Shown piece by piece: positions 1 through 64,000 of a DNA stretch of 64,000 nucleotides. Each line of letters begins with the position of its first letter. Position 1 is the first letter of the stretch. The DNA is from Bacteroidales bacterium (GTDB taxonomy: Bacteria > Bacteroidota > Bacteroidia > Bacteroidales > UBA932), in NCBI GenBank assembly GCA_017477465.1, contig JAFUVU010000053.1, positions 1 through 64,000 of the forward strand. The letters run 5' to 3'. The translations under genes were made by a program, and so were the position numbers. The notes under the pieces were generated by a model that did not search any database, was not told the DNA's origin, and saw nothing but the letters and a program-made list of their open reading frames with translations.

Positions 1-110
1 CTTACATGCTTGACCGATTTATTTCCATTTCCGGGAAATCCCCGAAACTGCGAAAAAATGACACTGATTTCAAAGAACTATTATTCCTGGGCGTCCGTGA
101 CGCCGCTTGA
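1..110 (+). CDS. Possible 3' end of a gene entering from the left edge
   Basis: The frame starting at base 3 is open for 35 codons and ends at a TGA at 108-110; the peptide ends LLFLGVRDAA. I do not recognise it. The frame is short and could be open by chance. The following 160 bases are AT-rich and hold only the promoter of the next gene. No other reading frame here is convincing. Confidence 0.25.
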   Translation, partial: YMLDRFISISGKSPKLRKNDTDFKELLFLGVRDAA

Positions 111-239
111 ACTTTTATAAAATTAACGTACTATTGTTAATAAGGGCGTTACAAAAAAGTACGAGCCACTCGCCAAATTAGAATTTTACTGCAACGCCGG
201 TGACGACACAAAGATATGAATAATTTTCGGAAAAATGCG

Positions 240-247
240 TACTTTTG
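240..247 (+). promoter_or_regulatory. Bacteroidetes-type -7 box upstream of nnrD
   Basis: TACTTTTG matches the TAnnTTTG -7 consensus of Bacteroidetes sigma-ABfr. It lies 25 bases before the nnrD ATG in AT-rich DNA. No clear -33 TTG box was chosen. Confidence 0.45.
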
Positions 248-272
248 CATATAGGCAAAAGAGACTGATTCA

Positions 273-1133
273 ATGATTGCAATAACTCCGGAATACCTTC
301 GTCCGCTACTATTGAAGAGGGAGAACGACTCAAATAAACACGACTATGGCCGACTTCTCATCGTAGCGGGATGCGAAACCATGCCGGGCGCAGCGCTGCT
401 TTCAACGGGGGCGGCCCTTCGCTCGGGATGCGGCCTCGTGAGGCTCCATTCCACCCCGAGGACGCTTTTTGCCGCCGCTTCCCGGTATCCGTCGGCCATG
501 CTGTCGGAAGACCCTGGAAACCATTTCAGCACTGTGCCTGAGAAGCTTGAGCGCTACAATGCCATCGCCATCGGCCCGGGACTTGGATGGTCTCCGGGAA
601 CGATGAACGCCCTCATGGACCTTCTCACCGAAGCCTGCTGGCGGCGCATCCCCACAGTTCTGGATGCCGATGCCCTCAACATCCTCTCAGTGATGGCCGA
701 TTGGACGGAGCTAATTCCCCCGGGCTCGGTCCTCACGCCGCATAAGGGTGAACTCAAGAGGCTGCTGCCGGCCAAGAGCGACGAAGAGCGCGAAACCCTC
801 GCCTGGGAGCTATGCGCCGAAACAGGCTGCCACATAGTGATGAAGGGCTACCACTCACGCATCTTCTGCCCTGACGGAGAATGCCTTAGCAACACCACCG
901 GCAATCCCGGCATGGCAAAAGGCGGCAGCGGCGACGTCCTCACCGGGCTCATCGGCGGGCTCATTGCAAGAGGTTACAAGGCTGCCGATGCTGCCGCCCT
1001 CGGCGTCTGGATCCATGGCTACGCCGGCGATGTCCTCACGGCCGAAAAAACCGCAGAAGCCTTTGACAGCCACGACCTTATCGGCCGTCTTGAATGCGGA
1101 TTCCATCGGCTTTACAACGACGAGCTTGCCTAA
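273..1133 (+). CDS. nnrD: ADP-dependent NAD(P)H-hydrate dehydratase
   Basis: Repairs hydrated NADH/NADPH by ATP- or ADP-driven dehydration of the S-epimer (ribokinase-like YjeF C-terminal family, cytosolic). The 286-residue protein shows the family signature GGSGDVLTG near residues 215-223, which provides the anion hole and catalytic Asp, and an earlier GPGLGW glycine motif. Only the kinase-like half is present. In many Bacteroidetes this domain is fused behind the YjeF-N epimerase, which here must be elsewhere or absent. The start at 273 has a -7 box 25 bases upstream. The next gene begins one base after its stop, so the two are probably co-transcribed. Confidence 0.93.
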   Translation: MIAITPEYLRPLLLKRENDSNKHDYGRLLIVAGCETMPGAALLSTGAALRSGCGLVRLHSTPRTLFAAASRYPSAMLSEDPGNHFSTVPEKLERYNAIAIGPGLGWSPGTMNALMDLLTEACWRRIPTVLDADALNILSVMADWTELIPPGSVLTPHKGELKRLLPAKSDEERETLAWELCAETGCHIVMKGYHSRIFCPDGECLSNTTGNPGMAKGGSGDVLTGLIGGLIARGYKAADAAALGVWIHGYAGDVLTAEKTAEAFDSHDLIGRLECGFHRLYNDELA

Positions 1134-1134
1134 C

Positions 1135-1446
1135 ATGCCGCACCCTAAATTCATACTCGTATCGGATCCCGGGACTCCCCTTTCGGGCCGATTTGTCTAT
1201 GGGATGGTCGGCCAGCATAAAGAGCTTGTGGAAGGCTATGTAAAGGTGCACGGCGGCGGATGGTACTTGAAGGACGACGACAAGAAAACGATGACCCTCT
1301 ACGGCAGCAGCGGAGACTATGGCGAGCCGCGCCTTGCCTTTCTCAACAAGATTCCCCGCGAGCTAAAAGGCTACACCTTCATCTTCTCACCCGGCTGGAA
1401 CATGCCCGGCAACATCCTCGACCTGTCCGACGTAGAATGGATTTAG
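1135..1446 (+). CDS. Small conserved-looking hypothetical protein (103 aa)
   Basis: Not recognised. The ATG at 1135 lies one base after the nnrD stop codon, so translational coupling is likely and this start is preferred to the longer overlapping frame. The 103-residue product is soluble, without signal peptide or membrane segment. It is rich in Gly and aromatic residues (for example HGGGWYLKDDDKK) and ends DLSDVEWI. Codon use matches its neighbours. Its position suggests an accessory role beside nnrD or simple operon membership; no function is assigned. Confidence 0.7.
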   Translation: MPHPKFILVSDPGTPLSGRFVYGMVGQHKELVEGYVKVHGGGWYLKDDDKKTMTLYGSSGDYGEPRLAFLNKIPRELKGYTFIFSPGWNMPGNILDLSDVEWI

Positions 1447-1498
1447 ACTGCCGATACAGCTTTTGTCTGCATCGGCATGAAAATCCGAATTTTTTATG

Positions 1499-1506
1499 TA
1501 TGTTTG
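1499..1506 (+). promoter_or_regulatory. -7 box upstream of rubredoxin
   Basis: TATGTTTG fits TAnnTTTG and lies 27 bases before the rubredoxin ATG, in the short AT-rich gap after the preceding gene. Confidence 0.45.
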
Positions 1507-1533
1507 CCAAACGATCAATAAAGCTTTAAGACA

Positions 1534-1695
1534 ATGAAAAAGTACGTATGTAATATCTGCGGGTACATCTATGACCCGGCAGTCGGAGACCCTGACAGCG
1601 GCATCGCCCCCGGAACAGCATTCGAAGACATCCCTGCCGATTGGGTATGCCCCATCTGCGGCGTAGGAAAAGACGACTTCTCCGTCCAAGAGTAA
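1534..1695 (+). CDS. Rubredoxin
   Basis: A 53-residue one-iron electron carrier of the anaerobic cytosol. Both Fe-binding knuckles are present: C6-x-x-C9-G and C39-P-x-C42-G. The family residues Y11, Y13, D14-P15, D19-P20, G23, P26-G27, F30 and W37 are also visible. Rubredoxins typically feed rubrerythrin or superoxide reductase for oxygen defence. No such partner lies beside it, and it appears to have its own promoter. Length and spacing are exactly those of the family, so the identification is firm. Confidence 0.96.
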
Positions 1696-1725
1696 CGCCC
1701 GGGATGCGCTGCAGTCGTTCGAGTC

Positions 1726-2154
1726 ATGAGACACCACAAGCTTATCGGCCTGATGGCCACCATTTTACTCCTCTCATCCTGTTCTGTCATGTGCCCCAAG
1801 AAGATTAATCTCAAAGACACGGTCTGGACCGCGCAGTACGGCGTTTTCGTGGCCGATGCCGGGACCATGACCTGCACCCTCACCCTGTCCTTTCCATCGG
1901 CAAATACTTTCAAGCTTGTAACAAGCAGTTACCTGCCGCCCCATCCATCTATGGCTATCGGCCCCGATGGAAAAGTGGAAATGATGCCGGCCCGTTCCTC
2001 TGAATTCACCGAAGAAGGCACCTGGACCTTCAAGAAAGACATCCTGTACCTTCACATAAACGACGGCCCCACCAAAGAACTTATCTACCGCGACGGCGCC
2101 TTCGAATCCCAAGAGCGTACCGACACAGGAACCTACAAGTTCACCAAGCAGTAA
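1726..2154 (+). CDS. Putative lipoprotein of unknown function (142 aa)
   Basis: The N-terminus is a lipoprotein signal: basic MRHHK, a hydrophobic stretch, then LLSSC with the lipidated Cys at residue 19. The mature part is beta-rich. It contains a DTVWTAQYG segment and a later GTWTFKKDILYL segment, a layout reminiscent of small lipocalin-like or META-like lipoproteins of Bacteroidetes. No specific family is claimed. It ends next to a palindromic element that separates it from convergent upp. Confidence 0.75.
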   Translation: MRHHKLIGLMATILLLSSCSVMCPKKINLKDTVWTAQYGVFVADAGTMTCTLTLSFPSANTFKLVTSSYLPPHPSMAIGPDGKVEMMPARSSEFTEEGTWTFKKDILYLHINDGPTKELIYRDGAFESQERTDTGTYKFTKQ

Positions 2155-2158
2155 ACCT

Positions 2159-2265
2159 CGGCACGCAACCAACTGACACTCAGCAAGATGCTGAAATCAA
2201 GTGTGTCTTTTTGCCACACTTGATTTCAGCATTTCGTTGATACTTAGGCACTTGCGTGCCACGGA
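2159..2265. repeat. Element A copy 1 (nested palindrome, ~107 bp)
   Basis: The inner stem is CTGAAATCAAGTGTG (2191-2205) with its exact complement at 2215-2229. The outer stem is GGCACGCAA (2160-2168) with TTGCGTGCC (2252-2260). It lies between two convergent genes, so it may end transcription from both sides, although no U-run follows the stem. Confidence 0.9.
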
Positions 2266-2271
2266 CAAGGA

Positions 2272-2901
2272 TTATTTTGTGCCGAAGATGCGGTCGCCGG
2301 CGTCGCCCAGGCCAGGGACTATGTAGGCGGCCTCGTTGAGATGGTCGTCCACCGCTGCGACGTAGATGTCCACGTCGGGATGCTCCGCCTGCACTTTTTT
2401 GATGCCTTCGGGAACTGCGACAAGGCACATGAGGCGGATGTTGGTGCAGCCGCGTTCTTTAAGCATGGCCAGAGCGTCACAGGCGCTGCCGCCGGTTGCA
2501 AGCATCGGGTCCGTCACAATTACAAGGCGATCCTGGATATCTTCCGGCAGTTTGCAGTAATAGACGACGGGCTTGTGAGTTTCCTCATTGCGGTACAGGC
2601 CGATATGGCCAACTTTGGCGACGGGGACCAGTGTGCGGATGCCCTCCACCATGCCGAGGCCGGCGCGAAGGATAGGCACAACTGCGAGTTTGCGGCCGCT
2701 GACTTCCCTTGCGGTCATCTTGCAGATGGGAGTCTCTATCTCCACATCCGTGAGGGGAAGATCCCTGGTTACTTCATAGCCCATCAGAAGGGATATCTCG
2801 TTCAATAATTCGCGGAAGTCTTTTGACCCTGTCCTTTTATCACGCATAATTGTGAGTTTGTGCTGAATAAGAGGATGGTCGATTACATGAAGTTGGCTCA
2901 T
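2272..2901 (-). CDS. upp: Uracil phosphoribosyltransferase
   Basis: Salvages uracil: uracil plus PRPP gives UMP. The 209-residue length is normal. The PRPP-binding loop reads [12 protein letters not shown] (about residues 131-142), and the C-terminal uracil-binding region ends [14 protein letters not shown], as in the family. A -7 box (TATATTTG, minus strand) is at 2921-2928. It converges on the lipoprotein gene, with element A copy 1 between, and diverges from the Dcu carrier. Confidence 0.97.
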
Positions 2902-2920
2902 AACAGTGGTTTTTGTTGAA

Positions 2921-2948
2921 CAAATATAAGCATTTTTTCATATATTTA
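2921..2948. promoter_or_regulatory. Divergent -7 boxes for upp and the Dcu carrier
   Basis: On the minus strand TATATTTG (2928-2921) lies 19 bases before upp. On the plus strand TATATTTA (2941-2948) approximates TAnnTTTG and lies 23 bases before the dicarboxylate carrier. Confidence 0.4.
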
Positions 2949-2971
2949 CGCATTAAAACCACTAATAGACT

Positions 2972-4348
2972 ATGACCTTTACAATGATTATCGAGCTGCT
3001 GATTGTCCTGGCAGCGCTGTACGTAGGATCTAGATACGGCTCATTGGCGCTCGGCGCCATTTCAGGAATCGGCCTGGCCATTCTGGTCTTCGGCTTCGGC
3101 CTCAAGCCCGGCACGCCTCCCACAGACGTCATATACATCATCATCGCCGCAGTCACCTGCGCCGGCACTTTGCAAGCCTCCGGCGGTATGGACTGGATGA
3201 TTCAGATAGCGGAAAAGATGTTGCGGAAGCACCCCGAGCATATCACCTTCCTCGGCCCGCTGGTAACCTTCTTCCTCACCGTCCTCGTGGGTACCGGGCA
3301 CGTCGTTTATACCATCATGCCGATAATCTGCGACATCGCGCTCAAAAAAGGCATCCGCCCCGAACGTCCCTGCGGCGTGGCATCCGTCGCATCGCAGGTC
3401 GGCATCACCTGCTCGCCTATTGCAGCGGCGGTTGTCGCCTTCGTAACTATCTCCAACGCAAATGGTTACATGGTTAGCATCCCGCAAGTGCTCATGGTCA
3501 CCATCCCTGCTTGCGTCATCGGCCTTATGTGCGCGGCCGCAGCTTCATTCAAGCGCGGCAAAGACCTGGACAAAGACCCCGATTTCCTAAAAAGAAAGGC
3601 CGATCCGGAGACGTACAACTACATGTACGGCCACTCCGCCACAACGCTGGACAAGGACATCACCAAGGAAGCCAAAGCTTCCGTCTATGTGTTCCTGTCG
3701 GCCCTCATGGTCATTGTGGGCTTCGCTTTCTGCCAGATGATTCATGTCGATGACGGGCGCACTCTCGCATCGGCAATCAACCTGCCCAAGATGAACATCT
3801 GCATCCAGATTATCATGCTCACCGCCGCAGCCTGCAATATCATGTTCTGCAATGCCAAGCCCAAGAAAGCCGTCGGCGGCGCAGTCTGGCAGTCCGGCAT
3901 GGTGGCCGTGGTCGCAATCTACGGAATCGCCTGGCTTGCCGATACTTACTTCGGCAATTATCTTGACCAGATGAAGCTTATGCTCACAGACTTGGTGAGC
4001 AGCTACCCTTGGAGCATCGCCTTCGTCTTCTTCCTGGTGAGCGTGCTCATCAACTCCCAGGGCGCTGTCGTCGTGGCCATGTTGCCGCTGGCCTACGAGC
4101 TGGGCATCGCCGGACCCGTGCTTCTGGGCGTCCTTCCCAGCGTATATGGCTACTTCTTCATCCCCAACTACCCCTCCGACATCGCCACGGTGAACTTCGA
4201 CCGCAGCGGCACCACCGTTATCGGCAAGTATCTCCTGAACCACAGCTTCATGATGCCGGGCCTCATATCCGTCTCCGTTGCCACAATCATCGGCTACCTG
4301 ATAACCAACGTCATCTTCCCCGGCTACTTCGCCAGCTTCATCCAATAG
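2972..4348 (+). CDS. Anaerobic C4-dicarboxylate transporter, DcuA/DcuB family
   Basis: An inner-membrane carrier of the Dcu family that exchanges or takes up fumarate, malate, aspartate and succinate during anaerobic growth. The 458-residue protein is hydrophobic throughout with about ten to twelve predicted helices. It has the conserved VGTGHVVYTIMPII and GVASVASQVGITCSPIAAAV segments near residues 110-160 and FFIPNYPSDIA near 395. Substrate preference (DcuA aspartate versus DcuB fumarate) cannot be told by eye. The gene is monocistronic, followed by element A copy 2 and the convergent rnf operon. Succinate export would fit the fermentative physiology suggested by Rnf. Confidence 0.92.
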   Translation: MTFTMIIELLIVLAALYVGSRYGSLALGAISGIGLAILVFGFGLKPGTPPTDVIYIIIAAVTCAGTLQASGGMDWMIQIAEKMLRKHPEHITFLGPLVTFFLTVLVGTGHVVYTIMPIICDIALKKGIRPERPCGVASVASQVGITCSPIAAAVVAFVTISNANGYMVSIPQVLMVTIPACVIGLMCAAAASFKRGKDLDKDPDFLKRKADPETYNYMYGHSATTLDKDITKEAKASVYVFLSALMVIVGFAFCQMIHVDDGRTLASAINLPKMNICIQIIMLTAAACNIMFCNAKPKKAVGGAVWQSGMVAVVAIYGIAWLADTYFGNYLDQMKLMLTDLVSSYPWSIAFVFFLVSVLINSQGAVVVAMLPLAYELGIAGPVLLGVLPSVYGYFFIPNYPSDIATVNFDRSGTTVIGKYLLNHSFMMPGLISVSVATIIGYLITNVIFPGYFASFIQ

Positions 4349-4354
4349 CTGCCA

Positions 4355-4463
4355 ACCTCGACACGCAACTGCCTAATAATCAGCAATTTCCTGAAATCAA
4401 GTGTGGCAAAAAGTCACACTTGATTTTCATAAATGACTCAGTGCCAGAGAGTTGCGTGTCACG
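4355..4463. repeat. Element A copy 2
   Basis: The outer stem is GACACGCAA (4360-4368) with TTGCGTGTC (4452-4460). The inner stem starts CTGAAATCAAGTGTG at 4391 and is closed by CACACTTGATTTTC ending near 4428. Loop orientation is GGCAAAAAGT, opposite to copy 1. It lies between convergent dcu and rnfA. Confidence 0.88.
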
Positions 4464-4493
4464 AAAAAGCCCCTGCCGATAGAGTGGCAAGGG
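4464..4493 (-). terminator. Rho-independent terminator of the rnf operon
   Basis: Read on the minus strand, CCCTTGCC pairs with GGCAGGGG (4493-4486 with 4477-4470), followed by five U residues (A-run 4464-4468 on the plus strand). It lies 22 bases after the rnfA stop. Confidence 0.75.
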
Positions 4494-4514
4494 TACTTTT
4501 AAAAGGGCCGATGG

Positions 4515-5114
4515 CTATTTCACCATGCCGCTGAAGCCCATGAAGGCCAGGGCCAGGATGCCGACGCTGATGATGGCGATAGGCACGCCCTTGAAGGCTT
4601 TGGGCACGTTGTTAAGGGCAAGATGCTCGCGGATGCCGGCGAAGATTACCATGGCAAGGCCGTAGCCGAGCGAAGTGGCAAACGCATAAACCAAGGCCTG
4701 GCCGAGGTTGAGCATACCGCCGGGAACAAAGGCGAATTCCTTGGTAACCACGTTGATAGCAACACCCAGAACGGCGCAGTTAGTGGTAATCAGGGGCAGG
4801 AAAATACCCAGAGCCTGATACAGTGACGGCGAAACCTTCTTGAGCACGATCTCAACCATCTGCACCAGAGCGGCGATCACCAGAATGAAGGCGATGGTCT
4901 GCAGGAAAGTGATGCCAAAGGGAACCAGCAGGTACTGGTTGATAAGGTAAGTCACCAGAGTTGCCAGGGTTATCACGAAGCACACGGCCATGGACATGCC
5001 GGTGGCGGTGGACAACTTATTGGACACCCCGAGGAAGGGGCAGATTCCCAGGAACTGGGCGAGGACGATGTTATTGACGAAAATCGCCGATATGATAATC
5101 AGAAAATATTCCAT
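4515..5114 (-). CDS. rnfA: Rnf complex membrane subunit RnfA
   Basis: One of the two homologous six-helix membrane subunits (RnfA/RnfE, NqrE/NqrD-like) of the ferredoxin:NAD+ oxidoreductase that couples electron transfer to ion export. The 199-residue protein begins [21 protein letters not shown] with the conserved [13 protein letters not shown] segment, and near the middle carries the ITTNCAVLG motif whose Cys binds the membrane-embedded Fe-S cluster with RnfE. It is the last gene of rseC-rnfBCDGEA, three bases after rnfE, and is followed by an intrinsic terminator. Confidence 0.96.
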
Positions 5115-5117
5115 AGC

Positions 5118-5708
5118 CTAGTTCTTTTTAAGGAATTTGTTAAACAGGACCATCAGGTAACCCAGGCACAGGAAAGCGCCCGGAGCCATCACGAAGGCCA
5201 GCATACCGTCGTTGCCGCCGATAAAGTTATATCCGAACACGGAGCCGGAGCCGAGGATTTCACGCACAAGGCCGAGCACGGTGAGCGAGCATGTGAAGCC
5301 CAGGCCGACGCCCAGACCGTCGCATGCACTTGCCAGCACTCCGTTCTTGGAGGCGAAAGCTTCGGCCCTGCCCAGCACGATGCAGTTAACCACAATCAGG
5401 GGGATAAACAGGCCCAGCGTCTCGTACATCGCAGGAGTGTAAGCCTGCATAAGGAACTGAAGCAGAGTGACAAAGGTGGCGATAACCACAATATAGACAG
5501 GAATGTGAACCTTGTCCGGCACTACAGGAGCAATGGCCGATATAGCCATATTGGAAAGCACCAGCACAAACAGCGTAGCCAGTCCCATGGACAGGCCGTT
5601 GATGGCCGATGTGGTAGTAGCCAGCGTAGGGCACATGCCCAGCAGGAGCACGAAAGTGGGGTTGTTCTTGACAAGCCCGTCGGCAATTAATCTAAGTTTA
5701 TTACTCAT
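5118..5708 (-). CDS. rnfE: Rnf complex membrane subunit RnfE
   Basis: The 196-residue partner of RnfA, with the LLGMCPTLATTTSAINGLSMG opening and the LIVVNCIVLGRAEAFAS motif whose Cys shares the intramembrane Fe-S cluster. The start at 5708 (MSNKLRL) is chosen because it follows an AGGAGG Shine-Dalgarno sequence and matches family N-termini. The frame stays open a further 55 codons upstream only because it runs antiphase through rnfG's repeat-derived tail. It overlaps the rnfG stop by 8 bases, implying translational coupling. Confidence 0.95.
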   Translation of the reverse strand: MSNKLRLIADGLVKNNPTFVLLLGMCPTLATTTSAINGLSMGLATLFVLVLSNMAISAIAPVVPDKVHIPVYIVVIATFVTLLQFLMQAYTPAMYETLGLFIPLIVVNCIVLGRAEAFASKNGVLASACDGLGVGLGFTCSLTVLGLVREILGSGSVFGYNFIGGNDGMLAFVMAPGAFLCLGYLMVLFNKFLKKN

Positions 5709-6378
5709 TGCTATGTTCCTCCTTTTCGCTAGATGCCCGATCGGAGTCGGGCATGACGGCCTCGTCATTGCCGGCTTGACCGGCAATCTCTTCATTGCCA
5801 GCAACGGCGTCATTGCCGGCTTGACCGGCAATCTTGGCTTGACCGGCAATCTTGTCGAATACGGCCAGAGCATTCGCTACGGCCTGCGCGTATGCACGCG
5901 ATGTAATGGTAGAAGCGGTGATGGCGTCAACGTCGCCGCCGTCCTTTTTCACGCTGAGTTTCTTGACGGCGGGGTTGAAGCCCTTCCACTGATCCATGAA
6001 CTTGGCGTCGGTGGAGCATTTGGCACCGAGGCCGGGAGTCTCGCTGTGGGAAAGCACGGAAGTGTTATAGACCACGCGGTCCGGAGTAATGCCGACCATG
6101 AGGGAAAGGTTGCCGCCGAAGCCCACCACGGTGGATTCGATGGCATATCCCACGAGGGCGTCGCCGTCGGTGGCAGTGTAGTAATGACCTTCCTCGTTGT
6201 ACTCTGCATCGGCAAAATGAGGAAGTACCTGAGCGATTGCGCGGTTGGTCTTCTGGGCCGCAGCTGCGTCGATGGGATCTTTGGTGATGGCATAAGCGCC
6301 GGCCAGTACAGCAGAGCATACCAGACAGGTTACGCCCAGCACCAGCACCATATTGGTAAGATTAGATTTGGCTGCCAT
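5701..6378 (-). CDS. rnfG: Rnf complex flavoprotein subunit RnfG with repeat-derived tail
   Basis: Periplasmic FMN-carrying subunit anchored by one N-terminal helix (about residues 10-30). The covalent FMN site is the DAITASTITSRA segment near residue 155, with Thr as the expected attachment residue. The usual family motif reads S/A-GAT, so the Gly-Ala to Ser substitution is a mild oddity. Family proteins end soon after the FMN domain. Here about 50 extra residues follow (from about 174), encoded by three tandem copies of element B and giving repeated KIAGQAGNDAV / EIAGQAGNDEAV peptides. The tail is hydrophilic and probably dispensable. The gene overlaps rnfE by 8 bases. Confidence 0.93.
   Translation of the reverse strand: MAAKSNLTNMVLVLGVTCLVCSAVLAGAYAITKDPIDAAAAQKTNRAIAQVLPHFADAEYNEEGHYYTATDGDALVGYAIESTVVGFGGNLSLMVGITPDRVVYNTSVLSHSETPGLGAKCSTDAKFMDQWKGFNPAVKKLSVKKDGGDVDAITASTITSRAYAQAVANALAVFDKIAGQAKIAGQAGNDAVAGNEEIAGQAGNDEAVMPDSDRASSEKEEHSNE
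5732..5851. repeat. Element B cluster inside rnfG
   Basis: Contains GATGCCCGATCGG..CGGGCATGAC (5732-5757), then GTCATTGCCGGCTTGACC..CAATC twice (5764-5788 and 5809-5833) and a partial third (ending 5851). Each is a perfect or near-perfect inverted repeat. All are translated as the C-terminal tail of RnfG. Confidence 0.9.
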
Positions 6379-6381
6379 ACG

Positions 6382-7359
6382 CTATTTCCTCCCGAATTTT
6401 TTCTGCTTGAACCACATGTTCAGCAGCGGTACAACCGAGTTCATGATAAGAATTGCGAAGGATACGCCCTCCGGATAAGAGCCGAAGTAACGGATCATCA
6501 TTGTAAGGAAGCCGATTCCGACGCCAAAGACAACGCCGCCCCAGAGCGACATCGGCGAAGTGACGTAATCCGTGGCCATGAAGCATGCACCGAGGATGAG
6601 ACCGCCGGTGAGAAGGTTGAAGAGCGGGTCGGTGAATCTTTCCGGATTGATGCCCCAGAAAATGAGGGACGTAAGGGCCACCGTAGCGAAAATGCTGAGG
6701 GTGATCCAAGGCTTGATAACCTTCCTGCAGCAAAGATACACGAAGCCGGCCAGCAGGGCCAGGGCGCAGACTTCACCTGCGCTGCCGCCAAGGTTGGCAA
6801 ACAGCAGGTCCTTGTAATTATATGCCGATGTAAGCTCCTGAACGGAAGCACCTTGCATCAGGCCTTCCTGGATGGTGCCGAGAGGTGTGGCGCCGCTCAC
6901 TGCATCGGCCCCGAAGAGGCCTTTGGGAGCGTTCCAGGTGGTCATGTAAGTGGGGAAGGACACCAGCAGGAACACACGGCCGACAAGCGCGGGGTTCCAA
7001 ATATTCTGGCCGATGCCGCCGAAAGTCATCTTGGCAACGCCGATGGCGACGACAGCACCCACGAACACAACCCACCAGGGAGTGGTGTAGGGCAGGTTCA
7101 GCGCCAGAAGGATACCGGTGATGACGGCGGAAAGGTCGCCGATGGTCGAAGGCTTTTTAAGCATGTATTTGGTGATGGCCCACTCCAGCAATACGCAGGA
7201 GGCCACACTCACGCCCAGAACCAGAAGTTCCTGCCAGCCGTAAAAGACTACGGAGCAGATAACTGCCGGAATAAGGGCAATCACCACATCAAGCATCAGG
7301 GACTTGGTGGAGTCCTTGGCATGGATGTGCGGTGAAGGAGAAACTAATAACTTACTCAT
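6382..7359 (-). CDS. rnfD: Rnf complex membrane subunit RnfD
   Basis: NqrB-like polytopic subunit of 325 residues with about ten helices and a covalently bound FMN. The FMN attachment motif is DAVSGATPLGT (about residues 170-180), Thr being the modified residue. The opening SPSPHIHAKDST is characteristic. The ATG at 7359 is preferred to the in-frame TTG two codons upstream. It lies 6 bases after the rnfC stop and 3 bases before rnfG. Confidence 0.96.
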   Translation of the reverse strand: MSKLLVSPSPHIHAKDSTKSLMLDVVIALIPAVICSVVFYGWQELLVLGVSVASCVLLEWAITKYMLKKPSTIGDLSAVITGILLALNLPYTTPWWVVFVGAVVAIGVAKMTFGGIGQNIWNPALVGRVFLLVSFPTYMTTWNAPKGLFGADAVSGATPLGTIQEGLMQGASVQELTSAYNYKDLLFANLGGSAGEVCALALLAGFVYLCCRKVIKPWITLSIFATVALTSLIFWGINPERFTDPLFNLLTGGLILGACFMATDYVTSPMSLWGGVVFGVGIGFLTMMIRYFGSYPEGVSFAILIMNSVVPLLNMWFKQKKFGRK

Positions 7360-7365
7360 AGTCAA

Positions 7366-8799
7366 TTACTTTTTAGATTTCTCGGCTTCGCTCGAACTGA
7401 CAGGAGAGGCGGCCTTGGCAGCCTCTGCGGCTTTTGCGGCCTCGGCTGCAGCTTTGGCAGCTGCTGCGCGGGCGCGGATGGCATTCAGGGCAAAGCCTTT
7501 TCCTACGCGGATATTATCCAGCAGAGGAATATGGGCGGGGCAGGAATACAGGCAGCAGCCGCATTCGATGCAGTCCTGTGCGGCATTGGCCTCGCAGGCT
7601 TCCCAGTCGGCTGCTTTTGAGAGCTTGTTCAGAAGAAACGGCTCCAGGCCCATGGGGCAGGCATCGGCACAGCAGCCGCAGCGGATGCAGTTGGTTTCGG
7701 GGGCGCGCCTGGTCTGCTTTTCAGTGAGGAAGAGCAGGGCGCCGGTTCCCTTCACCGTAGCGGCCTGAAGGTTGGCGACAGCACGGCCCATCATGGGACC
7801 GCCGCTGATGATTTTGGCAGCATCGGCAGGGATACCGCCCAGATAATCAATAATATACTGGAGCGGAGTACCAACCCTTACGAGCAGATTGGCCTGCTTG
7901 GGGAAACACTCGCCGGTTACCGTTACGGAATTGTCGATGATGGGTTTGCCCTTCTGCACAGCGTCGTACACAGCCAGTGCGGTGGCGACGTTCTGCACCA
8001 CGGCACCCACGCTGATAGGGAGAGCGCCGGAGCCCACCTGACGATGCATTACAGCGTCAATCAGCTGTTTTTCACCGCCTTGCGGGTACATCATCTTCAT
8101 CACCATCACATCCATATCCTTATACCCCAGCTTGCCGATAACCTCACGGATATGGGCGATGGCTTCGGGTTTGTTTTCCTCGATGGCGATGGTGCAGGGC
8201 ACGCCGCCCATAGCCTTCTGGAGAAGCGCGGCACCCACGACCACCTGCTCGCCCTTTTCGAGGAGGGTGCGGAAGTCGGAAGTCAGGTAAGGTTCACATT
8301 CGCAACCGTTTATAATCACGCGCTCGCACTTTGAACCGGGGGGCGGGCTCAACTTCACATGCGTAGGGAAAGTTGCGCCGCCAAGGCCGACGACACCGCC
8401 AAGGCGGATCTTGTCAACGATAGCCTTGGCATCATCCGGAATAGCCGTGACAAGGGTGTCGCTGCGGTCGATGCTTTCGAGCCACTCGTCGCCTTCTACG
8501 GCAATCTCGATGTGGATGGAGGCGCGGCCGGCCAGATCGGCCCTGGGGGCTATGGATTTCACAGTGCCGGAGACCGAAGAATGGATGAAGGCGCCCACAA
8601 AGCCGCCGGGCTCTGCAATCACCTGACCCACTTTCACTTTGTCGCCCACTGCAACGCAAGGCACGGAAGGAGCGCCGATGTGCTGGGCCACAGAAATATA
8701 AACTGTAGGGGCAAGAGGAAGCTGCTCGATAGCGCACTCCCTTGAAATCTTGCTGTCGTGCGGATGGACACCGCCGATACTGAAAGTAGCCTTTGCCAT
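7366..8799 (-). CDS. rnfC: Rnf complex NADH-binding subunit RnfC
   Basis: Peripheral subunit carrying NADH/FMN and two [4Fe-4S] clusters. The start at 8799 (MAKATFSIGGVHPHDSK) matches the family and follows GGAGGAG; the 477-residue protein then has the GGVVGLGGATFPTHVKL nucleotide-binding loop. Cluster motifs are CIRCGCCADACPMGL and CIECGCCLYSCPAHIPL in the C-terminal third. The end is an Ala/Lys-rich helix (ARAAAAKAAAEAAKAAEAAK) and a short tail, SSSEAEKSKK, that resembles an element B fragment (7381-7403). It starts one base after the rnfB stop. Confidence 0.96.
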   Translation of the reverse strand: MAKATFSIGGVHPHDSKISRECAIEQLPLAPTVYISVAQHIGAPSVPCVAVGDKVKVGQVIAEPGGFVGAFIHSSVSGTVKSIAPRADLAGRASIHIEIAVEGDEWLESIDRSDTLVTAIPDDAKAIVDKIRLGGVVGLGGATFPTHVKLSPPPGSKCERVIINGCECEPYLTSDFRTLLEKGEQVVVGAALLQKAMGGVPCTIAIEENKPEAIAHIREVIGKLGYKDMDVMVMKMMYPQGGEKQLIDAVMHRQVGSGALPISVGAVVQNVATALAVYDAVQKGKPIIDNSVTVTGECFPKQANLLVRVGTPLQYIIDYLGGIPADAAKIISGGPMMGRAVANLQAATVKGTGALLFLTEKQTRRAPETNCIRCGCCADACPMGLEPFLLNKLSKAADWEACEANAAQDCIECGCCLYSCPAHIPLLDNIRVGKGFALNAIRARAAAAKAAAEAAKAAEAAKAASPVSSSEAEKSKK

Positions 8800-8800
8800 A

Positions 8801-9763
8801 TTATTTCTCCTCCATCGGTTTAGCGGCAGCGGGGGCTGCTTCGGGTTTAGCGGGGGCCGGGGCAGCTGCTGCAGCGGCAGCGGCTTCCTTGGCCTTCTGC
8901 TGACGGATCTTGATACGTTCCTTGACGGCATCCTTGTCCAAAGGCTTGGGGAAGCCTACGCCGTGGATGGCGCCGGTGGGGCACATAGCCTCGCATTCGC
9001 GGCAAAGCTTGCACTTTGCAGGGTCGATATAGGCGATGTTGCCTTCGACGGTGATGGCGTCGTGAGTACATGTCTTGGCGCATATACCGCAGCCGATGCA
9101 GGCATTTGCGCAGGCCTTCTTGGCGACGGGGCCTTTGTCCTTGTTGACGCAGGAGACGAACTCACGCATGCCGCGGGGGCCTTTGGGCCGAAGCTCGATG
9201 ATGCGCTTGGGGCAGGCTTTGACGCAGGCGCCGCAAGCCGTGCACTTCTCCTCATCCACTACCGGCAGGCCGGTAACGGGATTCATTGACAAAGCGCCGA
9301 ACTGACAGGCGTTTACGCAGTCTCCGCAGCCAAGGCAGCCAAAGGAGCAGCCGGTGTCGCCGGTGTACAGCAGCGACTTCACATAGCAGGAAGCGTAGCC
9401 GTCGTACTCGTTCACTTTGGGGCGGGCCTCACAGTTTCCGTTACAACGGACGACAGCCACCTGGGGAGCCTTGGCCTGAACCTCGTAGCCCAGGATTGCA
9501 GCCACCTTTGCCATGGTGTCATTGCCGCCTACCGGACAGTAGTTGTTGTCCAGATTGGGGGCTTTTACCGCCGCCTCGGCAAACGCACGGCAGCCGGCAA
9601 AGCCGCAACCGCCGCAGTTGGCACCGGGCATCACCTTTTCCACCTCGTCGATGCGCGGATCTTCCTCAACCTTGAAGCGCTGGGCAACAAGGTACAGGAC
9701 AAGCGCAAGAAGGAGGCCGAGTACGGTGACCACCGCGATAGTCCAGATAATGATTTTTACCAT
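8801..9763 (-). CDS. rnfB: Rnf complex ferredoxin-accepting subunit RnfB
   Basis: Entry point for electrons from reduced ferredoxin. An N-terminal membrane helix (residues 5-27) is followed by the four-Cys NCGGCGFAGC domain (from about residue 49), which binds a [4Fe-4S] cluster. Four ferredoxin-type CxxCxxxC motifs follow: CLGCGDCVNAC, CTACGACVKAC, CIGCGICAKTC and CKLCRECEAMC. The 320-residue protein ends in an Ala/Pro/Lys-rich low-complexity tail (about the last 40 residues), common in anaerobe RnfB. It follows rseC by two bases and is the first structural rnf gene. Confidence 0.96.
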   Translation of the reverse strand: MVKIIIWTIAVVTVLGLLLALVLYLVAQRFKVEEDPRIDEVEKVMPGANCGGCGFAGCRAFAEAAVKAPNLDNNYCPVGGNDTMAKVAAILGYEVQAKAPQVAVVRCNGNCEARPKVNEYDGYASCYVKSLLYTGDTGCSFGCLGCGDCVNACQFGALSMNPVTGLPVVDEEKCTACGACVKACPKRIIELRPKGPRGMREFVSCVNKDKGPVAKKACANACIGCGICAKTCTHDAITVEGNIAYIDPAKCKLCRECEAMCPTGAIHGVGFPKPLDKDAVKERIKIRQQKAKEAAAAAAAAPAPAKPEAAPAAAKPMEEK

Positions 9764-9765
9764 AG

Positions 9766-10182
9766 TTATCCTTTTATTGTAAATACATATTCATTTTTCA
9801 GCCTGTCCCTTAGCAGCCACAGGACAAGGTAATATACGCCCACTGCCGCAATTCCGGAAAGACCGGCGGCAATTTCTCCTACGCCGAATGCAATCAGCCC
9901 AAGTATTACTGCAAGGAGCACAACAAGCGGAATCATGTATGCCAGATACACGGCTTTCATGCCCATCGACGCTTTGAACACTACTTCCACCTCGTCGCCT
10001 ACTCCATAGCTTGCATACGGATCCGTGGGAACCTCTACGGCTTTTTCAAGCACTTCGCTCAGGCCGCACAGGCCGGCCGCATGGCAGCCCGCACATGCAC
10101 TTTGCTGCAAAATGGCCACCGTAGTCACCTGCGGCGTCATTTTTACTATTTTCCCTTTGTGGGACACGTCGGAGTTTTTCAT
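9766..10182 (-). CDS. RseC/MucC-like membrane protein preceding rnfB
   Basis: SoxR-reducing system/RseC family: a short soluble domain with Cys motif CAGCHAAGLCG (about residues 30-40) and two membrane helices (about residues 75-120). The start at 10182 (MKNSDVSHKGKIVKMTPQ) fits the family; the longer frame overlaps the upstream gene. The stop of the preceding DUF3108 gene overlaps this start by 4 bases. In Bacteroidetes and Clostridia this family often opens the rnf operon, probably helping assembly or redox regulation; that role is inferred. Confidence 0.88.
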   Translation of the reverse strand: MKNSDVSHKGKIVKMTPQVTTVAILQQSACAGCHAAGLCGLSEVLEKAVEVPTDPYASYGVGDEVEVVFKASMGMKAVYLAYMIPLVVLLAVILGLIAFGVGEIAAGLSGIAAVGVYYLVLWLLRDRLKNEYVFTIKG

Positions 10183-10997
10183 ATACGGGCGCTGAAAGGG
10201 TAAGGCAATCCTGAGTATGACTTTATCCATGCCCACACGGCGCCGACACGAAGAGGTGCCATGATGGCCACGGGGATGCGGTTGTCATCGGCCGAGAACC
10301 AGATCTGGATTTCCTGGTCGCCTTCGAACATTGCGCCGCTGACGACAGAGCACGAAAAGTGATAGGTGTTCATCTTGCCCATTTTACGCACCCTCAGCTT
10401 TTCTTTTCCCTTGAAAGTCAGTTTGACGTCGAAGACTGAATCGTCAATAGCGAAACTGAGTTTTGTCGCATGCCCCCGGACCATGGACGCCATGTCCAAA
10501 GTGCGAAGGGAATAGATGAGCGACGGAAGGTCCGATGCGCAGTCCTTCAGGGGAATGTCAAGAACCTGCCTGCCGCGGGATTCGAAGTTGATATCGGCAT
10601 GGATTACGCGGGAGGGCCAGTCATAGTAGAACAGGTTGGTGGCTACGTAACCGCCCTCGTAGGTGTCGCGGGTGAATTTGAGCGGCAGAAGGTCGTCGGT
10701 CGAGAACCAGCTCTGGAAGTCCTCCCTCATCTTGAAAAAGACATCGAAGAAAGGGGCCGACTGTACCTTGAGTTGCGTATGATAGGCCGATTTGCCCTCG
10801 TAGGAGAGGGAATCCAGCTTTATATCGGCCCAGGCGACCTCGGTGTTCACTGCGCCCCATTTGTACATGAGGCTGAACCTTAACTTCTCCCCGGCCTTGA
10901 ACGGCAGGGGCCTGCTTTTCCCGAAACAACCCCGTCCCTGGGCCGATACCGAAAGGGATAGGGTTAACAAACTCAGTATGAGAAGGATGCGCTTCAC
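10179..10997 (-). CDS. DUF3108-type secreted protein
   Basis: A 272-residue exported protein with signal peptide VKRILLILSLLTLSLSVSAQ. The start is taken as the GTG at 10997, because it directly follows the dnaB stop (TAG, one base, GTG) and immediately precedes the signal peptide. The body is a beta-rich, lipocalin- or LolA-like DUF3108 fold with the FKAGEKLRFSLMYKWG opening and PVAIMAPLRVGAVWAWI near the end. Function is unknown; an envelope role is inferred from the signal peptide. It overlaps rseC by 4 bases. Confidence 0.8.
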   Translation of the reverse strand: MKRILLILSLLTLSLSVSAQGRGCFGKSRPLPFKAGEKLRFSLMYKWGAVNTEVAWADIKLDSLSYEGKSAYHTQLKVQSAPFFDVFFKMREDFQSWFSTDDLLPLKFTRDTYEGGYVATNLFYYDWPSRVIHADINFESRGRQVLDIPLKDCASDLPSLIYSLRTLDMASMVRGHATKLSFAIDDSVFDVKLTFKGKEKLRVRKMGKMNTYHFSCSVVSGAMFEGDQEIQIWFSADDNRIPVAIMAPLRVGAVWAWIKSYSGLPYPFSARI

Positions 10998-10998
10998 G

Positions 10999-12492
10999 CT
11001 AGAAATCGGCCTGTTGGTCAAAATCGTAATTCCCCGAAGTGGACGGGGGCGCCGGCTCGTTGGCTGCGCTGGCCACGGGGCCGCGTGTGGCATATACGTC
11101 CAGGCTCTGGTCCGGCTCCACGAACTTGACCTGCCCGGCCTTATATTTCATCTCTATGTCGCAGACTTCGCCGTTACGGTGCTTGGCTATCACTATGTAG
11201 GCCTTCTCCTTGTCTTCCGGATTGTCGGACATGCCCACGAAGTCCGGACGGTGGATGAAGATGACCATATCGGCATCTTGCTCGATGGAACCGGATTCGC
11301 GAAGGTCGCTCAGTTGGGGCTTGCCGGTGCCGCCGGTGCGCTGCACTGCGTTTCGGGAAAGCTGTGAAAGGGCTATGATCGGGATATTCAGTTCTTTAGC
11401 CGTGGCTTTGAGGGTACGGGAGATGGCGGCCACCTCCTGTTCGCGGAGGCCTCGCAGTTCCACCGGGCCCTGCATAAGCTGCAGATAGTCAACCACTATA
11501 AGGCGCACGCCCTTTTGCTTGACAAGGCGCTTGGCCTTGGTGCGGAACTCCATGATGGGAATGCCGGGGGTGTCGTCTATGTAGAGCGGGGCTTTGGCCA
11601 GGCGCTTGAGCGTGTCTTCCAGCTGCACCCATTCGAAGGGCTCCAGCTTCACGCCGCCTTTGATCTTTTCGCCTGAGAGGCCCGACTCCGTGGTAATGAG
11701 ACGTTTACCGAGCTGATCGGCACTCATTTCCAGGGAGAAGACGGCTACAGGCATGTTGGCGTCCACGGCCGCATTGCGGGCAATGTTAAGCGCGAAAGCT
11801 GTCTTACCCACAGACGGGCGGGCGGCAAGGATTATAAGGTCGCTCTTTTGCCAGCCTTGGGTTACGCGGTCTATGGACTGATAGCCCGAAGGAACACCGG
11901 AAGGGCCTGTGATATTCTGCAGTTCCTGCAGGTTGTCCAGCACCGAGTTGATGATGGAGCCGATGTCCTGCACATCCCTCTTAACGTTGTTCTGGATGGC
12001 GGCGAAGACCTTGGTCTGGGCGTTGTCTATGAGGTCGTCCACATTGGTGGACTCGTCGAAAGCCTGCTTCAGAATGTCGTAGGACGCTGTTATAAGATCC
12101 CGCTGGATGGTCTTCTGCTTGAGGATTTTGATGTAGTACTCTATATGAGCGGCCGCGCCGATGTTCTGCGACAGGCCGGCCAGTACTACGGGACCGCCGA
12201 CGGCTTCCAGATTGCCTTTGGAACGCAACTTTTCGCTCACTGTCACAAGGTCTATGCTCACATGCTCGTTCACAAGCTCCGACATGGCCTCGAAGATCAT
12301 GCGGTGCTGCGGGTCGTAGAAACAGGAGGCCGATAGTTCCTCCATCGTTTCGTCAATGGTGGCAGGCTCTACGAGCATAGCGCCCAGAACAGCCTCCTCA
12401 ACATCCAGAGCCTGAGGGGGTTTGTTCCCCATCAGGGTCTCCAGGTTAAGCGGCTCTTCCTGGCGTTTGCGACGACGGGATGATTCCGGCAT
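10999..12492 (-). CDS. dnaB: Replicative DNA helicase DnaB
   Basis: The hexameric replication-fork helicase. The 497-residue protein has the N-terminal primase-binding domain (PQALDVEEAVLGAMLVEP), then the RecA-like motor with Walker A ARPSVGKTAFALN (about residues 225-237) and Walker B LIVVDYLQLM. The C-terminal part carries the SQLSRNAVQRT segment and the DADMVIFIHRPD arginine-finger region. Family proteins usually read GRPSMGKT at Walker A; the Val-for-Met change is conservative. No intein is present. It lies downstream of the zinc-ribbon gene and upstream of the DUF3108 gene in the same direction. Confidence 0.97.
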   Translation of the reverse strand: MPESSRRRKRQEEPLNLETLMGNKPPQALDVEEAVLGAMLVEPATIDETMEELSASCFYDPQHRMIFEAMSELVNEHVSIDLVTVSEKLRSKGNLEAVGGPVVLAGLSQNIGAAAHIEYYIKILKQKTIQRDLITASYDILKQAFDESTNVDDLIDNAQTKVFAAIQNNVKRDVQDIGSIINSVLDNLQELQNITGPSGVPSGYQSIDRVTQGWQKSDLIILAARPSVGKTAFALNIARNAAVDANMPVAVFSLEMSADQLGKRLITTESGLSGEKIKGGVKLEPFEWVQLEDTLKRLAKAPLYIDDTPGIPIMEFRTKAKRLVKQKGVRLIVVDYLQLMQGPVELRGLREQEVAAISRTLKATAKELNIPIIALSQLSRNAVQRTGGTGKPQLSDLRESGSIEQDADMVIFIHRPDFVGMSDNPEDKEKAYIVIAKHRNGEVCDIEMKYKAGQVKFVEPDQSLDVYATRGPVASAANEPAPPSTSGNYDFDQQADF

Positions 12493-12503
12493 GGCGGGTA
12501 CTG

Positions 12504-13328
12504 CTATTCGAAATCAGGATTGATGATGATGCGGCCGCAGTGCTCGCAGATGATGAGCTTGCGGTTGGAAGCGATCTCCACGCGGCGCTGGGGCGTGATT
12601 GTGTTGAAGCAACCGCCACAGGAATCGCCATTGTAGATACCCACAACTGCAAGGTGGTTGTGTACGCTGGCGCGGATGCGCTCATAGGCGCTCATGGTGC
12701 GGGCGTCGATCTTGGCGGCGCATTCTTCGCGGCGGGCCATCAGCACAGCCTCTTCCTTTGCGGTTTCTTCCACGATGGTTTCCAGCTCGGCCTTTTTGGC
12801 CTTGAGGTCTTCCGTGCGGATGGCGAGGCGGTCTTTCAGCTCTTCCAGTTCCGACTTGCGGGCGCCGATCTCAAAGCGGGTATCATTGATTGTCTTCTCG
12901 TCGATTTGACGGAGAAGTTCCTGATTCTCAATCTCTTTGTTCAGAGAGTCGTACTCGCGGGAGTTGGAGATGGTGTCCAGCTGGTGACGGTATTTTTCGA
13001 TGATGCTTTCGTGCTCGGCGATGGAGAGTTTTGCATCGGCGATGTTGCGGTTGTACTGGTCGATGACGGCCGATACTGAGGCGCTGCGCTCTTTGAGGTC
13101 GGCAATTTCTTCTTCCAGGGCTGCTACTTCTGCGGGAAGTTCGCCACGGAGCTGGATGATTTTGTCAATCTCTGAATCTGCTGCCTGAAGCTGGTAGAGG
13201 GTTTTCAGCTTTTCTTCGACGCTGAGGTCCGAATCTGCGAAACTCTTCTGCAGGGAGACGAAAGTTTCCCTGTTGTCGATAGGAGCCTCCACTTTGCTGG
13301 CGGCGGGGGTTTTCTTGGTACTTGCCAT
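12504..13328 (-). CDS. Coiled-coil protein with C-terminal C4 zinc ribbon
   Basis: The 274-residue protein is mostly a long alternating coiled coil (about residues 30-205, Glu/Lys/Leu-rich). It is capped by a zinc ribbon with CGGCF and CEHCGR pairs near residues 238-265. This is the layout of the zf-RING_7 family (DR0291/CT398/CdsZ-like), thought to bind RNA or regulatory partners; role in Bacteroidetes is unknown. It often neighbours the Nif3-like gene, as here, separated only by a short element B palindrome. Confidence 0.88.
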   Translation of the reverse strand: MASTKKTPAASKVEAPIDNRETFVSLQKSFADSDLSVEEKLKTLYQLQAADSEIDKIIQLRGELPAEVAALEEEIADLKERSASVSAVIDQYNRNIADAKLSIAEHESIIEKYRHQLDTISNSREYDSLNKEIENQELLRQIDEKTINDTRFEIGARKSELEELKDRLAIRTEDLKAKKAELETIVEETAKEEAVLMARREECAAKIDARTMSAYERIRASVHNHLAVVGIYNGDSCGGCFNTITPQRRVEIASNRKLIICEHCGRIIINPDFE

Positions 13329-13362
13329 ATATTATAAATCGATTTATATATTTCTGCTCTTC

Positions 13363-13387
13363 GTCATGCCCGGCTTGACCGGGCATC
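13363..13387. repeat. Element B palindrome between nif3-like gene and zinc-ribbon gene
   Basis: GTCATGCCCGGCTTGACC followed by GGGCATC, a perfect inverted repeat of 11 bases with a 3-base loop. It abuts the stop codon of the Nif3-like gene at 13390. Confidence 0.85.
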
Positions 13388-13389
13388 TC

Positions 13390-14178
13390 CTACACTACAA
13401 AATAGTGGACCGGGTTGCTCCTGTCCAGTGCGTCTGATTTGTAGCTTGCAAAGGTAGGAAATTTTTTCCGTATCTGAGCAACGAAAATGTCCACAATCTC
13501 CACTTCGCTTTCGAAATGGCCTACATCCATCAGCATAAAGCCTTCCGGAGTGAAGAAATTGTGGTAGGAAATATCGGCCGTGATGTACAGCTGGGCACCC
13601 TTGGCCTGCGCGAGGGGGATCTCTCCGCCGCCGCTGCCGCCAAGAAGGGCCACCTTTGTGATGGGCGTCTCAAGCGGCTTTGAACTCTTGATGACCTTGA
13701 GGCCGAACTTTTCCTGTACGTACTTCAGCGCCTGCATCCCGTTCATAGGCTGAGGAAACTCCCCTATGCATCCAAGGCCGATGGTTCCGTCTTCTTCCGG
13801 CACCATTATGCTTACGTTCTTCAGTTCCAGGCGCCTTGCCATGGCGCCGCTTACGCCCGTTATTACTTTATCGGCAGTTGTATGGGCGGCATAAACGGCT
13901 ACTCCGCTGCGGATGGCCTGCATGATTGCGGCGCCCACCGGATCCTTCCCGTCTATGCGTTTGATACCCTTGAAGATGAGCGGGTGATGGGTCACTACCA
14001 TGTCGCAACCCTTTTCCACGGCCTCCAAAATAAGGGCCGGAGTGCAGTCAAAGCCCACCAGGACACCGTGCACATCATCCTCCGGCGAACCTATGATGAG
14101 GCCGCTGTTGTCCCAGCTTTCCTGGATGCGAAGCGGAGCGAACTGCTCCAGCACCGCTGTTATATCGGCCACTTTCAT
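13390..14178 (-). CDS. Nif3-like dinuclear metal-centre protein
   Basis: NIF3/YbgI/DUF34 family. Metal ligands are visible as VTHHPLIF (about residues 62-69) and, near the end, DVGHFESE (His and Glu ligands). The 262-residue length is that of the short form; many Bacteroidetes relatives carry an extra PII-like inserted domain and exceed 360 residues. Proposed family roles include GTP cyclohydrolase-like or metal-trafficking activity, none settled. It overlaps the MerR-like gene by 4 bases (ATGA), so the two are coupled. Confidence 0.9.
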   Translation of the reverse strand: MKVADITAVLEQFAPLRIQESWDNSGLIIGSPEDDVHGVLVGFDCTPALILEAVEKGCDMVVTHHPLIFKGIKRIDGKDPVGAAIMQAIRSGVAVYAAHTTADKVITGVSGAMARRLELKNVSIMVPEEDGTIGLGCIGEFPQPMNGMQALKYVQEKFGLKVIKSSKPLETPITKVALLGGSGGGEIPLAQAKGAQLYITADISYHNFFTPEGFMLMDVGHFESEVEIVDIFVAQIRKKFPTFASYKSDALDRSNPVHYFVV

Positions 14179-14492
14179 AAGGCTTTTCTTACTGCTATGA
14201 GTTCACTTCTTATTTCCTTGAGCTTTTCCAGCGCCTTTACACGCTTGTCCACGCTGCGACGGTCCTCCATCAGACGCTGTTTAGCTCCCTCCAAAGTAAC
14301 TCCCTGATTCTTAAGCAAGAACTGAATCTGCTTCAGAGTCACGACATCCTCCGGACGGTAAAGCCTGTTCCCCTTTGCATTACGCTGGGGCTGCACAAAC
14401 TTCTCAAAATAATTACTCCAGTAACGCACCGCCGAGGCATTTTCCCCCAGCTCCTGCGCCACCTCGCCCATTGTATAAATAAGTTTAGCCAT
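14175..14492 (-). CDS. MerR-family DNA-binding regulator
   Basis: A 105-residue protein with an N-terminal winged helix-turn-helix (LIYTMGEVAQELGENASAVRYW) and the second wing PQRNAKGNRLYRPEDV, then a short dimerisation helix ending LKEIRSELIAVRKAL. It has no C-terminal effector domain, so the signal sensed is unknown. The start at 14492 (MAKLIYTM) is the family start. A -7-like TATATTTG lies at 14506-14499, only a few bases upstream. The nif3-like gene overlaps its stop. A role as regulator of that gene is possible but not shown. Confidence 0.9.
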   Translation of the reverse strand: MAKLIYTMGEVAQELGENASAVRYWSNYFEKFVQPQRNAKGNRLYRPEDVVTLKQIQFLLKNQGVTLEGAKQRLMEDRRSVDKRVKALEKLKEIRSELIAVRKAL

Positions 14493-14591
14493 AACGTACA
14501 AATATACTCGCAAAGTCAGAAAAAAGCAAAAAATTGTTTATGCCGCGCACCACCGGCCCGGCATCATTCACAACCCATTAAAACCGCCCCA

Positions 14592-14702
14592 CCCTTGACA
14601 CGTAACAACCAATCACTCAACCACTTCCTAAAATCAAGTGTGACTTTTTGCCACACTTGATTTCAGCAACTCGCTGTTAGTCAGAGACTTGCGTGTCAAG
14701 GA
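14592..14702. repeat. Element A copy 3
   Basis: The outer stem CTTGACACG (14594-14602) pairs exactly with CGTGTCAAG (14692-14700). The inner stem AAATCAAGTGTG (14631-14642) pairs with CACACTTGATTT (14652-14663). It lies after the trmB stop codon (minus strand) and upstream of the MerR-like gene. The rest of 14493-14715 is AT-rich with no gene. Confidence 0.9.
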
Positions 14703-14715
14703 GGGGCCGACTGGC

Positions 14716-15675
14716 TTACCCGCGTTTGGTGGGCTGATGGGAGAAGCTGCGGCGGGGGCCTTCGGCCTGGAGCCAGTAGTCGTGGTCAAAGGCTTCACCG
14801 GGGAAGAGGTATGGCCCGTCATGGTCTATCTGAAACGCCATGTAGGTGATGGGCAGGCCCATCTCAAGGAACATCTTTTCGTAGAATGTCTGCACCTGAA
14901 CAACAGCATCCGCATCAGTCAGAAGGGGATGTATGTTCCCGAATCCGTAGCCACCATCGGCCGCACCCTGATTAGACGAGTGCCCATTGGGGGACAACAG
15001 GGGTCCCGATGCTTCGGAAGGGGCCCATCCGTCAGGATTGGAGGGGGCGCTAAGCGCAGATTCGGGAACAGACATTCCCTCCTCATAGACATCGGTACTA
15101 AATGCAATCACCTGTAAATCATTCACTTTCGCAACAGCCTGCGTGTATTCGTACAGGTAGCGGGAATCGGTCTTGAGGTGGATTATGCCGCCGGGCCTGA
15201 GGAATTTGCGGTAGCGCTCCAGGAAAAGCGGCGAGCTTAGGCGGCTGTTTTCGGAGCCTCGCAGCTGCGGATCGGAGAAGGTGAGCCAGATTTCGCTCAC
15301 TTCCTCAGGGCCGAAGAACGCCTCTATGAACTCAATGCGCGTGCGCAGGAAGGCCACGTTCGGAAGGGAATTCTCGGTGGCGTATTTGGCACCTTTCCAC
15401 AGCCGCGCGCCTTTAATGTCAATGCCGATATAGTTAATCTCCGGATGCCGGAGCGCCAGGGCAATGGTGTAATCTCCTTTGCCGCAACCAAGTTCCAGCA
15501 CTATGGGATGGTCATTGCCGAACATCTCCCGTCCCCAATTGCCTTTGATTGCATGGCTGCGAAGCCTCAGCTGACTGGAACCGGGCTCTTTATCCAATAT
15601 GGCCGATGCATCCGGCTGCAAAAGGCAGCGGAAAGTCTCGTTCTCTGCAAATTTCTTCAGTTTGCCGTGTCCCAT
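14716..15675 (-). CDS. trmB: tRNA (guanine-N7)-methyltransferase with in-frame inserted element
   Basis: Methylates G46 of tRNA with SAM. The SAM site VLELGCGKGDYTIALA is at about residues 59-74. The TFSDPQLRG segment corresponds to the family's catalytic F-x-DPWPKKRH-like motif, and LRPGGIIHLKTDSRYLYEYT follows. The family is usually 200-260 residues; this one is 319 and lacks the usual Pro-Trp-Pro in the signature. About residues 200-251 are encoded by element C copy 1 and read as a Ser/Pro/Gly-rich loop (SALSAPSNPDGWAPSEASG). After it, the conserved end resumes (VQTFYEKMFLEMGLPITYMAF), so the gene appears intact. The gene ends beside element A copy 3. Confidence 0.88.
   Translation of the reverse strand: MGHGKLKKFAENETFRCLLQPDASAILDKEPGSSQLRLRSHAIKGNWGREMFGNDHPIVLELGCGKGDYTIALALRHPEINYIGIDIKGARLWKGAKYATENSLPNVAFLRTRIEFIEAFFGPEEVSEIWLTFSDPQLRGSENSRLSSPLFLERYRKFLRPGGIIHLKTDSRYLYEYTQAVAKVNDLQVIAFSTDVYEEGMSVPESALSAPSNPDGWAPSEASGPLLSPNGHSSNQGAADGGYGFGNIHPLLTDADAVVQVQTFYEKMFLEMGLPITYMAFQIDHDGPYLFPGEAFDHDYWLQAEGPRRSFSHQPTKRG
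14926..15079. repeat. Element C copy 1, inside trmB
   Basis: The ends GGGATGTATGTTCCCGAATC (14926-14945) and GATTCGGGAACAGACATTCC (from 15059) are complementary apart from one mismatch and one bulged base. The interior shares TTGGGGGACAA-AGGGG, AGGGGCCC and the GAGGGGGCGC-AAGCG-AGATT end with copy 2. It is translated in frame as a loop of TrmB. Confidence 0.85.
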
Positions 15676-15689
15676 GAACTAACTCTAAA

Positions 15690-16100
15690 TCAATCACTTC
15701 CTGTACTAAGCACAGTCTTGCGCGTAACCAAACCCATACCGCGCAGGCCTTCGGGAGCGGAAGGCACAGCCACAGTCAATTCCCAAAGACCGCACTCATA
15801 AGGCTGCACGCCCGAACGGTAAGGCACATATACATCACGCCCGTCCAATGGCATGTACACGCTCTCCCTATACACCGAATCAGACGGCGAAGTCCAGCGC
15901 AGGACAAGTTGCATCTGAACCGGAACGTCCGCCGCATCGATGCGAGTGTAAAGGTCAAAATCGTAAACGGCGGTGCTGTCCTGCATATCCACCGTAAACG
16001 TGTACGGACCGGGGGCCGGGACAAAAACTTCCACGGAAGCGGGCTCCCGGCAAGAAAAAACAGCCAGGAAAACTACCAGAATGGGAAGCAGCCGTTTCAT
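15690..16100 (-). CDS. GldH-like lipoprotein
   Basis: A 136-residue lipoprotein: MKRLLPILVVFLAVFSC, with Cys17 as the lipidation site. The mature part is beta-rich with the LYTRIDAADVPVQMQLVLRWTSPSDSVYRESVYMPL stretch typical of the GldH family. GldH is needed for gliding and type IX secretion-linked motility in Flavobacterium, but homologues are widespread in non-gliding Bacteroidales, where the role is unclear. Gene order (holB, PSP1 gene, gldH) is the order usual in Bacteroidetes, which supports the call. Confidence 0.75.
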   Translation of the reverse strand: MKRLLPILVVFLAVFSCREPASVEVFVPAPGPYTFTVDMQDSTAVYDFDLYTRIDAADVPVQMQLVLRWTSPSDSVYRESVYMPLDGRDVYVPYRSGVQPYECGLWELTVAVPSAPEGLRGMGLVTRKTVLSTGSD

Positions 16101-16105
16101 AAAGA

Positions 16106-17293
16106 CTACTCTTTGGCACCGCCCCTGTCGGCACCGCCCCTGTCGGCACCGCCTTTGCGTCCATGACCCTTCCCGCCCTTGCGGCGCTTTTTGCGCTTTT
16201 CAGGGTCGAAGCGGTTGATGGCGTCGTCACCAACTGCCGACACGAACTCGGGAGCGGCGACAACCTCCTGCCTCAGAGTGGCAGGTTTCTGGCCGCGGCG
16301 GTTCATGGCCTGGACCTCGCGGACCTCATCGGCACTTAGAGGAAATATCTGGGCCAGAGAGCCTTTCTCATAGGAGAAATACAGCTTTTCGGCAAGAATG
16401 TCGGTTTTCACGAGCCACGCCTGGCCGTCCTCGAACTCCAGAGGCTCGGCAACTTTTGGAATGCGCGAATGGGCATCCAGATAGGCCGCCACCTCATAAT
16501 TTAGGCAGCACTTGAGCTTGCCGCACTGCCCTGCCAGCTTCTGCGGATTCAGAGACAGGTCCTGCGTACGTGCGGCCGATGTCGTAATCGACTTGAACTC
16601 AGTGATATAGTTGGCGCAGCAAAGCTCGCGTCCGCATACTCCCAGACCGCCGATGAGACCGGCCTCCTGACGGGCGCCTATCTGCTTCATCTCAACCCTG
16701 ATGTGGAACTCCTCGGCAAAGTCTTTGATTAGCTGGCGGAAATCTACGCGGCCGTCGGCAATGTAGTAGAAGATGGCTTTGGTGCCGTCGCCCTGATATT
16801 CCACATCGCCGATTTTCATTTCCAGGCCGAGGTTGGCGGCCAGCACACGGGCGCGGATCATGGTTTCCTGCTCGCGGGCTATCGCTTCCTGCCAGCGCTG
16901 GATGTCGAAAGGACGGGCCTTGCGGTAAATCTTGCGAAGCTCCTGAGTCTCAGGGTTTACGCCCTTGCATTTCATCTGCCTGCCGACAATGGGCCCCTCG
17001 AGGGTGACTATGCCAAGGTCGTGGCCGGTGGCAGCCTCCACAACTACAAGGTCGCCTGTCTTGATGCTTTGCCCTGAGGCGTTTACGTAAATCCCCTTGC
17101 GGGTATTCTTGAAGCGCACCTCGTAATAGTCGTTGTATTGTTCCTGGCCGATGCCTTTGAGCGTATTATATACCTCCAGCTTGCAGCAGCCCTGACGATA
17201 GCGGATGTCCCTGTCGCCTGTCTGCTCGTCGATTACCACGGTACAGCCGCGGAAGCAATCGAACTGGATGGTTTCGTTGGAGTAGTCAATCAT
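16106..17293 (-). CDS. PSP1 domain protein, RicT-like
   Basis: A 395-residue member of the PSP1/RicT family (YaaT in Bacillus, which works with RicA/RicF in RNA processing). Key signs are the GDLVVVEAATGHDLGIVTLEG segment and the Cys-rich GVCGRELCCANYI plus CGKLKCCLNYE, which supply Fe-S ligands in the Ric complex. The C-terminal tail is Lys/Arg/Gly-rich (RKKRRKGGKGHGRKGG) and ends in three repeats of GADRGGA from short direct DNA repeats. It overlaps the holB stop by 4 bases. Confidence 0.9.
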   Translation of the reverse strand: MIDYSNETIQFDCFRGCTVVIDEQTGDRDIRYRQGCCKLEVYNTLKGIGQEQYNDYYEVRFKNTRKGIYVNASGQSIKTGDLVVVEAATGHDLGIVTLEGPIVGRQMKCKGVNPETQELRKIYRKARPFDIQRWQEAIAREQETMIRARVLAANLGLEMKIGDVEYQGDGTKAIFYYIADGRVDFRQLIKDFAEEFHIRVEMKQIGARQEAGLIGGLGVCGRELCCANYITEFKSITTSAARTQDLSLNPQKLAGQCGKLKCCLNYEVAAYLDAHSRIPKVAEPLEFEDGQAWLVKTDILAEKLYFSYEKGSLAQIFPLSADEVREVQAMNRRGQKPATLRQEVVAAPEFVSAVGDDAINRFDPEKRKKRRKGGKGHGRKGGADRGGADRGGAKE

Positions 17294-18270
17294 AAGAATG
17301 TGTATAATTGATTCACCAGGTCGGTGAAGAGGATTTTCTGGTTTACGTTGCGCTCAATCAGCAAAAGAGCGCGGTCCAAACTTCCCAGCGCCTTGCGCGG
17401 GAAGGTGGGTTTAAGGTTTGCCGCCATTTGCCGATAGTAGGGTTCATCGGCCTCCTGCAGGTGGGCAAGGGACGGCATCTTTTGCAGAAGGAAAATGCGG
17501 CGGAGATCCTCGGAGGCAAGGCGGCAGAAGGCCTTCTGCTGCTCGCGGACTTTGAGATCCGCCACTGCTTCGCCCGTTTCAAGAGCCTTCAGCAAGTCCT
17601 TGGCTACCAGGGCGTCAAGCAAATCGTGGAAGAGGTCCTTAAGCACTACGTTGTCTGCGGCTTCGCGGGCATGGACCGTAGCATCGGCCTCCTCTGAGAG
17701 GGGCTGCACACGTATATGCAGACAGCGGGAGGAAATGGTCAGAAGAACCTTTTCCGGGGCGTGGGTAATCAGCAGGAACAGCGTCTGCCGGGGCGGTTCT
17801 TCCACCATTTTGAGGAGGGCGTTGGCGGCCTGGGCGTTCATCTTTTCCGGCAGGTACAACACCACTGTCCTGTAGCCGCCCTCAACGGCCGACAAGGACA
17901 GCCGCTCCAGGATACTGCGCGCCTCATTCACGGAAATATTGCTTTGCTTCCCTTCTATGCCGATGGCGGCATACAGCTCATTCTCAAAGAAATAGGGGTT
18001 CTCCTGCAGGAGTTGCCTGAAAGAGTTCATGAATTGGAGCGACACCGGCTTGTCACTGCCGGCCACGGGGAATACAAAGTGGATATCGGGATGGATGAGC
18101 TTCTGCACGCGCGGATTGCCGCCGTAAAGCTCCTCCAGGAAATTAAGGACTATGGGGAAGGCGCCTCCGCCATCGTCCTCATGCAGCAGGATGGCATGCG
18201 GAATGCGGCCGCCCTCCACCATCTGGTGAAGAGCATTCACAACTTCCCTATTTCCATAAACTGTCTGCAT
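17290..18270 (-). CDS. holB: DNA polymerase III delta' subunit
   Basis: Clamp-loader subunit. The 326-residue protein has the delta' type AAA+ layout: GGRIPHAILLHEDDGGGAFPI replaces a true Walker A, then VRSILERLSLSA-like sensor region and ANALLKMVEEPPRQTLFLLITH with the SRC motif (LLTISSRCLHIRV). The ATG at 18270 (MQTVYGNREVV) is chosen because it follows the upstream TGA by one base. The alternative start eight codons earlier overlaps that gene. The missing P-loop residues are normal for delta'. Confidence 0.9.
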   Translation of the reverse strand: MQTVYGNREVVNALHQMVEGGRIPHAILLHEDDGGGAFPIVLNFLEELYGGNPRVQKLIHPDIHFVFPVAGSDKPVSLQFMNSFRQLLQENPYFFENELYAAIGIEGKQSNISVNEARSILERLSLSAVEGGYRTVVLYLPEKMNAQAANALLKMVEEPPRQTLFLLITHAPEKVLLTISSRCLHIRVQPLSEEADATVHAREAADNVVLKDLFHDLLDALVAKDLLKALETGEAVADLKVREQQKAFCRLASEDLRRIFLLQKMPSLAHLQEADEPYYRQMAANLKPTFPRKALGSLDRALLLIERNVNQKILFTDLVNQLYTFL

Positions 18271-18271
18271 G

Positions 18272-19252
18272 TCAATTGTTTCTGTCGGCCACAAAACGGG
18301 CGAGCTTCACAAGATACGATTTTTCTTCGGATTCAGGAAGGTTTTTCAGGAAGGAGATTGCCATTTGCACGTAATAATCCATCTTCCACATCGCCTGCTC
18401 GACCCCGTGATGCTCCATAACGAAGGCGCGCACCTCGTCGGCAAGGGCGGGGTTATCGGCAATGCCTTTCACTTTTTCGCGGATAGAACGGCTTTCCTTT
18501 GCCGACACACTCTTAAGCGCACACAGTAGCGGAAGGGTAATTTTCTGCTCCAGGAGGTCTATGCCCACAGGCTTGCCGATTGCGTCGGAAGGGGATGTGT
18601 AGTCGAAGATATCGTCCTTTATCTGGAAAGCCAGGCCCAAACTGCGGGCATAATCTCCCACTGCAGCAATGCTGTCCTTGGAAGCGCCCACCGAAATGGC
18701 GGCAGACATGGCGGCAGCCTCAAAAAGCGACGCCGTCTTTCCGTATATGATGCGCCGATAGTCGTCCTCGTCAGTCTTGGCAGAGGAGGCCCTGTCCATC
18801 TGAAGCAGTTCGCCTTCTGTCAAATTCTTGATTGTAAAAGCATATATGCGAAGGACCCGTTCCGGTTCACGCTCGGCATTCAGCACAAGCCTGAGACACT
18901 TCGCCAGCCAGTAATCCCCAATTAAAACTGCAGCCTGAGGATTGATCATGGAAGCCACTGTAGGCATTCCCCTGCGTTGAGTCGCTCCATCCACCACATC
19001 GTCGTGCAGAAGGGTGGCATTGTGCAGAAGCTCGGCGGCTGCGGCGTAGCGGTAGGTGCTGTCGCAGACAGTTCCGCATGCTCCGGCCGCAAGCAGCGCC
19101 AAGGAGGGCCTCAGGAGCTTGCCGGGATGCTGCAGCAACTTGCGGTTGGTCATGTCCAGAAGGTGCACGTTGCTCTCCAGGGCGACGTCCATGAGCACCT
19201 CCACTTCCTTCAAATGCGGCTTTAGAAAGGCTTGTATCTCTTTGAATTCCAT
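18272..19252 (-). CDS. Polyprenyl (octaprenyl-type) diphosphate synthase
   Basis: A trans-isoprenyl diphosphate synthase that makes the side chain of menaquinone. The first Asp-rich motif is LLHDDVVDG (DDxxD at residues 84-88) and the second is IKDDIFDYTS (about residues 213-217). The 326-residue length and the KLLRPSLALLAAGA motif fit IspB-like long-chain enzymes. Chain length cannot be read with certainty. It lies between holB and the LOG-family gene with 1-base gaps, so these are one transcription unit. Confidence 0.92.
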   Translation of the reverse strand: MEFKEIQAFLKPHLKEVEVLMDVALESNVHLLDMTNRKLLQHPGKLLRPSLALLAAGACGTVCDSTYRYAAAAELLHNATLLHDDVVDGATQRRGMPTVASMINPQAAVLIGDYWLAKCLRLVLNAEREPERVLRIYAFTIKNLTEGELLQMDRASSAKTDEDDYRRIIYGKTASLFEAAAMSAAISVGASKDSIAAVGDYARSLGLAFQIKDDIFDYTSPSDAIGKPVGIDLLEQKITLPLLCALKSVSAKESRSIREKVKGIADNPALADEVRAFVMEHHGVEQAMWKMDYYVQMAISFLKNLPESEEKSYLVKLARFVADRNN

Positions 19253-19783
19253 TTACTTGAAATAAGAAATCAGTTCTTCCGGGGTTGTGGGGAACTTAAT
19301 CAGGTCACGGTCTTTGGGCTCCAGCATGCCAGTGGCCACAAAATGGTCCAGCAGTTCTATGAGCGGGTTGTAAAAGCCGTCGAAATTAAGGGCATACACA
19401 TCGCCCTTATATCGGCCCAATTTGCGGAGGGTGTGAGTTTCGGCAAGTTCGTCCAGGGTGCCGATTCCACCGGGCAGAGCAATGGCGGCACAGGTGTCTT
19501 CACGCATTTTTTCCTTGCGCTCCGACATGGTTTCCGTCCATACCACTCTGCTTACGCCCGGATTCTCCAGACCTTTCATGAAGGACGGAAGGACGGCCAC
19601 ATGGCAGCCGCCGCATTTGATGGACTCGTCGGTAATGGCACCCATGGTGCCCACAGCACCGCCGCCCGAGACAATGGCATAGCCCAAAGAATGCAGGGCG
19701 CGGGTTACTTCCCGCGCCGCTGCATTGAATTTAGGGTCTATTTTCTTGCTCGCAGAGCAATAGATTACAACCTTTTTCTCCAT
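19253..19783 (-). CDS. LOG family (TIGR00730-type) nucleotide-processing protein
   Basis: A 176-residue Rossmann-fold protein with the hallmark PGGIGTLDELAE motif (about residues 104-115) and SGGGAVGTMGAITD upstream. Family members hydrolyse nucleoside 5'-monophosphates to base and ribose phosphate (cytokinin-activating in plants); in bacteria they are probable AMP/GMP nucleosidases. It overlaps the stop of the beta-barrel gene by one base. Confidence 0.9.
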   Translation of the reverse strand: MEKKVVIYCSASKKIDPKFNAAAREVTRALHSLGYAIVSGGGAVGTMGAITDESIKCGGCHVAVLPSFMKGLENPGVSRVVWTETMSERKEKMREDTCAAIALPGGIGTLDELAETHTLRKLGRYKGDVYALNFDGFYNPLIELLDHFVATGMLEPKDRDLIKFPTTPEELISYFK

Positions 19784-20445
19784 TAGAAGAACAGGCCGAG
19801 GGTAACCTTGATGCCCTGATAGTTCTTGAGGTTTTTCAAATCTACAGATGCGGCCGTGGTTGCAGGATCTACATTCAGTTTTTCTCCATTGTAGAGATTA
19901 CCAAGATTCATGAACCACTGGACGGAAATCTGAACATGGTCCAGAAGTTCTACGCCGCCGCCTACGCCGAAGCCGTATTCCAATTTGTTCTTGGCGTCAG
20001 TGAGCTGTTTGCTGACAGAATCAACAGTATATTTACCATCCGTATCGGCAAAATTTTCGGTGCCGGTAACGGCATAACCGATGAAGGGTTCGAACACTGC
20101 GAAGGGGCGGAAAGCCAGCAGATCTACACCTGCCTGGAGGCCCAGAGACAGCTCTACGAAACCGGTCTTGGTCTGGAAGTCGCCAACAGTCGATTCACCG
20201 AGCTCGTTGAGAGTTGCGCCTTTTACCTGATACTGAAGGGCGGGCTGAAGGGCGAAGAAATTGCCGATTTCTGCCTTATAAGCAATACCTGCATGGTAGA
20301 GGCTCACGTTCTTAAGCTCGCCTTTGAGATTGCTCATATCGGCGCTGGAGTTGGAGGAGGTGAAACCACCGATGATACCAATCTGTGCGTTAGCAACTGT
20401 TGCCGTGGCGAAGGCCAGGGCGAGAATAGTCAAAATCTTTTTCAT
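19783..20445 (-). CDS. Outer-membrane beta-barrel protein
   Basis: Signal peptide MKKILTILALAFATATVANAQ is followed by an eight-strand-like barrel: alternating hydrophobic segments such as FFALQPALQYQV, GFVELSLGLQAGVDLL and FGVGGGVELLDHVQISVQWFMNLG, ending VTLGLFF with the terminal Phe used by BAM. The size (220 residues) fits the PF13568-like porin-family proteins common in Bacteroidetes. Ligand is unknown. It lies six bases after the thioredoxin stop. Confidence 0.87.
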   Translation of the reverse strand: MKKILTILALAFATATVANAQIGIIGGFTSSNSSADMSNLKGELKNVSLYHAGIAYKAEIGNFFALQPALQYQVKGATLNELGESTVGDFQTKTGFVELSLGLQAGVDLLAFRPFAVFEPFIGYAVTGTENFADTDGKYTVDSVSKQLTDAKNKLEYGFGVGGGVELLDHVQISVQWFMNLGNLYNGEKLNVDPATTAASVDLKNLKNYQGIKVTLGLFF

Positions 20446-20451
20446 AACTGT

Positions 20452-20766
20452 TTATAGATTAGCGTTAATCTTTTCAATGAGAGTGGGTTTAGGCATTGCG
20501 CCTACTGTTTTGTCCACAACTTTTCCGTCTTTGAAGAAGAGCAGGGTGGGGATGCTCATGATGCGGAACTGGGCGGCGATTTCGTCCGCGTCGTCCACGT
20601 TTACTTTTACCACTTCGATTTTGTCGGCCATTTCTTCGGCCACTTCGTCGAGGATTGGGGAGAGCATGCGGCAGGGACCGCACCATGTGGCCCAGAAGTC
20701 CACAACTACGAGTTTATCGCTGGTGATGAGCTGTTCAAAATTAGTGTTCGTTGCTACTTTAGCCAT
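20452..20766 (-). CDS. trxA: Thioredoxin
   Basis: A 104-residue cytosolic disulphide reductase with the active site W28-C29-G30-P31-C32. It has the cis-Pro loop IMSIPTLLFFKDGK and typical VVDFWATWCGPCRML. Length is normal and no signal peptide is present, so it is the housekeeping form rather than an envelope reductase. It appears to be the first gene of the unit running down to gldH; the 130 bases upstream are AT-rich and hold only a terminator. Confidence 0.97.
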   Translation of the reverse strand: MAKVATNTNFEQLITSDKLVVVDFWATWCGPCRMLSPILDEVAEEMADKIEVVKVNVDDADEIAAQFRIMSIPTLLFFKDGKVVDKTVGAMPKPTLIEKINANL

Positions 20767-20837
20767 GATTCAATAGATTTTTATCAGTTTACAAAAGTAA
20801 TTAAAATCCATATTTTTAACAATAGCTTATTTTTAAA

Positions 20838-20876
20838 AAGCACAATACCCCTGAGGCATAGGCTGTCCAGGGGTAT
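20838..20876 (-). terminator. Rho-independent terminator after the beta-helix gene
   Basis: ATACCCCTG (20848-20856) pairs with CAGGGGTAT (20868-20876). Read on the minus strand, the stem is followed by TGTGCTTTTTAAAAA. It ends transcription of the gene stopping at 20897. Confidence 0.7.
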
Positions 20877-20896
20877 CGCGTAAGTAACTGAAGAAA

Positions 20897-22444
20897 CTAC
20901 CGAGGCATCTGAGCGCCGTAATTCTCCACTTTGCCGAAGAGGTCTTTGGCTTTCTCCCAAGGATACTTGTTGCAGTACATGGAAGGACGTACAATCTCGC
21001 TTCCTTGCTGATTGAGACCGAAGGCGCGGTTGAACTGGTTAGCGGCGGAATTGGCGTTGTAGCTCTGTGAAGACATTATCTTGAGGGAGAGGAAGCCTTC
21101 CAGATAGGGCTGGTCGATAGCTTCGACGAAGTCATATTCGCTTTCGGGCAGTTCCATGTTGCCTTCATATTTGGGGCCGATCTGCTCCGCTTCTTCAATG
21201 CGTGCAGCAGGAACCGAAATGGTGGCTGCGCCCATGGAGGCGAGTTCAAGGTCGCGCTTGTTGGCGAAGAAGTAGTTGTCGTACAGGTTGGAAATCTTGG
21301 CTTTTTCCATGGCCTGGGTGGTCTCGTAGTACACTCTTTCGACGCCGCAGTTGGAGTTGCAGCCGAAGATGTTGTTATGTACGTCGATGGTGCGGATACC
21401 GTTCATGAAGCGGAAGCCCTGGCCCATGTCTTCGAAAGCCTTGGTGCGGGTCCATGTGAACAGGACGGTGTTGTGGTGGAAGTCGAGGGAGACTTTCTCG
21501 ATGTCGGCATCCCTGGTTGAACCTCTTACCTGGCAGGCGGAGTAGCGGCAGGCGACGAAGATATTGTTGCAGATTTCAATGTGGCCGATGCCCATCATGG
21601 CGGAGATGCCATAGTCGCGGCAGTTCACGAAAATGCAGTTGGCGATCTTCACATTGCCTTCCACATCAAGGTGCAGGCCATATTCGTCACCGTTTGCATA
21701 ACCCACCTTGGGGCAGTTGGGCATAGCGTCAGGCTCTATGAAACGGCCGGTGAGAACGCCCTCGTTGGGGGTGCCGGTAATCTCGTCATTCACATTTGCG
21801 GCGCAGTAGAGGTTGTTTTCGCCGAAGTCGAACACAAGGCCGTCAATCACAAGAGTGCCGACAGGGCCGTTGTAGCCATAAGGCCTTCTGGCGTTGATAT
21901 TCATCAGAGGAGTGATGAATTTCTGCTCCACGGGCTGGAGTTTGGTCACATACTTGATGATGTCCCTTTCGCTGAAATCGGGGGCATAGCCGCCGTAGAT
22001 GCTGAAGAATTTGCCACGCTCTGTCTGGGCATTGCCGAAGCGGCCGCTTTCGATGTAGCCGCGGTCCATGTTGCCGAGGTAGTTACCTTCCGCCACGAGG
22101 ATGACATCGCCCTCTTCGGCCAGGTCGATGGCTTTCTGAAGGTCTCTCAGAGGCTTTTCAGGAGTGAGCCCGTCAGAGCGGGCCGATCCGGTGCTGGCGC
22201 TCACATACAAGGTTCTTCCTTTAGCTGCAGGAGTAGCGGCAGAAGAAACATTGGAGAGAATAGCGGTAGGATTGGAAGATGTAGAAGTTGCAGTAGCTGT
22301 CTGGCCGCCGGTGGCTTGATTTGCCACATTGCCTATGGCCTTGGTTGCTTTGTCTTTCAGACTTTTTAAGTTGAATTGAGCGGAAGCTATGCTTGCGCTG
22401 GCCAGCAGCATCACGGCTGCCAATGCAATTCGGTTAAGTTTCAT
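20897..22444 (-). CDS. Secreted right-handed parallel beta-helix protein
   Basis: The start at 22444 (MKLNRIALAAVMLLASASIASAQ) gives a clean signal peptide; 515 residues in all. A Thr/Ser/Ala-rich linker follows. Next comes GRTLYVSASTGSARSDGLTPEKPLRDLQKAIDLAEEGDVILVAEGNY, the DUF1565-type opening of pectate-lyase-like beta-helices. Repeating coils with HIEICNNIFVACRYSACQV and TIDVHNNIFGCNSNCGV follow. No catalytic lyase triad is evident, so it may be a carbohydrate-binding or surface-structure protein. It stands alone with its own promoter and terminator. Confidence 0.82.
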   Translation of the reverse strand: MKLNRIALAAVMLLASASIASAQFNLKSLKDKATKAIGNVANQATGGQTATATSTSSNPTAILSNVSSAATPAAKGRTLYVSASTGSARSDGLTPEKPLRDLQKAIDLAEEGDVILVAEGNYLGNMDRGYIESGRFGNAQTERGKFFSIYGGYAPDFSERDIIKYVTKLQPVEQKFITPLMNINARRPYGYNGPVGTLVIDGLVFDFGENNLYCAANVNDEITGTPNEGVLTGRFIEPDAMPNCPKVGYANGDEYGLHLDVEGNVKIANCIFVNCRDYGISAMMGIGHIEICNNIFVACRYSACQVRGSTRDADIEKVSLDFHHNTVLFTWTRTKAFEDMGQGFRFMNGIRTIDVHNNIFGCNSNCGVERVYYETTQAMEKAKISNLYDNYFFANKRDLELASMGAATISVPAARIEEAEQIGPKYEGNMELPESEYDFVEAIDQPYLEGFLSLKIMSSQSYNANSAANQFNRAFGLNQQGSEIVRPSMYCNKYPWEKAKDLFGKVENYGAQMPR

Positions 22445-22474
22445 ATGCAGTGTTATTTTAACATTTTGTTTGCG

Positions 22475-22482
22475 CAAATATA
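22475..22482 (-). promoter_or_regulatory. -7 box of the beta-helix gene
   Basis: TATATTTG on the minus strand, 30 bases before the ATG at 22444. Confidence 0.5.
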
Positions 22483-22487
22483 ACGAA

Positions 22488-22512
22488 CCCCCTGCTGAAA
22501 AACAACAAGGGG
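22488..22512 (-). terminator. Hairpin terminator after the PII-like gene
   Basis: CCCCCTGCTG (22488-22497) pairs with CAACAAGGGG (22503-22512), allowing G-U pairs, with an A5 loop (U5 on the minus strand). It lies 30 bases after the stop of the gene ending at 22542. The U-run after the stem is weak. Confidence 0.5.
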
Positions 22513-22541
22513 TAACTAGTTAAATTTGCTCATTTTTACTA

Positions 22542-22835
22542 TCAGAGAGCCTCTTCCACAGGTAAAACGTATGCCCTGAGACCTAGTTTTTGGTTGGCGG
22601 TATCAGTTTCGCGCAGAGCTTTCATTATCTCCGACGCAAGCTTGTCTTCCACTACCGTAAACAGTGCATGGTTCTGCGTAGGCCAGGCATGAGAGCCAAG
22701 ATGAGGCTCCCCGTCCACGCTTCCACGGCCGCCGACATCCTGCCAAACAGTATAACCGCGCTGGCCCAAATTTTCCAAAAGCTCCACAATCTCCTGATTG
22801 TACGCCTGGTTGTATGCAATAAATATCGCTTTCAT
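22542..22835 (-). CDS. PG0541-like PII-family partner of RND efflux
   Basis: A 97-residue protein with a ferredoxin-like/PII fold: MKAIFIAYNQAYNQEIVELLENLGQRGYTVWQDVGGRG opens with the first beta-alpha unit. The WPTQNHALFTVVEDKLASEIMKAL segment is the second. It matches the transporter-associated PG0541-type family found directly after RND pump operons in Bacteroidales. Here it follows the pump gene, separated by element C copy 2. A regulatory role on the pump is inferred from context only. Confidence 0.82.
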   Translation of the reverse strand: MKAIFIAYNQAYNQEIVELLENLGQRGYTVWQDVGGRGSVDGEPHLGSHAWPTQNHALFTVVEDKLASEIMKALRETDTANQKLGLRAYVLPVEEAL

Positions 22836-22870
22836 AATCTATGTGTTCTATGACAGATGATTATATCTAT

Positions 22871-23081
22871 GACAGATGACTGTGCGTTCTCAAATCGTCG
22901 CTTCGCGACCCCTCCCATCACGGCGTCCCTTTTCGGGCTTCGCCCTCTGAGAGATTTACTGTGGGCCCCTCCCGAATAATCGGGAGAATTGTTTATCCCC
23001 CTATTGTCCCCCAAGGGACACTTGCCCTATCGGGGTGTGGCCGAGGGTGGCCACAGATTTGAGAACGCACAGTCATCTGTC
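22871..23081. repeat. Element C copy 2 (211 bp, long terminal inverted repeat)
   Basis: A 26-base perfect inverted repeat bounds it: GACAGATGACTGTGCGTTCT.. at 22871-22896 and its complement at 23056-23081. Internal parts include GTCGCTTCGCGACCCCTCCC, GGGCCCCTCCC, CTATTGTCCCCCAAGGGACA and GTGGCCGAGGGTGGCCACAG. The right end overlaps the last base of the pump gene's stop codon. No gene lies inside. Confidence 0.9.
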
Positions 23082-26000
23082 TATTGCTTTTTTGCTTTTC
23101 TTCTGGCTCTATGTTCTGTGAAGCCGCAGTAAAGGACAGGGATGAGGACCAGGGTGATCAGAGTGGATATGCTAAGACCCCAGGCCACCGTAGTACCAAG
23201 ACCTCGCCACATTTCCGAGCCTTCGCCGCGGCCGAGGGCCATCGGCAGCATACCCAGAACCGTAGTGAGCGTTGTCATGAGGATAGGACGCAGACGGCTG
23301 CGGGCGGCGGCCACTGAGGCCTCGCGCACGCTGTATCCCCTCTCCTGCAGAAGGATGGTATAGTCGATGAGCACGATACCGTTCTTAACCACAATGCCGA
23401 GCAGAATGATAATGCCGATGAGCGACATCACGCCGACCGCCAAATTGCCCACCATATTGCCGATAGCGACACCCACAAGGGCGAACGGGATGGAGAACAT
23501 GATGACGAACGGTCCCATGAACGACTCGAACTGAGAAGCCATCACCATATACACCAGGATGATAATGAGGAGGGCCAGGAGAATCATGTCGCTGAACATA
23601 TCCTGCTGGTTTTCATAGTCGCCGCCTATGCGCCAGCTCATGCCTACGGGCAGAGGATTATCATTAAGCAGCTGAGTCACAGCCTCGACGCCGTCACTCA
23701 GGGCCTTGCCCTGGGTCATGATACCGGTGACCATGATGTAACGGTCGCGGTTTTTGCGCTGGATGGTGGGCGGAACCTTGGATTCCACTATGCTGCCAAG
23801 GTCTTTCACCTTCATTCCTCGGCCCTGGGCGTTGTAAATTACAATATTCTCGATGTCTTCGATGCTGGTGCGGAACTCCGGAGCATAGCGCACGCGGATA
23901 TTGTACTCTTCACCGTCTTCGCGGTAGTAAGAGCCCACCGAGCCGGACATTGCGGCCGATACGGCAGCAGCGGCCGTAACGGAAGACAAACCGTTGAGTG
24001 CCAGTTTCTCGCGGTCGAAGTCCACCTCATATTCAGGCGTATATTGGTCGCGGGAAAGAATGGCCTGGGCAAAGAGGCCCGACTCCATCATCCTCTCACG
24101 TACGGCACGGGCCGCCTCTTCGGTTTCGGTGAAGTCATAGCCGTAGATTTCCAGCTGCACCGATGCACGGCCGCCCATTCCGCCGCCTTCCGACACGTTG
24201 AACTTGTTGATTTCAGGGAAGAGGCGAAGGTCGGCACGGACAATGTCGGCAAGTTCGCTCACGGAACGCTTTCGGTTCTCCATTGAGCCGACGTTGATGT
24301 TCATGGTGATGAGGTAGGTGCCGTTCTGCTGCATGGAGGCGAAGGCGTTGTCCGAATCGGCCTGGCCGAAACGATAGCTGAGCACCTGGATTTCAGGGAT
24401 ATCGGCAGCCAGCTTTTCATAAATTCTGGCAGCCACGTCGCGCGTCACATCCTGCGCCGTGCCTATGGGCAGTTCGATAGAGGCCTGCATGCGCCCGCTG
24501 TCGGAATTGGGGAAATACTCCGTCTTCATGTTCGGCACGTACAGAGCCATCACGCCTATGAATACCACAATAGCGCCGGCCAGAATCCATTTCTTGTGCC
24601 TCATGCACCAGTCAATCAGCCTGGAATAACCCGCCGATATGGCATCCAGTGCCTTGTTCACAGGGCCGAAGACAGCCTTGTAAAGTTTGTTGGTGGTGGG
24701 CTTGTTGTCCATGAGCTGCGAGCACAGCATCGGCACAAGCGTCAGGGCCGCCGTGGTGGACACGATCATGATGATGGACACGATCCAGCCAAGCTGTCTG
24801 AACATGATGCCGGCCATACCGGAAATCATGGTCAGGGGCAGGAAAACGCAGAGCATCGTGAGCGTGGAGGCGATAACCGAGATACCCACCTCGGCGGTTC
24901 CATGCACTGCCGCTTCCTTGGGCTTCTCTCCCCTTTCCAGGTGCGAAGTCACGTTCTCCAGCACCACGATGGCATCGTCCACAACCATGCCGATGGCAAT
25001 TGACAGAGCACTCATGGAGATGATGTTCAGCGTGTTGCCGGTAGCGAAGAGGTACAGCAGCGAGGCCAGCAGGGCGATAGGTATACTGAGCACGACGATG
25101 AGCGTACCCTTGAGCCTTCCAAGGAAGAGGAACACCACCAGCATAACCACCAGGAAGGTGATGAGGATGGTCTCTTTCAGCGAGCCGATGGTGCGGAGGA
25201 TGTTGTTGGAATTGTCAACGACGGTGGTAATCTTGACATCGGCAGGGAGGGTGCGCTCGATTTGCTGCATCTGCTCCTTGACCTTCTTGATTACCTCCAC
25301 GGTATTATATCCCGACTGCTTCTGGATGATGATCTGCGCACCGCGGGTGCCGTTGGTGTAGGATTCCTGTGATTTTTCTTCCACATCGTCAACTACGCGG
25401 GCAACATCCCTAAGGTAAACGGCTGATCCTCCGAAGTTTCCGAGCACAACGTCCAAAAGTTCGGACGGATCCTGGAACTCCTTCTTGATACGCAGGGTAT
25501 AAGTATCCGAGCCGATGTCGATGCTTCCCGAAGGGATATTGCGGTTTTCGGCGGCGATTATCTGGGAGATGGCAGGGATGGACAGGTTGTAGGCTTCCAG
25601 CTTCGTAGGGTCGCAGTAAACCTGGATTTCGCGCTTGGGGGCGCCGGCAACCGAGACCGTACCTACGCCCGAAACGCGGGCCAGCGGGGTTGCTACACGC
25701 TCGTCAAGTATCTTGTCCAGGGCGCTGACGCTCTGATCGGCAGTTGCCGCCAGGATCATGATGGGCATGTTGTCCACGCTGAATTTGAAAAGGAAGGGCA
25801 GGGAGGCGCCGTCCGGCAGGGTCTGGGATATCATGTCCAGCTTGTCACGGACGTCGTTCGTCGCCTCGTCTATGTCTGTTCCGTATTCGAATTCAAGAGT
25901 AAGTACCGAGATGTTCTCCCTGGAGTTGGAGGTGATGTCCTTAAGGTTGGCAACGCCGTTCAGGGAGTTTTCCAGAATCTTGGTAAGGTTGTTTTCCACG

Positions 26001-26173
26001 TCTTCGGCCGATGCGCCCGGATACGAGCTCATCACCATGATGACGTTGGACTCAACGTCGGGGAAGTTGTCCACAGGCAGGCGCATGAGGGCGAAAACGC
26101 CCAGGATGGCGAATGCCAGGAACAGGAGTCCGGTGGTTACCGGATTGTTGACGGCTGTTCTGTAGATACTCAT
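23081..26173 (-). CDS. RND multidrug efflux pump, inner-membrane transporter
   Basis: AcrB/HAE1-type proton-driven pump of 1030 residues with twelve predicted helices and two large periplasmic loops. N-terminus MSIYRTAVNNPVTTGLLFLAFAILGVFALMRLPVDNFPDVE is typical. Helix 4 carries the proton-relay region GMVVDDAIVVLENV (paired Asp), and helix 10-11 has GIVVKNGIVLIDY. It is the third gene of outer-membrane channel, adaptor, pump, and overlaps the adaptor by 4 bases. Substrate cannot be read from sequence. Confidence 0.97.
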   Translation of the reverse strand: MSIYRTAVNNPVTTGLLFLAFAILGVFALMRLPVDNFPDVESNVIMVMSSYPGASAEDVENNLTKILENSLNGVANLKDITSNSRENISVLTLEFEYGTDIDEATNDVRDKLDMISQTLPDGASLPFLFKFSVDNMPIMILAATADQSVSALDKILDERVATPLARVSGVGTVSVAGAPKREIQVYCDPTKLEAYNLSIPAISQIIAAENRNIPSGSIDIGSDTYTLRIKKEFQDPSELLDVVLGNFGGSAVYLRDVARVVDDVEEKSQESYTNGTRGAQIIIQKQSGYNTVEVIKKVKEQMQQIERTLPADVKITTVVDNSNNILRTIGSLKETILITFLVVMLVVFLFLGRLKGTLIVVLSIPIALLASLLYLFATGNTLNIISMSALSIAIGMVVDDAIVVLENVTSHLERGEKPKEAAVHGTAEVGISVIASTLTMLCVFLPLTMISGMAGIMFRQLGWIVSIIMIVSTTAALTLVPMLCSQLMDNKPTTNKLYKAVFGPVNKALDAISAGYSRLIDWCMRHKKWILAGAIVVFIGVMALYVPNMKTEYFPNSDSGRMQASIELPIGTAQDVTRDVAARIYEKLAADIPEIQVLSYRFGQADSDNAFASMQQNGTYLITMNINVGSMENRKRSVSELADIVRADLRLFPEINKFNVSEGGGMGGRASVQLEIYGYDFTETEEAARAVRERMMESGLFAQAILSRDQYTPEYEVDFDREKLALNGLSSVTAAAAVSAAMSGSVGSYYREDGEEYNIRVRYAPEFRTSIEDIENIVIYNAQGRGMKVKDLGSIVESKVPPTIQRKNRDRYIMVTGIMTQGKALSDGVEAVTQLLNDNPLPVGMSWRIGGDYENQQDMFSDMILLALLIIILVYMVMASQFESFMGPFVIMFSIPFALVGVAIGNMVGNLAVGVMSLIGIIILLGIVVKNGIVLIDYTILLQERGYSVREASVAAARSRLRPILMTTLTTVLGMLPMALGRGEGSEMWRGLGTTVAWGLSISTLITLVLIPVLYCGFTEHRARRKAKKQ

Positions 26174-27189
26174 AGCACGTTCACCTTCACGCCGTCCTTA
26201 AGCGCAGCTTGACCTTTTACTACCACTTTGTCTCCGTCGTTCAGGCCTTCCAGTATCTCATACTCGGTGCCCATGTGGCGGCCCACTTTCACCGGCAGGT
26301 AACTTACCGTACCATCGGCCTTTAAGACATAGATGAAACGGGTGCCGGTGCCTTCCTGCTTGACGATGGCCTTGTCGGGGACGATGATGCTGCTGCGAGT
26401 GCCGAAGTTGACGGTGACGCGGGCATACATGCCGGGACGGAGGATGCGGTCGGTGTTGGAGACGGTCACTTCGGCCTTGAAGGTGTGGGTGGCGGCATCA
26501 ATCACAGGGTAGAGCCTTTCCACCTTGCCGTTGAAGACCCTGCCGGGGATGGCGTCCACGGTGAGGGTGACCTTGTCGCCCTTCTTGACGAGGGTGTATT
26601 CGCTCTCGGAAATGCCCACCAGGAGCTTCACGGGCACAACCTGCTGCACAACGTACAGCGGAGTGGTGACTGCGGCCATGTCCCCCACATCGAAATTACG
26701 TGCCGATACATAGCCGCTGATGGGGCTGCGGAGGATGGTGTTCTCCTTGACATTGGAGTAGTTGCTCTTGCGCACTTTGTAGCCAAGTTCGGCTGCTTCG
26801 AAATCGCTCTGGGAGACGCCGCCTTCGGCATAGAGGCTCTTTAGGCGCTCGTATTCCTGCTCGTCATTCTGGACCTGGAGTTCGAGCTGGTCCAGCTGGA
26901 GGCGGTCCATTTCGGCAAGTACTTGGCCTTTAACTACATAGTCGCCTACTTCCACGTTCATTTTGCGGATGCGGCCTCCGGTCTGGGAGACGATATTGTT
27001 GACCGCATACGCCTGAACGGTAGATGCATAGGAGCTCTCCTGAGGGACGTCGCGGGAAACGGCATTTGCAACCTCGACGTTTGGAACGGTCTGGGCGGGG
27101 GCGAGGGCGGCGGCAGGCTTGTTGCCGGAATTTCCGCCGCAGGACACTGCAGCAAGAACGACACTTATTAGCAGAATGTTCTTTTTCAT
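26170..27189 (-). CDS. RND efflux periplasmic adaptor (membrane fusion) lipoprotein
   Basis: A 339-residue lipoprotein: MKKNILLISVVLAAVSC with Cys17 lipidated. It has the lipoyl/barrel-sandwich halves (NNIVSQTGGRIRKMNVEVGDYVVKGQVLAEMD and ILRSPISGYVSARNFDVGD) flanking a short alpha hairpin (QNDEQEYERLKSLYAEGGVSQSDFEAAE), then beta-barrel and membrane-proximal domains. It couples the pump to the outer-membrane channel. Its stop overlaps the pump start by 4 bases. Confidence 0.95.
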   Translation of the reverse strand: MKKNILLISVVLAAVSCGGNSGNKPAAALAPAQTVPNVEVANAVSRDVPQESSYASTVQAYAVNNIVSQTGGRIRKMNVEVGDYVVKGQVLAEMDRLQLDQLELQVQNDEQEYERLKSLYAEGGVSQSDFEAAELGYKVRKSNYSNVKENTILRSPISGYVSARNFDVGDMAAVTTPLYVVQQVVPVKLLVGISESEYTLVKKGDKVTLTVDAIPGRVFNGKVERLYPVIDAATHTFKAEVTVSNTDRILRPGMYARVTVNFGTRSSIIVPDKAIVKQEGTGTRFIYVLKADGTVSYLPVKVGRHMGTEYEILEGLNDGDKVVVKGQAALKDGVKVNVL

Positions 27190-27198
27190 ATTGTATCT

Positions 27199-28707
27199 TT
27201 ATTTTTCTTCGGTGAAATCGTATCCCAGGGTCTGCTCAAGCGTAGCTTTGGCCGTCACGAAATTGTACACGGCCTGGGCTGCCTGCAGACGGGTCTGGGT
27301 GAGGGTGAGCTCGGTGTTGTTGAGGTCGGTGAGGGTGCTCTTGCCCACCTGATAGCTCTTGGAGGCTATGTCGTAGGCCTTTTCGGCGCTCTTGAGGGCC
27401 TCTTTGGCGGCATCGTAAGTCTTCATGGCCGTATCCATCGTGGAAAGGCTCTGACGAATGCCGATGCGAAGCTGCCTTTCGGTGTTTATGCGCTGGAGCT
27501 CAAGTTCATCGGCCTGGACGCGCGTCTGTTTGATAGAGTGGTAGCGCTGACCGCCGGAGAAGATGGGAATGCTGAGGGAGAATACCAGGGTGCTGGAAGG
27601 CAGCCATTTCCACTGGCTGAGGTTGAACTTGTCGCTCTGGGTGTAGTAGTTGTACGACACCTGCATCGCCAGCGAGGGGAGGTAGGCGTACTGTTGCATG
27701 CGGATCTGCTTGGCCAGCATCTCGGCCTGGGAGGCGAGCTGGCGCATTTGGGTATTGCGGTCCAGGGATGCTTCTGCGCCTTCGTTGAGGTCGTAGAACA
27801 TGTGCTCAGCATAGTCTTCAAGGCTGCCGACCACGTCCACGGGACGGTCAAGGTCGATGCCCATTACGGCTTTCAGCTGCCAGAGGGAAAGGTAGATGGC
27901 GTTCTCGGCGTTGAAGAGGTTGGGGATGGCGGCGGCCAGGCTGCTCTGGGCCCTTGCCATGTCCATGTCGGAGGCCTTTTTCACATTGTATCGGCTCTCT
28001 GTGAGTTTGTAATTCTGGACTGCGTTCTCATATACGGCGTTGTACACATCGTAGGAGGCCTTTGCCATAAGGGTGGCGAAGTATGCCTGTTTGACCGAGG
28101 TGACGGTGCCGAGGCGCGATTCGCGGGCCTTTTCAACTGCCAGTTCCACCTGGTCGCCGGTCAGACGCAGGCTTTCCCAGAGCTGTACGTTCACTATCGG
28201 CATTGAAGCGCTGAGGCCTAACTGAACCTGGTTGCGGCGGCCCATTTCGATGGGGTCGCTGGAGCTGGAGGCCGATTCTTCCGGCGTGGGAGCCACATAG
28301 GGGACAAACGGCGTGCTGGTGGCCTGGTAGAGCTGCTGGATATAGTACATTATCGGCTCGAAGGCGCTGGCCATCATGGAGGCCATGCCGCCGCCTGAAG
28401 AGCCCGACGAGGAGCTGTCATCGTCGGAGCCGAAGAACACCTTCTGCTTCTGGATGGCATAACTATACATCCCCGAGGCGTTTATCTGAGGGAAGAGAGC
28501 ACCGTACGAGCCCTTTTGGGCATATTTTTGGCGCTCGATTTCCATATCGGCCACTTTTACGGAGGTGTTTTCCGAGAGAGCTATTTTCAGGGCGTCGTCC
28601 AGACTTAGGACGAGGGTTGAATCTTTTGCAGGACGCTCAGTGCCTTGATACTGCGCCATTGCAGCTATGGGAGAAAGCAGCAAAAGCACAAGAAGACATC
28701 TTTTCAT
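27199..28707 (-). CDS. TolC-family outer-membrane efflux channel
   Basis: The start at 28707 (MKRCLLVLLLLSPIAAMAQ) yields a signal peptide; 502 residues. The OEP repeat structure is seen as long alpha-helical segments with LDDALKIALSENTSVKVADMEIERQK near the N-terminus and SYQVGKSTLTDLNNTELTLTQTRLQAAQAVYNFVTAKATLEQTLGYD at the end. An unusual Ser/Asp/Gly-rich stretch (about residues 80-145, with SDDDSSSSGSSGGGMASMM and ESASSSSDPIEMG) interrupts the first repeat where a surface loop is expected. It is the promoter-proximal gene of the efflux operon. Confidence 0.93.
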   Translation of the reverse strand: MKRCLLVLLLLSPIAAMAQYQGTERPAKDSTLVLSLDDALKIALSENTSVKVADMEIERQKYAQKGSYGALFPQINASGMYSYAIQKQKVFFGSDDDSSSSGSSGGGMASMMASAFEPIMYYIQQLYQATSTPFVPYVAPTPEESASSSSDPIEMGRRNQVQLGLSASMPIVNVQLWESLRLTGDQVELAVEKARESRLGTVTSVKQAYFATLMAKASYDVYNAVYENAVQNYKLTESRYNVKKASDMDMARAQSSLAAAIPNLFNAENAIYLSLWQLKAVMGIDLDRPVDVVGSLEDYAEHMFYDLNEGAEASLDRNTQMRQLASQAEMLAKQIRMQQYAYLPSLAMQVSYNYYTQSDKFNLSQWKWLPSSTLVFSLSIPIFSGGQRYHSIKQTRVQADELELQRINTERQLRIGIRQSLSTMDTAMKTYDAAKEALKSAEKAYDIASKSYQVGKSTLTDLNNTELTLTQTRLQAAQAVYNFVTAKATLEQTLGYDFTEEK

Positions 28708-28838
28708 ATACATACACACTAACAATAATAAGTTGCAGTTTTACTGCAATAATCACGCCTTGGCGCGACCGGAGGCGGCAAAGTTAGATAAAATATTTAA
28801 AAATAAACAATACGACGCAGTATATTCCCAATTATTAC

Positions 28839-28846
28839 TATCTTTG
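28839..28846 (+). promoter_or_regulatory. -7 box directly upstream of lgt (near-leaderless)
   Basis: TATCTTTG, a perfect match to TAnnTTTG, ends 7 bases before the lgt ATG at 28854. If transcription begins about 4 bases after the box, the leader is only about 4 nucleotides. Confidence 0.75.
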
Positions 28847-28853
28847 CGCTGTT

Positions 28854-29738
28854 ATGAGTCTGTTATTTGTCAATTGGAATATCGACCCCGCCATCCTGAG
28901 AATAGGCGGTTTCGAGCTCAGATGGTACTCGCTCCTTTTCGTGAGCGGCTTCATCCTGGGCTGGTTCATGATGAAGAGTTTCTTCCGCAGGGAAAAGATA
29001 AACGAGGCCCTTCTGGACCCCATGCTCTACATGCTGCTTATATGCACAATCGTAGGCGCCCGCCTGGGCCACTGCATCTTCTACCAGCCGGATTATTACT
29101 TCGGCAGCTGGGCCGGTTTCTGGGAAATATTCATGCCCTGGAAAGGCGGCCTCGCCAGCCACGGCGGCACCATCGCCATTGCCTTCGGCATACTCTGGTA
29201 CGTCCATAAATACGGCAAAAAGAACCACTTCGACGTGCTCTGGGTAATGGACCACCTCATGATTCCAATTGCTTTTGCCGCCTGCTTCATCCGCCTTGGA
29301 AACCTCTTCAACTCAGAGATTTACGGCGGTCCCACAGACCTTCCCTGGGGCTTTGTTTTCCAAAGAAACGGCGAAACAGTCCCCTGCCACCCCACCCAGC
29401 TTTATGAAGCCCTCACCTATCTGGTTCTCGGCCTTGTTCTGCTGTGGTTGTACTGGAATAAGCTGGACAAGATGTACCGAGGCTCTTTCGTCGGCATCTT
29501 CCTCATCGTGTGCTTCGGCAGCCGTTTCCTCATTGAATTCGTGAAAAACGACCAGGTGGAATTCGAGGCAAATATGGTCCTCAACATGGGACAGCTCCTC
29601 AGCATTCCCTTCGTGCTGTTCGGCATCGGCTTCCTTGTTTATGCCTTCGTAAAGAAGAATCCGGCCCGTGCAGTGCACCCGGAAGACAAGTCCAAAGTCA
29701 AGGAGCCCACTCACTTCGCCAGGCCCATCGGCAAATGA
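28854..29738 (+). CDS. lgt: Prolipoprotein diacylglyceryl transferase
   Basis: Transfers diacylglycerol from phosphatidylglycerol to the lipobox Cys, the first step for the lipoproteins seen in this window. The 294-residue membrane protein has about seven helices. Family motifs visible are GARLGHCIFYQ, KGGLASHGGTIAIAFG, the signature IRLGNLFNSEIYG and HPTQLYEALTYL. The C-terminal tail is basic and cytosolic. It overlaps the next gene by 4 bases (ATGA). Confidence 0.96.
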   Translation: MSLLFVNWNIDPAILRIGGFELRWYSLLFVSGFILGWFMMKSFFRREKINEALLDPMLYMLLICTIVGARLGHCIFYQPDYYFGSWAGFWEIFMPWKGGLASHGGTIAIAFGILWYVHKYGKKNHFDVLWVMDHLMIPIAFAACFIRLGNLFNSEIYGGPTDLPWGFVFQRNGETVPCHPTQLYEALTYLVLGLVLLWLYWNKLDKMYRGSFVGIFLIVCFGSRFLIEFVKNDQVEFEANMVLNMGQLLSIPFVLFGIGFLVYAFVKKNPARAVHPEDKSKVKEPTHFARPIGK

Positions 29739-30505
29739 GCGTAAAAGCCATCTTTTTTGACATTGACGGTACCCTGGTGCCCATCGGCCACCGGGGTATG
29801 TTGCCTTCTACGGTCAAGGCGCTGGATGCCGCGCGCCACGCCGGCGTCAAGCTTTTCGTGAATACCGGTCGGCCCAAATACTTCATTAACAATCTCTCGG
29901 ACTACCCCTTCGACGGTTACGTCTGCCTCAACGGCGGTCACGCAATTTACGAAGGTCGCACCATCCACAAACGCCCTTTGGAGCAGGAGGACGTGCGACG
30001 CATCATCCAGGTGGCATCGGCCAATAATCTGGCCTGCGCCGCTTTTGCCGAGGATCACCTCCGCCTCAGCTTCCACAACGACAGGGAAAGGCAGGTATCG
30101 GCCTCCATCAATGTCAGTTTCGACAGCGTCGGCCCCCTGGAGGAAATGGCCGACGAAGAGATTTTCCAATTCACGATTTACTGCACCGTGGAGGAGGAAA
30201 AGCTGTTCACGGGCCTCAAGAACGTCATTTTCCCCCGTTGGCTGGACATTTTCACCGACGTTGACCGTGCCGACAGCTCCAAGGCGCTGGGAATGCAGCA
30301 GGTTGCCGGCATTCTTGGCATCGGCATGGACGAGGTGATGGCCTTCGGCGACGGCGGCAACGACCTTCCCATGCTGCAGGCCGCCGGAATCAGCGTCGCA
30401 ATGGGCAACGCCGTCCCCGAAGTGCAAGCCGCCGCCACTTACGTCACCTCCGATGCAGCCGACGACGGCATCGCCCGCGCCCTCCGCCACTTCGGCATAA
30501 TCTAA
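29735..30505 (+). CDS. HAD-superfamily Cof-type phosphatase
   Basis: A 256-residue sugar- or nucleotide-phosphate phosphatase of the HAD IIB (Cof) group. Catalytic Asp pair is in FFDIDGTLVP (D9, D11), motif II NTGRPKYF, motif III Lys in SSKALGMQQV, and motif IV GDGGNDLPML. The cap domain lies between motifs II and III (about residues 85-190). Substrate unknown. Translationally coupled to lgt; the plus-strand unit ends at element A copy 4, convergent with pgk. Confidence 0.93.
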   Translation: MSVKAIFFDIDGTLVPIGHRGMLPSTVKALDAARHAGVKLFVNTGRPKYFINNLSDYPFDGYVCLNGGHAIYEGRTIHKRPLEQEDVRRIIQVASANNLACAAFAEDHLRLSFHNDRERQVSASINVSFDSVGPLEEMADEEIFQFTIYCTVEEEKLFTGLKNVIFPRWLDIFTDVDRADSSKALGMQQVAGILGIGMDEVMAFGDGGNDLPMLQAAGISVAMGNAVPEVQAAATYVTSDAADDGIARALRHFGII

Positions 30506-30615
30506 ACCTCGACACACAACCACCTGACAATCAGCCAAATATAAAAATCAAGTGTGACTTTTTGCCACACTTGATTTCAGTAAAACGCTGTGCTTGAGGC
30601 ACTTACGTGCCAAGG
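30506..30615. repeat. Element A copy 4
   Basis: The core AAATCAAGTGTG pairs with CACACTTGATTT within 30545-30577. The outer ends CCTCGACACACAAC (from 30507) and CTTACGTGCCAAGG (to 30615) are an imperfect pair. It lies between convergent HAD and pgk. Confidence 0.85.
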
Positions 30616-30619
30616 TTTG

Positions 30620-31873
30620 TTAGTCCTGGATTACTGCGATGCCGGGGAGGATTTTGCCTTCGATGGCCTCGAGCATTGCGCCGCCGCCGGTGGAGACGTA
30701 GCTCACCTTATCGGCATAGCCCATCTGGGTGACTGCGGCCACGGAATCACCGCCGCCGACGAGGGTGTAGGCACCGTTCTGGGTAGCTTCGGCAAGGTCT
30801 TCCGCAATCTGCAGGGTGCCTTTTGCGAAGTTGGGCAGCTCGAAAACGCCGACGGGACCGTTCCAGAGGATGGTCTTGGAAGCGAGGATGACTTTCTTCC
30901 AGGCCTCGAGGGTGACGGGAGCGGCGTCCATGCCTTCCCATTCAGGGTCGATGTTGTTGGTGTCGAAGATGCGGCGGGGCGTGTCGTTTTCGAAGGCCTG
31001 GCCGGCCACGGTCTGGATTGACAGATAAACGTTTACGCCTTTCTCCTTGGCCGTTGCGAGGATTTCGAGAGCGTCGGGAATGAGCTCGTCCTCATGCAGG
31101 CTTTGGCCGATCTTGCCGCCCTGAGCCTTGATGAAGGTATAACCCATACCGCCGCCGATGATAAGGTTGTCAACCTTGCCGACGAGGTTCTTCAGAACTG
31201 CGAGCTTGGAGCTGACCTTGGAACCGCCGATGATGGCAGTGAGGGGACGCTGAGCGTTCTTGAGAACATTGTCGATGGCTTTGATTTCGCCTTCCATCAG
31301 GTAGCCGAACATCTTGTCGTTGGGGAAGTACTCGGCGATGAGGGCGGTTGAAGCGTGGGCGCGGTGTGCGGTGCCGAAAGCGTCGTTGATGTAGCAGTCG
31401 GCATAGCTGGCGAGGGTCTTTACGAACTCCTTCTGGGAAGCCTTGACGGCAGCCTTTGCGGCTTTCTTTTCCTCGTCGGAGGCATCATCGGCAAGACCGC
31501 GGGGTTTGCCTTCTTCCTCGGCATAGTAGCGGAGGTTCTCAAGGAGGAGGGCCTCACCGGGTTTGAGGGCTGCGGCCTGCTCCTGGGCTTTCATGCAGTC
31601 TGGGGCGAACTGGACGGGAACGCCCAGGCATTCGCTTACGCGGCCCACGATGTGCTTGAGGGAGAACTTGGGATCCACTTTCTTGGGACGGCCCAGGTGG
31701 GACATGATGATGAGGGAACCACCTTCTGCGAGCACCTTCTTGAGGGTGGGCATGGCACGGCGGATGCGGGTGTCATCGGTGATTTCGAAATTTTCGTTCA
31801 GGGGGACGTTGAAATCTACGCGTACGATGGCTTTTTTGCCGGAGAAGTCGTACTTGTCAATGAATTGTTGCAT
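30620..31873 (-). CDS. pgk: Phosphoglycerate kinase
   Basis: Glycolytic ATP-forming step: 1,3-bisphosphoglycerate plus ADP gives 3-phosphoglycerate plus ATP. At 417 residues it has the substrate-binding [10 protein letters not shown] (from about residue 17), [12 protein letters not shown] and the nucleotide-binding end [13 protein letters not shown] with [14 protein letters not shown]. All are standard. It is monocistronic, divergent from the methyltransferase gene, with opposing -7 boxes in the 69-base gap. Confidence 0.98.
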
Positions 31874-31907
31874 AATATGAATGTTGTTGTACTTTCGTAA
31901 GAGTCTG

Positions 31908-31925
31908 CAAATTTAACTATCTTTG
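31908..31925. promoter_or_regulatory. Divergent -7 boxes for pgk and the methyltransferase gene
   Basis: Minus strand TAAATTTG (31915-31908) serves pgk. Plus strand TATCTTTG (31918-31925) serves the gene starting at 31943. The two boxes are only two bases apart, so the promoters may compete. Confidence 0.6.
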
Positions 31926-31942
31926 CAGAAAATTCAAAAGAT

Positions 31943-32890
31943 ATGGCCGTCGAATATCCTGCCGATTATTGGAAAGACTATGAGCTTCTGGACTCCGGAA
32001 ACGGAGAAAAGCTGGAGCGCTTCGGAAAATATGTGCTAAGAAGACCCGAGCCCAAAGCCCTTTGGACCCCCTCGATGCCGGAGGCCGATTGGAAACGCCT
32101 CAGCCACGTGACCTTCCGTCCCGGGGCAGGATTCGGCAAAGCAGGAAAAGAGGACAGCGGCACCTGGGAGCGCAGCAAAAAGATGGAAGACCAGTGGGGC
32201 ATAGTCTATAACGGCTGCCCGGATCCGGAAACCCACGCAGCAAGCGACCTGCACCTCAGTCTCCGCCTCGGCCTCACATCTTTCAAGCACGTCGGCGTAT
32301 TCCCCGAGCAGGCCCCCAACTGGGAGTTCATCTTCAAGGAGACCTCCCGCCTCGCACGCATACATAAGGCCAACGGGCTTCCCGCTCCGCGCATTCTCAA
32401 CCTCTTCGCCTACACCGGCGCCGCATCGCTGGCCGCAAAATGCGCAGGGGCCGATGTCACCCACCTGGATTCGGTTCGGCAAGTAGTCACCTGGGCCCGC
32501 GAAAACATGGAACGCAGCGGCCTGGACGGCATCCGCTGGGTGGTGGAAGACGCCCTGAAATTCGCCCGCCGCGAAGCCAAGCGCGGCAACAAGTACGACG
32601 GCATAATCCTCGACCCTCCGGCCTACGGCCATGGCCCGGACGGCGAAAAGTGGAAGCTGGACGAGCTTCTCTTCGGCCTGCTGCAGAATGTATCGGCCAT
32701 ACTATCCGAGAGGGACGCATTCATGGTCCTCAACCTTTATTCCAACGGCTATAGCGCCGCCCTTGGAGAAACCGTAGTGCGCGAAGCCTTCCGCGGCGAC
32801 TTCCGCGAAATGACCTCCGGCGAGCTTGCCTTTAACGACAGCTTCGGCAAGATCCTCCCCCTAAGCATCTACGTCCGCCTGAAGCGCTAG
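31943..32890 (+). CDS. Class I SAM-dependent methyltransferase, RlmI/PUA-less type
   Basis: A 315-residue protein with motif I ILNLFAYTGAASLAA (about residues 152-166) and catalytic-region motif IILDPPAYGHG (DPPxY). The DPPAY motif points to N- or C5-methylation of a base in rRNA, close to the RlmI/RlmL group. The N-terminal part (GKYVLRRPEPKALW) is typical of the Bacteroidetes form. No PUA domain is seen. Exact target is not assigned. It converges with the DUF2723 gene, overlapping it by 4 bases at the 3' ends. Confidence 0.88.
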   Translation: MAVEYPADYWKDYELLDSGNGEKLERFGKYVLRRPEPKALWTPSMPEADWKRLSHVTFRPGAGFGKAGKEDSGTWERSKKMEDQWGIVYNGCPDPETHAASDLHLSLRLGLTSFKHVGVFPEQAPNWEFIFKETSRLARIHKANGLPAPRILNLFAYTGAASLAAKCAGADVTHLDSVRQVVTWARENMERSGLDGIRWVVEDALKFARREAKRGNKYDGIILDPPAYGHGPDGEKWKLDELLFGLLQNVSAILSERDAFMVLNLYSNGYSAALGETVVREAFRGDFREMTSGELAFNDSFGKILPLSIYVRLKR

Positions 32891-35800
32891 GAGAGGTCGA
32901 GGGAGTCCTCGGGGCTTTTTTCCAGGCCGTAGGCTGTGCCTGTGGCGGCGTGGAGGATGGCCTCCAGGCCTTCTATCATGGCATCGCTGAGCTCTTTGTC
33001 GCCGTACTGTTTGCAAACGTCGGAGATGTACAGGAGCACGCGGCTGGAGGTCTCGAACTCGCTTTGGCCGAGGGTGCCCCATTCGAGGAAGAATCCGGCG
33101 GTCTGCAGAAGTTCATCACCCATTCTTGCGGCAAGGTCGCGGGCCTTTGCCGATTCACCCAGATAGTAATAATTCTCAATCATCTGAGCCACCATGTAGT
33201 CGTTTCCGGCGAAGCCAAGGGAGACGGTTTCCAGCGGGAAATTCTGCTCCGGGAAGCGCTGCTGGCACAAATCCATGATTTCCAGGGCTTTCTCGTCTTC
33301 ATGAGCGTCGATAAGGGCATTGGCGACGGTAAGGAAAAGCTGCCGCTGCGACAGCACGCCAAGGAAGGTATAGACGTTTTGGTAATCCACGAACCAGTCG
33401 GTACGGGAAACGGCGTCCCATTTATAGAGGTTCTTCACCTTGTCATACAGCTCCAGCGCATCCACCTTGCCGGCATCGGTGGTGGAAATCTTATTGCGGA
33501 TAGGCGTGAAGCGGTAGGAGAATCCGTCGTACATAAGGTAATCCTTAATGCCGATATTAAGATCGCCACCCATATTCAGAAGGCTCAAAGGCCTGTCCCA
33601 CTGATAGTTGGAGAGCAGATCAAGCATGAACAGCTCCGGCTTGGAGACATAGTTCTTGTCCTTGGACATGGTGAGCATTATCTGGTCGGGAATCTCGTCG
33701 GCCATTGACTCGGGGACTATGCCGTATTTGAGGCAGTTCTCCTTGTTCACCGGGATGACGATGTTGCGGGCGCAGATGAAATCCAGCTTCAGGCCGCCTT
33801 CAAGCGCAACCTTCATCTTGGGATCCTTGAATACTGACATCACGTCGGACAGCAGCATGGGCGATCCGTCGTCGTAAGCGATATAGACGAACTCGTTGGT
33901 GCCGTACAGGTACTGGGAAGCCGGCACGGTTAGCGGCAGCGGCTTGCTTTCGTTGCTGGCCCATTTCATTTGGTCGATGTACCAGTCAGTGCCTAACAGC
34001 GAGGTGTTTACGACACGCACGTCGGTGCGGACGCCCTCAATCTCCTGGGCGTACCAAAGCGGGAAAGTATCATTGTCGCCGTGCGTTACCAGAAGGCCGT
34101 TCTTCCCTACCGAATTAAGGTAGTTCGAGGCCATCTCCACCGAAGTGTAGCGGTGCGAACGGTCGTGGTCGTCCCAGTTCTGGGCGGCCATCAGCGCAGG
34201 CACTCCAAGACACAGGGCCGATACGCCCACGGCCAGCCCCTTGGCAGGGACTTTGTTCTTGAAGGCATCGGCAAGCCATTGATACAGAGCCGCTACACCA
34301 AGGCCGATCCATATACAGAACATATAGAACGAGCCGGCGTAGGCATAGTCCCTCTCGCGCACCTGGTACGGCGGCTGATTGAGGTACAGCACGATGGCGA
34401 TGCCGGTCATGAAGAACATCAGGCACACCAGCCAGCTGCCGCGCTTGTCCCTGTCGAACTGGAAAACAAGGCCAAGAAGGCCCAGGAGCAGCGGCAGGAA
34501 GAAGTAGTGGTTCTTGCCTTTGTTGTCCTTCAGCGGGGCGGGAGCGTCGGACTGGTCGCCCAGGCGCAGAGCGTCCAGGAAGCCGATGCCGCTTTCCCAG
34601 TTGCCGTAGAACACATTGCCGGGAACGGGGCTGTGAATCTCGTTCTGACGGCCTACGAAGTTCCACATGAAGTAGCGCCAGTACATCCAGTTGAGCTGAT
34701 AGTCAAAGAAATAGCCAAGATTGGCGCCGAAGGAAGGCTTGCGGTGCTTTGCGCCTTTCACGCGCGTTCCCTTGCCCTGGGTGTACATTTCGTAGAAATC
34801 CACGTAGCGAGGGTCGGCCGATGACCACATTCTGGGGAAGAGCATCTTGCCTTCGGGCTTATAGGCTGCGTCGGCGGGAGCATCGGCATGGATGTATTTG
34901 CCGTTAAGAGGCGCCCAGTATTTGCCTTGCTTGAGGTCGTAGGGAGCGTCGAAATATTGGCCGTAAATGAGCGGCGTGGAGCCGTACTGCTCACGGCTCA
35001 AGTAACGGACAAGGGTGTAGGGGTTGTCGGGCTGATATTCGTTGGTGGGGGTCTTGACGCTGGAGCGGATAATCACTATGGAGAAAAGCGAAAAGCCTAT
35101 CACCAAGGTGGTTACGCACAGCATCACGGTATTCAGGAACACCCGGCCTTTCTTCAGAGTAGCGAAAAGCGACCAGAAGCACAGGACGAGAAGCGCCACC
35201 ATGAAGAAGAGCGCGCCGCTGTTGTACGGCAAGCCGAATCCGTTCACGAAAATGCGGTCGAAGAAAGCCGCCAGCTTCGGAAGATACGGGATGAAGAGGT
35301 ACACCAGCAGGAACTCGATAACCACGCCGATACCGAAGATGAGCAGCAATTTCTTGAAAGGCAGTTTTTTATCTTCGTTTTTCCGGTAATAGTACATGAA
35401 TACGAAGGCCGGAATCGTAAGAAGGTTCAGAAGGTGTACGCCGATACTAAGGCCCATTAAGAAGGCTATGAGCACGATCCAGCGGTTGGAGTGGGGCTCG
35501 TCGGCAGTTTCGTACCATCTGCACATTGCCCAGAAGACGAGGGCGGTGAAAAGGGACGACATTGCGTACACCTCGCCCTCCACTGCGCTGAACCAGAAGG
35601 TGTCGGAGAAGCAATAAGCCAAGGCGCCCACAGCGCCGGAGCCGAGGATGGCGATGGCTTGTCCCACAGACAGCCGGTCGGAGCCGGCTGTGACGGACAC
35701 AGCTCCCTCTCCTTCTGTCATTCCCGGCTTTCCTCCTTCTGTCATTCCCGGCTTGACCGGGAATCCAAAGAGCCTTTTGGCAAAAAAGACTATTGTGAAA

Positions 35801-36084
35801 TACAACAGGAACACCGTGATGGCGCTCAGGATGGCGTTCATCGCATTGACCGCCACTGCAGCGTGAGCCGCATCCACAGGGATGGTGAAAAAGCGTGCAA
35901 GGAGCTGGAACACAGGGTTTCCCGGAGGGTGACCCACCTCCAGCTTATAGGATGAAGCAATGAATTCGCCGCAGTCCCAGAACGACGCGGTGGGCTCTAT
36001 CGTGGAAAGATATGTTGCGGCCGATATCACCAGAACGGCAACGGCCACAATCCAATTCCACTTATTGAAAGTCTTCTTGTTCAT
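32887..36084 (-). CDS. DUF2723 membrane protein (predicted GT-C glycosyltransferase)
   Basis: Very large protein, 1065 residues from the ATG at 36084 (MNKKTFNKWN). The first ~600 residues hold about twelve helices with PTASFWDCGEFIASSYKLEVGHPPGNPVFQLLARF, the DUF2723 signature with Asp/Glu expected at the active site. The C-terminal ~450 residues are soluble and largely helical, perhaps TPR-like. The human homologue TMEM260 is an O-mannosyltransferase; a similar transferase role is inferred. About residues 104-138 (GFPVKPGMTEGGKPGMTEG and after) are encoded by element B and interrupt the loop after the third helix. A -7 box lies 6 bases upstream of the start. Confidence 0.88.
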   Translation of the reverse strand: MNKKTFNKWNWIVAVAVLVISAATYLSTIEPTASFWDCGEFIASSYKLEVGHPPGNPVFQLLARFFTIPVDAAHAAVAVNAMNAILSAITVFLLYFTIVFFAKRLFGFPVKPGMTEGGKPGMTEGEGAVSVTAGSDRLSVGQAIAILGSGAVGALAYCFSDTFWFSAVEGEVYAMSSLFTALVFWAMCRWYETADEPHSNRWIVLIAFLMGLSIGVHLLNLLTIPAFVFMYYYRKNEDKKLPFKKLLLIFGIGVVIEFLLVYLFIPYLPKLAAFFDRIFVNGFGLPYNSGALFFMVALLVLCFWSLFATLKKGRVFLNTVMLCVTTLVIGFSLFSIVIIRSSVKTPTNEYQPDNPYTLVRYLSREQYGSTPLIYGQYFDAPYDLKQGKYWAPLNGKYIHADAPADAAYKPEGKMLFPRMWSSADPRYVDFYEMYTQGKGTRVKGAKHRKPSFGANLGYFFDYQLNWMYWRYFMWNFVGRQNEIHSPVPGNVFYGNWESGIGFLDALRLGDQSDAPAPLKDNKGKNHYFFLPLLLGLLGLVFQFDRDKRGSWLVCLMFFMTGIAIVLYLNQPPYQVRERDYAYAGSFYMFCIWIGLGVAALYQWLADAFKNKVPAKGLAVGVSALCLGVPALMAAQNWDDHDRSHRYTSVEMASNYLNSVGKNGLLVTHGDNDTFPLWYAQEIEGVRTDVRVVNTSLLGTDWYIDQMKWASNESKPLPLTVPASQYLYGTNEFVYIAYDDGSPMLLSDVMSVFKDPKMKVALEGGLKLDFICARNIVIPVNKENCLKYGIVPESMADEIPDQIMLTMSKDKNYVSKPELFMLDLLSNYQWDRPLSLLNMGGDLNIGIKDYLMYDGFSYRFTPIRNKISTTDAGKVDALELYDKVKNLYKWDAVSRTDWFVDYQNVYTFLGVLSQRQLFLTVANALIDAHEDEKALEIMDLCQQRFPEQNFPLETVSLGFAGNDYMVAQMIENYYYLGESAKARDLAARMGDELLQTAGFFLEWGTLGQSEFETSSRVLLYISDVCKQYGDKELSDAMIEGLEAILHAATGTAYGLEKSPEDSLDLS
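35669..35766. repeat. Element B cluster inside the DUF2723 gene
   Basis: GACAGCCGGTCGGAGCCGGC..TGTGAC (35669-35693), then GTCATTCCCGGC twice, the second continuing as a full palindrome GTCATTCCCGGCTTGACCGG..GAATCC ending 35766. It is read in frame. Confidence 0.88.
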
Positions 36085-36090
36085 ATCTTG

Positions 36091-36098
36091 CAAAGATA
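36091..36098 (-). promoter_or_regulatory. -7 box of the DUF2723 gene (near-leaderless)
   Basis: TATCTTTG on the minus strand ends 6 bases before the ATG at 36084, implying an mRNA leader of only a few nucleotides. The rest of 36099-36180 shows nothing else. Confidence 0.7.
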
Positions 36099-36180
36099 AA
36101 CATTTTAGGCTTGCATGTCAAGTAAGCAGGAAGGTGCTTTACGGAATCATTTGCCCGGAGGCAACTTACGGAAAGCGCCA

Positions 36181-36879
36181 TCACTTTAAGCCGACATACA
36201 TCCTGCAGAGGCCGAAGGAAAGGGCCTTGTGACTCACTTTTGAGAAACCGGCCTCCCGCATCATGCCGCAGAACACTTCCGGAGAAGGGAATTTCTGCAC
36301 CGAAGCGGGAAGGTATTTGTATGCGGCCTTGTCGCCGGAGATGAGTCCGCCAACCCAAGGCAGTATATGCATGAAATACAAGTTGTAAATTCGGCGGAGG
36401 GTTTTGTTAGCAGGCACCGAAAGCTCCAGAATCACGGCTTTGCCGCCGGTCTTGACAACCCGGCAAAACTCCTTAAGTCCCAATTCCTTATGTTCGAAAT
36501 TACGGATGCCGAAAGCACAGGTGACCCGATGGAAGGAAGCATCGGCAAAAGGGAGGTTTTCGCCATCGGCGACTTTAAGGCGGATTCTTTCGTGCACTCC
36601 GGCTTTTGCGGCTTTACGCATCACCTGCTCCATCATTCCTTCGGAGATATCGACGCCGACAATGCGGGAACCGGGATTCGCGGCCTTGGCTATCGCTATC
36701 GTGCTGTCGCCGGTGCCGCACGCTACATCCAGAATCTGCTGCACGCTGCCGTCGACGATTTCCTTGAGGGCATATTTGCGCCATAACTTGTCCACATTCA
36801 GGGACATGATGTGGTTCAGACGGTCGTAGGTGGGAGCTATGCCGTCGAACATTTTCTGTATGTTTTCTTTCCTTGGCAT
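36181..36879 (-). CDS. ubiE: Demethylmenaquinone methyltransferase
   Basis: Last step of menaquinone synthesis: SAM-dependent C-methylation of demethylmenaquinone. The 232-residue protein has MFDGIAPTYDRLNHIMSLNVDKLWRKYAL (UbiE signature 1), motif I ILDVACGTGDSTIAIA (about residues 49-64), and the second signature RVTCAFGIRNFEHKELGLKEFCRVVKTGG. Since the lineage uses menaquinone, MenG is the functional name. It is the last gene of the run SUI1-DUF4271-hemD-rnpA-yidD-ubiE, overlapping yidD by one base. Confidence 0.95.
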   Translation of the reverse strand: MPRKENIQKMFDGIAPTYDRLNHIMSLNVDKLWRKYALKEIVDGSVQQILDVACGTGDSTIAIAKAANPGSRIVGVDISEGMMEQVMRKAAKAGVHERIRLKVADGENLPFADASFHRVTCAFGIRNFEHKELGLKEFCRVVKTGGKAVILELSVPANKTLRRIYNLYFMHILPWVGGLISGDKAAYKYLPASVQKFPSPEVFCGMMREAGFSKVSHKALSFGLCRMYVGLK

Positions 36880-37112
36880 TACGGAACGGGGTCATAGCCG
36901 CTGCCGCCCCAGGGGTGACAGCGCAGGATTCGACGGACGCTCAGATACAGCCCCTTGAAAGGCCCGTGCTTGCGGAAAGCTTCCAGCGCATACTGCGAGC
37001 ATGTGGGGGTGAACCGGCAGGAAGGGGGTGTGAAAGGACTAATGCACAGCTGATAGAACTTGATCAGCAGCACAGCCGGTGCAATGAGAATCTTCTTCAG
37101 CGTCGCATTCAT
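36879..37112 (-). CDS. yidD: Membrane protein insertion efficiency factor YidD
   Basis: A 77-residue member of the YidD/DUF37 family with the signature [26 protein letters not shown] and the Cys-containing [17 protein letters not shown] end. The protein associates with the inner membrane and aids YidC-dependent insertion. As in most bacteria it lies next to rnpA, overlapping its stop by 4 bases. Confidence 0.96.
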
Positions 37113-37456
37113 TCCTTGCCGATTTTACTGAGAATGGCGGACATGTCGGCCGAAACCACCTCATAGGGCATCGGCTCATGGGCGGTGTAGATGAAAAGGA
37201 TATCGGCCGATGAAGGGAGCAAGGCTTTCTGCCTGCGGTAGCTTTCGCGGATCCGGCGCTTGAGGAGATTCCTCTTGACGGCGCGCTTGAAGCTGCGCTT
37301 GGGGACGGAGACGACGATGCGGGACGCCGGTTCTTCCGGACGGAGGATATATCGGCAACGGAGACAGCCCTGTGCGAAGCTTTTCCCATGTTCGAACAAG
37401 GCTGCCACGGCAGTTTTGCCGCAGAGGCGTTCGGACTTGGGAAGAGTTTCAGGCAT
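37109..37456 (-). CDS. rnpA: Ribonuclease P protein component
   Basis: Protein cofactor of RNase P, which trims the 5' leader of tRNAs. The 115-residue basic protein contains the RNA-binding signature [19 protein letters not shown] (the RNR motif) after the central [13 protein letters not shown]. The N-terminal [20 protein letters not shown] is typical. rpmH is not adjacent, a Bacteroidetes arrangement in which rnpA follows hemD. It overlaps hemD by one base. Confidence 0.95.
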
Positions 37457-38199
37457 TACTTCAGGCTTTCCAGATAAAGTTCAATTGCGCGGGCCACCGA
37501 CGGAGCCTCGGGAGACGGGGCTTTGACGTCGATTCTCAGGCCGGCTTCCTCCATTGCGCGGACGATCGAGCGGCCGTAGGAGACCATCTTGATGTCGCCC
37601 TGCTCAAAGTCGGGGAAGTTTTCCTGGAGGGATTTGACATCGGCCGGATTGTAGAAGACTATCATGTCGAAGTCTTTGAGGTTCAGGTCTTTAAGATCCT
37701 GACTCACAGGCTTTACGAAAACGCCGGTAGAGAAATCCAGCTTCCGTGCTTCCAGGAGGGAGGTGATGGCATCGGCCGACGAAGAGTCGGACATTGCGAC
37801 GAGGAACTTCTCCCCTTTATGCTTGGGGCCGATAAGGGCTACGACGCTGTCGGGGGTGCCTGTGCCGTAGAAAATCTTGCGCTTGCGATAGATGATATGT
37901 TTCTGCAGATACATTGCCACGGCTTCCGTGGTGCAGAAATACTTCATGGTTTCGGGAATTTTCACCCGCAGTTCTTCCGCCAGGGAGAAATAGGCGTCAA
38001 TTACGTGACGAGAGGAGAAAATAACAGCGGAATAGTCCAAAAAGTTGATGTGCTGGGCTCTGAATTCTCGGGATGTCAGGGGTTCTATCTTGAAGAACGG
38101 ACGGAACTCGAAGTCCGCCCCAAATTTATCCGTGACGGCCTGATACTGCGTTAGAACGCGTGGTGCGTTCTGCGAAACAAGAATCTTTTGGATGCTCAT
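37456..38199 (-). CDS. hemD: Uroporphyrinogen-III synthase-like protein
   Basis: HemD fold, 247 residues, two alternating Rossmann-like halves: KILVSQNAPRVLTQYQAVTDKFGADFEFRPFFKIEPLT at the start and FLVAMSDSSSADAITSLLEARKLDF in the middle, with the VFYNPADVKSLQENFPDF segment late. HemD proteins diverge strongly and have no invariant catalytic residue, so the assignment rests on the fold-like pattern and on the lineage-typical position between DUF4271 and rnpA. Whether it serves heme, siroheme or corrinoid synthesis is open. Confidence 0.85.
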   Translation of the reverse strand: MSIQKILVSQNAPRVLTQYQAVTDKFGADFEFRPFFKIEPLTSREFRAQHINFLDYSAVIFSSRHVIDAYFSLAEELRVKIPETMKYFCTTEAVAMYLQKHIIYRKRKIFYGTGTPDSVVALIGPKHKGEKFLVAMSDSSSADAITSLLEARKLDFSTGVFVKPVSQDLKDLNLKDFDMIVFYNPADVKSLQENFPDFEQGDIKMVSYGRSIVRAMEEAGLRIDVKAPSPEAPSVARAIELYLESLK

Positions 38200-38219
38200 T
38201 TTACCTAAACTTCTCTACA

Positions 38220-38936
38220 CTACAAAATAACCGCCGAAACCACAAGCGCCGCGGTGGGCAGGATTTCGAGCCCGCAAAGGTACAAAAAAGTTCTGACAGG
38301 ATTGCAAGATAACGACAAAATTTGTGCTCTTCGGAACAAAAAAACCAGGTACGACAGTCCCATTTCGGCATATACCGCCCAGCGGATTGTGGCGTCCTCG
38401 CAGCCGGTCAGCATCAATATGCCTACGGTAATGAGAACCAGCAACATAAGCAGGATGAAAAAGGTGTAGCCGGAACGCTGGGAAAGCTGGTAGAAGTCAT
38501 ATCTTCTGCGGGGCTTCATCCAAAGGTACAAAAGCAATCTCAGAATCAGCCATGCTACAAGCACTCCGGCGATGGAGAGAAGGCGCAGGTTGTCGGAGAG
38601 GTCCCTAAGGAAAGCAGCGTCGTAAAGTCTGTACCTGTAAGTGATAAGCACCAGCGGGATCAGCATGACCCCTGCTATCAGGTTGCGGTCGTGAAGGTTA
38701 CGGACGCTTCCTTCGAGCGAGGCGCTGCCGCGGGCGCGGAAGATGCTGTCGGCAAGAAGGGGCAGGATATTCAGGAAACGCTTGAGAAGGAGGATGGCCG
38801 ATATCACAAAAAGTCCTACAAGGACGGTGACGGCGACGGGAGTCCCGGATTCCGCCAGCCCTTCCTGGGCCGACGGGACCTGGTTCAGCAGCAGTTCTCC
38901 GCTACGGAAAGCCTCCTCAATTCCCGCGTTTGGCAT
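38220..38936 (-). CDS. DUF4271 membrane protein
   Basis: A 238-residue protein with about seven hydrophobic helices, including VTVLVGLFVISAILLL, LIAGVMLIPLVLITYRYRLYDA and FFILLMLLVLITVGILMLTGCE. The position upstream of hemD is where DUF4271 proteins are found in Bacteroidetes. Function unknown. Its start overlaps the end of the SUI1 gene by 20 bases, so the two are probably translationally coupled. Confidence 0.85.
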   Translation of the reverse strand: MPNAGIEEAFRSGELLLNQVPSAQEGLAESGTPVAVTVLVGLFVISAILLLKRFLNILPLLADSIFRARGSASLEGSVRNLHDRNLIAGVMLIPLVLITYRYRLYDAAFLRDLSDNLRLLSIAGVLVAWLILRLLLYLWMKPRRRYDFYQLSQRSGYTFFILLMLLVLITVGILMLTGCEDATIRWAVYAEMGLSYLVFLFRRAQILSLSCNPVRTFLYLCGLEILPTAALVVSAVIL

Positions 38937-39261
38937 TGTAACCCAGTTGTTTAAGAATATCGGTCACCTTGTCGCGGAAATCGCCCTGAATGGTGATTTG
39001 GCCATCCTTGGCACTGCCGCCCACTCCGAGGCGCGTCTTTAGGGTCTTCGCCAGATCCTTGAGGTCATCGGCCTTGCCGATAAAACCTGTTACCAGCGTA
39101 ACCTGCTTACCGCCGCGGTTGCGCCTGTCGATGCCCACTATGAGCCGCTGCCTGCCTGCAGGAAGGGTCTCCTTCTCCTGCTCCGCCGCAGTAGCGTACT
39201 GAAAGTCCGGATTGGTGGAATAAACCACTCCCAGACGCTCTTTCCAATCATTATTCGCCAT
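38917..39261 (-). CDS. SUI1/eIF1-like translation factor (YciH family)
   Basis: A 114-residue single-domain SUI1 protein. The hallmark is LIVGIDRRNRGGKQVTLVTGFIGKADDLKDLAKTLKTRLGVGGSAKDGQITIQGDF in the second half, matching the eIF1-like fold and the GSAKDG loop. Bacterial YciH influences initiation fidelity. The N-terminal NDWKERLGVVYSTNPDF is usual for the Bacteroidetes form. Confidence 0.93.
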   Translation of the reverse strand: MANNDWKERLGVVYSTNPDFQYATAAEQEKETLPAGRQRLIVGIDRRNRGGKQVTLVTGFIGKADDLKDLAKTLKTRLGVGGSAKDGQITIQGDFRDKVTDILKQLGYNAKRGN

Positions 39262-39288
39262 ACAAGCGCAAATTTACAAAAAAATTCC

Positions 39289-39396
39289 GTGGCACACAAC
39301 CTCTTCACTATCAACACTTTCCTGAAATCAAGTGTGTCTTTTTGCCACACTTGATTTCAGGAACTTGCTGAGTGATAGATTGTTACGTGTCTGAGG
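39289..39396. repeat. Element A copy 5
   Basis: CTGAAATCAAGTGTG (39322-39336) pairs with CACACTTGATTTCAG (39346-39360). The outer ends are GTGGCACACAAC (from 39289) and GTTACGTGTCTGAGG (to 39396). The stop codon of the next minus-strand gene lies inside the element. Confidence 0.88.
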
Positions 39397-39763
39397 GGAC
39401 CAGGGCACCTATTGAGTCCAGAAGGCCTTTCATGAAGGAAGATGTGCTTTCTATCACTTCCTGGAGGGTTACGCCGGCTTTCGAGAGTCCCTGCTTCAGC
39501 AGAATGCCGGAATATTTGCCGAGCTGCTGGTTGATTTTGTCCTTTTCCTCCTTGGAGAAGGAGTCGTAGTTTTGCTTGTACTCGTCAAGGAAGGCCTGGT
39601 ACTCTTTCATGGACTTTTCCCAATCCTCCTTGCTGTACTTTTCGTACTTCTGCTCCGTCGTGCGGACAAACTTTTCAAGGCGCTTTTCAAAGGAGCGCGC
39701 GCTGCTGCTGCAAATCATTGCAAACAGCATCGTAATGATTGCCAATGTTTTAGTTATCATCAT
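39383..39763 (-). CDS. Small secreted helical protein, DUF6565-like
   Basis: About 126 residues from the ATG at 39763 (a second ATG follows directly). A hydrophobic N-terminus MMITKTLAIITMLFAMICSSSARS suggests export; the Cys is not in a clean lipobox. The rest is helical and charged (KYEKYSKEDWEKSMKEYQAFLDEYKQNYDSFSKEEKDKI), recalling small Bacteroidales proteins of the DUF6565 type; this is a low-certainty resemblance. Its last codons and TAA stop (SDT-stop) are supplied by element A copy 5, so the C-terminus may be recently altered. Confidence 0.6.
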   Translation of the reverse strand: MMITKTLAIITMLFAMICSSSARSFEKRLEKFVRTTEQKYEKYSKEDWEKSMKEYQAFLDEYKQNYDSFSKEEKDKINQQLGKYSGILLKQGLSKAGVTLQEVIESTSSFMKGLLDSIGALVPSDT

Positions 39764-39899
39764 TATAGAGGCCCAACCCTTAGTGCCGAAGAGCCCGCTG
39801 ATAGTGAACATAATCCGTGCCAATCCGCCCTTCGTCGCAATTTCTGCACAGTTCGGTATTTTTAATCTGTATAAACTTGCACCATTCGGGCCGATTGTC

Positions 39900-39907
39900 T
39901 AACTTTG
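39900..39907 (+). promoter_or_regulatory. -7 box upstream of malQ
   Basis: TAACTTTG, 42 bases before the preferred malQ start at 39950. It supports that start over upstream in-frame alternatives that would lie at or before the transcript's 5' end. Confidence 0.55.
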
Positions 39908-39949
39908 TTAGGCAAGATGCAAACTTGCATTACACGAAATAACCGCATT

Positions 39950-42382
39950 ATGACAACCAATATCCAATTACAGTATCATACAGCCTGGGGCGAAACCGTA
40001 CAGCTAAGGATCGGCAAAAGGCGCATCCCCATGGAATATTCTTTCGGCGGCCTTTGGCAGCTCATGCTGTCGGGACGGGACCTGAAGGACGGCGACCAGT
40101 TCACCTTCGAGCTTGTCCGCGACGGGGAAATAGTCGGGCGCGAATGGCGCAGCCACCATTTCAAGGCACCCAAAGCGCAGAAAAACATCATCGTGCGCTC
40201 CCGCTGGCAGGGAAAGCCCGACAACAGCGCCTTCTACGCATCGGCATTCAGCGATGTGATTTTCCGCCGCCCCGACGGAGTCTCTTTCCGCAATCCCCGC
40301 GACGAAGGACCGGACCTTGGGAATGTCTGCATGCGCATCCCCGTCCCCGAGGTGCGTCCGGACGAGGCGGTGGCCCTTGTCGGCTCGGGCAAAGTGCTGG
40401 GCGACTGGAAGAAAGTGCATCTTATGACCGACGCCCAGTTCCCCTGGTGGTTCATAACCCTGGACATCAAGGAGCCGATGGAGTACAAATTCGTGATCGT
40501 AGATGCCGCCACCCATGAAATCCGCCGATGGGAAGAAGGCCCCAACCACTTTTTTGCCGAAGTCCCCAACCAGCAGACACAGCTGATTATTGCCGATCTG
40601 GTTCCTCGCTTCGCCACCGAGCCCTGGAGAGGCGCCGGCGTCGCCGTGCCGGTGTTCTCCCTTCGCACGGAGGACAGCTTCGGCATCGGCGAATTCAACG
40701 ATATCAAACGCCTGGTCGACTGGGCGGTAAAGGCCGGACAGAATGTGATTCAGCTTCTGCCGATCAACGACACCACCATGACCGGAACCTGGCAGGACTC
40801 CTACCCCTACAATGCGGTGAGCTCCTTCGCCCTGCATCCGCAGTTTATCCATCTGCCCGCCGCCGGCGTGCGCCAGGATGCCGCCTACAAATCAAAAAAG
40901 GCAGAGCTGGAAGCAATGCCGCAAATTGATTACGAGGTAGTCAACAAAACCAAACTGGCCCTTTTGCGCAAACTTTACCTTGGCGCCAAGGGGCAGAAGA
41001 CGGTAGCATCGGCAAGCTTTAAGGAGTTCGTAGCGAAGAACGAAGCATGGCTGCTGCCGTACGCCGTTTTCAGCGTGCTCAGGGACAGCCATGGCACTCC
41101 GGATTTCCGCAAATGGGGCGCCTGGAGCAAATTCAGCGACAAAAAAGTACGTAGCTTCGCATCAGAAAACGAGGCCGATGTCAACTTCTACTGCTACCTC
41201 CAATACCTTCTGGACGAGCAGCTTAGGGACGCCGTGGAATACGCCCATCGGCACGCCGTGGCGCTGAAGGGAGACCTTCCCATCGGCGTAAGTCGCGACA
41301 GCGTCGATGCATGGCAGCACCCCGAACTCTTCCACATGGACAGCCAGGCCGGTGCACCGCCGGATGCATTTGCCGAAGACGGGCAAAACTGGGGCTTCCC
41401 CACCTACAACTGGGAAGAGATGGCGAAGGACGGATACGCCTGGTGGAAGGCCCGCATGGGCAAGATGGCCCAGTACTTCGACGCCTTCCGCATCGACCAT
41501 ATCCTCGGATTCTTCCGCATCTGGGAGATTCCCGCGCAGTATAAAAGCGGCCTCATGGGGCACTTCAACCCCGCTTTGCCTTATTCAGGCGAGGAGCTCC
41601 GCGCCATGGGTTTCCGCCCGGAGGAAGGCGACGGCACCAATGTCCTCTTCGTCCCCGACCCTCGCAAGGCCGATTACTGGCACCCGCGCATCGACGGTGC
41701 CAAGACCCAGCTGTTTGCCGCCCTGCCGGAGGGGCAGAAATATCGCTACGAGCAGCTCTACAACGAGTTCTTCTGGCATCGGCACGATGAATTCTGGAAA
41801 GACAGCGCCATGCTCAAGCTTCCCGCCCTGCTGCGTTCGACGGGCATGCTGGCCTGCGGCGAAGACCTGGGCATGATTCCCGGCTGCGTCGCTTCGGTGA
41901 TGGAGGAACTCAACATCCTTTCGCTTGAGATTCAGCGCATGCCCAAGGACCCTCGCGAAGACTTCGGCCATCCCGATCGCTACCCATACTGGTGCGTCTG
42001 CGCCACCGGCACCCACGACACTTCGCCGCTCCGCGCCTGGTGGGAGGAAGACCGCGCACTCACGCAGCGCTATTATAATCAAGTACTTGGCTGCGAGGGC
42101 GACGCTCCCTATTTCTGCGAACCTTGGGTTGCCGACCTCATTATCTCGCAGCACATGCACTCCCCCGCCATGCTGGCCATACTGCCTCTTCAGGACTGGC
42201 TGGCCACCGACGGCGAGGTACGCTATGGCGGCAATCCGGCCGATGAACGCATCAACATCCCGGCCATTCCACGCCACTACTGGCGCTACCGCATGCACTG
42301 CACGCTGGAAAGCCTGTCGGCCAACGAAAAGCTGAACTCCCACATCCGCTCCCTGGTACTGTCCGGCGGCCGCGGAAAGTAG
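39950..42382 (+). CDS. malQ: 4-alpha-glucanotransferase with N-terminal starch-binding domains
   Basis: GH77 amylomaltase/DPE2-like disproportionating enzyme, 810 residues. The N-terminal ~270 residues hold starch-binding CBM20-like modules (VALVGSGKVLGDWKKVHLMTDAQFPWWFITL). GH77 follows: SFGIGEFNDIKRLVDWA, PYNAVSSFALHPQFIHL, the nucleophile-region YFDAFRIDHILGFFRIWEIP and acid/base-region LACGEDLGMIP, and FATGTHDTSPLRAWW late. CBM20-GH77 is typical of Bacteroidetes and plant DPE2, acting on maltose and glycogen/starch chains. The start at 39950 (MTTNIQLQYHTAWGE) fits the promoter spacing. Confidence 0.94.
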   Translation: MTTNIQLQYHTAWGETVQLRIGKRRIPMEYSFGGLWQLMLSGRDLKDGDQFTFELVRDGEIVGREWRSHHFKAPKAQKNIIVRSRWQGKPDNSAFYASAFSDVIFRRPDGVSFRNPRDEGPDLGNVCMRIPVPEVRPDEAVALVGSGKVLGDWKKVHLMTDAQFPWWFITLDIKEPMEYKFVIVDAATHEIRRWEEGPNHFFAEVPNQQTQLIIADLVPRFATEPWRGAGVAVPVFSLRTEDSFGIGEFNDIKRLVDWAVKAGQNVIQLLPINDTTMTGTWQDSYPYNAVSSFALHPQFIHLPAAGVRQDAAYKSKKAELEAMPQIDYEVVNKTKLALLRKLYLGAKGQKTVASASFKEFVAKNEAWLLPYAVFSVLRDSHGTPDFRKWGAWSKFSDKKVRSFASENEADVNFYCYLQYLLDEQLRDAVEYAHRHAVALKGDLPIGVSRDSVDAWQHPELFHMDSQAGAPPDAFAEDGQNWGFPTYNWEEMAKDGYAWWKARMGKMAQYFDAFRIDHILGFFRIWEIPAQYKSGLMGHFNPALPYSGEELRAMGFRPEEGDGTNVLFVPDPRKADYWHPRIDGAKTQLFAALPEGQKYRYEQLYNEFFWHRHDEFWKDSAMLKLPALLRSTGMLACGEDLGMIPGCVASVMEELNILSLEIQRMPKDPREDFGHPDRYPYWCVCATGTHDTSPLRAWWEEDRALTQRYYNQVLGCEGDAPYFCEPWVADLIISQHMHSPAMLAILPLQDWLATDGEVRYGGNPADERINIPAIPRHYWRYRMHCTLESLSANEKLNSHIRSLVLSGGRGK

Positions 42383-42385
42383 GTT

Positions 42386-42475
42386 GGGCGCCTGGCGCTG
42401 TCCGCAGGAAGGAGGCCGCGCCCTTGCGCTGTCCAGCGGAAAACTGGCCGCCCCCTTGCGCTGTGGAGGCCGTTC
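42386..42475. repeat. Short GC-rich direct repeats after malQ
   Basis: CCTTGCGCTGT occurs twice (within 42421-42465) with a related CCTGGCGCTGT earlier; each is preceded by GGCCGC-like sequence. The period is about 33-40 bases. No gene. It may be a decayed tandem duplication of the gene end. Confidence 0.6.
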
Positions 42476-42476
42476 C

Positions 42477-42585
42477 CCTCGGCACGCAACTAGCTGATTC
42501 CCAGCAACTTCCTGAAATCAAGTGTGACTTTTTGCCGCACTTGATTTTTATAATTCGCTGAGTGATCGGCGTTTACGTGTCGAGG
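42477..42585. repeat. Element A copy 6
   Basis: The core CTGAAATCAAGTGTG begins at 42512 and pairs with CGCACTTGATTT (one mismatch). The outer ends are CCTCGGCACGCAAC (42477-42490) and GTTTACGTGTCGAGG (to 42585). It overlaps the 3' end and stop codon of the MATE gene and faces the end of malQ. Confidence 0.88.
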
Positions 42586-44531
42586 GTGAGAGGGGAAAGA
42601 ATCGACGGTTTATAGCGGAGGGTGAGGTAAATGGCGCGGATAGCCAGGTGCATGAAATAAGCGGCCATCAATATATGCAGCGCCAGTTCAGGGCTAAGAT
42701 TGCCGATGGAGGTGGCACCGACCGTCCCGACTGCGCCGATGGCAGCTGTGCTGACAGCGGTTGCGCCAGCCGCAACATTGCCGATGGCCGACGCTACTCC
42801 TTGGAGTGCATCGGCCTGGAAAAGCCACAGGCCGGCGAACCAGACTGCGAAAAAGCCGACGGCACAGAGCAAAGTGCTGTTTCTTAGGTCTTTGGAAGCA
42901 GTTGCGCCGATAAAAATACCGTCCCAGTTAAAGGCAGGGCAGCCGATAAGCGGCATGAGCAGCAGCCAGGGGAGGAATTGTCGGCCCGCTTCCACTACGC
43001 TATTGTCCGATGTCATCAGCCGGAATGCGGGCACTCCGCCGAAGCCGTACAGAAGCATGAACATCCCGGCCAAACCAAATGCCCAGGCGAAGGTGCTCCT
43101 GACGGTGGCGCGTACCCCTTCGCGGTTGCGTTCGCCTATGAATCGGCCCGTCAAGGCTTCGCCGGCGTAGGCAAACCCGTCGGTGAAATAGCTGAACAGC
43201 ATGAGCAGCTTCATCAGTATCGTGCTCACTGCCAGCATCATATCCCCCATCCGGGCCGACAGTACAGTAAAGCCGATATACACCACCATCATCCCCAGCG
43301 AGCGCAGAATCAGGTCCCGGTTCATCGTCCAAAGCTTCCCTTCGGCCCAATCGGGGGTATTGGCCTCAGTGGTGCCATCGGCACCTCGACACGTAACTTC
43401 CTCACCCTCAGCACTTTCATGAAAACAAGTGTGTCTTTTTGCCACACTTGATTTTAGGAAGTTGTTGATAATCAGAGAGATGGGTGCCACGGCGTAGCGG
43501 CGGCGAGAAGCAATGAGGCAGTATATGAAGCCTACCCATTGAGCTATGACAGTGCCAATGGCGACTCCGCTGAAACCCAGCGCCGGAATGAGCATAGGGG
43601 CCGATGCCCCGCCTCCCCAAAAGCCGCCCAAAAACACACTGCCACCCAAGCCGGCCGCCAAAGTGCTTGACGCCAACGCACTGCCACCCAAGCCGCCAGG
43701 CAGGGGCAAACCGAAGGCCAACACTATGGATAGCAGGATGTTAAGACCGTTGACAAGCAGGTCGGCAATCATTGGCCGCACTGAATCTTGCAAGCCGATA
43801 AACCAGCCCTTGAAAGCGAAGAGCGAAAGGGTAGCAGGCGCCGCCCAAATGCGGATGTAGAAGTATTGAGTGGCCAGTTGGCGCACCTCTGGGCTGCATT
43901 GAACGACAAGAAATGCCAACTGAATGACCACCCACTGAAGCGCAATAAGCAGAAGACCGCTGACTAAGGCGATCCGCAGAGCACGTGCCAGAATTCCGGA
44001 AAGTTCAAAACCAAGGCCGATCTTGCCACCGGCACGCTTACCACCTGAACAGGACAGGCCCTTGCCGTCCGCCTGCTTATCACCCGAACAGGCACCATCG
44101 CCCATGATCTTGCCGCCGCCACGCTTGTGCAGGCGGCCCCATGTCTGTGCTGTTAGGCCGCCTGTGCCGGTGCGAAGGAAGCCGAAGTTCCAATACAGCA
44201 GGTCGAAGAGCATTGTGCCGACGGAAATGCCGCCGATCAGCGTCGCCGCTGAAAGCCCTCCGGATGCTACTGCCCCGGCAGCATCGGCAACTGCATCCAC
44301 AGCGCCCGTCACCGCCCCGGCGACGGCACCCGCAGCACCAGCAACAGCCCCCGCAGCACCAGAACCAACCGCCCCGGCGACGGCACCCGCAGCCCCGGAA
44401 CCGGCAGCATCGGCCACAGCGCCTAAATGCCCTACTACGGCGATATCGACCATCCCCACAAGCGGAACGGTTATTCCGGCGAGGATGCTTGGCACTGCCA
44501 GACGCAGTATTTCTTTGTTGAGTTTGTCCAC
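42573..44531 (-). CDS. MATE efflux transporter with several in-frame loop expansions
   Basis: DinF-like MATE family cation-driven exporter. The core is clear: LNKEILRLAVPSILAGITVPLVGMVDIAVVGHLG at the start, then FFLRTGTGGLTAQ-type helix 2, and FSYFTDGFAYAGEALTGRFIGERN. Family members are ~440-460 residues; this is 652. The surplus is in loops: an Ala/Gly repeat at about 35-95, a Gly/Lys/Cys-rich loop (CSGGKRAGGKIG) at about 135-168, a GGSALASSTLAAGLGGS loop at about 275-310, and about 347-383 encoded by element A copy 7. The end LTLDT-stop is supplied by element A copy 6. The frame is never broken, so the gene may still be functional. Confidence 0.88.
   Translation of the reverse strand: MDKLNKEILRLAVPSILAGITVPLVGMVDIAVVGHLGAVADAAGSGAAGAVAGAVGSGAAGAVAGAAGAVAGAVTGAVDAVADAAGAVASGGLSAATLIGGISVGTMLFDLLYWNFGFLRTGTGGLTAQTWGRLHKRGGGKIMGDGACSGDKQADGKGLSCSGGKRAGGKIGLGFELSGILARALRIALVSGLLLIALQWVVIQLAFLVVQCSPEVRQLATQYFYIRIWAAPATLSLFAFKGWFIGLQDSVRPMIADLLVNGLNILLSIVLAFGLPLPGGLGGSALASSTLAAGLGGSVFLGGFWGGGASAPMLIPALGFSGVAIGTVIAQWVGFIYCLIASRRRYAVAPISLIINNFLKSSVAKRHTCFHESAEGEEVTCRGADGTTEANTPDWAEGKLWTMNRDLILRSLGMMVVYIGFTVLSARMGDMMLAVSTILMKLLMLFSYFTDGFAYAGEALTGRFIGERNREGVRATVRSTFAWAFGLAGMFMLLYGFGGVPAFRLMTSDNSVVEAGRQFLPWLLLMPLIGCPAFNWDGIFIGATASKDLRNSTLLCAVGFFAVWFAGLWLFQADALQGVASAIGNVAAGATAVSTAAIGAVGTVGATSIGNLSPELALHILMAAYFMHLAIRAIYLTLRYKPSILSPLTLDT
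43384..43492. repeat. Element A copy 7, inside the MATE coding sequence
   Basis: CCTCGACACGTAAC (43384-43397) and GATGGGTGCCACGG (to 43492) are the ends. The core AAACAAGTGTG pairs with CACACTTGATTTT (within 43421-43455). On the minus strand it is translated as NFLKSSVAKRHTCFHESA and adjoining residues. Confidence 0.88.
44311..44393. repeat. Direct repeats inside the MATE gene
   Basis: ACCGCCCCGGCGACGGCACC plus CGCAGC, 26 bases, occurs exactly at 44311-44336 and 44368-44393, a 57-base (19-codon) period. A second pair, CACTGCCACCCAAGCCG, occurs at 43637 and 43679 (42 bases, 14 codons). Both periods keep the frame, which suggests slippage or tandem duplication selected for frame. Confidence 0.85.
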
Positions 44532-44552
44532 TTTGCTGCTACGTAACGCCGG

Positions 44553-45494
44553 CTATCTGAACTTTTTGTCCTCTTCCAGCATTCCCAGGTAGGAGTTGTA
44601 TCGCTCGGCCGAAATTGCGCCGCTGCTGACGGCTTCCTTCACCGCGCAGCCCGGTTCGTGGGTGTGGGTGCAGGGGGTGAATCGGCAATCTTGCGAGAGG
44701 TTCAGCATCTCGGGGAAGTAGCGGGCGATTTCCTCCTTTTCCACGTCGATGAGCCCGAAACCGCGAATACCCGGCGAATCTATCACAAAGCCGCCGGACG
44801 CCAGAGGATACATCTCGTAAAGCGAAGTGGTGTGCTTTCCCTGCAGGTGAGCCGCAGAAATCTGGCCGATTTTAGGGTCCAGCGAAGGGTCCAGCGCCTT
44901 TATAAGGGACGATTTTCCAACGCCCGACTCCCCTGAAAAGAGGTTCACCTTGCCCCCGCAGGCCTCTCTTAGCCGATCGACGCCCTCCCCGGTCTGCACC
45001 GACGTCTCCACTACCGGATAGCCGGCCTTCTCGTAGATTGAGCGGAAATAGGCCACTTCTTCTGCCGCATCGGCCTTGTAAAGATCTGTCTTTGTGAGCA
45101 CTATGGTGGCGGGGATGCCGTAAAGCTCGCACGTTACGAGGATGCGGTCCACCAGCGGCAGCTTGACCTCCGGAAAATACAGGGAGACAACGATATACGC
45201 CATGTCTATATTGGCGGCGATGATATGCGCCTGGCGTGAAAGGTTGGTGGATCGGCGGATCAGGTAATTGCGGCGGGGAAGGATTTCGGTGATTATGGCC
45301 GATTCTGCCCCAGACTTATCATCGGCCCACTCATAGCGGACCTGGTCGCCCACTGCGATGGGGTTGGTTATCTCGCTGGCTTTCAGGCGGATGCGCCCTC
45401 TTAGCACAGCGGGAAAGACATTCCACTCCGGCAGTGCCGACAGCAAATAATGGCTGCCTGCATTCTTGACTACGGTTGCAATCTGCTCACTCAT
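44553..45494 (-). CDS. rsgA: Ribosome small-subunit biogenesis GTPase RsgA
   Basis: Circularly permuted GTPase that checks late 30S assembly. From the ATG at 45494 (MSEQIATVVKNAGSHYLL) it has 313 residues. An OB-fold comes first (LRGRIRLKASEITNPIAVGDQVRYE), then permuted GTPase motifs G4 VLTKTDLY, G1 FSGESGVGKSSLIKALDP and G3 DSPGIRGFG. The C-terminal zinc knuckle reads CRFTPCTHTHEPGCAV. All motifs are intact. The 13-codon longer reading runs into element A copy 8 and is not favoured. Confidence 0.95.
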   Translation of the reverse strand: MSEQIATVVKNAGSHYLLSALPEWNVFPAVLRGRIRLKASEITNPIAVGDQVRYEWADDKSGAESAIITEILPRRNYLIRRSTNLSRQAHIIAANIDMAYIVVSLYFPEVKLPLVDRILVTCELYGIPATIVLTKTDLYKADAAEEVAYFRSIYEKAGYPVVETSVQTGEGVDRLREACGGKVNLFSGESGVGKSSLIKALDPSLDPKIGQISAAHLQGKHTTSLYEMYPLASGGFVIDSPGIRGFGLIDVEKEEIARYFPEMLNLSQDCRFTPCTHTHEPGCAVKEAVSSGAISAERYNSYLGMLEEDKKFR

Positions 45495-45531
45495 ACAGTT
45501 CGCGAAGGTAGTGAAAATTCCACCAAGTTGC

Positions 45532-45640
45532 AAGCGACACGCAAACTCCTCAGCCTCAGCAAGTTCCTGAAATCAAGTGCGGCAAAAAGTCACACTTGAT
45601 TTCAACAAGTCGGTGATAGTCAGCGACTTGCGTGTCGAGG
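45532..45640. repeat. Element A copy 8
   Basis: Outer stem GCGACACGCAA (from 45534) pairs with TTGCGTGTCGAGG (to 45640). The inner stem CTGAAATCAAGTGCG (45567-45581) pairs with CACACTTGATTTCA (45591-45604) with one mismatch. It lies between the zupT-like stop and the rsgA start, both on the minus strand. Confidence 0.88.
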
Positions 45641-45641
45641 T

Positions 45642-46403
45642 TTAGCCCATTACTACGTCGAGGACCATCATTAGGGAGAAGCCGATGGCGAAGCCTATCG
45701 TGGCAAGGTTGGAGTGGGGGCCGTCGGAGGCCTCGGGGACCAGTTCTTCCACCACGACATAGAGCATGGCGCCGGCGGCGAAGGCAAGAAGGTAAGGCAT
45801 GATGGGCGTAACCACCGAAGCCAGAAGCAGAACAAGGGCGCCGCCGATGGGTTCGACTATGCCGCTGAGGGCACCAACGGCAAAGGCCCGGGTGCGCGTA
45901 TTACCCGCAGCGCGAAGAGGCATGGAGATAATGGCACCCTCCGGCACATTCTGGATGGCTATACCTAGGGACAGGGCAATCGCACCCGCGACCGACATGC
46001 CGACATCGGAAGAAAGCGCACCGGCAATGGCAACGCCCACGGCCATCCCTTCAGGCAGATTATGGATAGTGACGGCGAGGGCCAGCTTGGCAGTCTTGGA
46101 CAAATGGCTGCGCGGGCCTTCTTCCCCGCCCACAGGGTGCAGGTGCGGCGTAATGTAGTCGATAAGAAGCAGAAAGGCAAAGCCAAGCAGCAGGCCGATG
46201 GTGACCGGCCACACCCCTCCGGGCATCTCCATAGCCGGAATGAGCAGCGACCAAACCGAAGCCGCCACCATGACGCCGGAAGCGAAACCCAGCAGAATCT
46301 TGGTAACCCACAGCGGCATATCCTTCCGCATGAAAAATACGAAGGCCGATCCGAGGGCAGTGCCGGCGAAGGGAATAAGCAGTGCTATAAGTACTGGAGA
46401 CAT
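45642..46403 (-). CDS. zupT: ZIP-family metal transporter
   Basis: A 253-residue, eight-helix transporter of the ZupT/GufA group, taking up Zn2+ and other divalent ions. The metal site is in helix 4, HNLPEGMAVGVAIA, and helix 5, IAIQNVPEGAIISMPL; both are intact. A His-containing loop (HLHPVGGEEGPRSHLS) separates helices 3 and 4. The symbol rests on family resemblance. It lies 6 bases after the MFS gene in the same direction. Confidence 0.9.
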   Translation of the reverse strand: MSPVLIALLIPFAGTALGSAFVFFMRKDMPLWVTKILLGFASGVMVAASVWSLLIPAMEMPGGVWPVTIGLLLGFAFLLLIDYITPHLHPVGGEEGPRSHLSKTAKLALAVTIHNLPEGMAVGVAIAGALSSDVGMSVAGAIALSLGIAIQNVPEGAIISMPLRAAGNTRTRAFAVGALSGIVEPIGGALVLLLASVVTPIMPYLLAFAAGAMLYVVVEELVPEASDGPHSNLATIGFAIGFSLMMVLDVVMG

Positions 46404-46409
46404 AGGCGT

Positions 46410-47762
46410 TTATCTTTTCAAATACTTCCAGCCGATTACAGGCAGCGAGAATGCAAGGACGCATGCAATGATCCAGAAAACGGAAACCGGGCGGAAGTTA
46501 TAGACATTGTCGGCCAGATTGCCGTCGATGAGGAAGCCGCTTATCATGCTTTGCAAGCCTGCGGCGATGTAACTTGAAATGCCGACGATGCCAAGCGCGG
46601 CGCCGGTGGCCTTGCGAGGAACGAAGTCAAGGGCCATGAGGCCGGCGACGATGCAGAAGACGACGCTGAACGAAGCGCTGAACACGGCCACAAACAGCAT
46701 GTTAAGTCCAAATCCGCCGCCAAGGAGCAGGAATCCGGCCAAAGATGCTACGGCCAGCACGCCTGCTATCACGACAGGCCGCACGCGATTGCCACGGAAG
46801 ACCACATCGGACAGCCAGCCCGCAGCCAGATTGCCGGCGACGCCGAAGATTTCGGCCAGGCCGATCACCTGGGCGGCCCTTTCCAGTGAAAAGTCTTTCT
46901 GCTTCTGGAGGAACAGTACGCCCCAGTCGCTCACAGCGTGCTGAGTGATATACAAAAACGCGGTAGAAATGGCTATAACCCAGATTCCGGGATGCTTGAA
47001 GACCCATTTCTGCAGTTCCTGGGTGGGCTTTTTGTCCAGCTCTTTCATCGGCTCGCCGGAGAGTTCCTGGACCGATGGAAGGCCGCGGCTTTCGGGAGTA
47101 TCGGCAATGAAAATGAGCGATACAACAAGGCCGATTACCCCGGCAACGGCGGCAGCCAGGAAGCCCCATTGCCAACCTGCAGCAGCGACGATGAAGCCGG
47201 TGAGAATCATGGAGACGGACTTTCCAAGCTGCGGAGTGGAGCTGAAGATGCTGTACATTGTACCGCGCCTACTCAGCGGGAACCATCTGGACAGGCTGAT
47301 GGTGCCGGGCGGCGAGCCCATGGACTGCGCCCAGCCGTTGACGCCCCAAAGGATGGCGAAGGTCCCCATCATCAGCATCGAGCCGAAGCCAAGCGGCCCC
47401 TGGAGCAGCCCCATAATGCCAAGGATAAGATTCACGACGGCGGAAACCGCAATGCCCACTGCCATGAAGCGGCGGATGTTGCAGTAATCGGCAATTATGC
47501 CGTTGCAGAATTTGCCGATAGCATATACGAAATAAAAAGCGGAGCCGATGATGCCCAGCTGCCCGGCGCTGAGGATGTTTCCGTCGATTAGCGGCTGCTT
47601 CACCACGCCCAGCGTCATGCGGCAGACGTAGTAGAGCGTATAGACGACCGTCACACCCCAGAAAGTCCTGGAACGCAGGCGTTTATACGTTGCATCCACC
47701 TCCCCGGGCGGCACTTTCACCGCCGACGGCTTGCTGATTCGGAAGTAGGAGAAGAGGGACAT
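46410..47762 (-). CDS. MFS transporter of the organophosphate:phosphate antiporter type
   Basis: A 450-residue twelve-helix permease of the GlpT/UhpT/UhpC group: FWGVTVVYTLYYVCRMTLGVVKQPLI after the N-terminal basic stretch, GWAQSMGSPPGTISLSRWFPLSRRGTMYSIFSS in the family's central signature, and PVSVFWIIACVLAFSLPVIGWKYLKR at the end. The Arg of helix 1 that binds phosphate appears in YYVCRMTLG. Likely cargo is glycerol-3-phosphate or a hexose phosphate, or it may be a UhpC-like sensor. It starts one base from the HAD phosphatase stop. Confidence 0.9.
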   Translation of the reverse strand: MSLFSYFRISKPSAVKVPPGEVDATYKRLRSRTFWGVTVVYTLYYVCRMTLGVVKQPLIDGNILSAGQLGIIGSAFYFVYAIGKFCNGIIADYCNIRRFMAVGIAVSAVVNLILGIMGLLQGPLGFGSMLMMGTFAILWGVNGWAQSMGSPPGTISLSRWFPLSRRGTMYSIFSSTPQLGKSVSMILTGFIVAAAGWQWGFLAAAVAGVIGLVVSLIFIADTPESRGLPSVQELSGEPMKELDKKPTQELQKWVFKHPGIWVIAISTAFLYITQHAVSDWGVLFLQKQKDFSLERAAQVIGLAEIFGVAGNLAAGWLSDVVFRGNRVRPVVIAGVLAVASLAGFLLLGGGFGLNMLFVAVFSASFSVVFCIVAGLMALDFVPRKATGAALGIVGISSYIAAGLQSMISGFLIDGNLADNVYNFRPVSVFWIIACVLAFSLPVIGWKYLKR

Positions 47763-47763
47763 G

Positions 47764-48369
47764 TCAGCAGTCGGCTAATAGAATGCCAAGGTCGTTGCCC
47801 TGGATGAAGAGCCTGGCCTGCATGCCGACGGCTCTTGCTCCCTCTACGTTGGCGGGGCTGTCGTCGATGAAAAGCAGCTCCTCAGGCGCAGCGCCGATGC
47901 CGCTTATCACGGCGTTGAAATACTCCGCGGACGGCTTCATAAGCTTCATGTCTGCCGATATGAATTCACCCTTGAAGGCCTTTCCGAGGCCGTTTTCCGC
48001 CAACACCTGGCGGCAGCGGAGCATGGAGATGGGATTATTATTCGATGCCAGATAGAGGGGATAGCGTTTAGCCAAATCTTTGATTACCTCCGCTTTGCCG
48101 GGGGCCATACCAGTGAGGAAGGCCGCCATGCAGCGGTCCACGTCGGAGGGTTGGCTGCCGGGACGGGATTCGGCCAGGACCATTTGACGGAACAAGTCGG
48201 CGCTTATTGTGCCTGCTTCCAGATCCCCGTAGATGCCTTTCTGGTGGCTGGGATCCAGAAGCTGGGTTATCTTGTCGTAGCCCAGTATGCTTTGAAATGC
48301 GTTTATGCAGCGCCCCATATCCAGATCTACGAGGACGCCGCCTATATCGAATATAATTGCTTTAGTCAT
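47764..48369 (-). CDS. HAD-family phosphatase (YihX-like)
   Basis: A 201-residue HAD subfamily IA enzyme: IIFDIGGVLVDLD is motif I, but the second catalytic Asp of the usual DxD is replaced by Gly-Gly (DIGG), as in the YihX glucose-1-phosphate phosphatase group. Motif II is LASNNNPI, Lys motif region KLMKPSAEYF, motif IV FIDDSPANVEGA. Hence a sugar phosphatase is more likely than a phosphoglycolate enzyme. It precedes the organophosphate carrier, which suggests linked sugar-phosphate use. Confidence 0.88.
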   Translation of the reverse strand: MTKAIIFDIGGVLVDLDMGRCINAFQSILGYDKITQLLDPSHQKGIYGDLEAGTISADLFRQMVLAESRPGSQPSDVDRCMAAFLTGMAPGKAEVIKDLAKRYPLYLASNNNPISMLRCRQVLAENGLGKAFKGEFISADMKLMKPSAEYFNAVISGIGAAPEELLFIDDSPANVEGARAVGMQARLFIQGNDLGILLADC

Positions 48370-48377
48370 ATTACCGA

Positions 48378-48385
48378 CAAAGGTA
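48378..48385 (-). promoter_or_regulatory. -7 box of the HAD phosphatase gene (near-leaderless)
   Basis: TACCTTTG on the minus strand, ending 8 bases before the ATG at 48369. The rest of the gap to 48493 is AT-rich and must also hold the promoter of the divergent YitT gene; TTAACTTTA near 48464-48472 is a weak candidate. Confidence 0.6.
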
Positions 48386-48493
48386 CAAAAAAATGCACAA
48401 CACCCTGCATTATTTGAAGAATGTTAAAATGATTAAAATTAGTAAGTGTTCTGTAAAAAATTATTAACTTTATAGGCGCTAAAACTAACAAAC

Positions 48494-49420
48494 ATGAAAG
48501 ATATCCTGAAAATCCTTGGAACTTGGAAATTTTGGAAGGAACTGTTCATAATGACTGCAGGCATGGCCATCGCTGCCGCCGCCGTCTATTACTTCCTCAT
48601 GCCGTCCAAACTGGTTGTAGGGTCCATCACCGGTTTGTCAATCGTCATTTCCAACCTCTTCATGGCCGCCGGCATTAACCTTAAAGTATCGGTAGTCATC
48701 ACCGTCATCAACGCAATATTGCTGGTAATGGCATGGATACTTATCGGCCATGAATTCGGTGCAAAAACCATATACACGGCACTCATCCTGGGTCCTCTGG
48801 TGGAAATGTGGGAGAAAATCCTCCCCATAGAAAAGCTCCTGGAGCCGGGGCAGACTTCCCTCATGGGCGACATCTGGTTCGACCTTCTGTGCTTCGTGCT
48901 CATATTAAGCGCCTCGCAGACAATACTATTCCACATTAACGCCTCAACCGGCGGGCTGGATATCCTTGCAAAGATTCTCAATAAGTACCTCCACTTTGAA
49001 ATCGGCACTTCCGTAAGCATCGCCGGTGCCGTCATCTGCTGCACCGCTTTCGCCATCAATCCTTTCCGTCTGGTCGTTATCGGCCTTATCGGCACTTGGA
49101 TCAACGGCCTGGCGCTGGATTATTTCACCGCCGGCCTCAACCGCAGAAAGAGAGTCTGCATCATATCTTCCCAGTACGAGCGAATCCGCAAATACATTAT
49201 CGAAGACCTGCAGAGGGGCTGTTCCCTGTACAATGTCACAGGCGGCTACAATGGCCATCAAAACGTTGAAATCCAGGCACTTCTCACCCAGAACGAATTT
49301 GCAAGCCTGATGAGCTACCTGAAAGCCAACGACATCCACGGCTTCATCACCGCCGGCAACGTAAGCGAAATCTACGGCGACTGGAACCAGAAAAAACGCA
49401 AAAAGAAGAAAATTGCCTAA
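48494..49420 (+). CDS. YitT family membrane protein
   Basis: A 308-residue protein with about six hydrophobic helices in the first 210 residues (MAIAAAAVYYFLMPSKLVVGSITGLSIVISNLF is the YitT signature opening) and a C-terminal DUF2179 domain (about 215-300) with VTGGYNGHQNVEIQALLTQNEFASLMSYLKAND. Function of the family is unknown; transport is inferred. The Lys-rich end KKRKKKKIA is typical. It is monocistronic with a hairpin-rich 3' region. Confidence 0.9.
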   Translation: MKDILKILGTWKFWKELFIMTAGMAIAAAAVYYFLMPSKLVVGSITGLSIVISNLFMAAGINLKVSVVITVINAILLVMAWILIGHEFGAKTIYTALILGPLVEMWEKILPIEKLLEPGQTSLMGDIWFDLLCFVLILSASQTILFHINASTGGLDILAKILNKYLHFEIGTSVSIAGAVICCTAFAINPFRLVVIGLIGTWINGLALDYFTAGLNRRKRVCIISSQYERIRKYIIEDLQRGCSLYNVTGGYNGHQNVEIQALLTQNEFASLMSYLKANDIHGFITAGNVSEIYGDWNQKKRKKKKIA

Positions 49421-49426
49421 AAATTT

Positions 49427-49543
49427 ACCGCGCCAAAAAGTTTGGCACGGTATTCGATATAAGAGGTATCAGACATAAATATTGATACCTTACTATAACA
49501 CCCCGCAGCCAATTGTGAAATTCGCGTGCGGGGTTCTTCTTTT
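49427..49543. terminator. Three consecutive hairpins after the YitT gene, last one terminator-like
   Basis: ACCGCGCCAAA/TTTGGCACGGT (49427-49451, one mismatch), AGGTATCA/TGATACCT (49464-49490) and ACCCCGC/GCGGGGT (49500-49534), followed by TTCTTCTTTT on the plus strand. The last is a plausible intrinsic terminator of YitT; transcripts of the convergent dipeptidase gene would also meet it. The role of the first two is unknown. Confidence 0.65.
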
Positions 49544-49544
49544 C

Positions 49545-50906
49545 TTACCAGTACTTGTAGAACAGCGCTATGCTTTCCATTCCTGCAAAGAGCTGGCGCA
49601 GCAGATAGCTTTCGTTTGGCGAATGGATGGTATCCCTCTCGAGGCCGAAGCCCATCAGAAGAGGGTCGATGCCGAGGATGCGCTGCATATCGGCAAGGAT
49701 TGCGATGGAACCGCCGCCGCGGGCCGGAACAGGCTCTGTACCATATACTTCCGCCATTGCTTTGGATGCGGCCTGATACGCCGGGGAGCTGATGGGGATA
49801 AGGAAGCCGTCGCCGCCCTCGCAAGGAGTCACTTCAATTTTGATATACGGCGGCGCAATCCGCTCCAGATGCTCCTTGAACAGCTTTGTAATCTTTGCCG
49901 ATGTCTGGCCGGGCACCAGCCTCATGGACACCTTGGCGTGAGCCGTCGATGGCAGCACAGTCTTGGCGCCGACGCCCGTGTAACCGCCCCAGATGCCGCA
50001 TACGTCAAGACAAGGACGGATGGCAGTGCGCTCCAGCGTAGTGTATCCCTTTTCGCCCTTTACCTCATTGATATCCAGGAATTTCTTGTATTCATCCATA
50101 TCGAACGGCGCCTTGTTCAGAAGGGCTCTGTCTTCTGCGCTGAGTTCGATTACGTCGTCATAGAAGCCGGGGATTGCAACGCGTCCGTCTTCGTCATGCA
50201 GCGAAGCGATAAGAGCGCAAAGCTCGTTGATGGGATTGGCCACGGCACCGCCGTAATGCCCTGAATGCAAATCCTTGTTGGGGCCCGTGACCTTCACTTC
50301 CAGATAGGCCAGGCCGCGCATGCCGCAGTTGATGGACGGAACCTTGTCGGAAATCATTGTGGTGTCGGAAACAAGGATGACATCGGCCTTTAGAAGGTCT
50401 TTATGCTCTTCGACCCATTCCGGGAGAGAAGGGCTGCCGATTTCTTCCTCACCTTCGAAGATGAACTTTACATTGTGCTTCAACTGCCCGCTGCGAAGGA
50501 GATACTCGAACGCCTTGAGGTGCATGAAAAGCTGGCCTTTGTCGTCATTGGCGCCGCGGCAGTAAATTGCCTCTTCCCCGCTTATGGGATCCTTGCCGAT
50601 TACAGGCTCGAACGGGTCGGTACGCCATTTTTCCAGCGGCTCCGGCGGCTGAACATCGTAGTGGCCATATACCAGCACTGTCTTTTGCGCGCCTATATTC
50701 TTACTGCCGAAAACAACCGGATTGCCCTTGGTTTCAAAGACATCGGCCTTGTCGGCGCCGGCTTCTTTCAGAAGTTCCGTAAGACGGGTTGCGCAGCGGT
50801 ACATGTCACTCTTGTGCTCCGGCTTGGCGCTGATTGAAGGGATGCGAAGAAGGGAAAACAGCTCTTCGAAGAAACGGTCTTTGTTATCGTTGATATAACT
50901 CTTCAT
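49545..50906 (-). CDS. M20 family dipeptidase
   Basis: A 453-residue zinc metallopeptidase of the M20 (PepV/carnosinase-like CN-type) family. Metal and catalytic residues: VLVYGHYDVQPPEP (His and catalytic Asp), AIYCRGANDDKGQLFMHLKA (bridging Asp), FIFEGEEEIGSPSL (catalytic Glu pair). A dimerisation domain is inserted in the middle. The start at 50906 (MKSYINDNKDRFFEELF) is the family start; the longer frame lies within atpG. It follows atpG by 13 bases and so probably shares the ATP synthase transcript. Confidence 0.95.
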   Translation of the reverse strand: MKSYINDNKDRFFEELFSLLRIPSISAKPEHKSDMYRCATRLTELLKEAGADKADVFETKGNPVVFGSKNIGAQKTVLVYGHYDVQPPEPLEKWRTDPFEPVIGKDPISGEEAIYCRGANDDKGQLFMHLKAFEYLLRSGQLKHNVKFIFEGEEEIGSPSLPEWVEEHKDLLKADVILVSDTTMISDKVPSINCGMRGLAYLEVKVTGPNKDLHSGHYGGAVANPINELCALIASLHDEDGRVAIPGFYDDVIELSAEDRALLNKAPFDMDEYKKFLDINEVKGEKGYTTLERTAIRPCLDVCGIWGGYTGVGAKTVLPSTAHAKVSMRLVPGQTSAKITKLFKEHLERIAPPYIKIEVTPCEGGDGFLIPISSPAYQAASKAMAEVYGTEPVPARGGGSIAILADMQRILGIDPLLMGFGLERDTIHSPNESYLLRQLFAGMESIALFYKYW

Positions 50907-50919
50907 AAGCGTTGATTGT

Positions 50920-51912
50920 TTATTGCTGCATCTGTCCGCCGGCGAGATCCAGGATTTCGGAGGTGATTTTCTGCTGTCGGCCCTTGTTGTATTGCAGGGT
51001 GAGCTCTTCAAGGAGATTCTCACCGTTGTCAGTAGCGGTCTGCATGGCCACGGTGCGGGCGGCATGCTCAGCAGCAGCACTGTCCAAAATCGCAGAATAA
51101 AGCTTGAGCTTCAGCGTCTTAGGCAACAGCAAAGCCAACAGCTCCTTACGAGACGGCTCAATGATAGGAGGCACATCCGTCCCGCTCCACATAACAGTAT
51201 CATCAGCACCGAGAGATACGTTCGACTCGCTCCGCTCGCTCAGTATGACAGGGTCTGAAGCCTCGCGCGTCCCTTCTGTCATTCCGAGCGAAGTCGAGGA
51301 ATCTCCCAGCAGCCACTCCACAACAGGCACTTGCTTGGCTGTTGAGCAGAAGTGATTGTAAACCAGAAGCGCTCCGGCGATACGGCCGGCCTCAAAATCG
51401 GCCGAGAGCTGCTCAACCAAAGCAGCGGCCGGAGCGTAGGAGGGATGCTCGGCCAGGTCTGTGAAATCGCTTGGAGAGAGGAAGCCGTCGCGGCGCATAG
51501 CATCGGCCATTTTCCTGCCGATTGAATACACGACATCGCCCTCTCGCCGGACAGACCGCACCTTGGCAATGGCAGCAGCATTGAACCCGCCGCAAAGGGA
51601 GGAGTTGGACGCGATGGCAACGATGGCAAGCGGCCTGGAAGATGCCCGGTCGGGGCCGGGCATGACAGTGTCATTGCCGACTTGATCGGCAATCTTAGAT
51701 GCCCGATCGGAGCCGGGCATGACGGGGGCAGTGCCGGGCGAGACCAGGGAGGCGAGAATCTCTTGCAGCTGCTGCTCGTACGGGCGCATTGACTCTATGG
51801 CCTTCTGGGCTTTGCGCAGTTTGGCCGACGACACCAGCTTCATTGCCGATGTAATCTTAAGCGTACTCCTGACAGAAGCAATACGTCCCTTTATTTCCTT
51901 CAGTGTTGGCAT
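50920..51912 (-). CDS. atpG: ATP synthase gamma subunit with two repeat-derived insertions
   Basis: Central rotor stalk of F1. From the ATG at 51912 (MPTLKEIKGRIASVRSTLKITSAMKLVSSAKLRKAQ) it has 330 residues; the family usually has 285-295. The N- and C-terminal helices, which form the coiled coil in the alpha3beta3 core, are intact, the latter ending LLEELTLQYNKGRQQKITSEILDLAGGQ. Two insertions fall in the globular part and both are element B: about residues 61-92 (VMPGSDRASKIADQVGNDTV) and about 200-240 (SSTSLGMTEGTREASDPVIL). Neither breaks the frame. Last of the eight atp genes. Confidence 0.95.
   Translation of the reverse strand: MPTLKEIKGRIASVRSTLKITSAMKLVSSAKLRKAQKAIESMRPYEQQLQEILASLVSPGTAPVMPGSDRASKIADQVGNDTVMPGPDRASSRPLAIVAIASNSSLCGGFNAAAIAKVRSVRREGDVVYSIGRKMADAMRRDGFLSPSDFTDLAEHPSYAPAAALVEQLSADFEAGRIAGALLVYNHFCSTAKQVPVVEWLLGDSSTSLGMTEGTREASDPVILSERSESNVSLGADDTVMWSGTDVPPIIEPSRKELLALLLPKTLKLKLYSAILDSAAAEHAARTVAMQTATDNGENLLEELTLQYNKGRQQKITSEILDLAGGQMQQ
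51221..51305. repeat. Element B (variant) inside atpG, distal insertion
   Basis: TTCGACTCGCTCCGCTCGCT followed by CAGTATGACA, and later CTGTCATTCCGAGCGAAG continuing TCGAGGAATC. These are halves of the CTCGGCTTCGCTCGGAATGA type repeat also seen in atpB. Translated in frame. Confidence 0.8.
51641..51723. repeat. Element B triplet inside atpG, proximal insertion
   Basis: Three palindromes in a row: GATGCCCGGTCGGGGCCGGG.. (51641-51665), a GTCATTGCCGAC-TTGATCGGCAAT unit and GATGCCCGATCGGAGCCGGG.. ending 51723. All in frame. Confidence 0.88.
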
Positions 51913-51926
51913 AACAAAAAGTGGAA

Positions 51927-52038
51927 GGAATGTCGTTGTTGAAAATCTGTGGCCACCCTCGGCCACATAAGAGGGAGGGGCCCGCCGGCTTGCCGGTGGG
52001 AGGGGTCGCGAAGCGACGATTTTCAATAACGATATTCC
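51927..52038. repeat. Element C copy 3, between atpA and atpG
   Basis: The ends GGAATGTCGTTGTTGAAAAT.. (51927-51947) and their complement (52018-52038) match at 19 of 21 positions. The interior has TGTGGCCACCCTCGGCCACA, AGGGAGGGGCCC and GGGAGGGGTCGCGAAGCGAC in common with copy 2, in the opposite orientation. It sits just upstream of the atpG start inside the atp transcript. Confidence 0.88.
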
Positions 52039-52047
52039 TGCAACGTG

Positions 52048-53631
52048 TCATTTCAAAGCTAATATCACCGACTCGGCGGTTTCTTTTAGTATCGTTTCTA
52101 TTTCCGGGGTCAACCTGCCGGCGCCAAGGGGTTCCAAGACATCGGCCTTATGGGCGGCGCGGAGACGGTCAAGGAAGGCATCCTGGAAGGCCCGCACCTC
52201 GGAAACGGGGATTTCCCGCATAAGGGCATGCGTACCGCAGTACAATATGGCCACCTGCTCCCCTACCGGCATTGGCGAATACTGCGGCTGTATGAGCAGC
52301 TGGTTGTTCTTGCGGCCTTTGTCCAGGGCCAGTTCGGTGACTTTGTCAACGTCGGAGGAGAACTTGGAGAAGGCTTCAAGCTCGGCCCATTGGGCCTGAT
52401 CGATTTTTAGCGTACCGGCCACCTTCTTCATGGATTTGACCTGTGCACTGCCGCCGACACGCGAAACGCTGATACCCACGTTCACGGCCGGCCTGACACC
52501 CTGGTTGAAAAGCGCCTGCTCAAGGTAAATCTGACCGTCGGTGATGGAAATCACGTTGGTAGGGATATAGGCCGACACATCCCCCGCCTGAGTCTCGATA
52601 ATGGGAAGGGCGGTAAGTGACCCGCCGCCGCGGACTTTATCGGCAAGGCAGGCCGGGAGGTCGTTCATGGACGCGGCAACTTCCTGCTGGTCAATGATGC
52701 GGGCGGCCCGCTCCAGAAGACGGCTGTGCAGGTAGAAAATGTCGCCCGGATAGGCTTCACGGCCGGAAGGGCGGCGCAGAATCAGCGACACTTCGCGGTA
52801 CGCGACGGCCTGCTTGGAGAGGTCGTCGTACACAACCAGCGCATGTCGGCCAGTGTCGCGGAAGTATTCGCCGATGGCAGCCCCGGCAAAAGGAGCGTAG
52901 TACTGAAGGGCGGCAGGATCGGCCGCTGTGGCAGCCACGACCACCGTATAATCCATGGCACCGTGCTCACGCAAAGTCTTGACGATGGAAGCGACGGTGG
53001 AGCCCTTCTGGCCGATAGCCACGTATATGCAGAACACCGGTTCCCCGGCCTCGTAGCACGAGCGCTGGTTGATGATGGTGTCAATCGCGATGGCGGTCTT
53101 GCCGGTCTGGCGGTCGCCGATGATAAGCTCGCGCTGTCCGCGGCCGATGGGAATCATCGCGTCAATGGCCTTGAGGCCCGTCTGAAGGGGTTCGCTCACT
53201 GGCTGACGGAAAATCACCCCGGGGGCCTTGCGCTCCAGCGGCATATCCAGTTTCTCCCCGTCCACGGGGCCCAGTCCGTCCAGCGGATTGCCCAGAGGGT
53301 CGATCACCCTGCCGAGCAAATTGTCGTTTACGCCGATGGAAGCAATCCTGCCGGTGCGACGCACTACCATGCCTTCTTTCACATGGTCGGTCGGCCCCAT
53401 CAGGACCGCACCTACATTGTCGGCCTCCAGGTTCATCACTACGGCCATTACACCATTGCCGCAGTCCAGGAGTTCGCCGGCCTCGGCATGGTCCAGGCCG
53501 TAGATGCGCACTACACCGTCACTCACCTGCAGGGCTTTACCTATCTCCTCGAAGTGGAGGTCGGTCTTCATGTCCCGAAGCTGCTCGAGCAGGATGTCGC
53601 TCACTTCACTGGGTTTAAGAGTAGTTGCCAT
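52048..53631 (-). CDS. atpA: ATP synthase alpha subunit
   Basis: Non-catalytic nucleotide-binding subunit of F1, 527 residues. P-loop [13 protein letters not shown] is at about residues 173-185, after the beta-barrel domain ([34 protein letters not shown]). The signature [17 protein letters not shown] is the ATPase alpha/beta pattern and the Arg of SVSRVG is the arginine finger. All intact. It overlaps atpH by one base (TAATG) and is separated from atpG by element C copy 3. Confidence 0.97.
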
Positions 53632-54191
53632 TATATTATCCTTCTGTTTCGTTCAACAAATTGTTCCCGGATAAGGTCCAGCTGGCGTTTTACGCTGGCA
53701 TCCAGGAGGTAGTCGTCAATATCAAAGACGAAGCCGCCGATTATATCCGGGTCCACGTCCACTTCTATTATCACGTCGTCTCCCGTCTTTTGCTTCACAA
53801 GCGCTTTCAGGCGCTGCAGAAGACGCTCCGACGGATCCGACACAGTGGTAAGATGCGCCTTGCGGACTCCTACGCTGCGGCGGTATAGGTCCACGAAATC
53901 CCGGAGAATGTCTTCCACCATCTCCATCCTGCCGTTGCGGTTGAGCAGCGTAAGGAAACGGCTGAGTTCCTGAGACATACGGTTGCCGAGCGCGCTTTGC
54001 AGGAGCTTCTTCTTGTCAAAGGGAGAGACCACGTCGTCGGCCGCTTCTGTCATGCGTTTGAGGTCCGGAACGCTGTGAATTGCACGGAAGAGGACTTCGG
54101 CCTCGGAGCAGACTATATCTCCGTGGCCGCTTTCACGCACGTACTTAACCAGGGTGCGGGCATAACGCGATATGACTATGCTTCGGTTCAT
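53631..54191 (-). CDS. atpH: ATP synthase delta subunit
   Basis: Peripheral-stalk subunit (OSCP type) linking F1 to the b subunits. The 186-residue protein has the six-helix N-terminal domain ([35 protein letters not shown]) and the C-terminal [39 protein letters not shown], where GGFVFDIDD matches the family signature G-G-x-x-x-x-x-G-D. Overlaps atpF by 4 bases and atpA by one. Confidence 0.94.
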
Positions 54192-54697
54192 GTGTGCTGC
54201 ATGGGCGCTTTGCCGGCCTCGTCAACGAGGGAGTCGATAAACGCGCGGCGGCTGCCTTCGTCGGAGAGCTCGTGCCTAAGGACTTTTTCGGCCACCTGGA
54301 CGCTCAGAAGGGCTACTTCCTTGCGCACATCGCGTAGGGCGCTCTCCTTCTCGGCGGCAATTTGGAGCTTGGCCTCGGCCAGAATCTTGTCGGCTTCTGC
54401 GCGCGCCTGCTCCTTTGCGTCGGCCACTATTTTGTTCTTGGTCTCGGTGGCTTCGCGGAGGATGGCGGCCTGCTCGCGACGGGCGGTCTCAAGCATCTGT
54501 GCCTGCTCCGTCTTCCACGCGGCCATGCGGGCCTCAATCTCATCGGCATCCTTTAGGGACTGCGCTATCTTGGCACTGCGACTCTCCACCATGTCCGTGA
54601 TTATCGGGAAGCCGAATTTGGCAAGGAGGAAAAACACAATGCCGAAGATGACGACCATCCAGAACAGAAGGCCGAAATCGGGCGTTACAAGGTTCAT
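54188..54697 (-). CDS. atpF: ATP synthase b subunit
   Basis: Peripheral stalk dimer subunit, 169 residues: one N-terminal membrane helix (FGLLFWMVVIFGIVFFLLAKFGFPIITDMVE) followed by a long right-handed coiled coil rich in Ala, Glu, Lys and Arg through residue ~150. This is the standard architecture. It lies 2 bases after atpE. Confidence 0.96.
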   Translation of the reverse strand: MNLVTPDFGLLFWMVVIFGIVFFLLAKFGFPIITDMVESRSAKIAQSLKDADEIEARMAAWKTEQAQMLETARREQAAILREATETKNKIVADAKEQARAEADKILAEAKLQIAAEKESALRDVRKEVALLSVQVAEKVLRHELSDEGSRRAFIDSLVDEAGKAPMQHT

Positions 54698-54699
54698 CT

Positions 54700-54960
54700 T
54701 TATTTAATTACGATGGCAAGCAGGGCGACGATGATGGCGAACAGAGCGGCACCTTCCACCATACCGGCGGCAATGATCATGGAAGTACGCAGGTTGCCGG
54801 CGCTCTCGGGCTGGCGGGCGATGGCTTCCATAGTGGATTTGCCGATTTTGCCGATACCGATAGCGGCGGCGATTGCAGCAACGGCGGCACCCAGGGCGGC
54901 ACCTGCCTTGCCGAGGGCAGCGCCCGCGGCGGCTTGGAGTAAAATTGCTGAAAGTATCAT
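54700..54960 (-). CDS. atpE: ATP synthase c subunit
   Basis: The 86-residue c-ring hairpin. Helix 1 is Gly/Ala-rich (about 12-40), the polar loop is R49-Q50-P51, and helix 2 carries the ion-binding carboxylate at E69 in AAGMVEGAALFAI. The residue after Glu is Gly rather than Ser/Thr, and helix 1 lacks the Gln seen in Na+-binding rings, so a proton-driven ring is more likely; this is an inference from known Na+ motifs. Confidence 0.96.
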   Translation of the reverse strand: MILSAILLQAAAGAALGKAGAALGAAVAAIAAAIGIGKIGKSTMEAIARQPESAGNLRTSMIIAAGMVEGAALFAIIVALLAIVIK

Positions 54961-54987
54961 AATATCAATAATTAAAAGTTAATTCTC

Positions 54988-55040
54988 AGATTGCCGATCA
55001 GGTCGGCAATGACGTCATGCCCGGCCCCGACCGGGCATCT
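54988..55040. repeat. Element B pair between atpB and atpE
   Basis: GATTGCCGATCAGGTCGGCA..ATGAC (54989-55013) followed by GTCATGCCCGGCCCCGACCG..GGCATC. The second abuts the atpB stop codon, sharing its first base. Confidence 0.85.
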
Positions 55041-56095
55041 CATTCTTCTTTTACTCTTGCCAGTCCGATGTAGATCGAACTTAGCATTGTAAATACATAG
55101 GCCTGGATAAAGGCTACCAGGCACTCCAGGGCATCCAGGAAGACCCCGAAGAGCACGCTTACTACCGTCATGCCGCCACTGAGGAGCGGACCGTATTTGG
55201 CCATGATGAAAATTATGCACACCATGGACAGAATCATGATATGGCCGGCCAGCATGTTGGCGAAAAGACGTATGGTGAGGGATACCGGTTTCATCAGGGC
55301 GCTGAACACCTCGATGACCGGCATGATAGGTTTCAGAAAGGCCGGAACGTCCGGTGCGAAAATCTCTTTGTAATAGTGTTTTGTGCCGGTAAGGTTCACC
55401 GTAAAGAAGGTGAAAAGGGCCAGCACCAGGGTAATGGCGATGTTGCCTGTGAGGTTGGCTCCGCCGGGGAAAAACGGCAGTATGCCAAGGAAGTTGTTCA
55501 GAATTATCCAAAGGAAGGCCATGCACAGATAAGGCGAATACCGCTTGTAATCCGGGCCGATATTTTCCTTGGCCATATTGTGCACCATCATCACCAGCGG
55601 CTCCATTGCGGCGGCAAGGCCGGTGGGGGCCTGTTCAAGAACGTCGTGACGCTTGTACCAGCGTGCGGTAAGAAGGACTATGACCAGCAGCAGAAGACTG
55701 CTCATCATAAGCGACAGGACGTTCTTCGTTATGGAAATGTCTATCGGCCTTTTGCCGGTGACGGCATTCACCAGTTTGCCGTTCTCGTTGAGTGTATAGC
55801 CGTTTTCGGCCGCATGGTGCAGCGTAAAAACATGCACTCCGTCCTCAATCACTATGCACGGCAGCGGTATTGCAACAGGCTTTCCTTTCCACTCAGTGAT
55901 GTGCCACTCATACTCGTCGCCGATGTGCTCGAAGATAATCTCCGCCACGTCGATAGATTCCTCGGCTTCGCTCGGAATGACGGAGGTTGTGTCATTTCGA
56001 CCGGAGACTTCACTCATGTCATTTCGACCGGAGCGAAGCGGAGCGGAGAAATCCCCCTGCAACAGCATCAACGATATTAGAACCGCAAGCATCAT
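55040..56095 (-). CDS. atpB: ATP synthase a subunit with N-terminal extension
   Basis: Fo stator channel, 351 residues. The conserved membrane part includes KENIGPDYKRYSPYLCMAFLWIILNNFLGILPF, SLTIRLFANMLAGHIMI with the essential Arg, and the last helix CLVAFIQAYVFTMLSSIYIGLARVKEE. Bacteroidetes a subunits carry a long N-terminal periplasmic part (here HIGDEYEWHITEWKGKPVAIPLPCIVI). Between the signal-like MMLAVLISLMLL and that part lie about residues 14-48, encoded by element B (FSAPLRSGRNDMSEVSGRND). The gene overlaps atpC by 4 bases. Confidence 0.94.
   Translation of the reverse strand: MMLAVLISLMLLQGDFSAPLRSGRNDMSEVSGRNDTTSVIPSEAEESIDVAEIIFEHIGDEYEWHITEWKGKPVAIPLPCIVIEDGVHVFTLHHAAENGYTLNENGKLVNAVTGKRPIDISITKNVLSLMMSSLLLLVIVLLTARWYKRHDVLEQAPTGLAAAMEPLVMMVHNMAKENIGPDYKRYSPYLCMAFLWIILNNFLGILPFFPGGANLTGNIAITLVLALFTFFTVNLTGTKHYYKEIFAPDVPAFLKPIMPVIEVFSALMKPVSLTIRLFANMLAGHIMILSMVCIIFIMAKYGPLLSGGMTVVSVLFGVFLDALECLVAFIQAYVFTMLSSIYIGLARVKEE
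55957..56054. repeat. Element B (variant) cluster inside atpB
   Basis: CTCGGCTTCGCTCGGAATGA (55961-55980), then GTCATTTCGACCGGAG twice, the second running into CGAAGCGGAGCGGAGAAATC. Translated just after the signal-like N-terminus of AtpB. Confidence 0.85.
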
Positions 56096-56336
56096 ATCTC
56101 CACGCAGGCTTTAATGACATTGTCACGCACCTGAACAAAACCTTCTCGTATCGGCACACGTTCCTCTTTGCCGGCGCTTACATAGCGGATGTCACCAGCG
56201 ACCAGCGCAGTAACAAGCGCCGCATGCCCCGGCAGCACCGTAAACGGCCCCACTATACCCGGCAGCGTCACAAGCTCTGCCGAAGCCTGCACCAACTCCC
56301 CTTCGGGACTAAGGATATGCAATTGAATGTCAGTCA

Positions 56337-56337
<1 letters not shown>
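56092..56337 (-). CDS. atpC: ATP synthase epsilon subunit
   Basis: An 81-residue protein with only the N-terminal beta-sandwich of epsilon (IQLHILSPEGELVQASAELVTLPGIVGPFTVLPGHAALVTALVAGDIRY), ending FVQVRDNVIKACVEI. The C-terminal helical hairpin that inhibits rotation in E. coli is absent, as usual in Bacteroidetes, so epsilon inhibition of ATP hydrolysis is unlikely. Overlaps atpD by one base. Confidence 0.94.
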
Positions 56338-57903
<1,566 letters not shown>

Positions 57904-57910
57904 TACTATT

Positions 57911-58003
57911 AAGAAAGCTTAAAAAAATAAGCTGCTTCATAAGCGACATTTGCCCGGAATAGGGTCACGAAGTGACTGGAGCGTTGAAGCAGCTCATTTT
58001 TTT
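57911..58003 (+). promoter_or_regulatory. Candidate transcription attenuator or riboswitch leader
   Basis: A 19-base inverted repeat with one mismatch (57921-57939 with 57985-58003) forms AGCTGCTTCA/TGAAGCAGCT followed by U7, an intrinsic terminator 14 bases before the ATG. Inside are two small hairpins, CCC-GGAATA-GGG and GTCAC-GAA-GTGAC. An alternative stem, AAGCTTA (57915-57921) with TAAGCTG (57928-57934), would compete for the terminator's 5' arm. No known class was recognised. Confidence 0.55.
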
Positions 58004-58016
58004 ACATTTACTAAAA

Positions 58017-59942
58017 ATGACAGTATTTCTTACCGGCAGTCCCACTCGTTTTGGAGAGCCTTTTTTTACGGAGGACAACGGCTTCCTGGCCGATGTCAAG
58101 GCCTCCCTGGCCGATGTCACCGGGGGCCTTCCGCCGCGAGTGCTGCTTGTAAGCGCCGCCCCGGATGACCTTGGCTTCACCGAGTCCGTGCTCAAGGGAA
58201 TGAGTGAATGTATCTGGAAATCAGGCATTGAGACGGCAGAAATCGTGATGCTGGACAGGCGGAACGCTTTCGATACGGCGGCCCTTGTGCGCCGCGCCCA
58301 GTGGATTATCCTCTGCGGCGGGCACGTTCCCACGCAGAATAAATTCCTGCATGAAATCGGCCTAAAGGAGCTGCTGCAAGGCTTCGAAGGGGTGATTATG
58401 GGCTGCAGCGCCGGGAGCATGAACTGCGCCGATAACGTCTATTCGCACCCCGAACTTCCCGGCGAAGCCAAAGACCCCGGCTACAGACGCTGGCTCAAGG
58501 GGCTGGGACTCACCGACATCCAGATTATTCCCCACTTCGGCCAGGTCAGATACGCCGTGGTTGACGGCCTGAGGCTGTTTGAAGACATTGCCTTTCCCGA
58601 CAGCATCGGCCACACTTTCTATACTTTTCCCGACGGTTGCTACATCAAAATAAAAGACGGCAAGCCTACTCTTTACGGTGACGCTTTTGCTATAAGCAGA
58701 GGAGGCATGCGCCACATATCCGAAGAAAACAAATCATTCAATTTCATGAACTTAATATTTATCTCTCCCCACTTCCCCGCCACTTACTGGCATTTCTGCG
58801 CCGGTGCTAAGGCCAATGGCATGAACGTCCTTGCCATTGCCGACACGCCCTGGGACAATCTTCCGCAGGAGCTTCGGCAGAATATCAACGATTATTATCA
58901 GGTGCGTAACCTCGAGGATTACGACGAAATGTACCGCGCCGTCGCCTGGTTCGCCCACAAATACGGAAAAATCGACTGGATAGAGTCCAACAACGAGTAC
59001 TGGCTCGAGCAGGACGCCCGCCTTAGGACCGACTTCAACGTCCCCACCGGCCTTCACTCCGACCGCATCGCCGCCGTGCGCAACAAGTCGGAGATGAAAA
59101 AGTACTACGCCTTGGGCGGCATCCCCACCGCAAGGCAGATAAAGGGGGCCGAGGGGTACGCGAAAGTATCGGCCTTTGCCCGCAAAACCGGATTTCCCCT
59201 CATTGCAAAGCCCGACAGCGGCATGGGCGCCAGCGGCACCACCAAAATCCTGGACCAGGAAGGGTTGAAGGCTTGGTTCGACGCGCATCCGCAGAATTAC
59301 GGCCTGTATGTGATTGAGGAGTTCATAACCGGCCTCCTGGTAAGCTACGACGCCATTTTCAACTCAAAAGGCGAGCCTGTTTTCGAGAACAACACCGTCT
59401 TCCCCACCCCCATCATGGACATCGTCCACGACAACCTTGACACTTGCTACTGGACCAACAAGACCGTGCCGGCGAAGCTCGCTGCCATCGGCCGGAAAAC
59501 CGTGAAAGCGTTTGGCGTGGTGAGCAGATTCGTGCACCTGGAGTTCTTCCAGCTGGACCGCGACCGGGAAGGCCTGGGCCGCAAAGGAGACTACGTGGGC
59601 CTGGAAGTGAACATGCGCCCGCCGGGAGGCTACACGCCCGACATGATGAACTTCGCCCATTCCTCCGACGTTTATCAAATATGGGCCGATATGGCCGCCT
59701 TCGACGAGGCCCGCAAACCGCAGGGCGAACAGTTCTACTGCGCATACGCCAGCCGTCGTGACGGGAAGGTCTATCGGCACAGTCATGAAGAGGTGCTGGA
59801 GCGTTACGGAAGTGCCCTGAGCCTGTGCGACCGCGTCCCCGACGCCCTGTCCGACGACCTTGGCAACACCGCCTACATCGCCCGCTTCGCTTCCCGCTCC
59901 GACATCCAACCCTTCTTCGACTTCGTCACCGCCCTCTCCTAA
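58017..59942 (+). CDS. Fusion of S51-type peptidase/amidotransferase-like domain and ATP-grasp ligase
   Basis: One 641-residue frame with two domains. Residues about 1-235 resemble peptidase S51 (peptidase E/cyanophycinase-like, class I amidotransferase fold): FLTGSPTRFGEPFF, WIILCGGHVPTQNKF and the nucleophile elbow GCSAGSMN with Ser, then IPHFGQ. Residues about 245-641 are ATP-grasp: ISPHFPATYWHFCAGAKANG (pre-ATP-grasp), FPLIAKPDSGMGASGTTKI (phosphate loop), YVIEEFITG, and the metal-binding YVGLEVNMRPPGGYTPDMMN. The start at 58017 is preferred to an earlier GTG inside the leader hairpin. A peptide- or amino acid-linking ligase paired with a matching hydrolase is a fair inference; substrate is unknown. 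Confidence 0.85.
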   Translation: MTVFLTGSPTRFGEPFFTEDNGFLADVKASLADVTGGLPPRVLLVSAAPDDLGFTESVLKGMSECIWKSGIETAEIVMLDRRNAFDTAALVRRAQWIILCGGHVPTQNKFLHEIGLKELLQGFEGVIMGCSAGSMNCADNVYSHPELPGEAKDPGYRRWLKGLGLTDIQIIPHFGQVRYAVVDGLRLFEDIAFPDSIGHTFYTFPDGCYIKIKDGKPTLYGDAFAISRGGMRHISEENKSFNFMNLIFISPHFPATYWHFCAGAKANGMNVLAIADTPWDNLPQELRQNINDYYQVRNLEDYDEMYRAVAWFAHKYGKIDWIESNNEYWLEQDARLRTDFNVPTGLHSDRIAAVRNKSEMKKYYALGGIPTARQIKGAEGYAKVSAFARKTGFPLIAKPDSGMGASGTTKILDQEGLKAWFDAHPQNYGLYVIEEFITGLLVSYDAIFNSKGEPVFENNTVFPTPIMDIVHDNLDTCYWTNKTVPAKLAAIGRKTVKAFGVVSRFVHLEFFQLDRDREGLGRKGDYVGLEVNMRPPGGYTPDMMNFAHSSDVYQIWADMAAFDEARKPQGEQFYCAYASRRDGKVYRHSHEEVLERYGSALSLCDRVPDALSDDLGNTAYIARFASRSDIQPFFDFVTALS

Positions 59943-59946
59943 AAAC

Positions 59947-60055
59947 CCAGACACGCAACTCGCTGCAGCACAGCAACTTGTGAAAATCAAGTGTGGCAAA
60001 AAGTCACACTTGATTTCAGGAAAAGGCTGAGAGTCAGGGACTTGCGTGTCGAGGT
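59947..60055. repeat. Element A copy 9
   Basis: Outer stem GACACGCAA (from 59951) pairs with TTGCGTGTC (to 60051). The inner AAATCAAGTGTG pairs with CACACTTGATTT within 59984-60017. It lies between the S51/ATP-grasp gene and convergent tsf. Confidence 0.88.
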
Positions 60056-60064
60056 GCAGGCAGC

Positions 60065-60091
60065 AAAAAACGCCGACCTTGAGGGCCGGCG
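60065..60091 (-). terminator. Rho-independent terminator of rplM-rpsI-rpsB-tsf
   Basis: CGCCGACC (60071-60078) pairs with GGCCGGCG (60084-60091) and, on the minus strand, is followed by six U residues (A-run 60065-60070). Confidence 0.8.
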
Positions 60092-60113
60092 CTTTGGTTG
60101 GAGACATTTACTC

Positions 60114-61112
60114 TTAGTCGGAGAGGGAGAAGCGTTTGAAAGCTACTACTGCGGCCTCTTTGTCGATGGCTGCGAGGGCTTCCTTGACGGTCTTCTTGTC
60201 GTCGGAGAGCTGGTATTCCTGCTCCATGAGGGTGTTTTCCTTCAGGAACTTCTGGATACGGCCATTGACGATACCGTTGATCATCTGCTCTTTACCTGCG
60301 AGGGAAGCAAGGGTTTCCTCGCCGACTTTGGCGATGATTTCACGGGCCTCGTGAGCCTGCTCTGCTGTGAGCCAGCCCTTGGCAGTGTTGGACTCGATGT
60401 GGTCTTCGCTGTCAACATGGGCAGGGTTGATGCCGGCCTTCTTGAGGGCGTTGTCAACTGCTTTCTGAACCTGCTCGTCTTTGGTCTTCTGGACGGCGAC
60501 TGTGCGCTCGGATTCCAGGACCTCGGCGGGAACGGAGGCTGCGTCAACAGCCACGGGGTTCATGGAAGCAACCTGCATTGCGATACCGCGGGCGATTTCG
60601 GGAGCCACTGCTTTGTTGAAAGCGACGATGGCGCCGAGTTTGCCGTTGAAGTGTACGTATTCGCTCACGAAGGGAGCCTCGAGGGCGCCGTAGAAAGCGA
60701 GGACGTGCTTCTCACCGGTTTTACCGGCCTGGTTGGTGATGTCTTCCTCGATGGAGTAACCGTCGGCAAGTTTTACTGCTTTCAGATCCTCTGCGCTTGC
60801 AGGGAAGGCAGCGATGGCGGCGTCGGCGATATTGCCGGCGAGGGCTTTGAAGTCCGGAGTTGCAGCTACGAAGTCGGTTTCGCAGCCGAGGCATACGAGG
60901 ACGGCCTTGCCACCGCTAATGCGGCTGAGGACAGCACCCTGGGTGGTTTCGTTGTCACCACGCTTCGAGAGGGTGGATTTGCCTTTTTCGCGGAGGATTT
61001 CGACGGCGCGTTTGAAGTCGCCTTCTGCCTCGGTGAGGGCTTTTTTGCAATCCATCATGCCGGCGCTGGTCATGTCGCGCAGCTTCTTGATATCTGCTAA
61101 AGAGATAGCCAT
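60114..61112 (-). CDS. tsf: Elongation factor Ts
   Basis: Nucleotide exchange factor for EF-Tu, 332 residues. The TDVGF-like core is seen as VCLGCETDFVAATPDFKALAGNIA (family C-E-T-D-F-V), preceded by the N-terminal UBA-like KKLRDMTSAGMMDCKKALTEAEGDFKRAVEILREKG. Length is at the long end, normal for Bacteroidetes, which have a larger second subdomain. It is the last gene of the ribosomal unit, 25 bases after rpsB. Confidence 0.97.
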   Translation of the reverse strand: MAISLADIKKLRDMTSAGMMDCKKALTEAEGDFKRAVEILREKGKSTLSKRGDNETTQGAVLSRISGGKAVLVCLGCETDFVAATPDFKALAGNIADAAIAAFPASAEDLKAVKLADGYSIEEDITNQAGKTGEKHVLAFYGALEAPFVSEYVHFNGKLGAIVAFNKAVAPEIARGIAMQVASMNPVAVDAASVPAEVLESERTVAVQKTKDEQVQKAVDNALKKAGINPAHVDSEDHIESNTAKGWLTAEQAHEAREIIAKVGEETLASLAGKEQMINGIVNGRIQKFLKENTLMEQEYQLSDDKKTVKEALAAIDKEAAVVAFKRFSLSD

Positions 61113-61137
61113 AATTACTTGCTTTTTAAACGGTTAA

Positions 61138-61980
61138 TTACTCTGCGGGGGCGGCTGCGGGAGCCTCTGCCTCTGCGGCGGGTGCGGGGGCAGCTTCGGC
61201 CTTAGGGGTGCGGCGGGAGCGGAGCTTGCGCTCGGGAGCGGCGGTTTCAGCTTCCTGGGCGGGAGCCTCATCGGCCTCTTTTTCTTTCTCCAGCTTGCGC
61301 TCTTCCAGACCTTCGTTGATGGCTTTGCACATCACGTCCATGATGAGCTCGATGGACTTGGTGGCGTCGTCGTTTGCCGGAATCACGTAATCAATGGGAG
61401 TGGGATCGCAACATGTGTCGACCATAGCGATTACCGGGATGTTCAGGCGAACGGCCTCCTTGACGGCATTTGCCTCTTTCTGGACATCGATGACGAAGAG
61501 GGCGCTGGGAAGGCGGGACATGTCGCGGATGGAACCGAGGTTCTTCTCCAGCTTGGCACGCTGACGCTCCACCTGCAGACGCTCACGCTTTGCGAGCTTG
61601 TCGAAGGTGCCATCTTCTTTCATCTTGTCGATGGTGTTCATTTTCTTGACGGCCTTGCGGATGGTGGGGAAGTTGGTGAGCATTCCACCGGGCCAACGCT
61701 CGGTCACTGAAGGCATGTTGACGGATGCTGCTTTTTCTGCAACTACGTCTTTTGCCTGCTTTTTGGTGGCTACGAAGAGGACCTTACGGCCGCTGCGGGC
61801 CATTTCTTTGAGGACCTCTGCCGCCTCGTCGATTTTGACGACGGTCTTGTGCAGGTCGATGATGTGGATGCCGTTACGCTGATCGAAGATATACGGCGCC
61901 ATCTTAGGGTTCCACTTGCGGGCCAGGTGGCCGAAGTGTGTGCCTGCATCAAGCAATTCCTGAAAATTTGTTCTTGACAT
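61138..61980 (-). CDS. rpsB: 30S ribosomal protein S2
   Basis: 280 residues: FQELLDAGTHFGHLARKWNPKMAPYIFDQRNGIHIIDL is the S2 signature, with VDTCCDPTPIDYVIPANDDATKSIELI near residue 195. After about residue 230 comes a Glu/Ala/Pro-rich tail with a basic RKLRSRRTPK patch, commonly seen in Bacteroidetes S2. A 179-base leader separates it from rpsI. Confidence 0.97.
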   Translation of the reverse strand: MSRTNFQELLDAGTHFGHLARKWNPKMAPYIFDQRNGIHIIDLHKTVVKIDEAAEVLKEMARSGRKVLFVATKKQAKDVVAEKAASVNMPSVTERWPGGMLTNFPTIRKAVKKMNTIDKMKEDGTFDKLAKRERLQVERQRAKLEKNLGSIRDMSRLPSALFVIDVQKEANAVKEAVRLNIPVIAMVDTCCDPTPIDYVIPANDDATKSIELIMDVMCKAINEGLEERKLEKEKEADEAPAQEAETAAPERKLRSRRTPKAEAAPAPAAEAEAPAAAPAE

Positions 61981-62159
61981 GGGTTGTTAATTCTTTTTTT
62001 AACTCATTCATCAATCCGAAGTAGCAGCGCTGCGCTGGTCTCCGGGATTTTTTCGCAGCCGGGCAATCCTTCTTGTAACGTGGGAAGATTCTCATCCTCA
62101 CCGCGGTCTCAGGATTTGATAAAACCCGAAGCTGTGCTGACGTAAACAGTCCAGGCCGA
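61981..62159 (-). promoter_or_regulatory. Intercistronic leader of rpsB with a palindrome
   Basis: No gene here. ATCCTCACCGCGGTCTCAGG.. (62094-62115) is a near-perfect palindrome and GCAGCGCTGC (near 62025) is a second. Both could form hairpins in the rpsB leader. A feedback site for S2, or a processing site, is possible but unproven. Confidence 0.35.
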
Positions 62160-62549
62160 TTAACGCTTGCTGAACTGGAAGCGACGACGTGCGCCAGGCT
62201 GACCGGGTTTCTTGCGCTCGACTTCGCGGGCGTCGCGGGTGAGGAAACCGGCGGCCTTGAGCGTGGAGCGGTAGGCCTCTTTGTCAACCTCGCACAGGGC
62301 GCGGGCGATTCCGAGACGAACGGCTTCTGCCTGACCTTTGGTACCACCTCCCACGAGGGTTACCTTAATGTCAAACTGACCTGCAGTGCCGGTGACCTCG
62401 AGAGGCTGGTTGACGATGTACTGGAGGGTATCCTCTTTGAAGTACTCGTTCAGGGGGCGGTCATTGATGACAATGTTGCCCGTGCCGGCTACTACATAAA
62501 CACGAGCGACAGCTGATTTACGTCTTCCAAGGGCGTGTTTCTGTTCCAT
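62160..62549 (-). CDS. rpsI: 30S ribosomal protein S9
   Basis: 129 residues, [15 protein letters not shown] at the start and [29 protein letters not shown] at the end, where the C-terminal Lys-Arg reaches the P-site tRNA; the [10 protein letters not shown] end is intact. It follows rplM by 9 bases as in nearly all bacteria. Confidence 0.98.
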
Positions 62550-62558
62550 GTGCTCTGT

Positions 62559-63011
62559 TTAGATTTCGTTAAACTTGATTTGTTTAGGGTTCTGTGCCTG
62601 GTGAGGGTGCTCGGGACCTGCATAAACATAGAGGTTGTTGATGAGCTTGTCACCAAGACGGGTCTTGGGCAGCATGCCCTTTACAGACCTACGGATGAGT
62701 TCCTCGGGCCTTGAGGCAAGGATCTCGCGGGGTGTGGTGAAGCGCTGTCCACCGGGATAGCCGGTGTAGCGGGTGTAAACGCGGTCGGTCATCTTTTTGC
62801 CGGTGAGACGGATCTTTTCGGCGTTTACGATGATGACGTTGTCACCACAGTCCACATGCGGGGTGAAGCCGGGCTTGTTCTTGCCGCGAAGCACCATGGC
62901 GACGCGGGAAGCCAGGCGACCGAGCACGAGGTCGGTTGCATCAATGACGAGCCACTCTTTGTTCACAGTTGCCTTGTTCAGGGAAACTGTTTTGTAGCTA
63001 AGTGTGTCCAC
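62559..63011 (-). CDS. rplM: 50S ribosomal protein L13
   Basis: 150 residues. The start is a GTG at 63011; the resulting N-terminus MDTLSYKTVSLNKATVNKEW matches Bacteroidetes L13 proteins, so the non-ATG start is preferred. DATDLVLGRLASRVAMVLRGKNKPGFTPHVDCGDNVIIVNA is the L13 core, and the end is GPEHPHQAQNPKQIKFNEI. It is first in the ribosomal unit, behind a hairpin leader. Confidence 0.97.
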   Translation of the reverse strand: MDTLSYKTVSLNKATVNKEWLVIDATDLVLGRLASRVAMVLRGKNKPGFTPHVDCGDNVIIVNAEKIRLTGKKMTDRVYTRYTGYPGGQRFTTPREILASRPEELIRRSVKGMLPKTRLGDKLINNLYVYAGPEHPHQAQNPKQIKFNEI

Positions 63012-63044
63012 TGTCTTGATTATTAATGGTTTAACATAAAAATT

Positions 63045-63079
63045 GCGATCCCCCCATAATCAGAGGGACCGCAAAGGTA
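63045..63079 (-). promoter_or_regulatory. Promoter and 5' hairpin leader of rplM
   Basis: A -7 box TACCTTTG (minus strand, 63079-63072) overlaps the start of a hairpin: GCGATCCCCCC (63045-63055) opposite GAGGGACCGC (63063-63072), i.e. GGUCCCUC pairs with GGGGGGAUC in the RNA. An L13 autoregulatory leader has been proposed for Bacteroidia; this may be that structure, from memory and not checked by a model. Confidence 0.5.
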
Positions 63080-63108
63080 GCAATTATTTGTCAGAAAAGC
63101 AAATAATA

Positions 63109-64000
63109 TCAATAGGGGAAGTCGCCGTCTTCCCAGGTGACTGTACCGTCGGAAAGAGCGGGCTCGGAGCCGGATGCACCGCCTGTCAGGGCCTTCTTGG
63201 CCGTGAGGGTGATGCCGTTGCCTGAGTAGTCGGTAATCTGGTTTCCGCTGCCCTCGTTGAACTTCCAGTAGCCGATGAGGGCGCTGTCGCTGACATCTTC
63301 GGTGTACATCAGATCGGCAACCTCATCGGCACTGATTACGCGGTCGTAAACGCGGAGGTAAGCAAGGCTGCCGCTGTAGTCGTGCTTGTCGCTGCCGCTG
63401 CCGATGTAGAAGCGGAAAGGATAGCCCCAGCAAGGGTAGTTGCCGTCGTTCTTGGTCTTGCCGTCCATGTAAACGGGGTGGTCCTCAGTATTGGCCGATC
63501 CGACCTTGTCGCCGTCAACGTAAAGGATTGCCTGGCCGTTCTGCTTATAGGTAGCCACCACATGGTGCCATTCGTTGACGGTGATGGAAGCCCTCACGTG
63601 AGCTTCGGCCACTTCGCCACGGCTGTCGATGGCGCCGCCATAGACATAGTCAAGCTGGCCACTGTCGATACGGAGAAGGAAGTTTGACTCGGAGCCGGCG
63701 ATATTCTGGCAACCGCCTGTGGAAGTTGCATAAACCCAGGCTTCGAGCGTGCCTTCTTCGGATGTTGCGCGGCTTGCAGGAAGCTCGGCGCGGAACACGA
63801 CATCGCCGAACTTGATACGCTTGCCGGCCACGGGGTCCACAGGACCGGGCTCGTCACCGCCGGGCTCGCTGCCGCCTTCCGTGTCGATGATGGCATAGTC
63901 GCCGGTGAATTCACCGCTGCCGTCGAAGCCGAGGATAACGATGTAGCGGCCGTCGCCGTCCCAAGACTGGAATTCGGCAGGAACTTCACTCCGGATATTG
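63109..64000 (-). CDS. Secreted LamG-domain protein, C-terminal part (5' end beyond window)
   Basis: The frame is open from the right edge to a TGA at 63109; only the last ~296 residues are seen. The first ~55 are beta-rich (FQSWDGDGRYIVILGFDGSGEF) and end in a Gly/Pro/Glu linker (EGGSEPGGDEPGPV). Then comes a concanavalin-like LamG domain: TLEAWVYATSTGG, the WHHVVATYKQNGQAILYVDG signature, and YSGSLAYLRVYDRVISADEVADLM. The end is LIGYWKFNEGSGNQITDYSGNG. Bacteroidetes surface lipoproteins often end this way. A carbohydrate-binding surface role is inferred. Confidence 0.85.
   Translation of the reverse strand, partial: NIRSEVPAEFQSWDGDGRYIVILGFDGSGEFTGDYAIIDTEGGSEPGGDEPGPVDPVAGKRIKFGDVVFRAELPASRATSEEGTLEAWVYATSTGGCQNIAGSESNFLLRIDSGQLDYVYGGAIDSRGEVAEAHVRASITVNEWHHVVATYKQNGQAILYVDGDKVGSANTEDHPVYMDGKTKNDGNYPCWGYPFRFYIGSGSDKHDYSGSLAYLRVYDRVISADEVADLMYTEDVSDSALIGYWKFNEGSGNQITDYSGNGITLTAKKALTGGASGSEPALSDGTVTWEDGDFPY

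Follow-up and report, generated by a model that had tools for sequence, protein, structure and literature searches.

In excerpts of the papers concerned (PMC3767692, PMC10969869), Rickettsia palindromic elements (RPEs) are described as palindromic sequences of about 100-150 bp, present in many copies, which lie in open reading frames (ORFs) with the frame left intact and which often fill the same site in orthologs. RPE-4 and RPE-6 were assigned to the CGTC repeats, for which, according to the portion consulted of a 2013 survey (PMC3733652), no dedicated transposase was known, and perfect inverted repeats in translated genes are reported in an excerpt on the mitochondria of Nematomorpha (PMC6649704).

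Here we analysed element C, a repeat with three copies in the window (the whole stretch of DNA under study, 64,000 nt from a Bacteroidales genome). How palindromic elements spread inside bacterial proteins is, to our knowledge, unsettled; about 200 copies of element C, with empty sites, flips and covariation in one genus, make insertion, joint arm evolution and core inversion testable, and the family offers a natural case of inverted-repeat arms co-evolving within protein-coding genes. On our best reading, element C would be a palindromic element that is compatible with protein coding and dispersed within one uncultured genus of gut Bacteroidales, working like the RPEs, and we file it as a variant of the protein-coding palindromic elements with non-constant ends and a covarying pseudoknot. 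In the literature searched, consulted partly in excerpt, no description of this family was recognised.

Element C shares with the RPEs a palindromic structure of about 100-150 bp, dispersed over many sites (197 distinct stems), and inserts that keep the ORF frame (36 of 63 in phase, see below). It occurs in another phylum and, judged from published descriptions of the RPEs, may also differ from them in its ends, which vary per locus and covary, in its covarying pseudoknot and in its core, which flips. Like the REP and the CGTC- and GTAG-tagged repeats with RAYT, it is a small palindrome in genomes most of which encode RAYT-like (Y1) proteins; unlike the RAYT-mobilised REPs it flanks none of the 20 RAYT-like loci examined, and its CGTC sits within the H1 stem and not in an unpaired tag. 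It resembles MITEs in being short and dispersed with inverted terminal repeats. These are not constant (139 arm clusters in 239 stems); the constant ends that would have refuted the sequence-only reading were therefore not seen. Neither a parent transposon nor a regular target duplication was shown. The coding palindromes of Nematomorpha mitochondria are likewise inverted repeats inside genes, but they form no dispersed family with a common core and their arms encode conserved protein regions.

Copies in the window

All three copies reported by the sequence-only reading are present and their ends pair; its placement of the first in trmB is also confirmed. Precisely, copy 1 (14924..15080, G-rich strand on +) lies in frame within an ORF of 319 aa on the - strand (14716..15675), named TrmB by profile search, which stays open across it; 20 of the 22 bases of its H3-side arm (14924..14945, +) pair with the H1-side arm (15059..15080, +). 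Copy 2 (22871..23081, G-rich strand on -) is a long form adjoining the end of an AcrB-family gene, inverted relative to copies 1 and 3, with 26 of 26 bases pairing between its H1-side arm (22871..22896, -) and its H3-side arm (23056..23081, -). Copy 3 (51926..52039, G-rich strand on +) lies between atpA and atpG, and its H3-side arm (51926..51947, +) pairs at 20 of 22 bases with its H1-side arm (52018..52039, +).

Folded as single-stranded DNA, the G-rich strands of copies 1, 2 and 3 gave z values of -4.6, -9.4 and -6.1, respectively, each better than 200 of 200 shuffles. No Rfam family matched the window above the gathering threshold; the single match, to CRISPR-DR57 at copy 2, was at chance level (E=2.2). 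Along the outer edge of this copy (window 22840-22890), CTATGACAGATGA stands twice in direct repeat, and it recurs in inverted form at the opposite end.

Collection and distribution of the copies

Loci were collected via core patterns, one scan needing an exact 33-base pattern; the core conservation is therefore partly ascertained, and the copies from that scan make the ygiQ and other samples non-random. We considered as candidate sites all the GGGCCCCTCCC matches with at most one mismatch and enough room in the collected loci (n=266), and we called an enclosing stem at a score of at least 12.

In the window's genome, exact GGGCCCCTCCC matches occur in 15 places; 16 copies have pairing arms, counting window copy 1, and 2 further partial copies lie near C58:12501 and C2:3317. 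Among the 61 genomes searched, element C was found in 19 of 37 of the same genus and in none of 24 from other genera. The exact 33-base core pattern, with one genome per species, returned at least 117 stretches; among the matches listed, 79 of 80 titles are Bacteroidales or Bacteroidia and 1 is Lachnospiraceae, and many of these listed matches come from ruminant guts. Viral carriage was rejected, no viral contig containing this one exact pattern.

Placement in and between genes

Profile searches named AtpA and AtpG for the products flanking copy 3, and KsgA, TruA and YgiQ for ORFs that contain other copies in the window's genome. Further genes are putatively serA, serC, alaS, lptG, yggS and miaB, names assigned from their protein sequences. 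By their predicted frames, copies sit between genes or in frame inside genes (trmB, ksgA, truA, ygiQ). An open frame of at least 170 codons surrounds 119 of 193 non-redundant copies (62 forward, 41 reversed, 16 unclear), an upper figure because long frames also arise by chance. The gene linkers were mostly found by demanding both anchors in one frame, so the relation between the flanking frames is the less biased test: they are in phase in 36 of the 63 testable copies, against 21 expected (p=1.3e-4), and 29 of the 36 in-phase copies are stop-free inside.

The YgiQ linker is represented by 34 distinct sequences among the collected loci: 16 have no insert, 15 of them being exactly 36 bases long, 16 hold element C or a relative (11 recognised by pattern and 5 by eye) and 2 hold other inserts. 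In the ksgA linker of three genomes (L185 in G061, L187 in G019, L188 in G005), other short palindromes stand where the window's genome has element C, so that this linker seems to be a hotspot shared by several families of palindromes. Two inserts, in trmB of G061 (L216) and truA of G000 (L039), are apparently nested or broken: after half of a first element comes a second, complete one, and both share a frame.

Pairing and variability of the arms

An enclosing stem was found at 239 of the 266 candidate sites and was absent in 27. The median score was 23.3 with own arms and 7.4 with arms swapped between copies, a control that may contain orthologous duplicates (95th percentile 10.15, maximum 28.6). 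Merging of double hits left 197 distinct copies. The complementarity of the two ends within each copy, claimed from three copies in the sequence-only reading, is therefore general and above the control; in 106 representatives, 88% of arm positions are complementary, compared with 30% when permuted.

The further claim that the termini are unrelated between copies stands for the most part, the 239 stems falling into 139 arm clusters with no constant terminal sequence across copies. It fails close to the core: in the first set, the arm end at the core is ACC or ATC in 50 of 79, and within these 50 A occupies the following two positions in 49 and 38 arms, respectively. Farther from the core, what the ACC/ATC-ending arms share is no more than a weak pattern (purine-rich, GTAT, TTC).

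The idea that the two arms are duplicates of a single palindrome was rejected, with internal dyads of 3.40 compared with 3.15 in shuffled arms (sd of the mean 0.06), a weak excess, and no lone palindrome of this kind in 931 kb (rough script). We also set aside an inverted repeat of 85 aligned positions at L350, probably a fold-back produced in assembly, given its position at the end of a contig. There (L350:1-400) the long inverted repeat of coding region runs around the element; palindromes like this one may break MAG contigs.

Divergence of the arms and orientation of the core

We compared arms between copies whose cores were at least 0.95 identical. With similar flanks, arm identity had a median of 0.90 (range 0.67-1.00, n=10 pairs); with unrelated flanks the median was 0.67 (n=117 pairs), near the shared consensus, and shuffled arms gave a mean of 0.49 and a 95th percentile of 0.625. 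Two YgiQ copies (L366 and L275) have cores 98% and arms 67% identical. L138 and L139 share near-identical cores, including an idiosyncratic variable hairpin, yet have unrelated arms.

At orthologous loci, counted in 12 of 29 flank-similar pairs, 324 positions were compared, and of the differences among them 28 are compensated and 20 are not; the 28 is an upper figure, because L381/L118 partly reflects a register shift and two pairs are maybe not orthologous. As read from these alignments, the arms at shared sites diverge jointly.

The core also occurs in both orientations within related arms. In YgiQ it is forward in G005 and G061 and reversed in G062, the arms being 1-3 bases apart. In a second gene it is forward at L308, L326 and L355 and reversed at L483 and L518, and the inner arm ACCCTCTGAAACC is common to L326 and L483. 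Between serC and serA, the cores of L337 and L385 have opposite orientations within arms related by eye.

The explanation towards which we lean, with restrained confidence, is that of a palindromic element in which pairing maintains the closing stem, template switching re-matches the arms and flips the core, and the G-rich strand is partly constrained. The closing stem would be preserved via its pairing rather than its sequence. During replication, template switching between the inverted arms would cause one arm to be copied from the other, would sometimes invert the enclosed core and would now and then lengthen the stem into the flank. Such switching would account for ends that match each other but are specific to the locus, for the joint divergence of the arms, for the flips and for stems that occasionally reach into the flank. 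Excerpts of earlier work describe template switching between inverted repeats as homogenising arms and inverting spacers (PMC8604942), and as able to keep or create paired stems (PMC8794818). We infer the process from aligned copies, no event having been directly observed, and the 20 uncompensated differences fit a single mutation followed by compensation equally well. The copied or native flank in the arms of some loci (see below) also speaks against this explanation. For near-identical cores with unrelated arms, as in L138 and L139, slow joint drift is insufficient, and either core exchange or new arms at insertion is possible.

Folding of the G-rich strand

In the consensus of 17 copies, the short form reads on the G-rich strand: arm, CTGTGGCCACCCTCGGCCACATAAGAGGGAGGGGCCC, hairpin 2, GGGAGGGGTCGCGAAGCGACGGTTT, arm. 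The H3 stem is GTGGCC/GGCCAC and the H1 stem GTCGC/GCGAC, hairpin 2 differs among copies, and long forms, such as window copy 2, have additional hairpins before H3. The H3 loop CCCTC can pair with a GAGGG that follows shortly downstream, giving an H-type pseudoknot. This pairing was found in all the 140 copies that could be parsed (57 of 197 were not); the variable positions are TC/GA in 131 of them and AT/AT, GT/AC, AC/GT or CC/GG in nine, making five variants overall, and the best of 2000 permutations reached 0.943. Two-sided changes were seen in 26 of 40 pairs of the 17-copy alignment. The predicted fold of the G-rich strand thus comprises a closing stem (the arms), the pseudoknot, a variable hairpin and a last hairpin, with compensatory changes in the fold. 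The sequence-only reading had proposed a structured RNA with a covarying stem; the covariation is borne out by these pairs, while the folded molecule may be RNA or single-stranded DNA.

With one representative per arm cluster, G-T mismatches on the G-rich strand outnumbered the opposite kind by 117 to 47 (p=4.5e-8), in counts to which locally extended stems add noise. The lean was the same whether copies run forward in a gene (56:29), run in reverse (32:13) or lie outside long frames (59:19), and it therefore seems to be the G-rich strand of the element itself, and not host mRNA, on which pairing is maintained. The bias points to an added constraint on that strand, or to a strand-biased mutation giving the same result. 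Template switching predicts neither the strand asymmetry nor the pseudoknot; both point to the G-rich strand being under some constraint in its folded form, perhaps in a single-stranded mobility intermediate.

The same observations, that is the mismatch bias in both gene orientations and between genes, the covarying pseudoknot and the single-sided differences between close orthologs, would also fit a functional molecule, RNA or single-stranded DNA, in which ordinary selection for pairing, tolerant of G-U, lets the stem drift, gene conversion evening out the cores and template switching playing no part. We consider this unlikely; the patchy presence among species, the insertion in either orientation inside unrelated genes and the core flips would be odd for an RNA serving the host.

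Element-free sites and origin of the arms

Sites that are filled in some species lack the element in others. Between serA and serC, eight genomes have a short junction with neither arm. For atpA and atpG, ten loci were compared: five have TA or TAA before ATG, three were not resolved, G208 holds an element and G028 another repeat. Six genomes lack the arms between lptG and alaS, G375 among them having a different short palindrome, and the arms are also absent from the element-free counterparts of L331 (one genome), L290 (three), L330 (two, one by eye) and L356 (seven). With neither arm in the element-free species examined at seven loci, the arms do not in general stem from flank copying or from a palindromic target, and the proposal in the sequence-only reading that insertion either copies its flank in inverted form or needs a palindromic target is not supported as a general rule.

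Four other loci are partial or ambiguous exceptions in this comparison. At the serC-serA copies L337 and L385, the outer 10-12 bp of the stem look like inverted native sequence, the conserved end of serC pairing with its inverted counterpart next to serA, and the inner ~27 bp are not native. At L285 the flank recurs inverted and decayed; G062 has the 3' arm of L306, which was not retained as flank copying, a deletion between short direct repeats fitting equally; and L322 has native codons similar to one arm. In addition, about 7 outer bases are native at L284. As for target duplications, ATGAG is found on both sides at L285 and L331, not systematically.

These partial matches bear on the proposal that every insertion produces its own new arms: only the core plus a few bases would move, and fold-back copying at the target would build the stem, partly from inverted flank. 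The resemblance of the serC-serA outer bases to the inverted native serC end, the decayed copy and repeated ATGAG at L285, and the unrelated arms around identical or near-identical cores at unrelated loci would all be accommodated, but the inner serC-serA stem and both arms at the seven loci are absent from the element-free sites examined, and no template for them was found; we regard the proposal as doubtful. On one version of it, which we judge improbable, the ends would not belong to the element: what is transmitted would be mainly the folded core, each insertion would build a new closing stem of 20-40 bp by fold-back copying, partly of the flank, and the machinery would recognise end pairing on the G-rich strand and not sequence.

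That the core inserts into palindromes already present is very improbable: core-less palindromes do occur at orthologous sites in truA (G019) and trmB (G005 and G033), but the palindrome in G005 could also be what a deletion left of a filled site, the element-free serA-serC, atpA-atpG and most lptG-alaS sites examined have no palindrome (the one in G375 being different and short), and no lone arm-like palindrome was met in the 931 kb scanned with a rough script.

Candidate enzymes and other hairpin repeats

We looked for an inserting enzyme among reverse transcriptase and RAYT candidates and did not find one. A reverse transcriptase was rejected as the agent, a PF00078 match being absent in 9 of the 14 element-bearing genomes of the genus that were tested. 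RAYT-like (Y1) proteins were found in 12 of 14 bearing genomes of the genus and in 4 of 9 non-bearing genomes (p=0.066); with this association and no physical link at the 20 loci, where the one match had 1 mismatch and was at chance level, RAYT was also rejected.

The RAYT-like (Y1) proteins at L452-L471 are divergent and about 300 aa long, and several adjoin hairpin repeats of their own, distinct from element C. A second hairpin family occurs in the same genome as the window at L022-L025 (G000 C37:20601, C21:29049, C14:63381 and C11:42354). It has an H1-like GTCGCTTCGCGAC and largely constant ends, CTGCTTCA...TGAAGCAG, and its outermost stem bases change in matched pairs.
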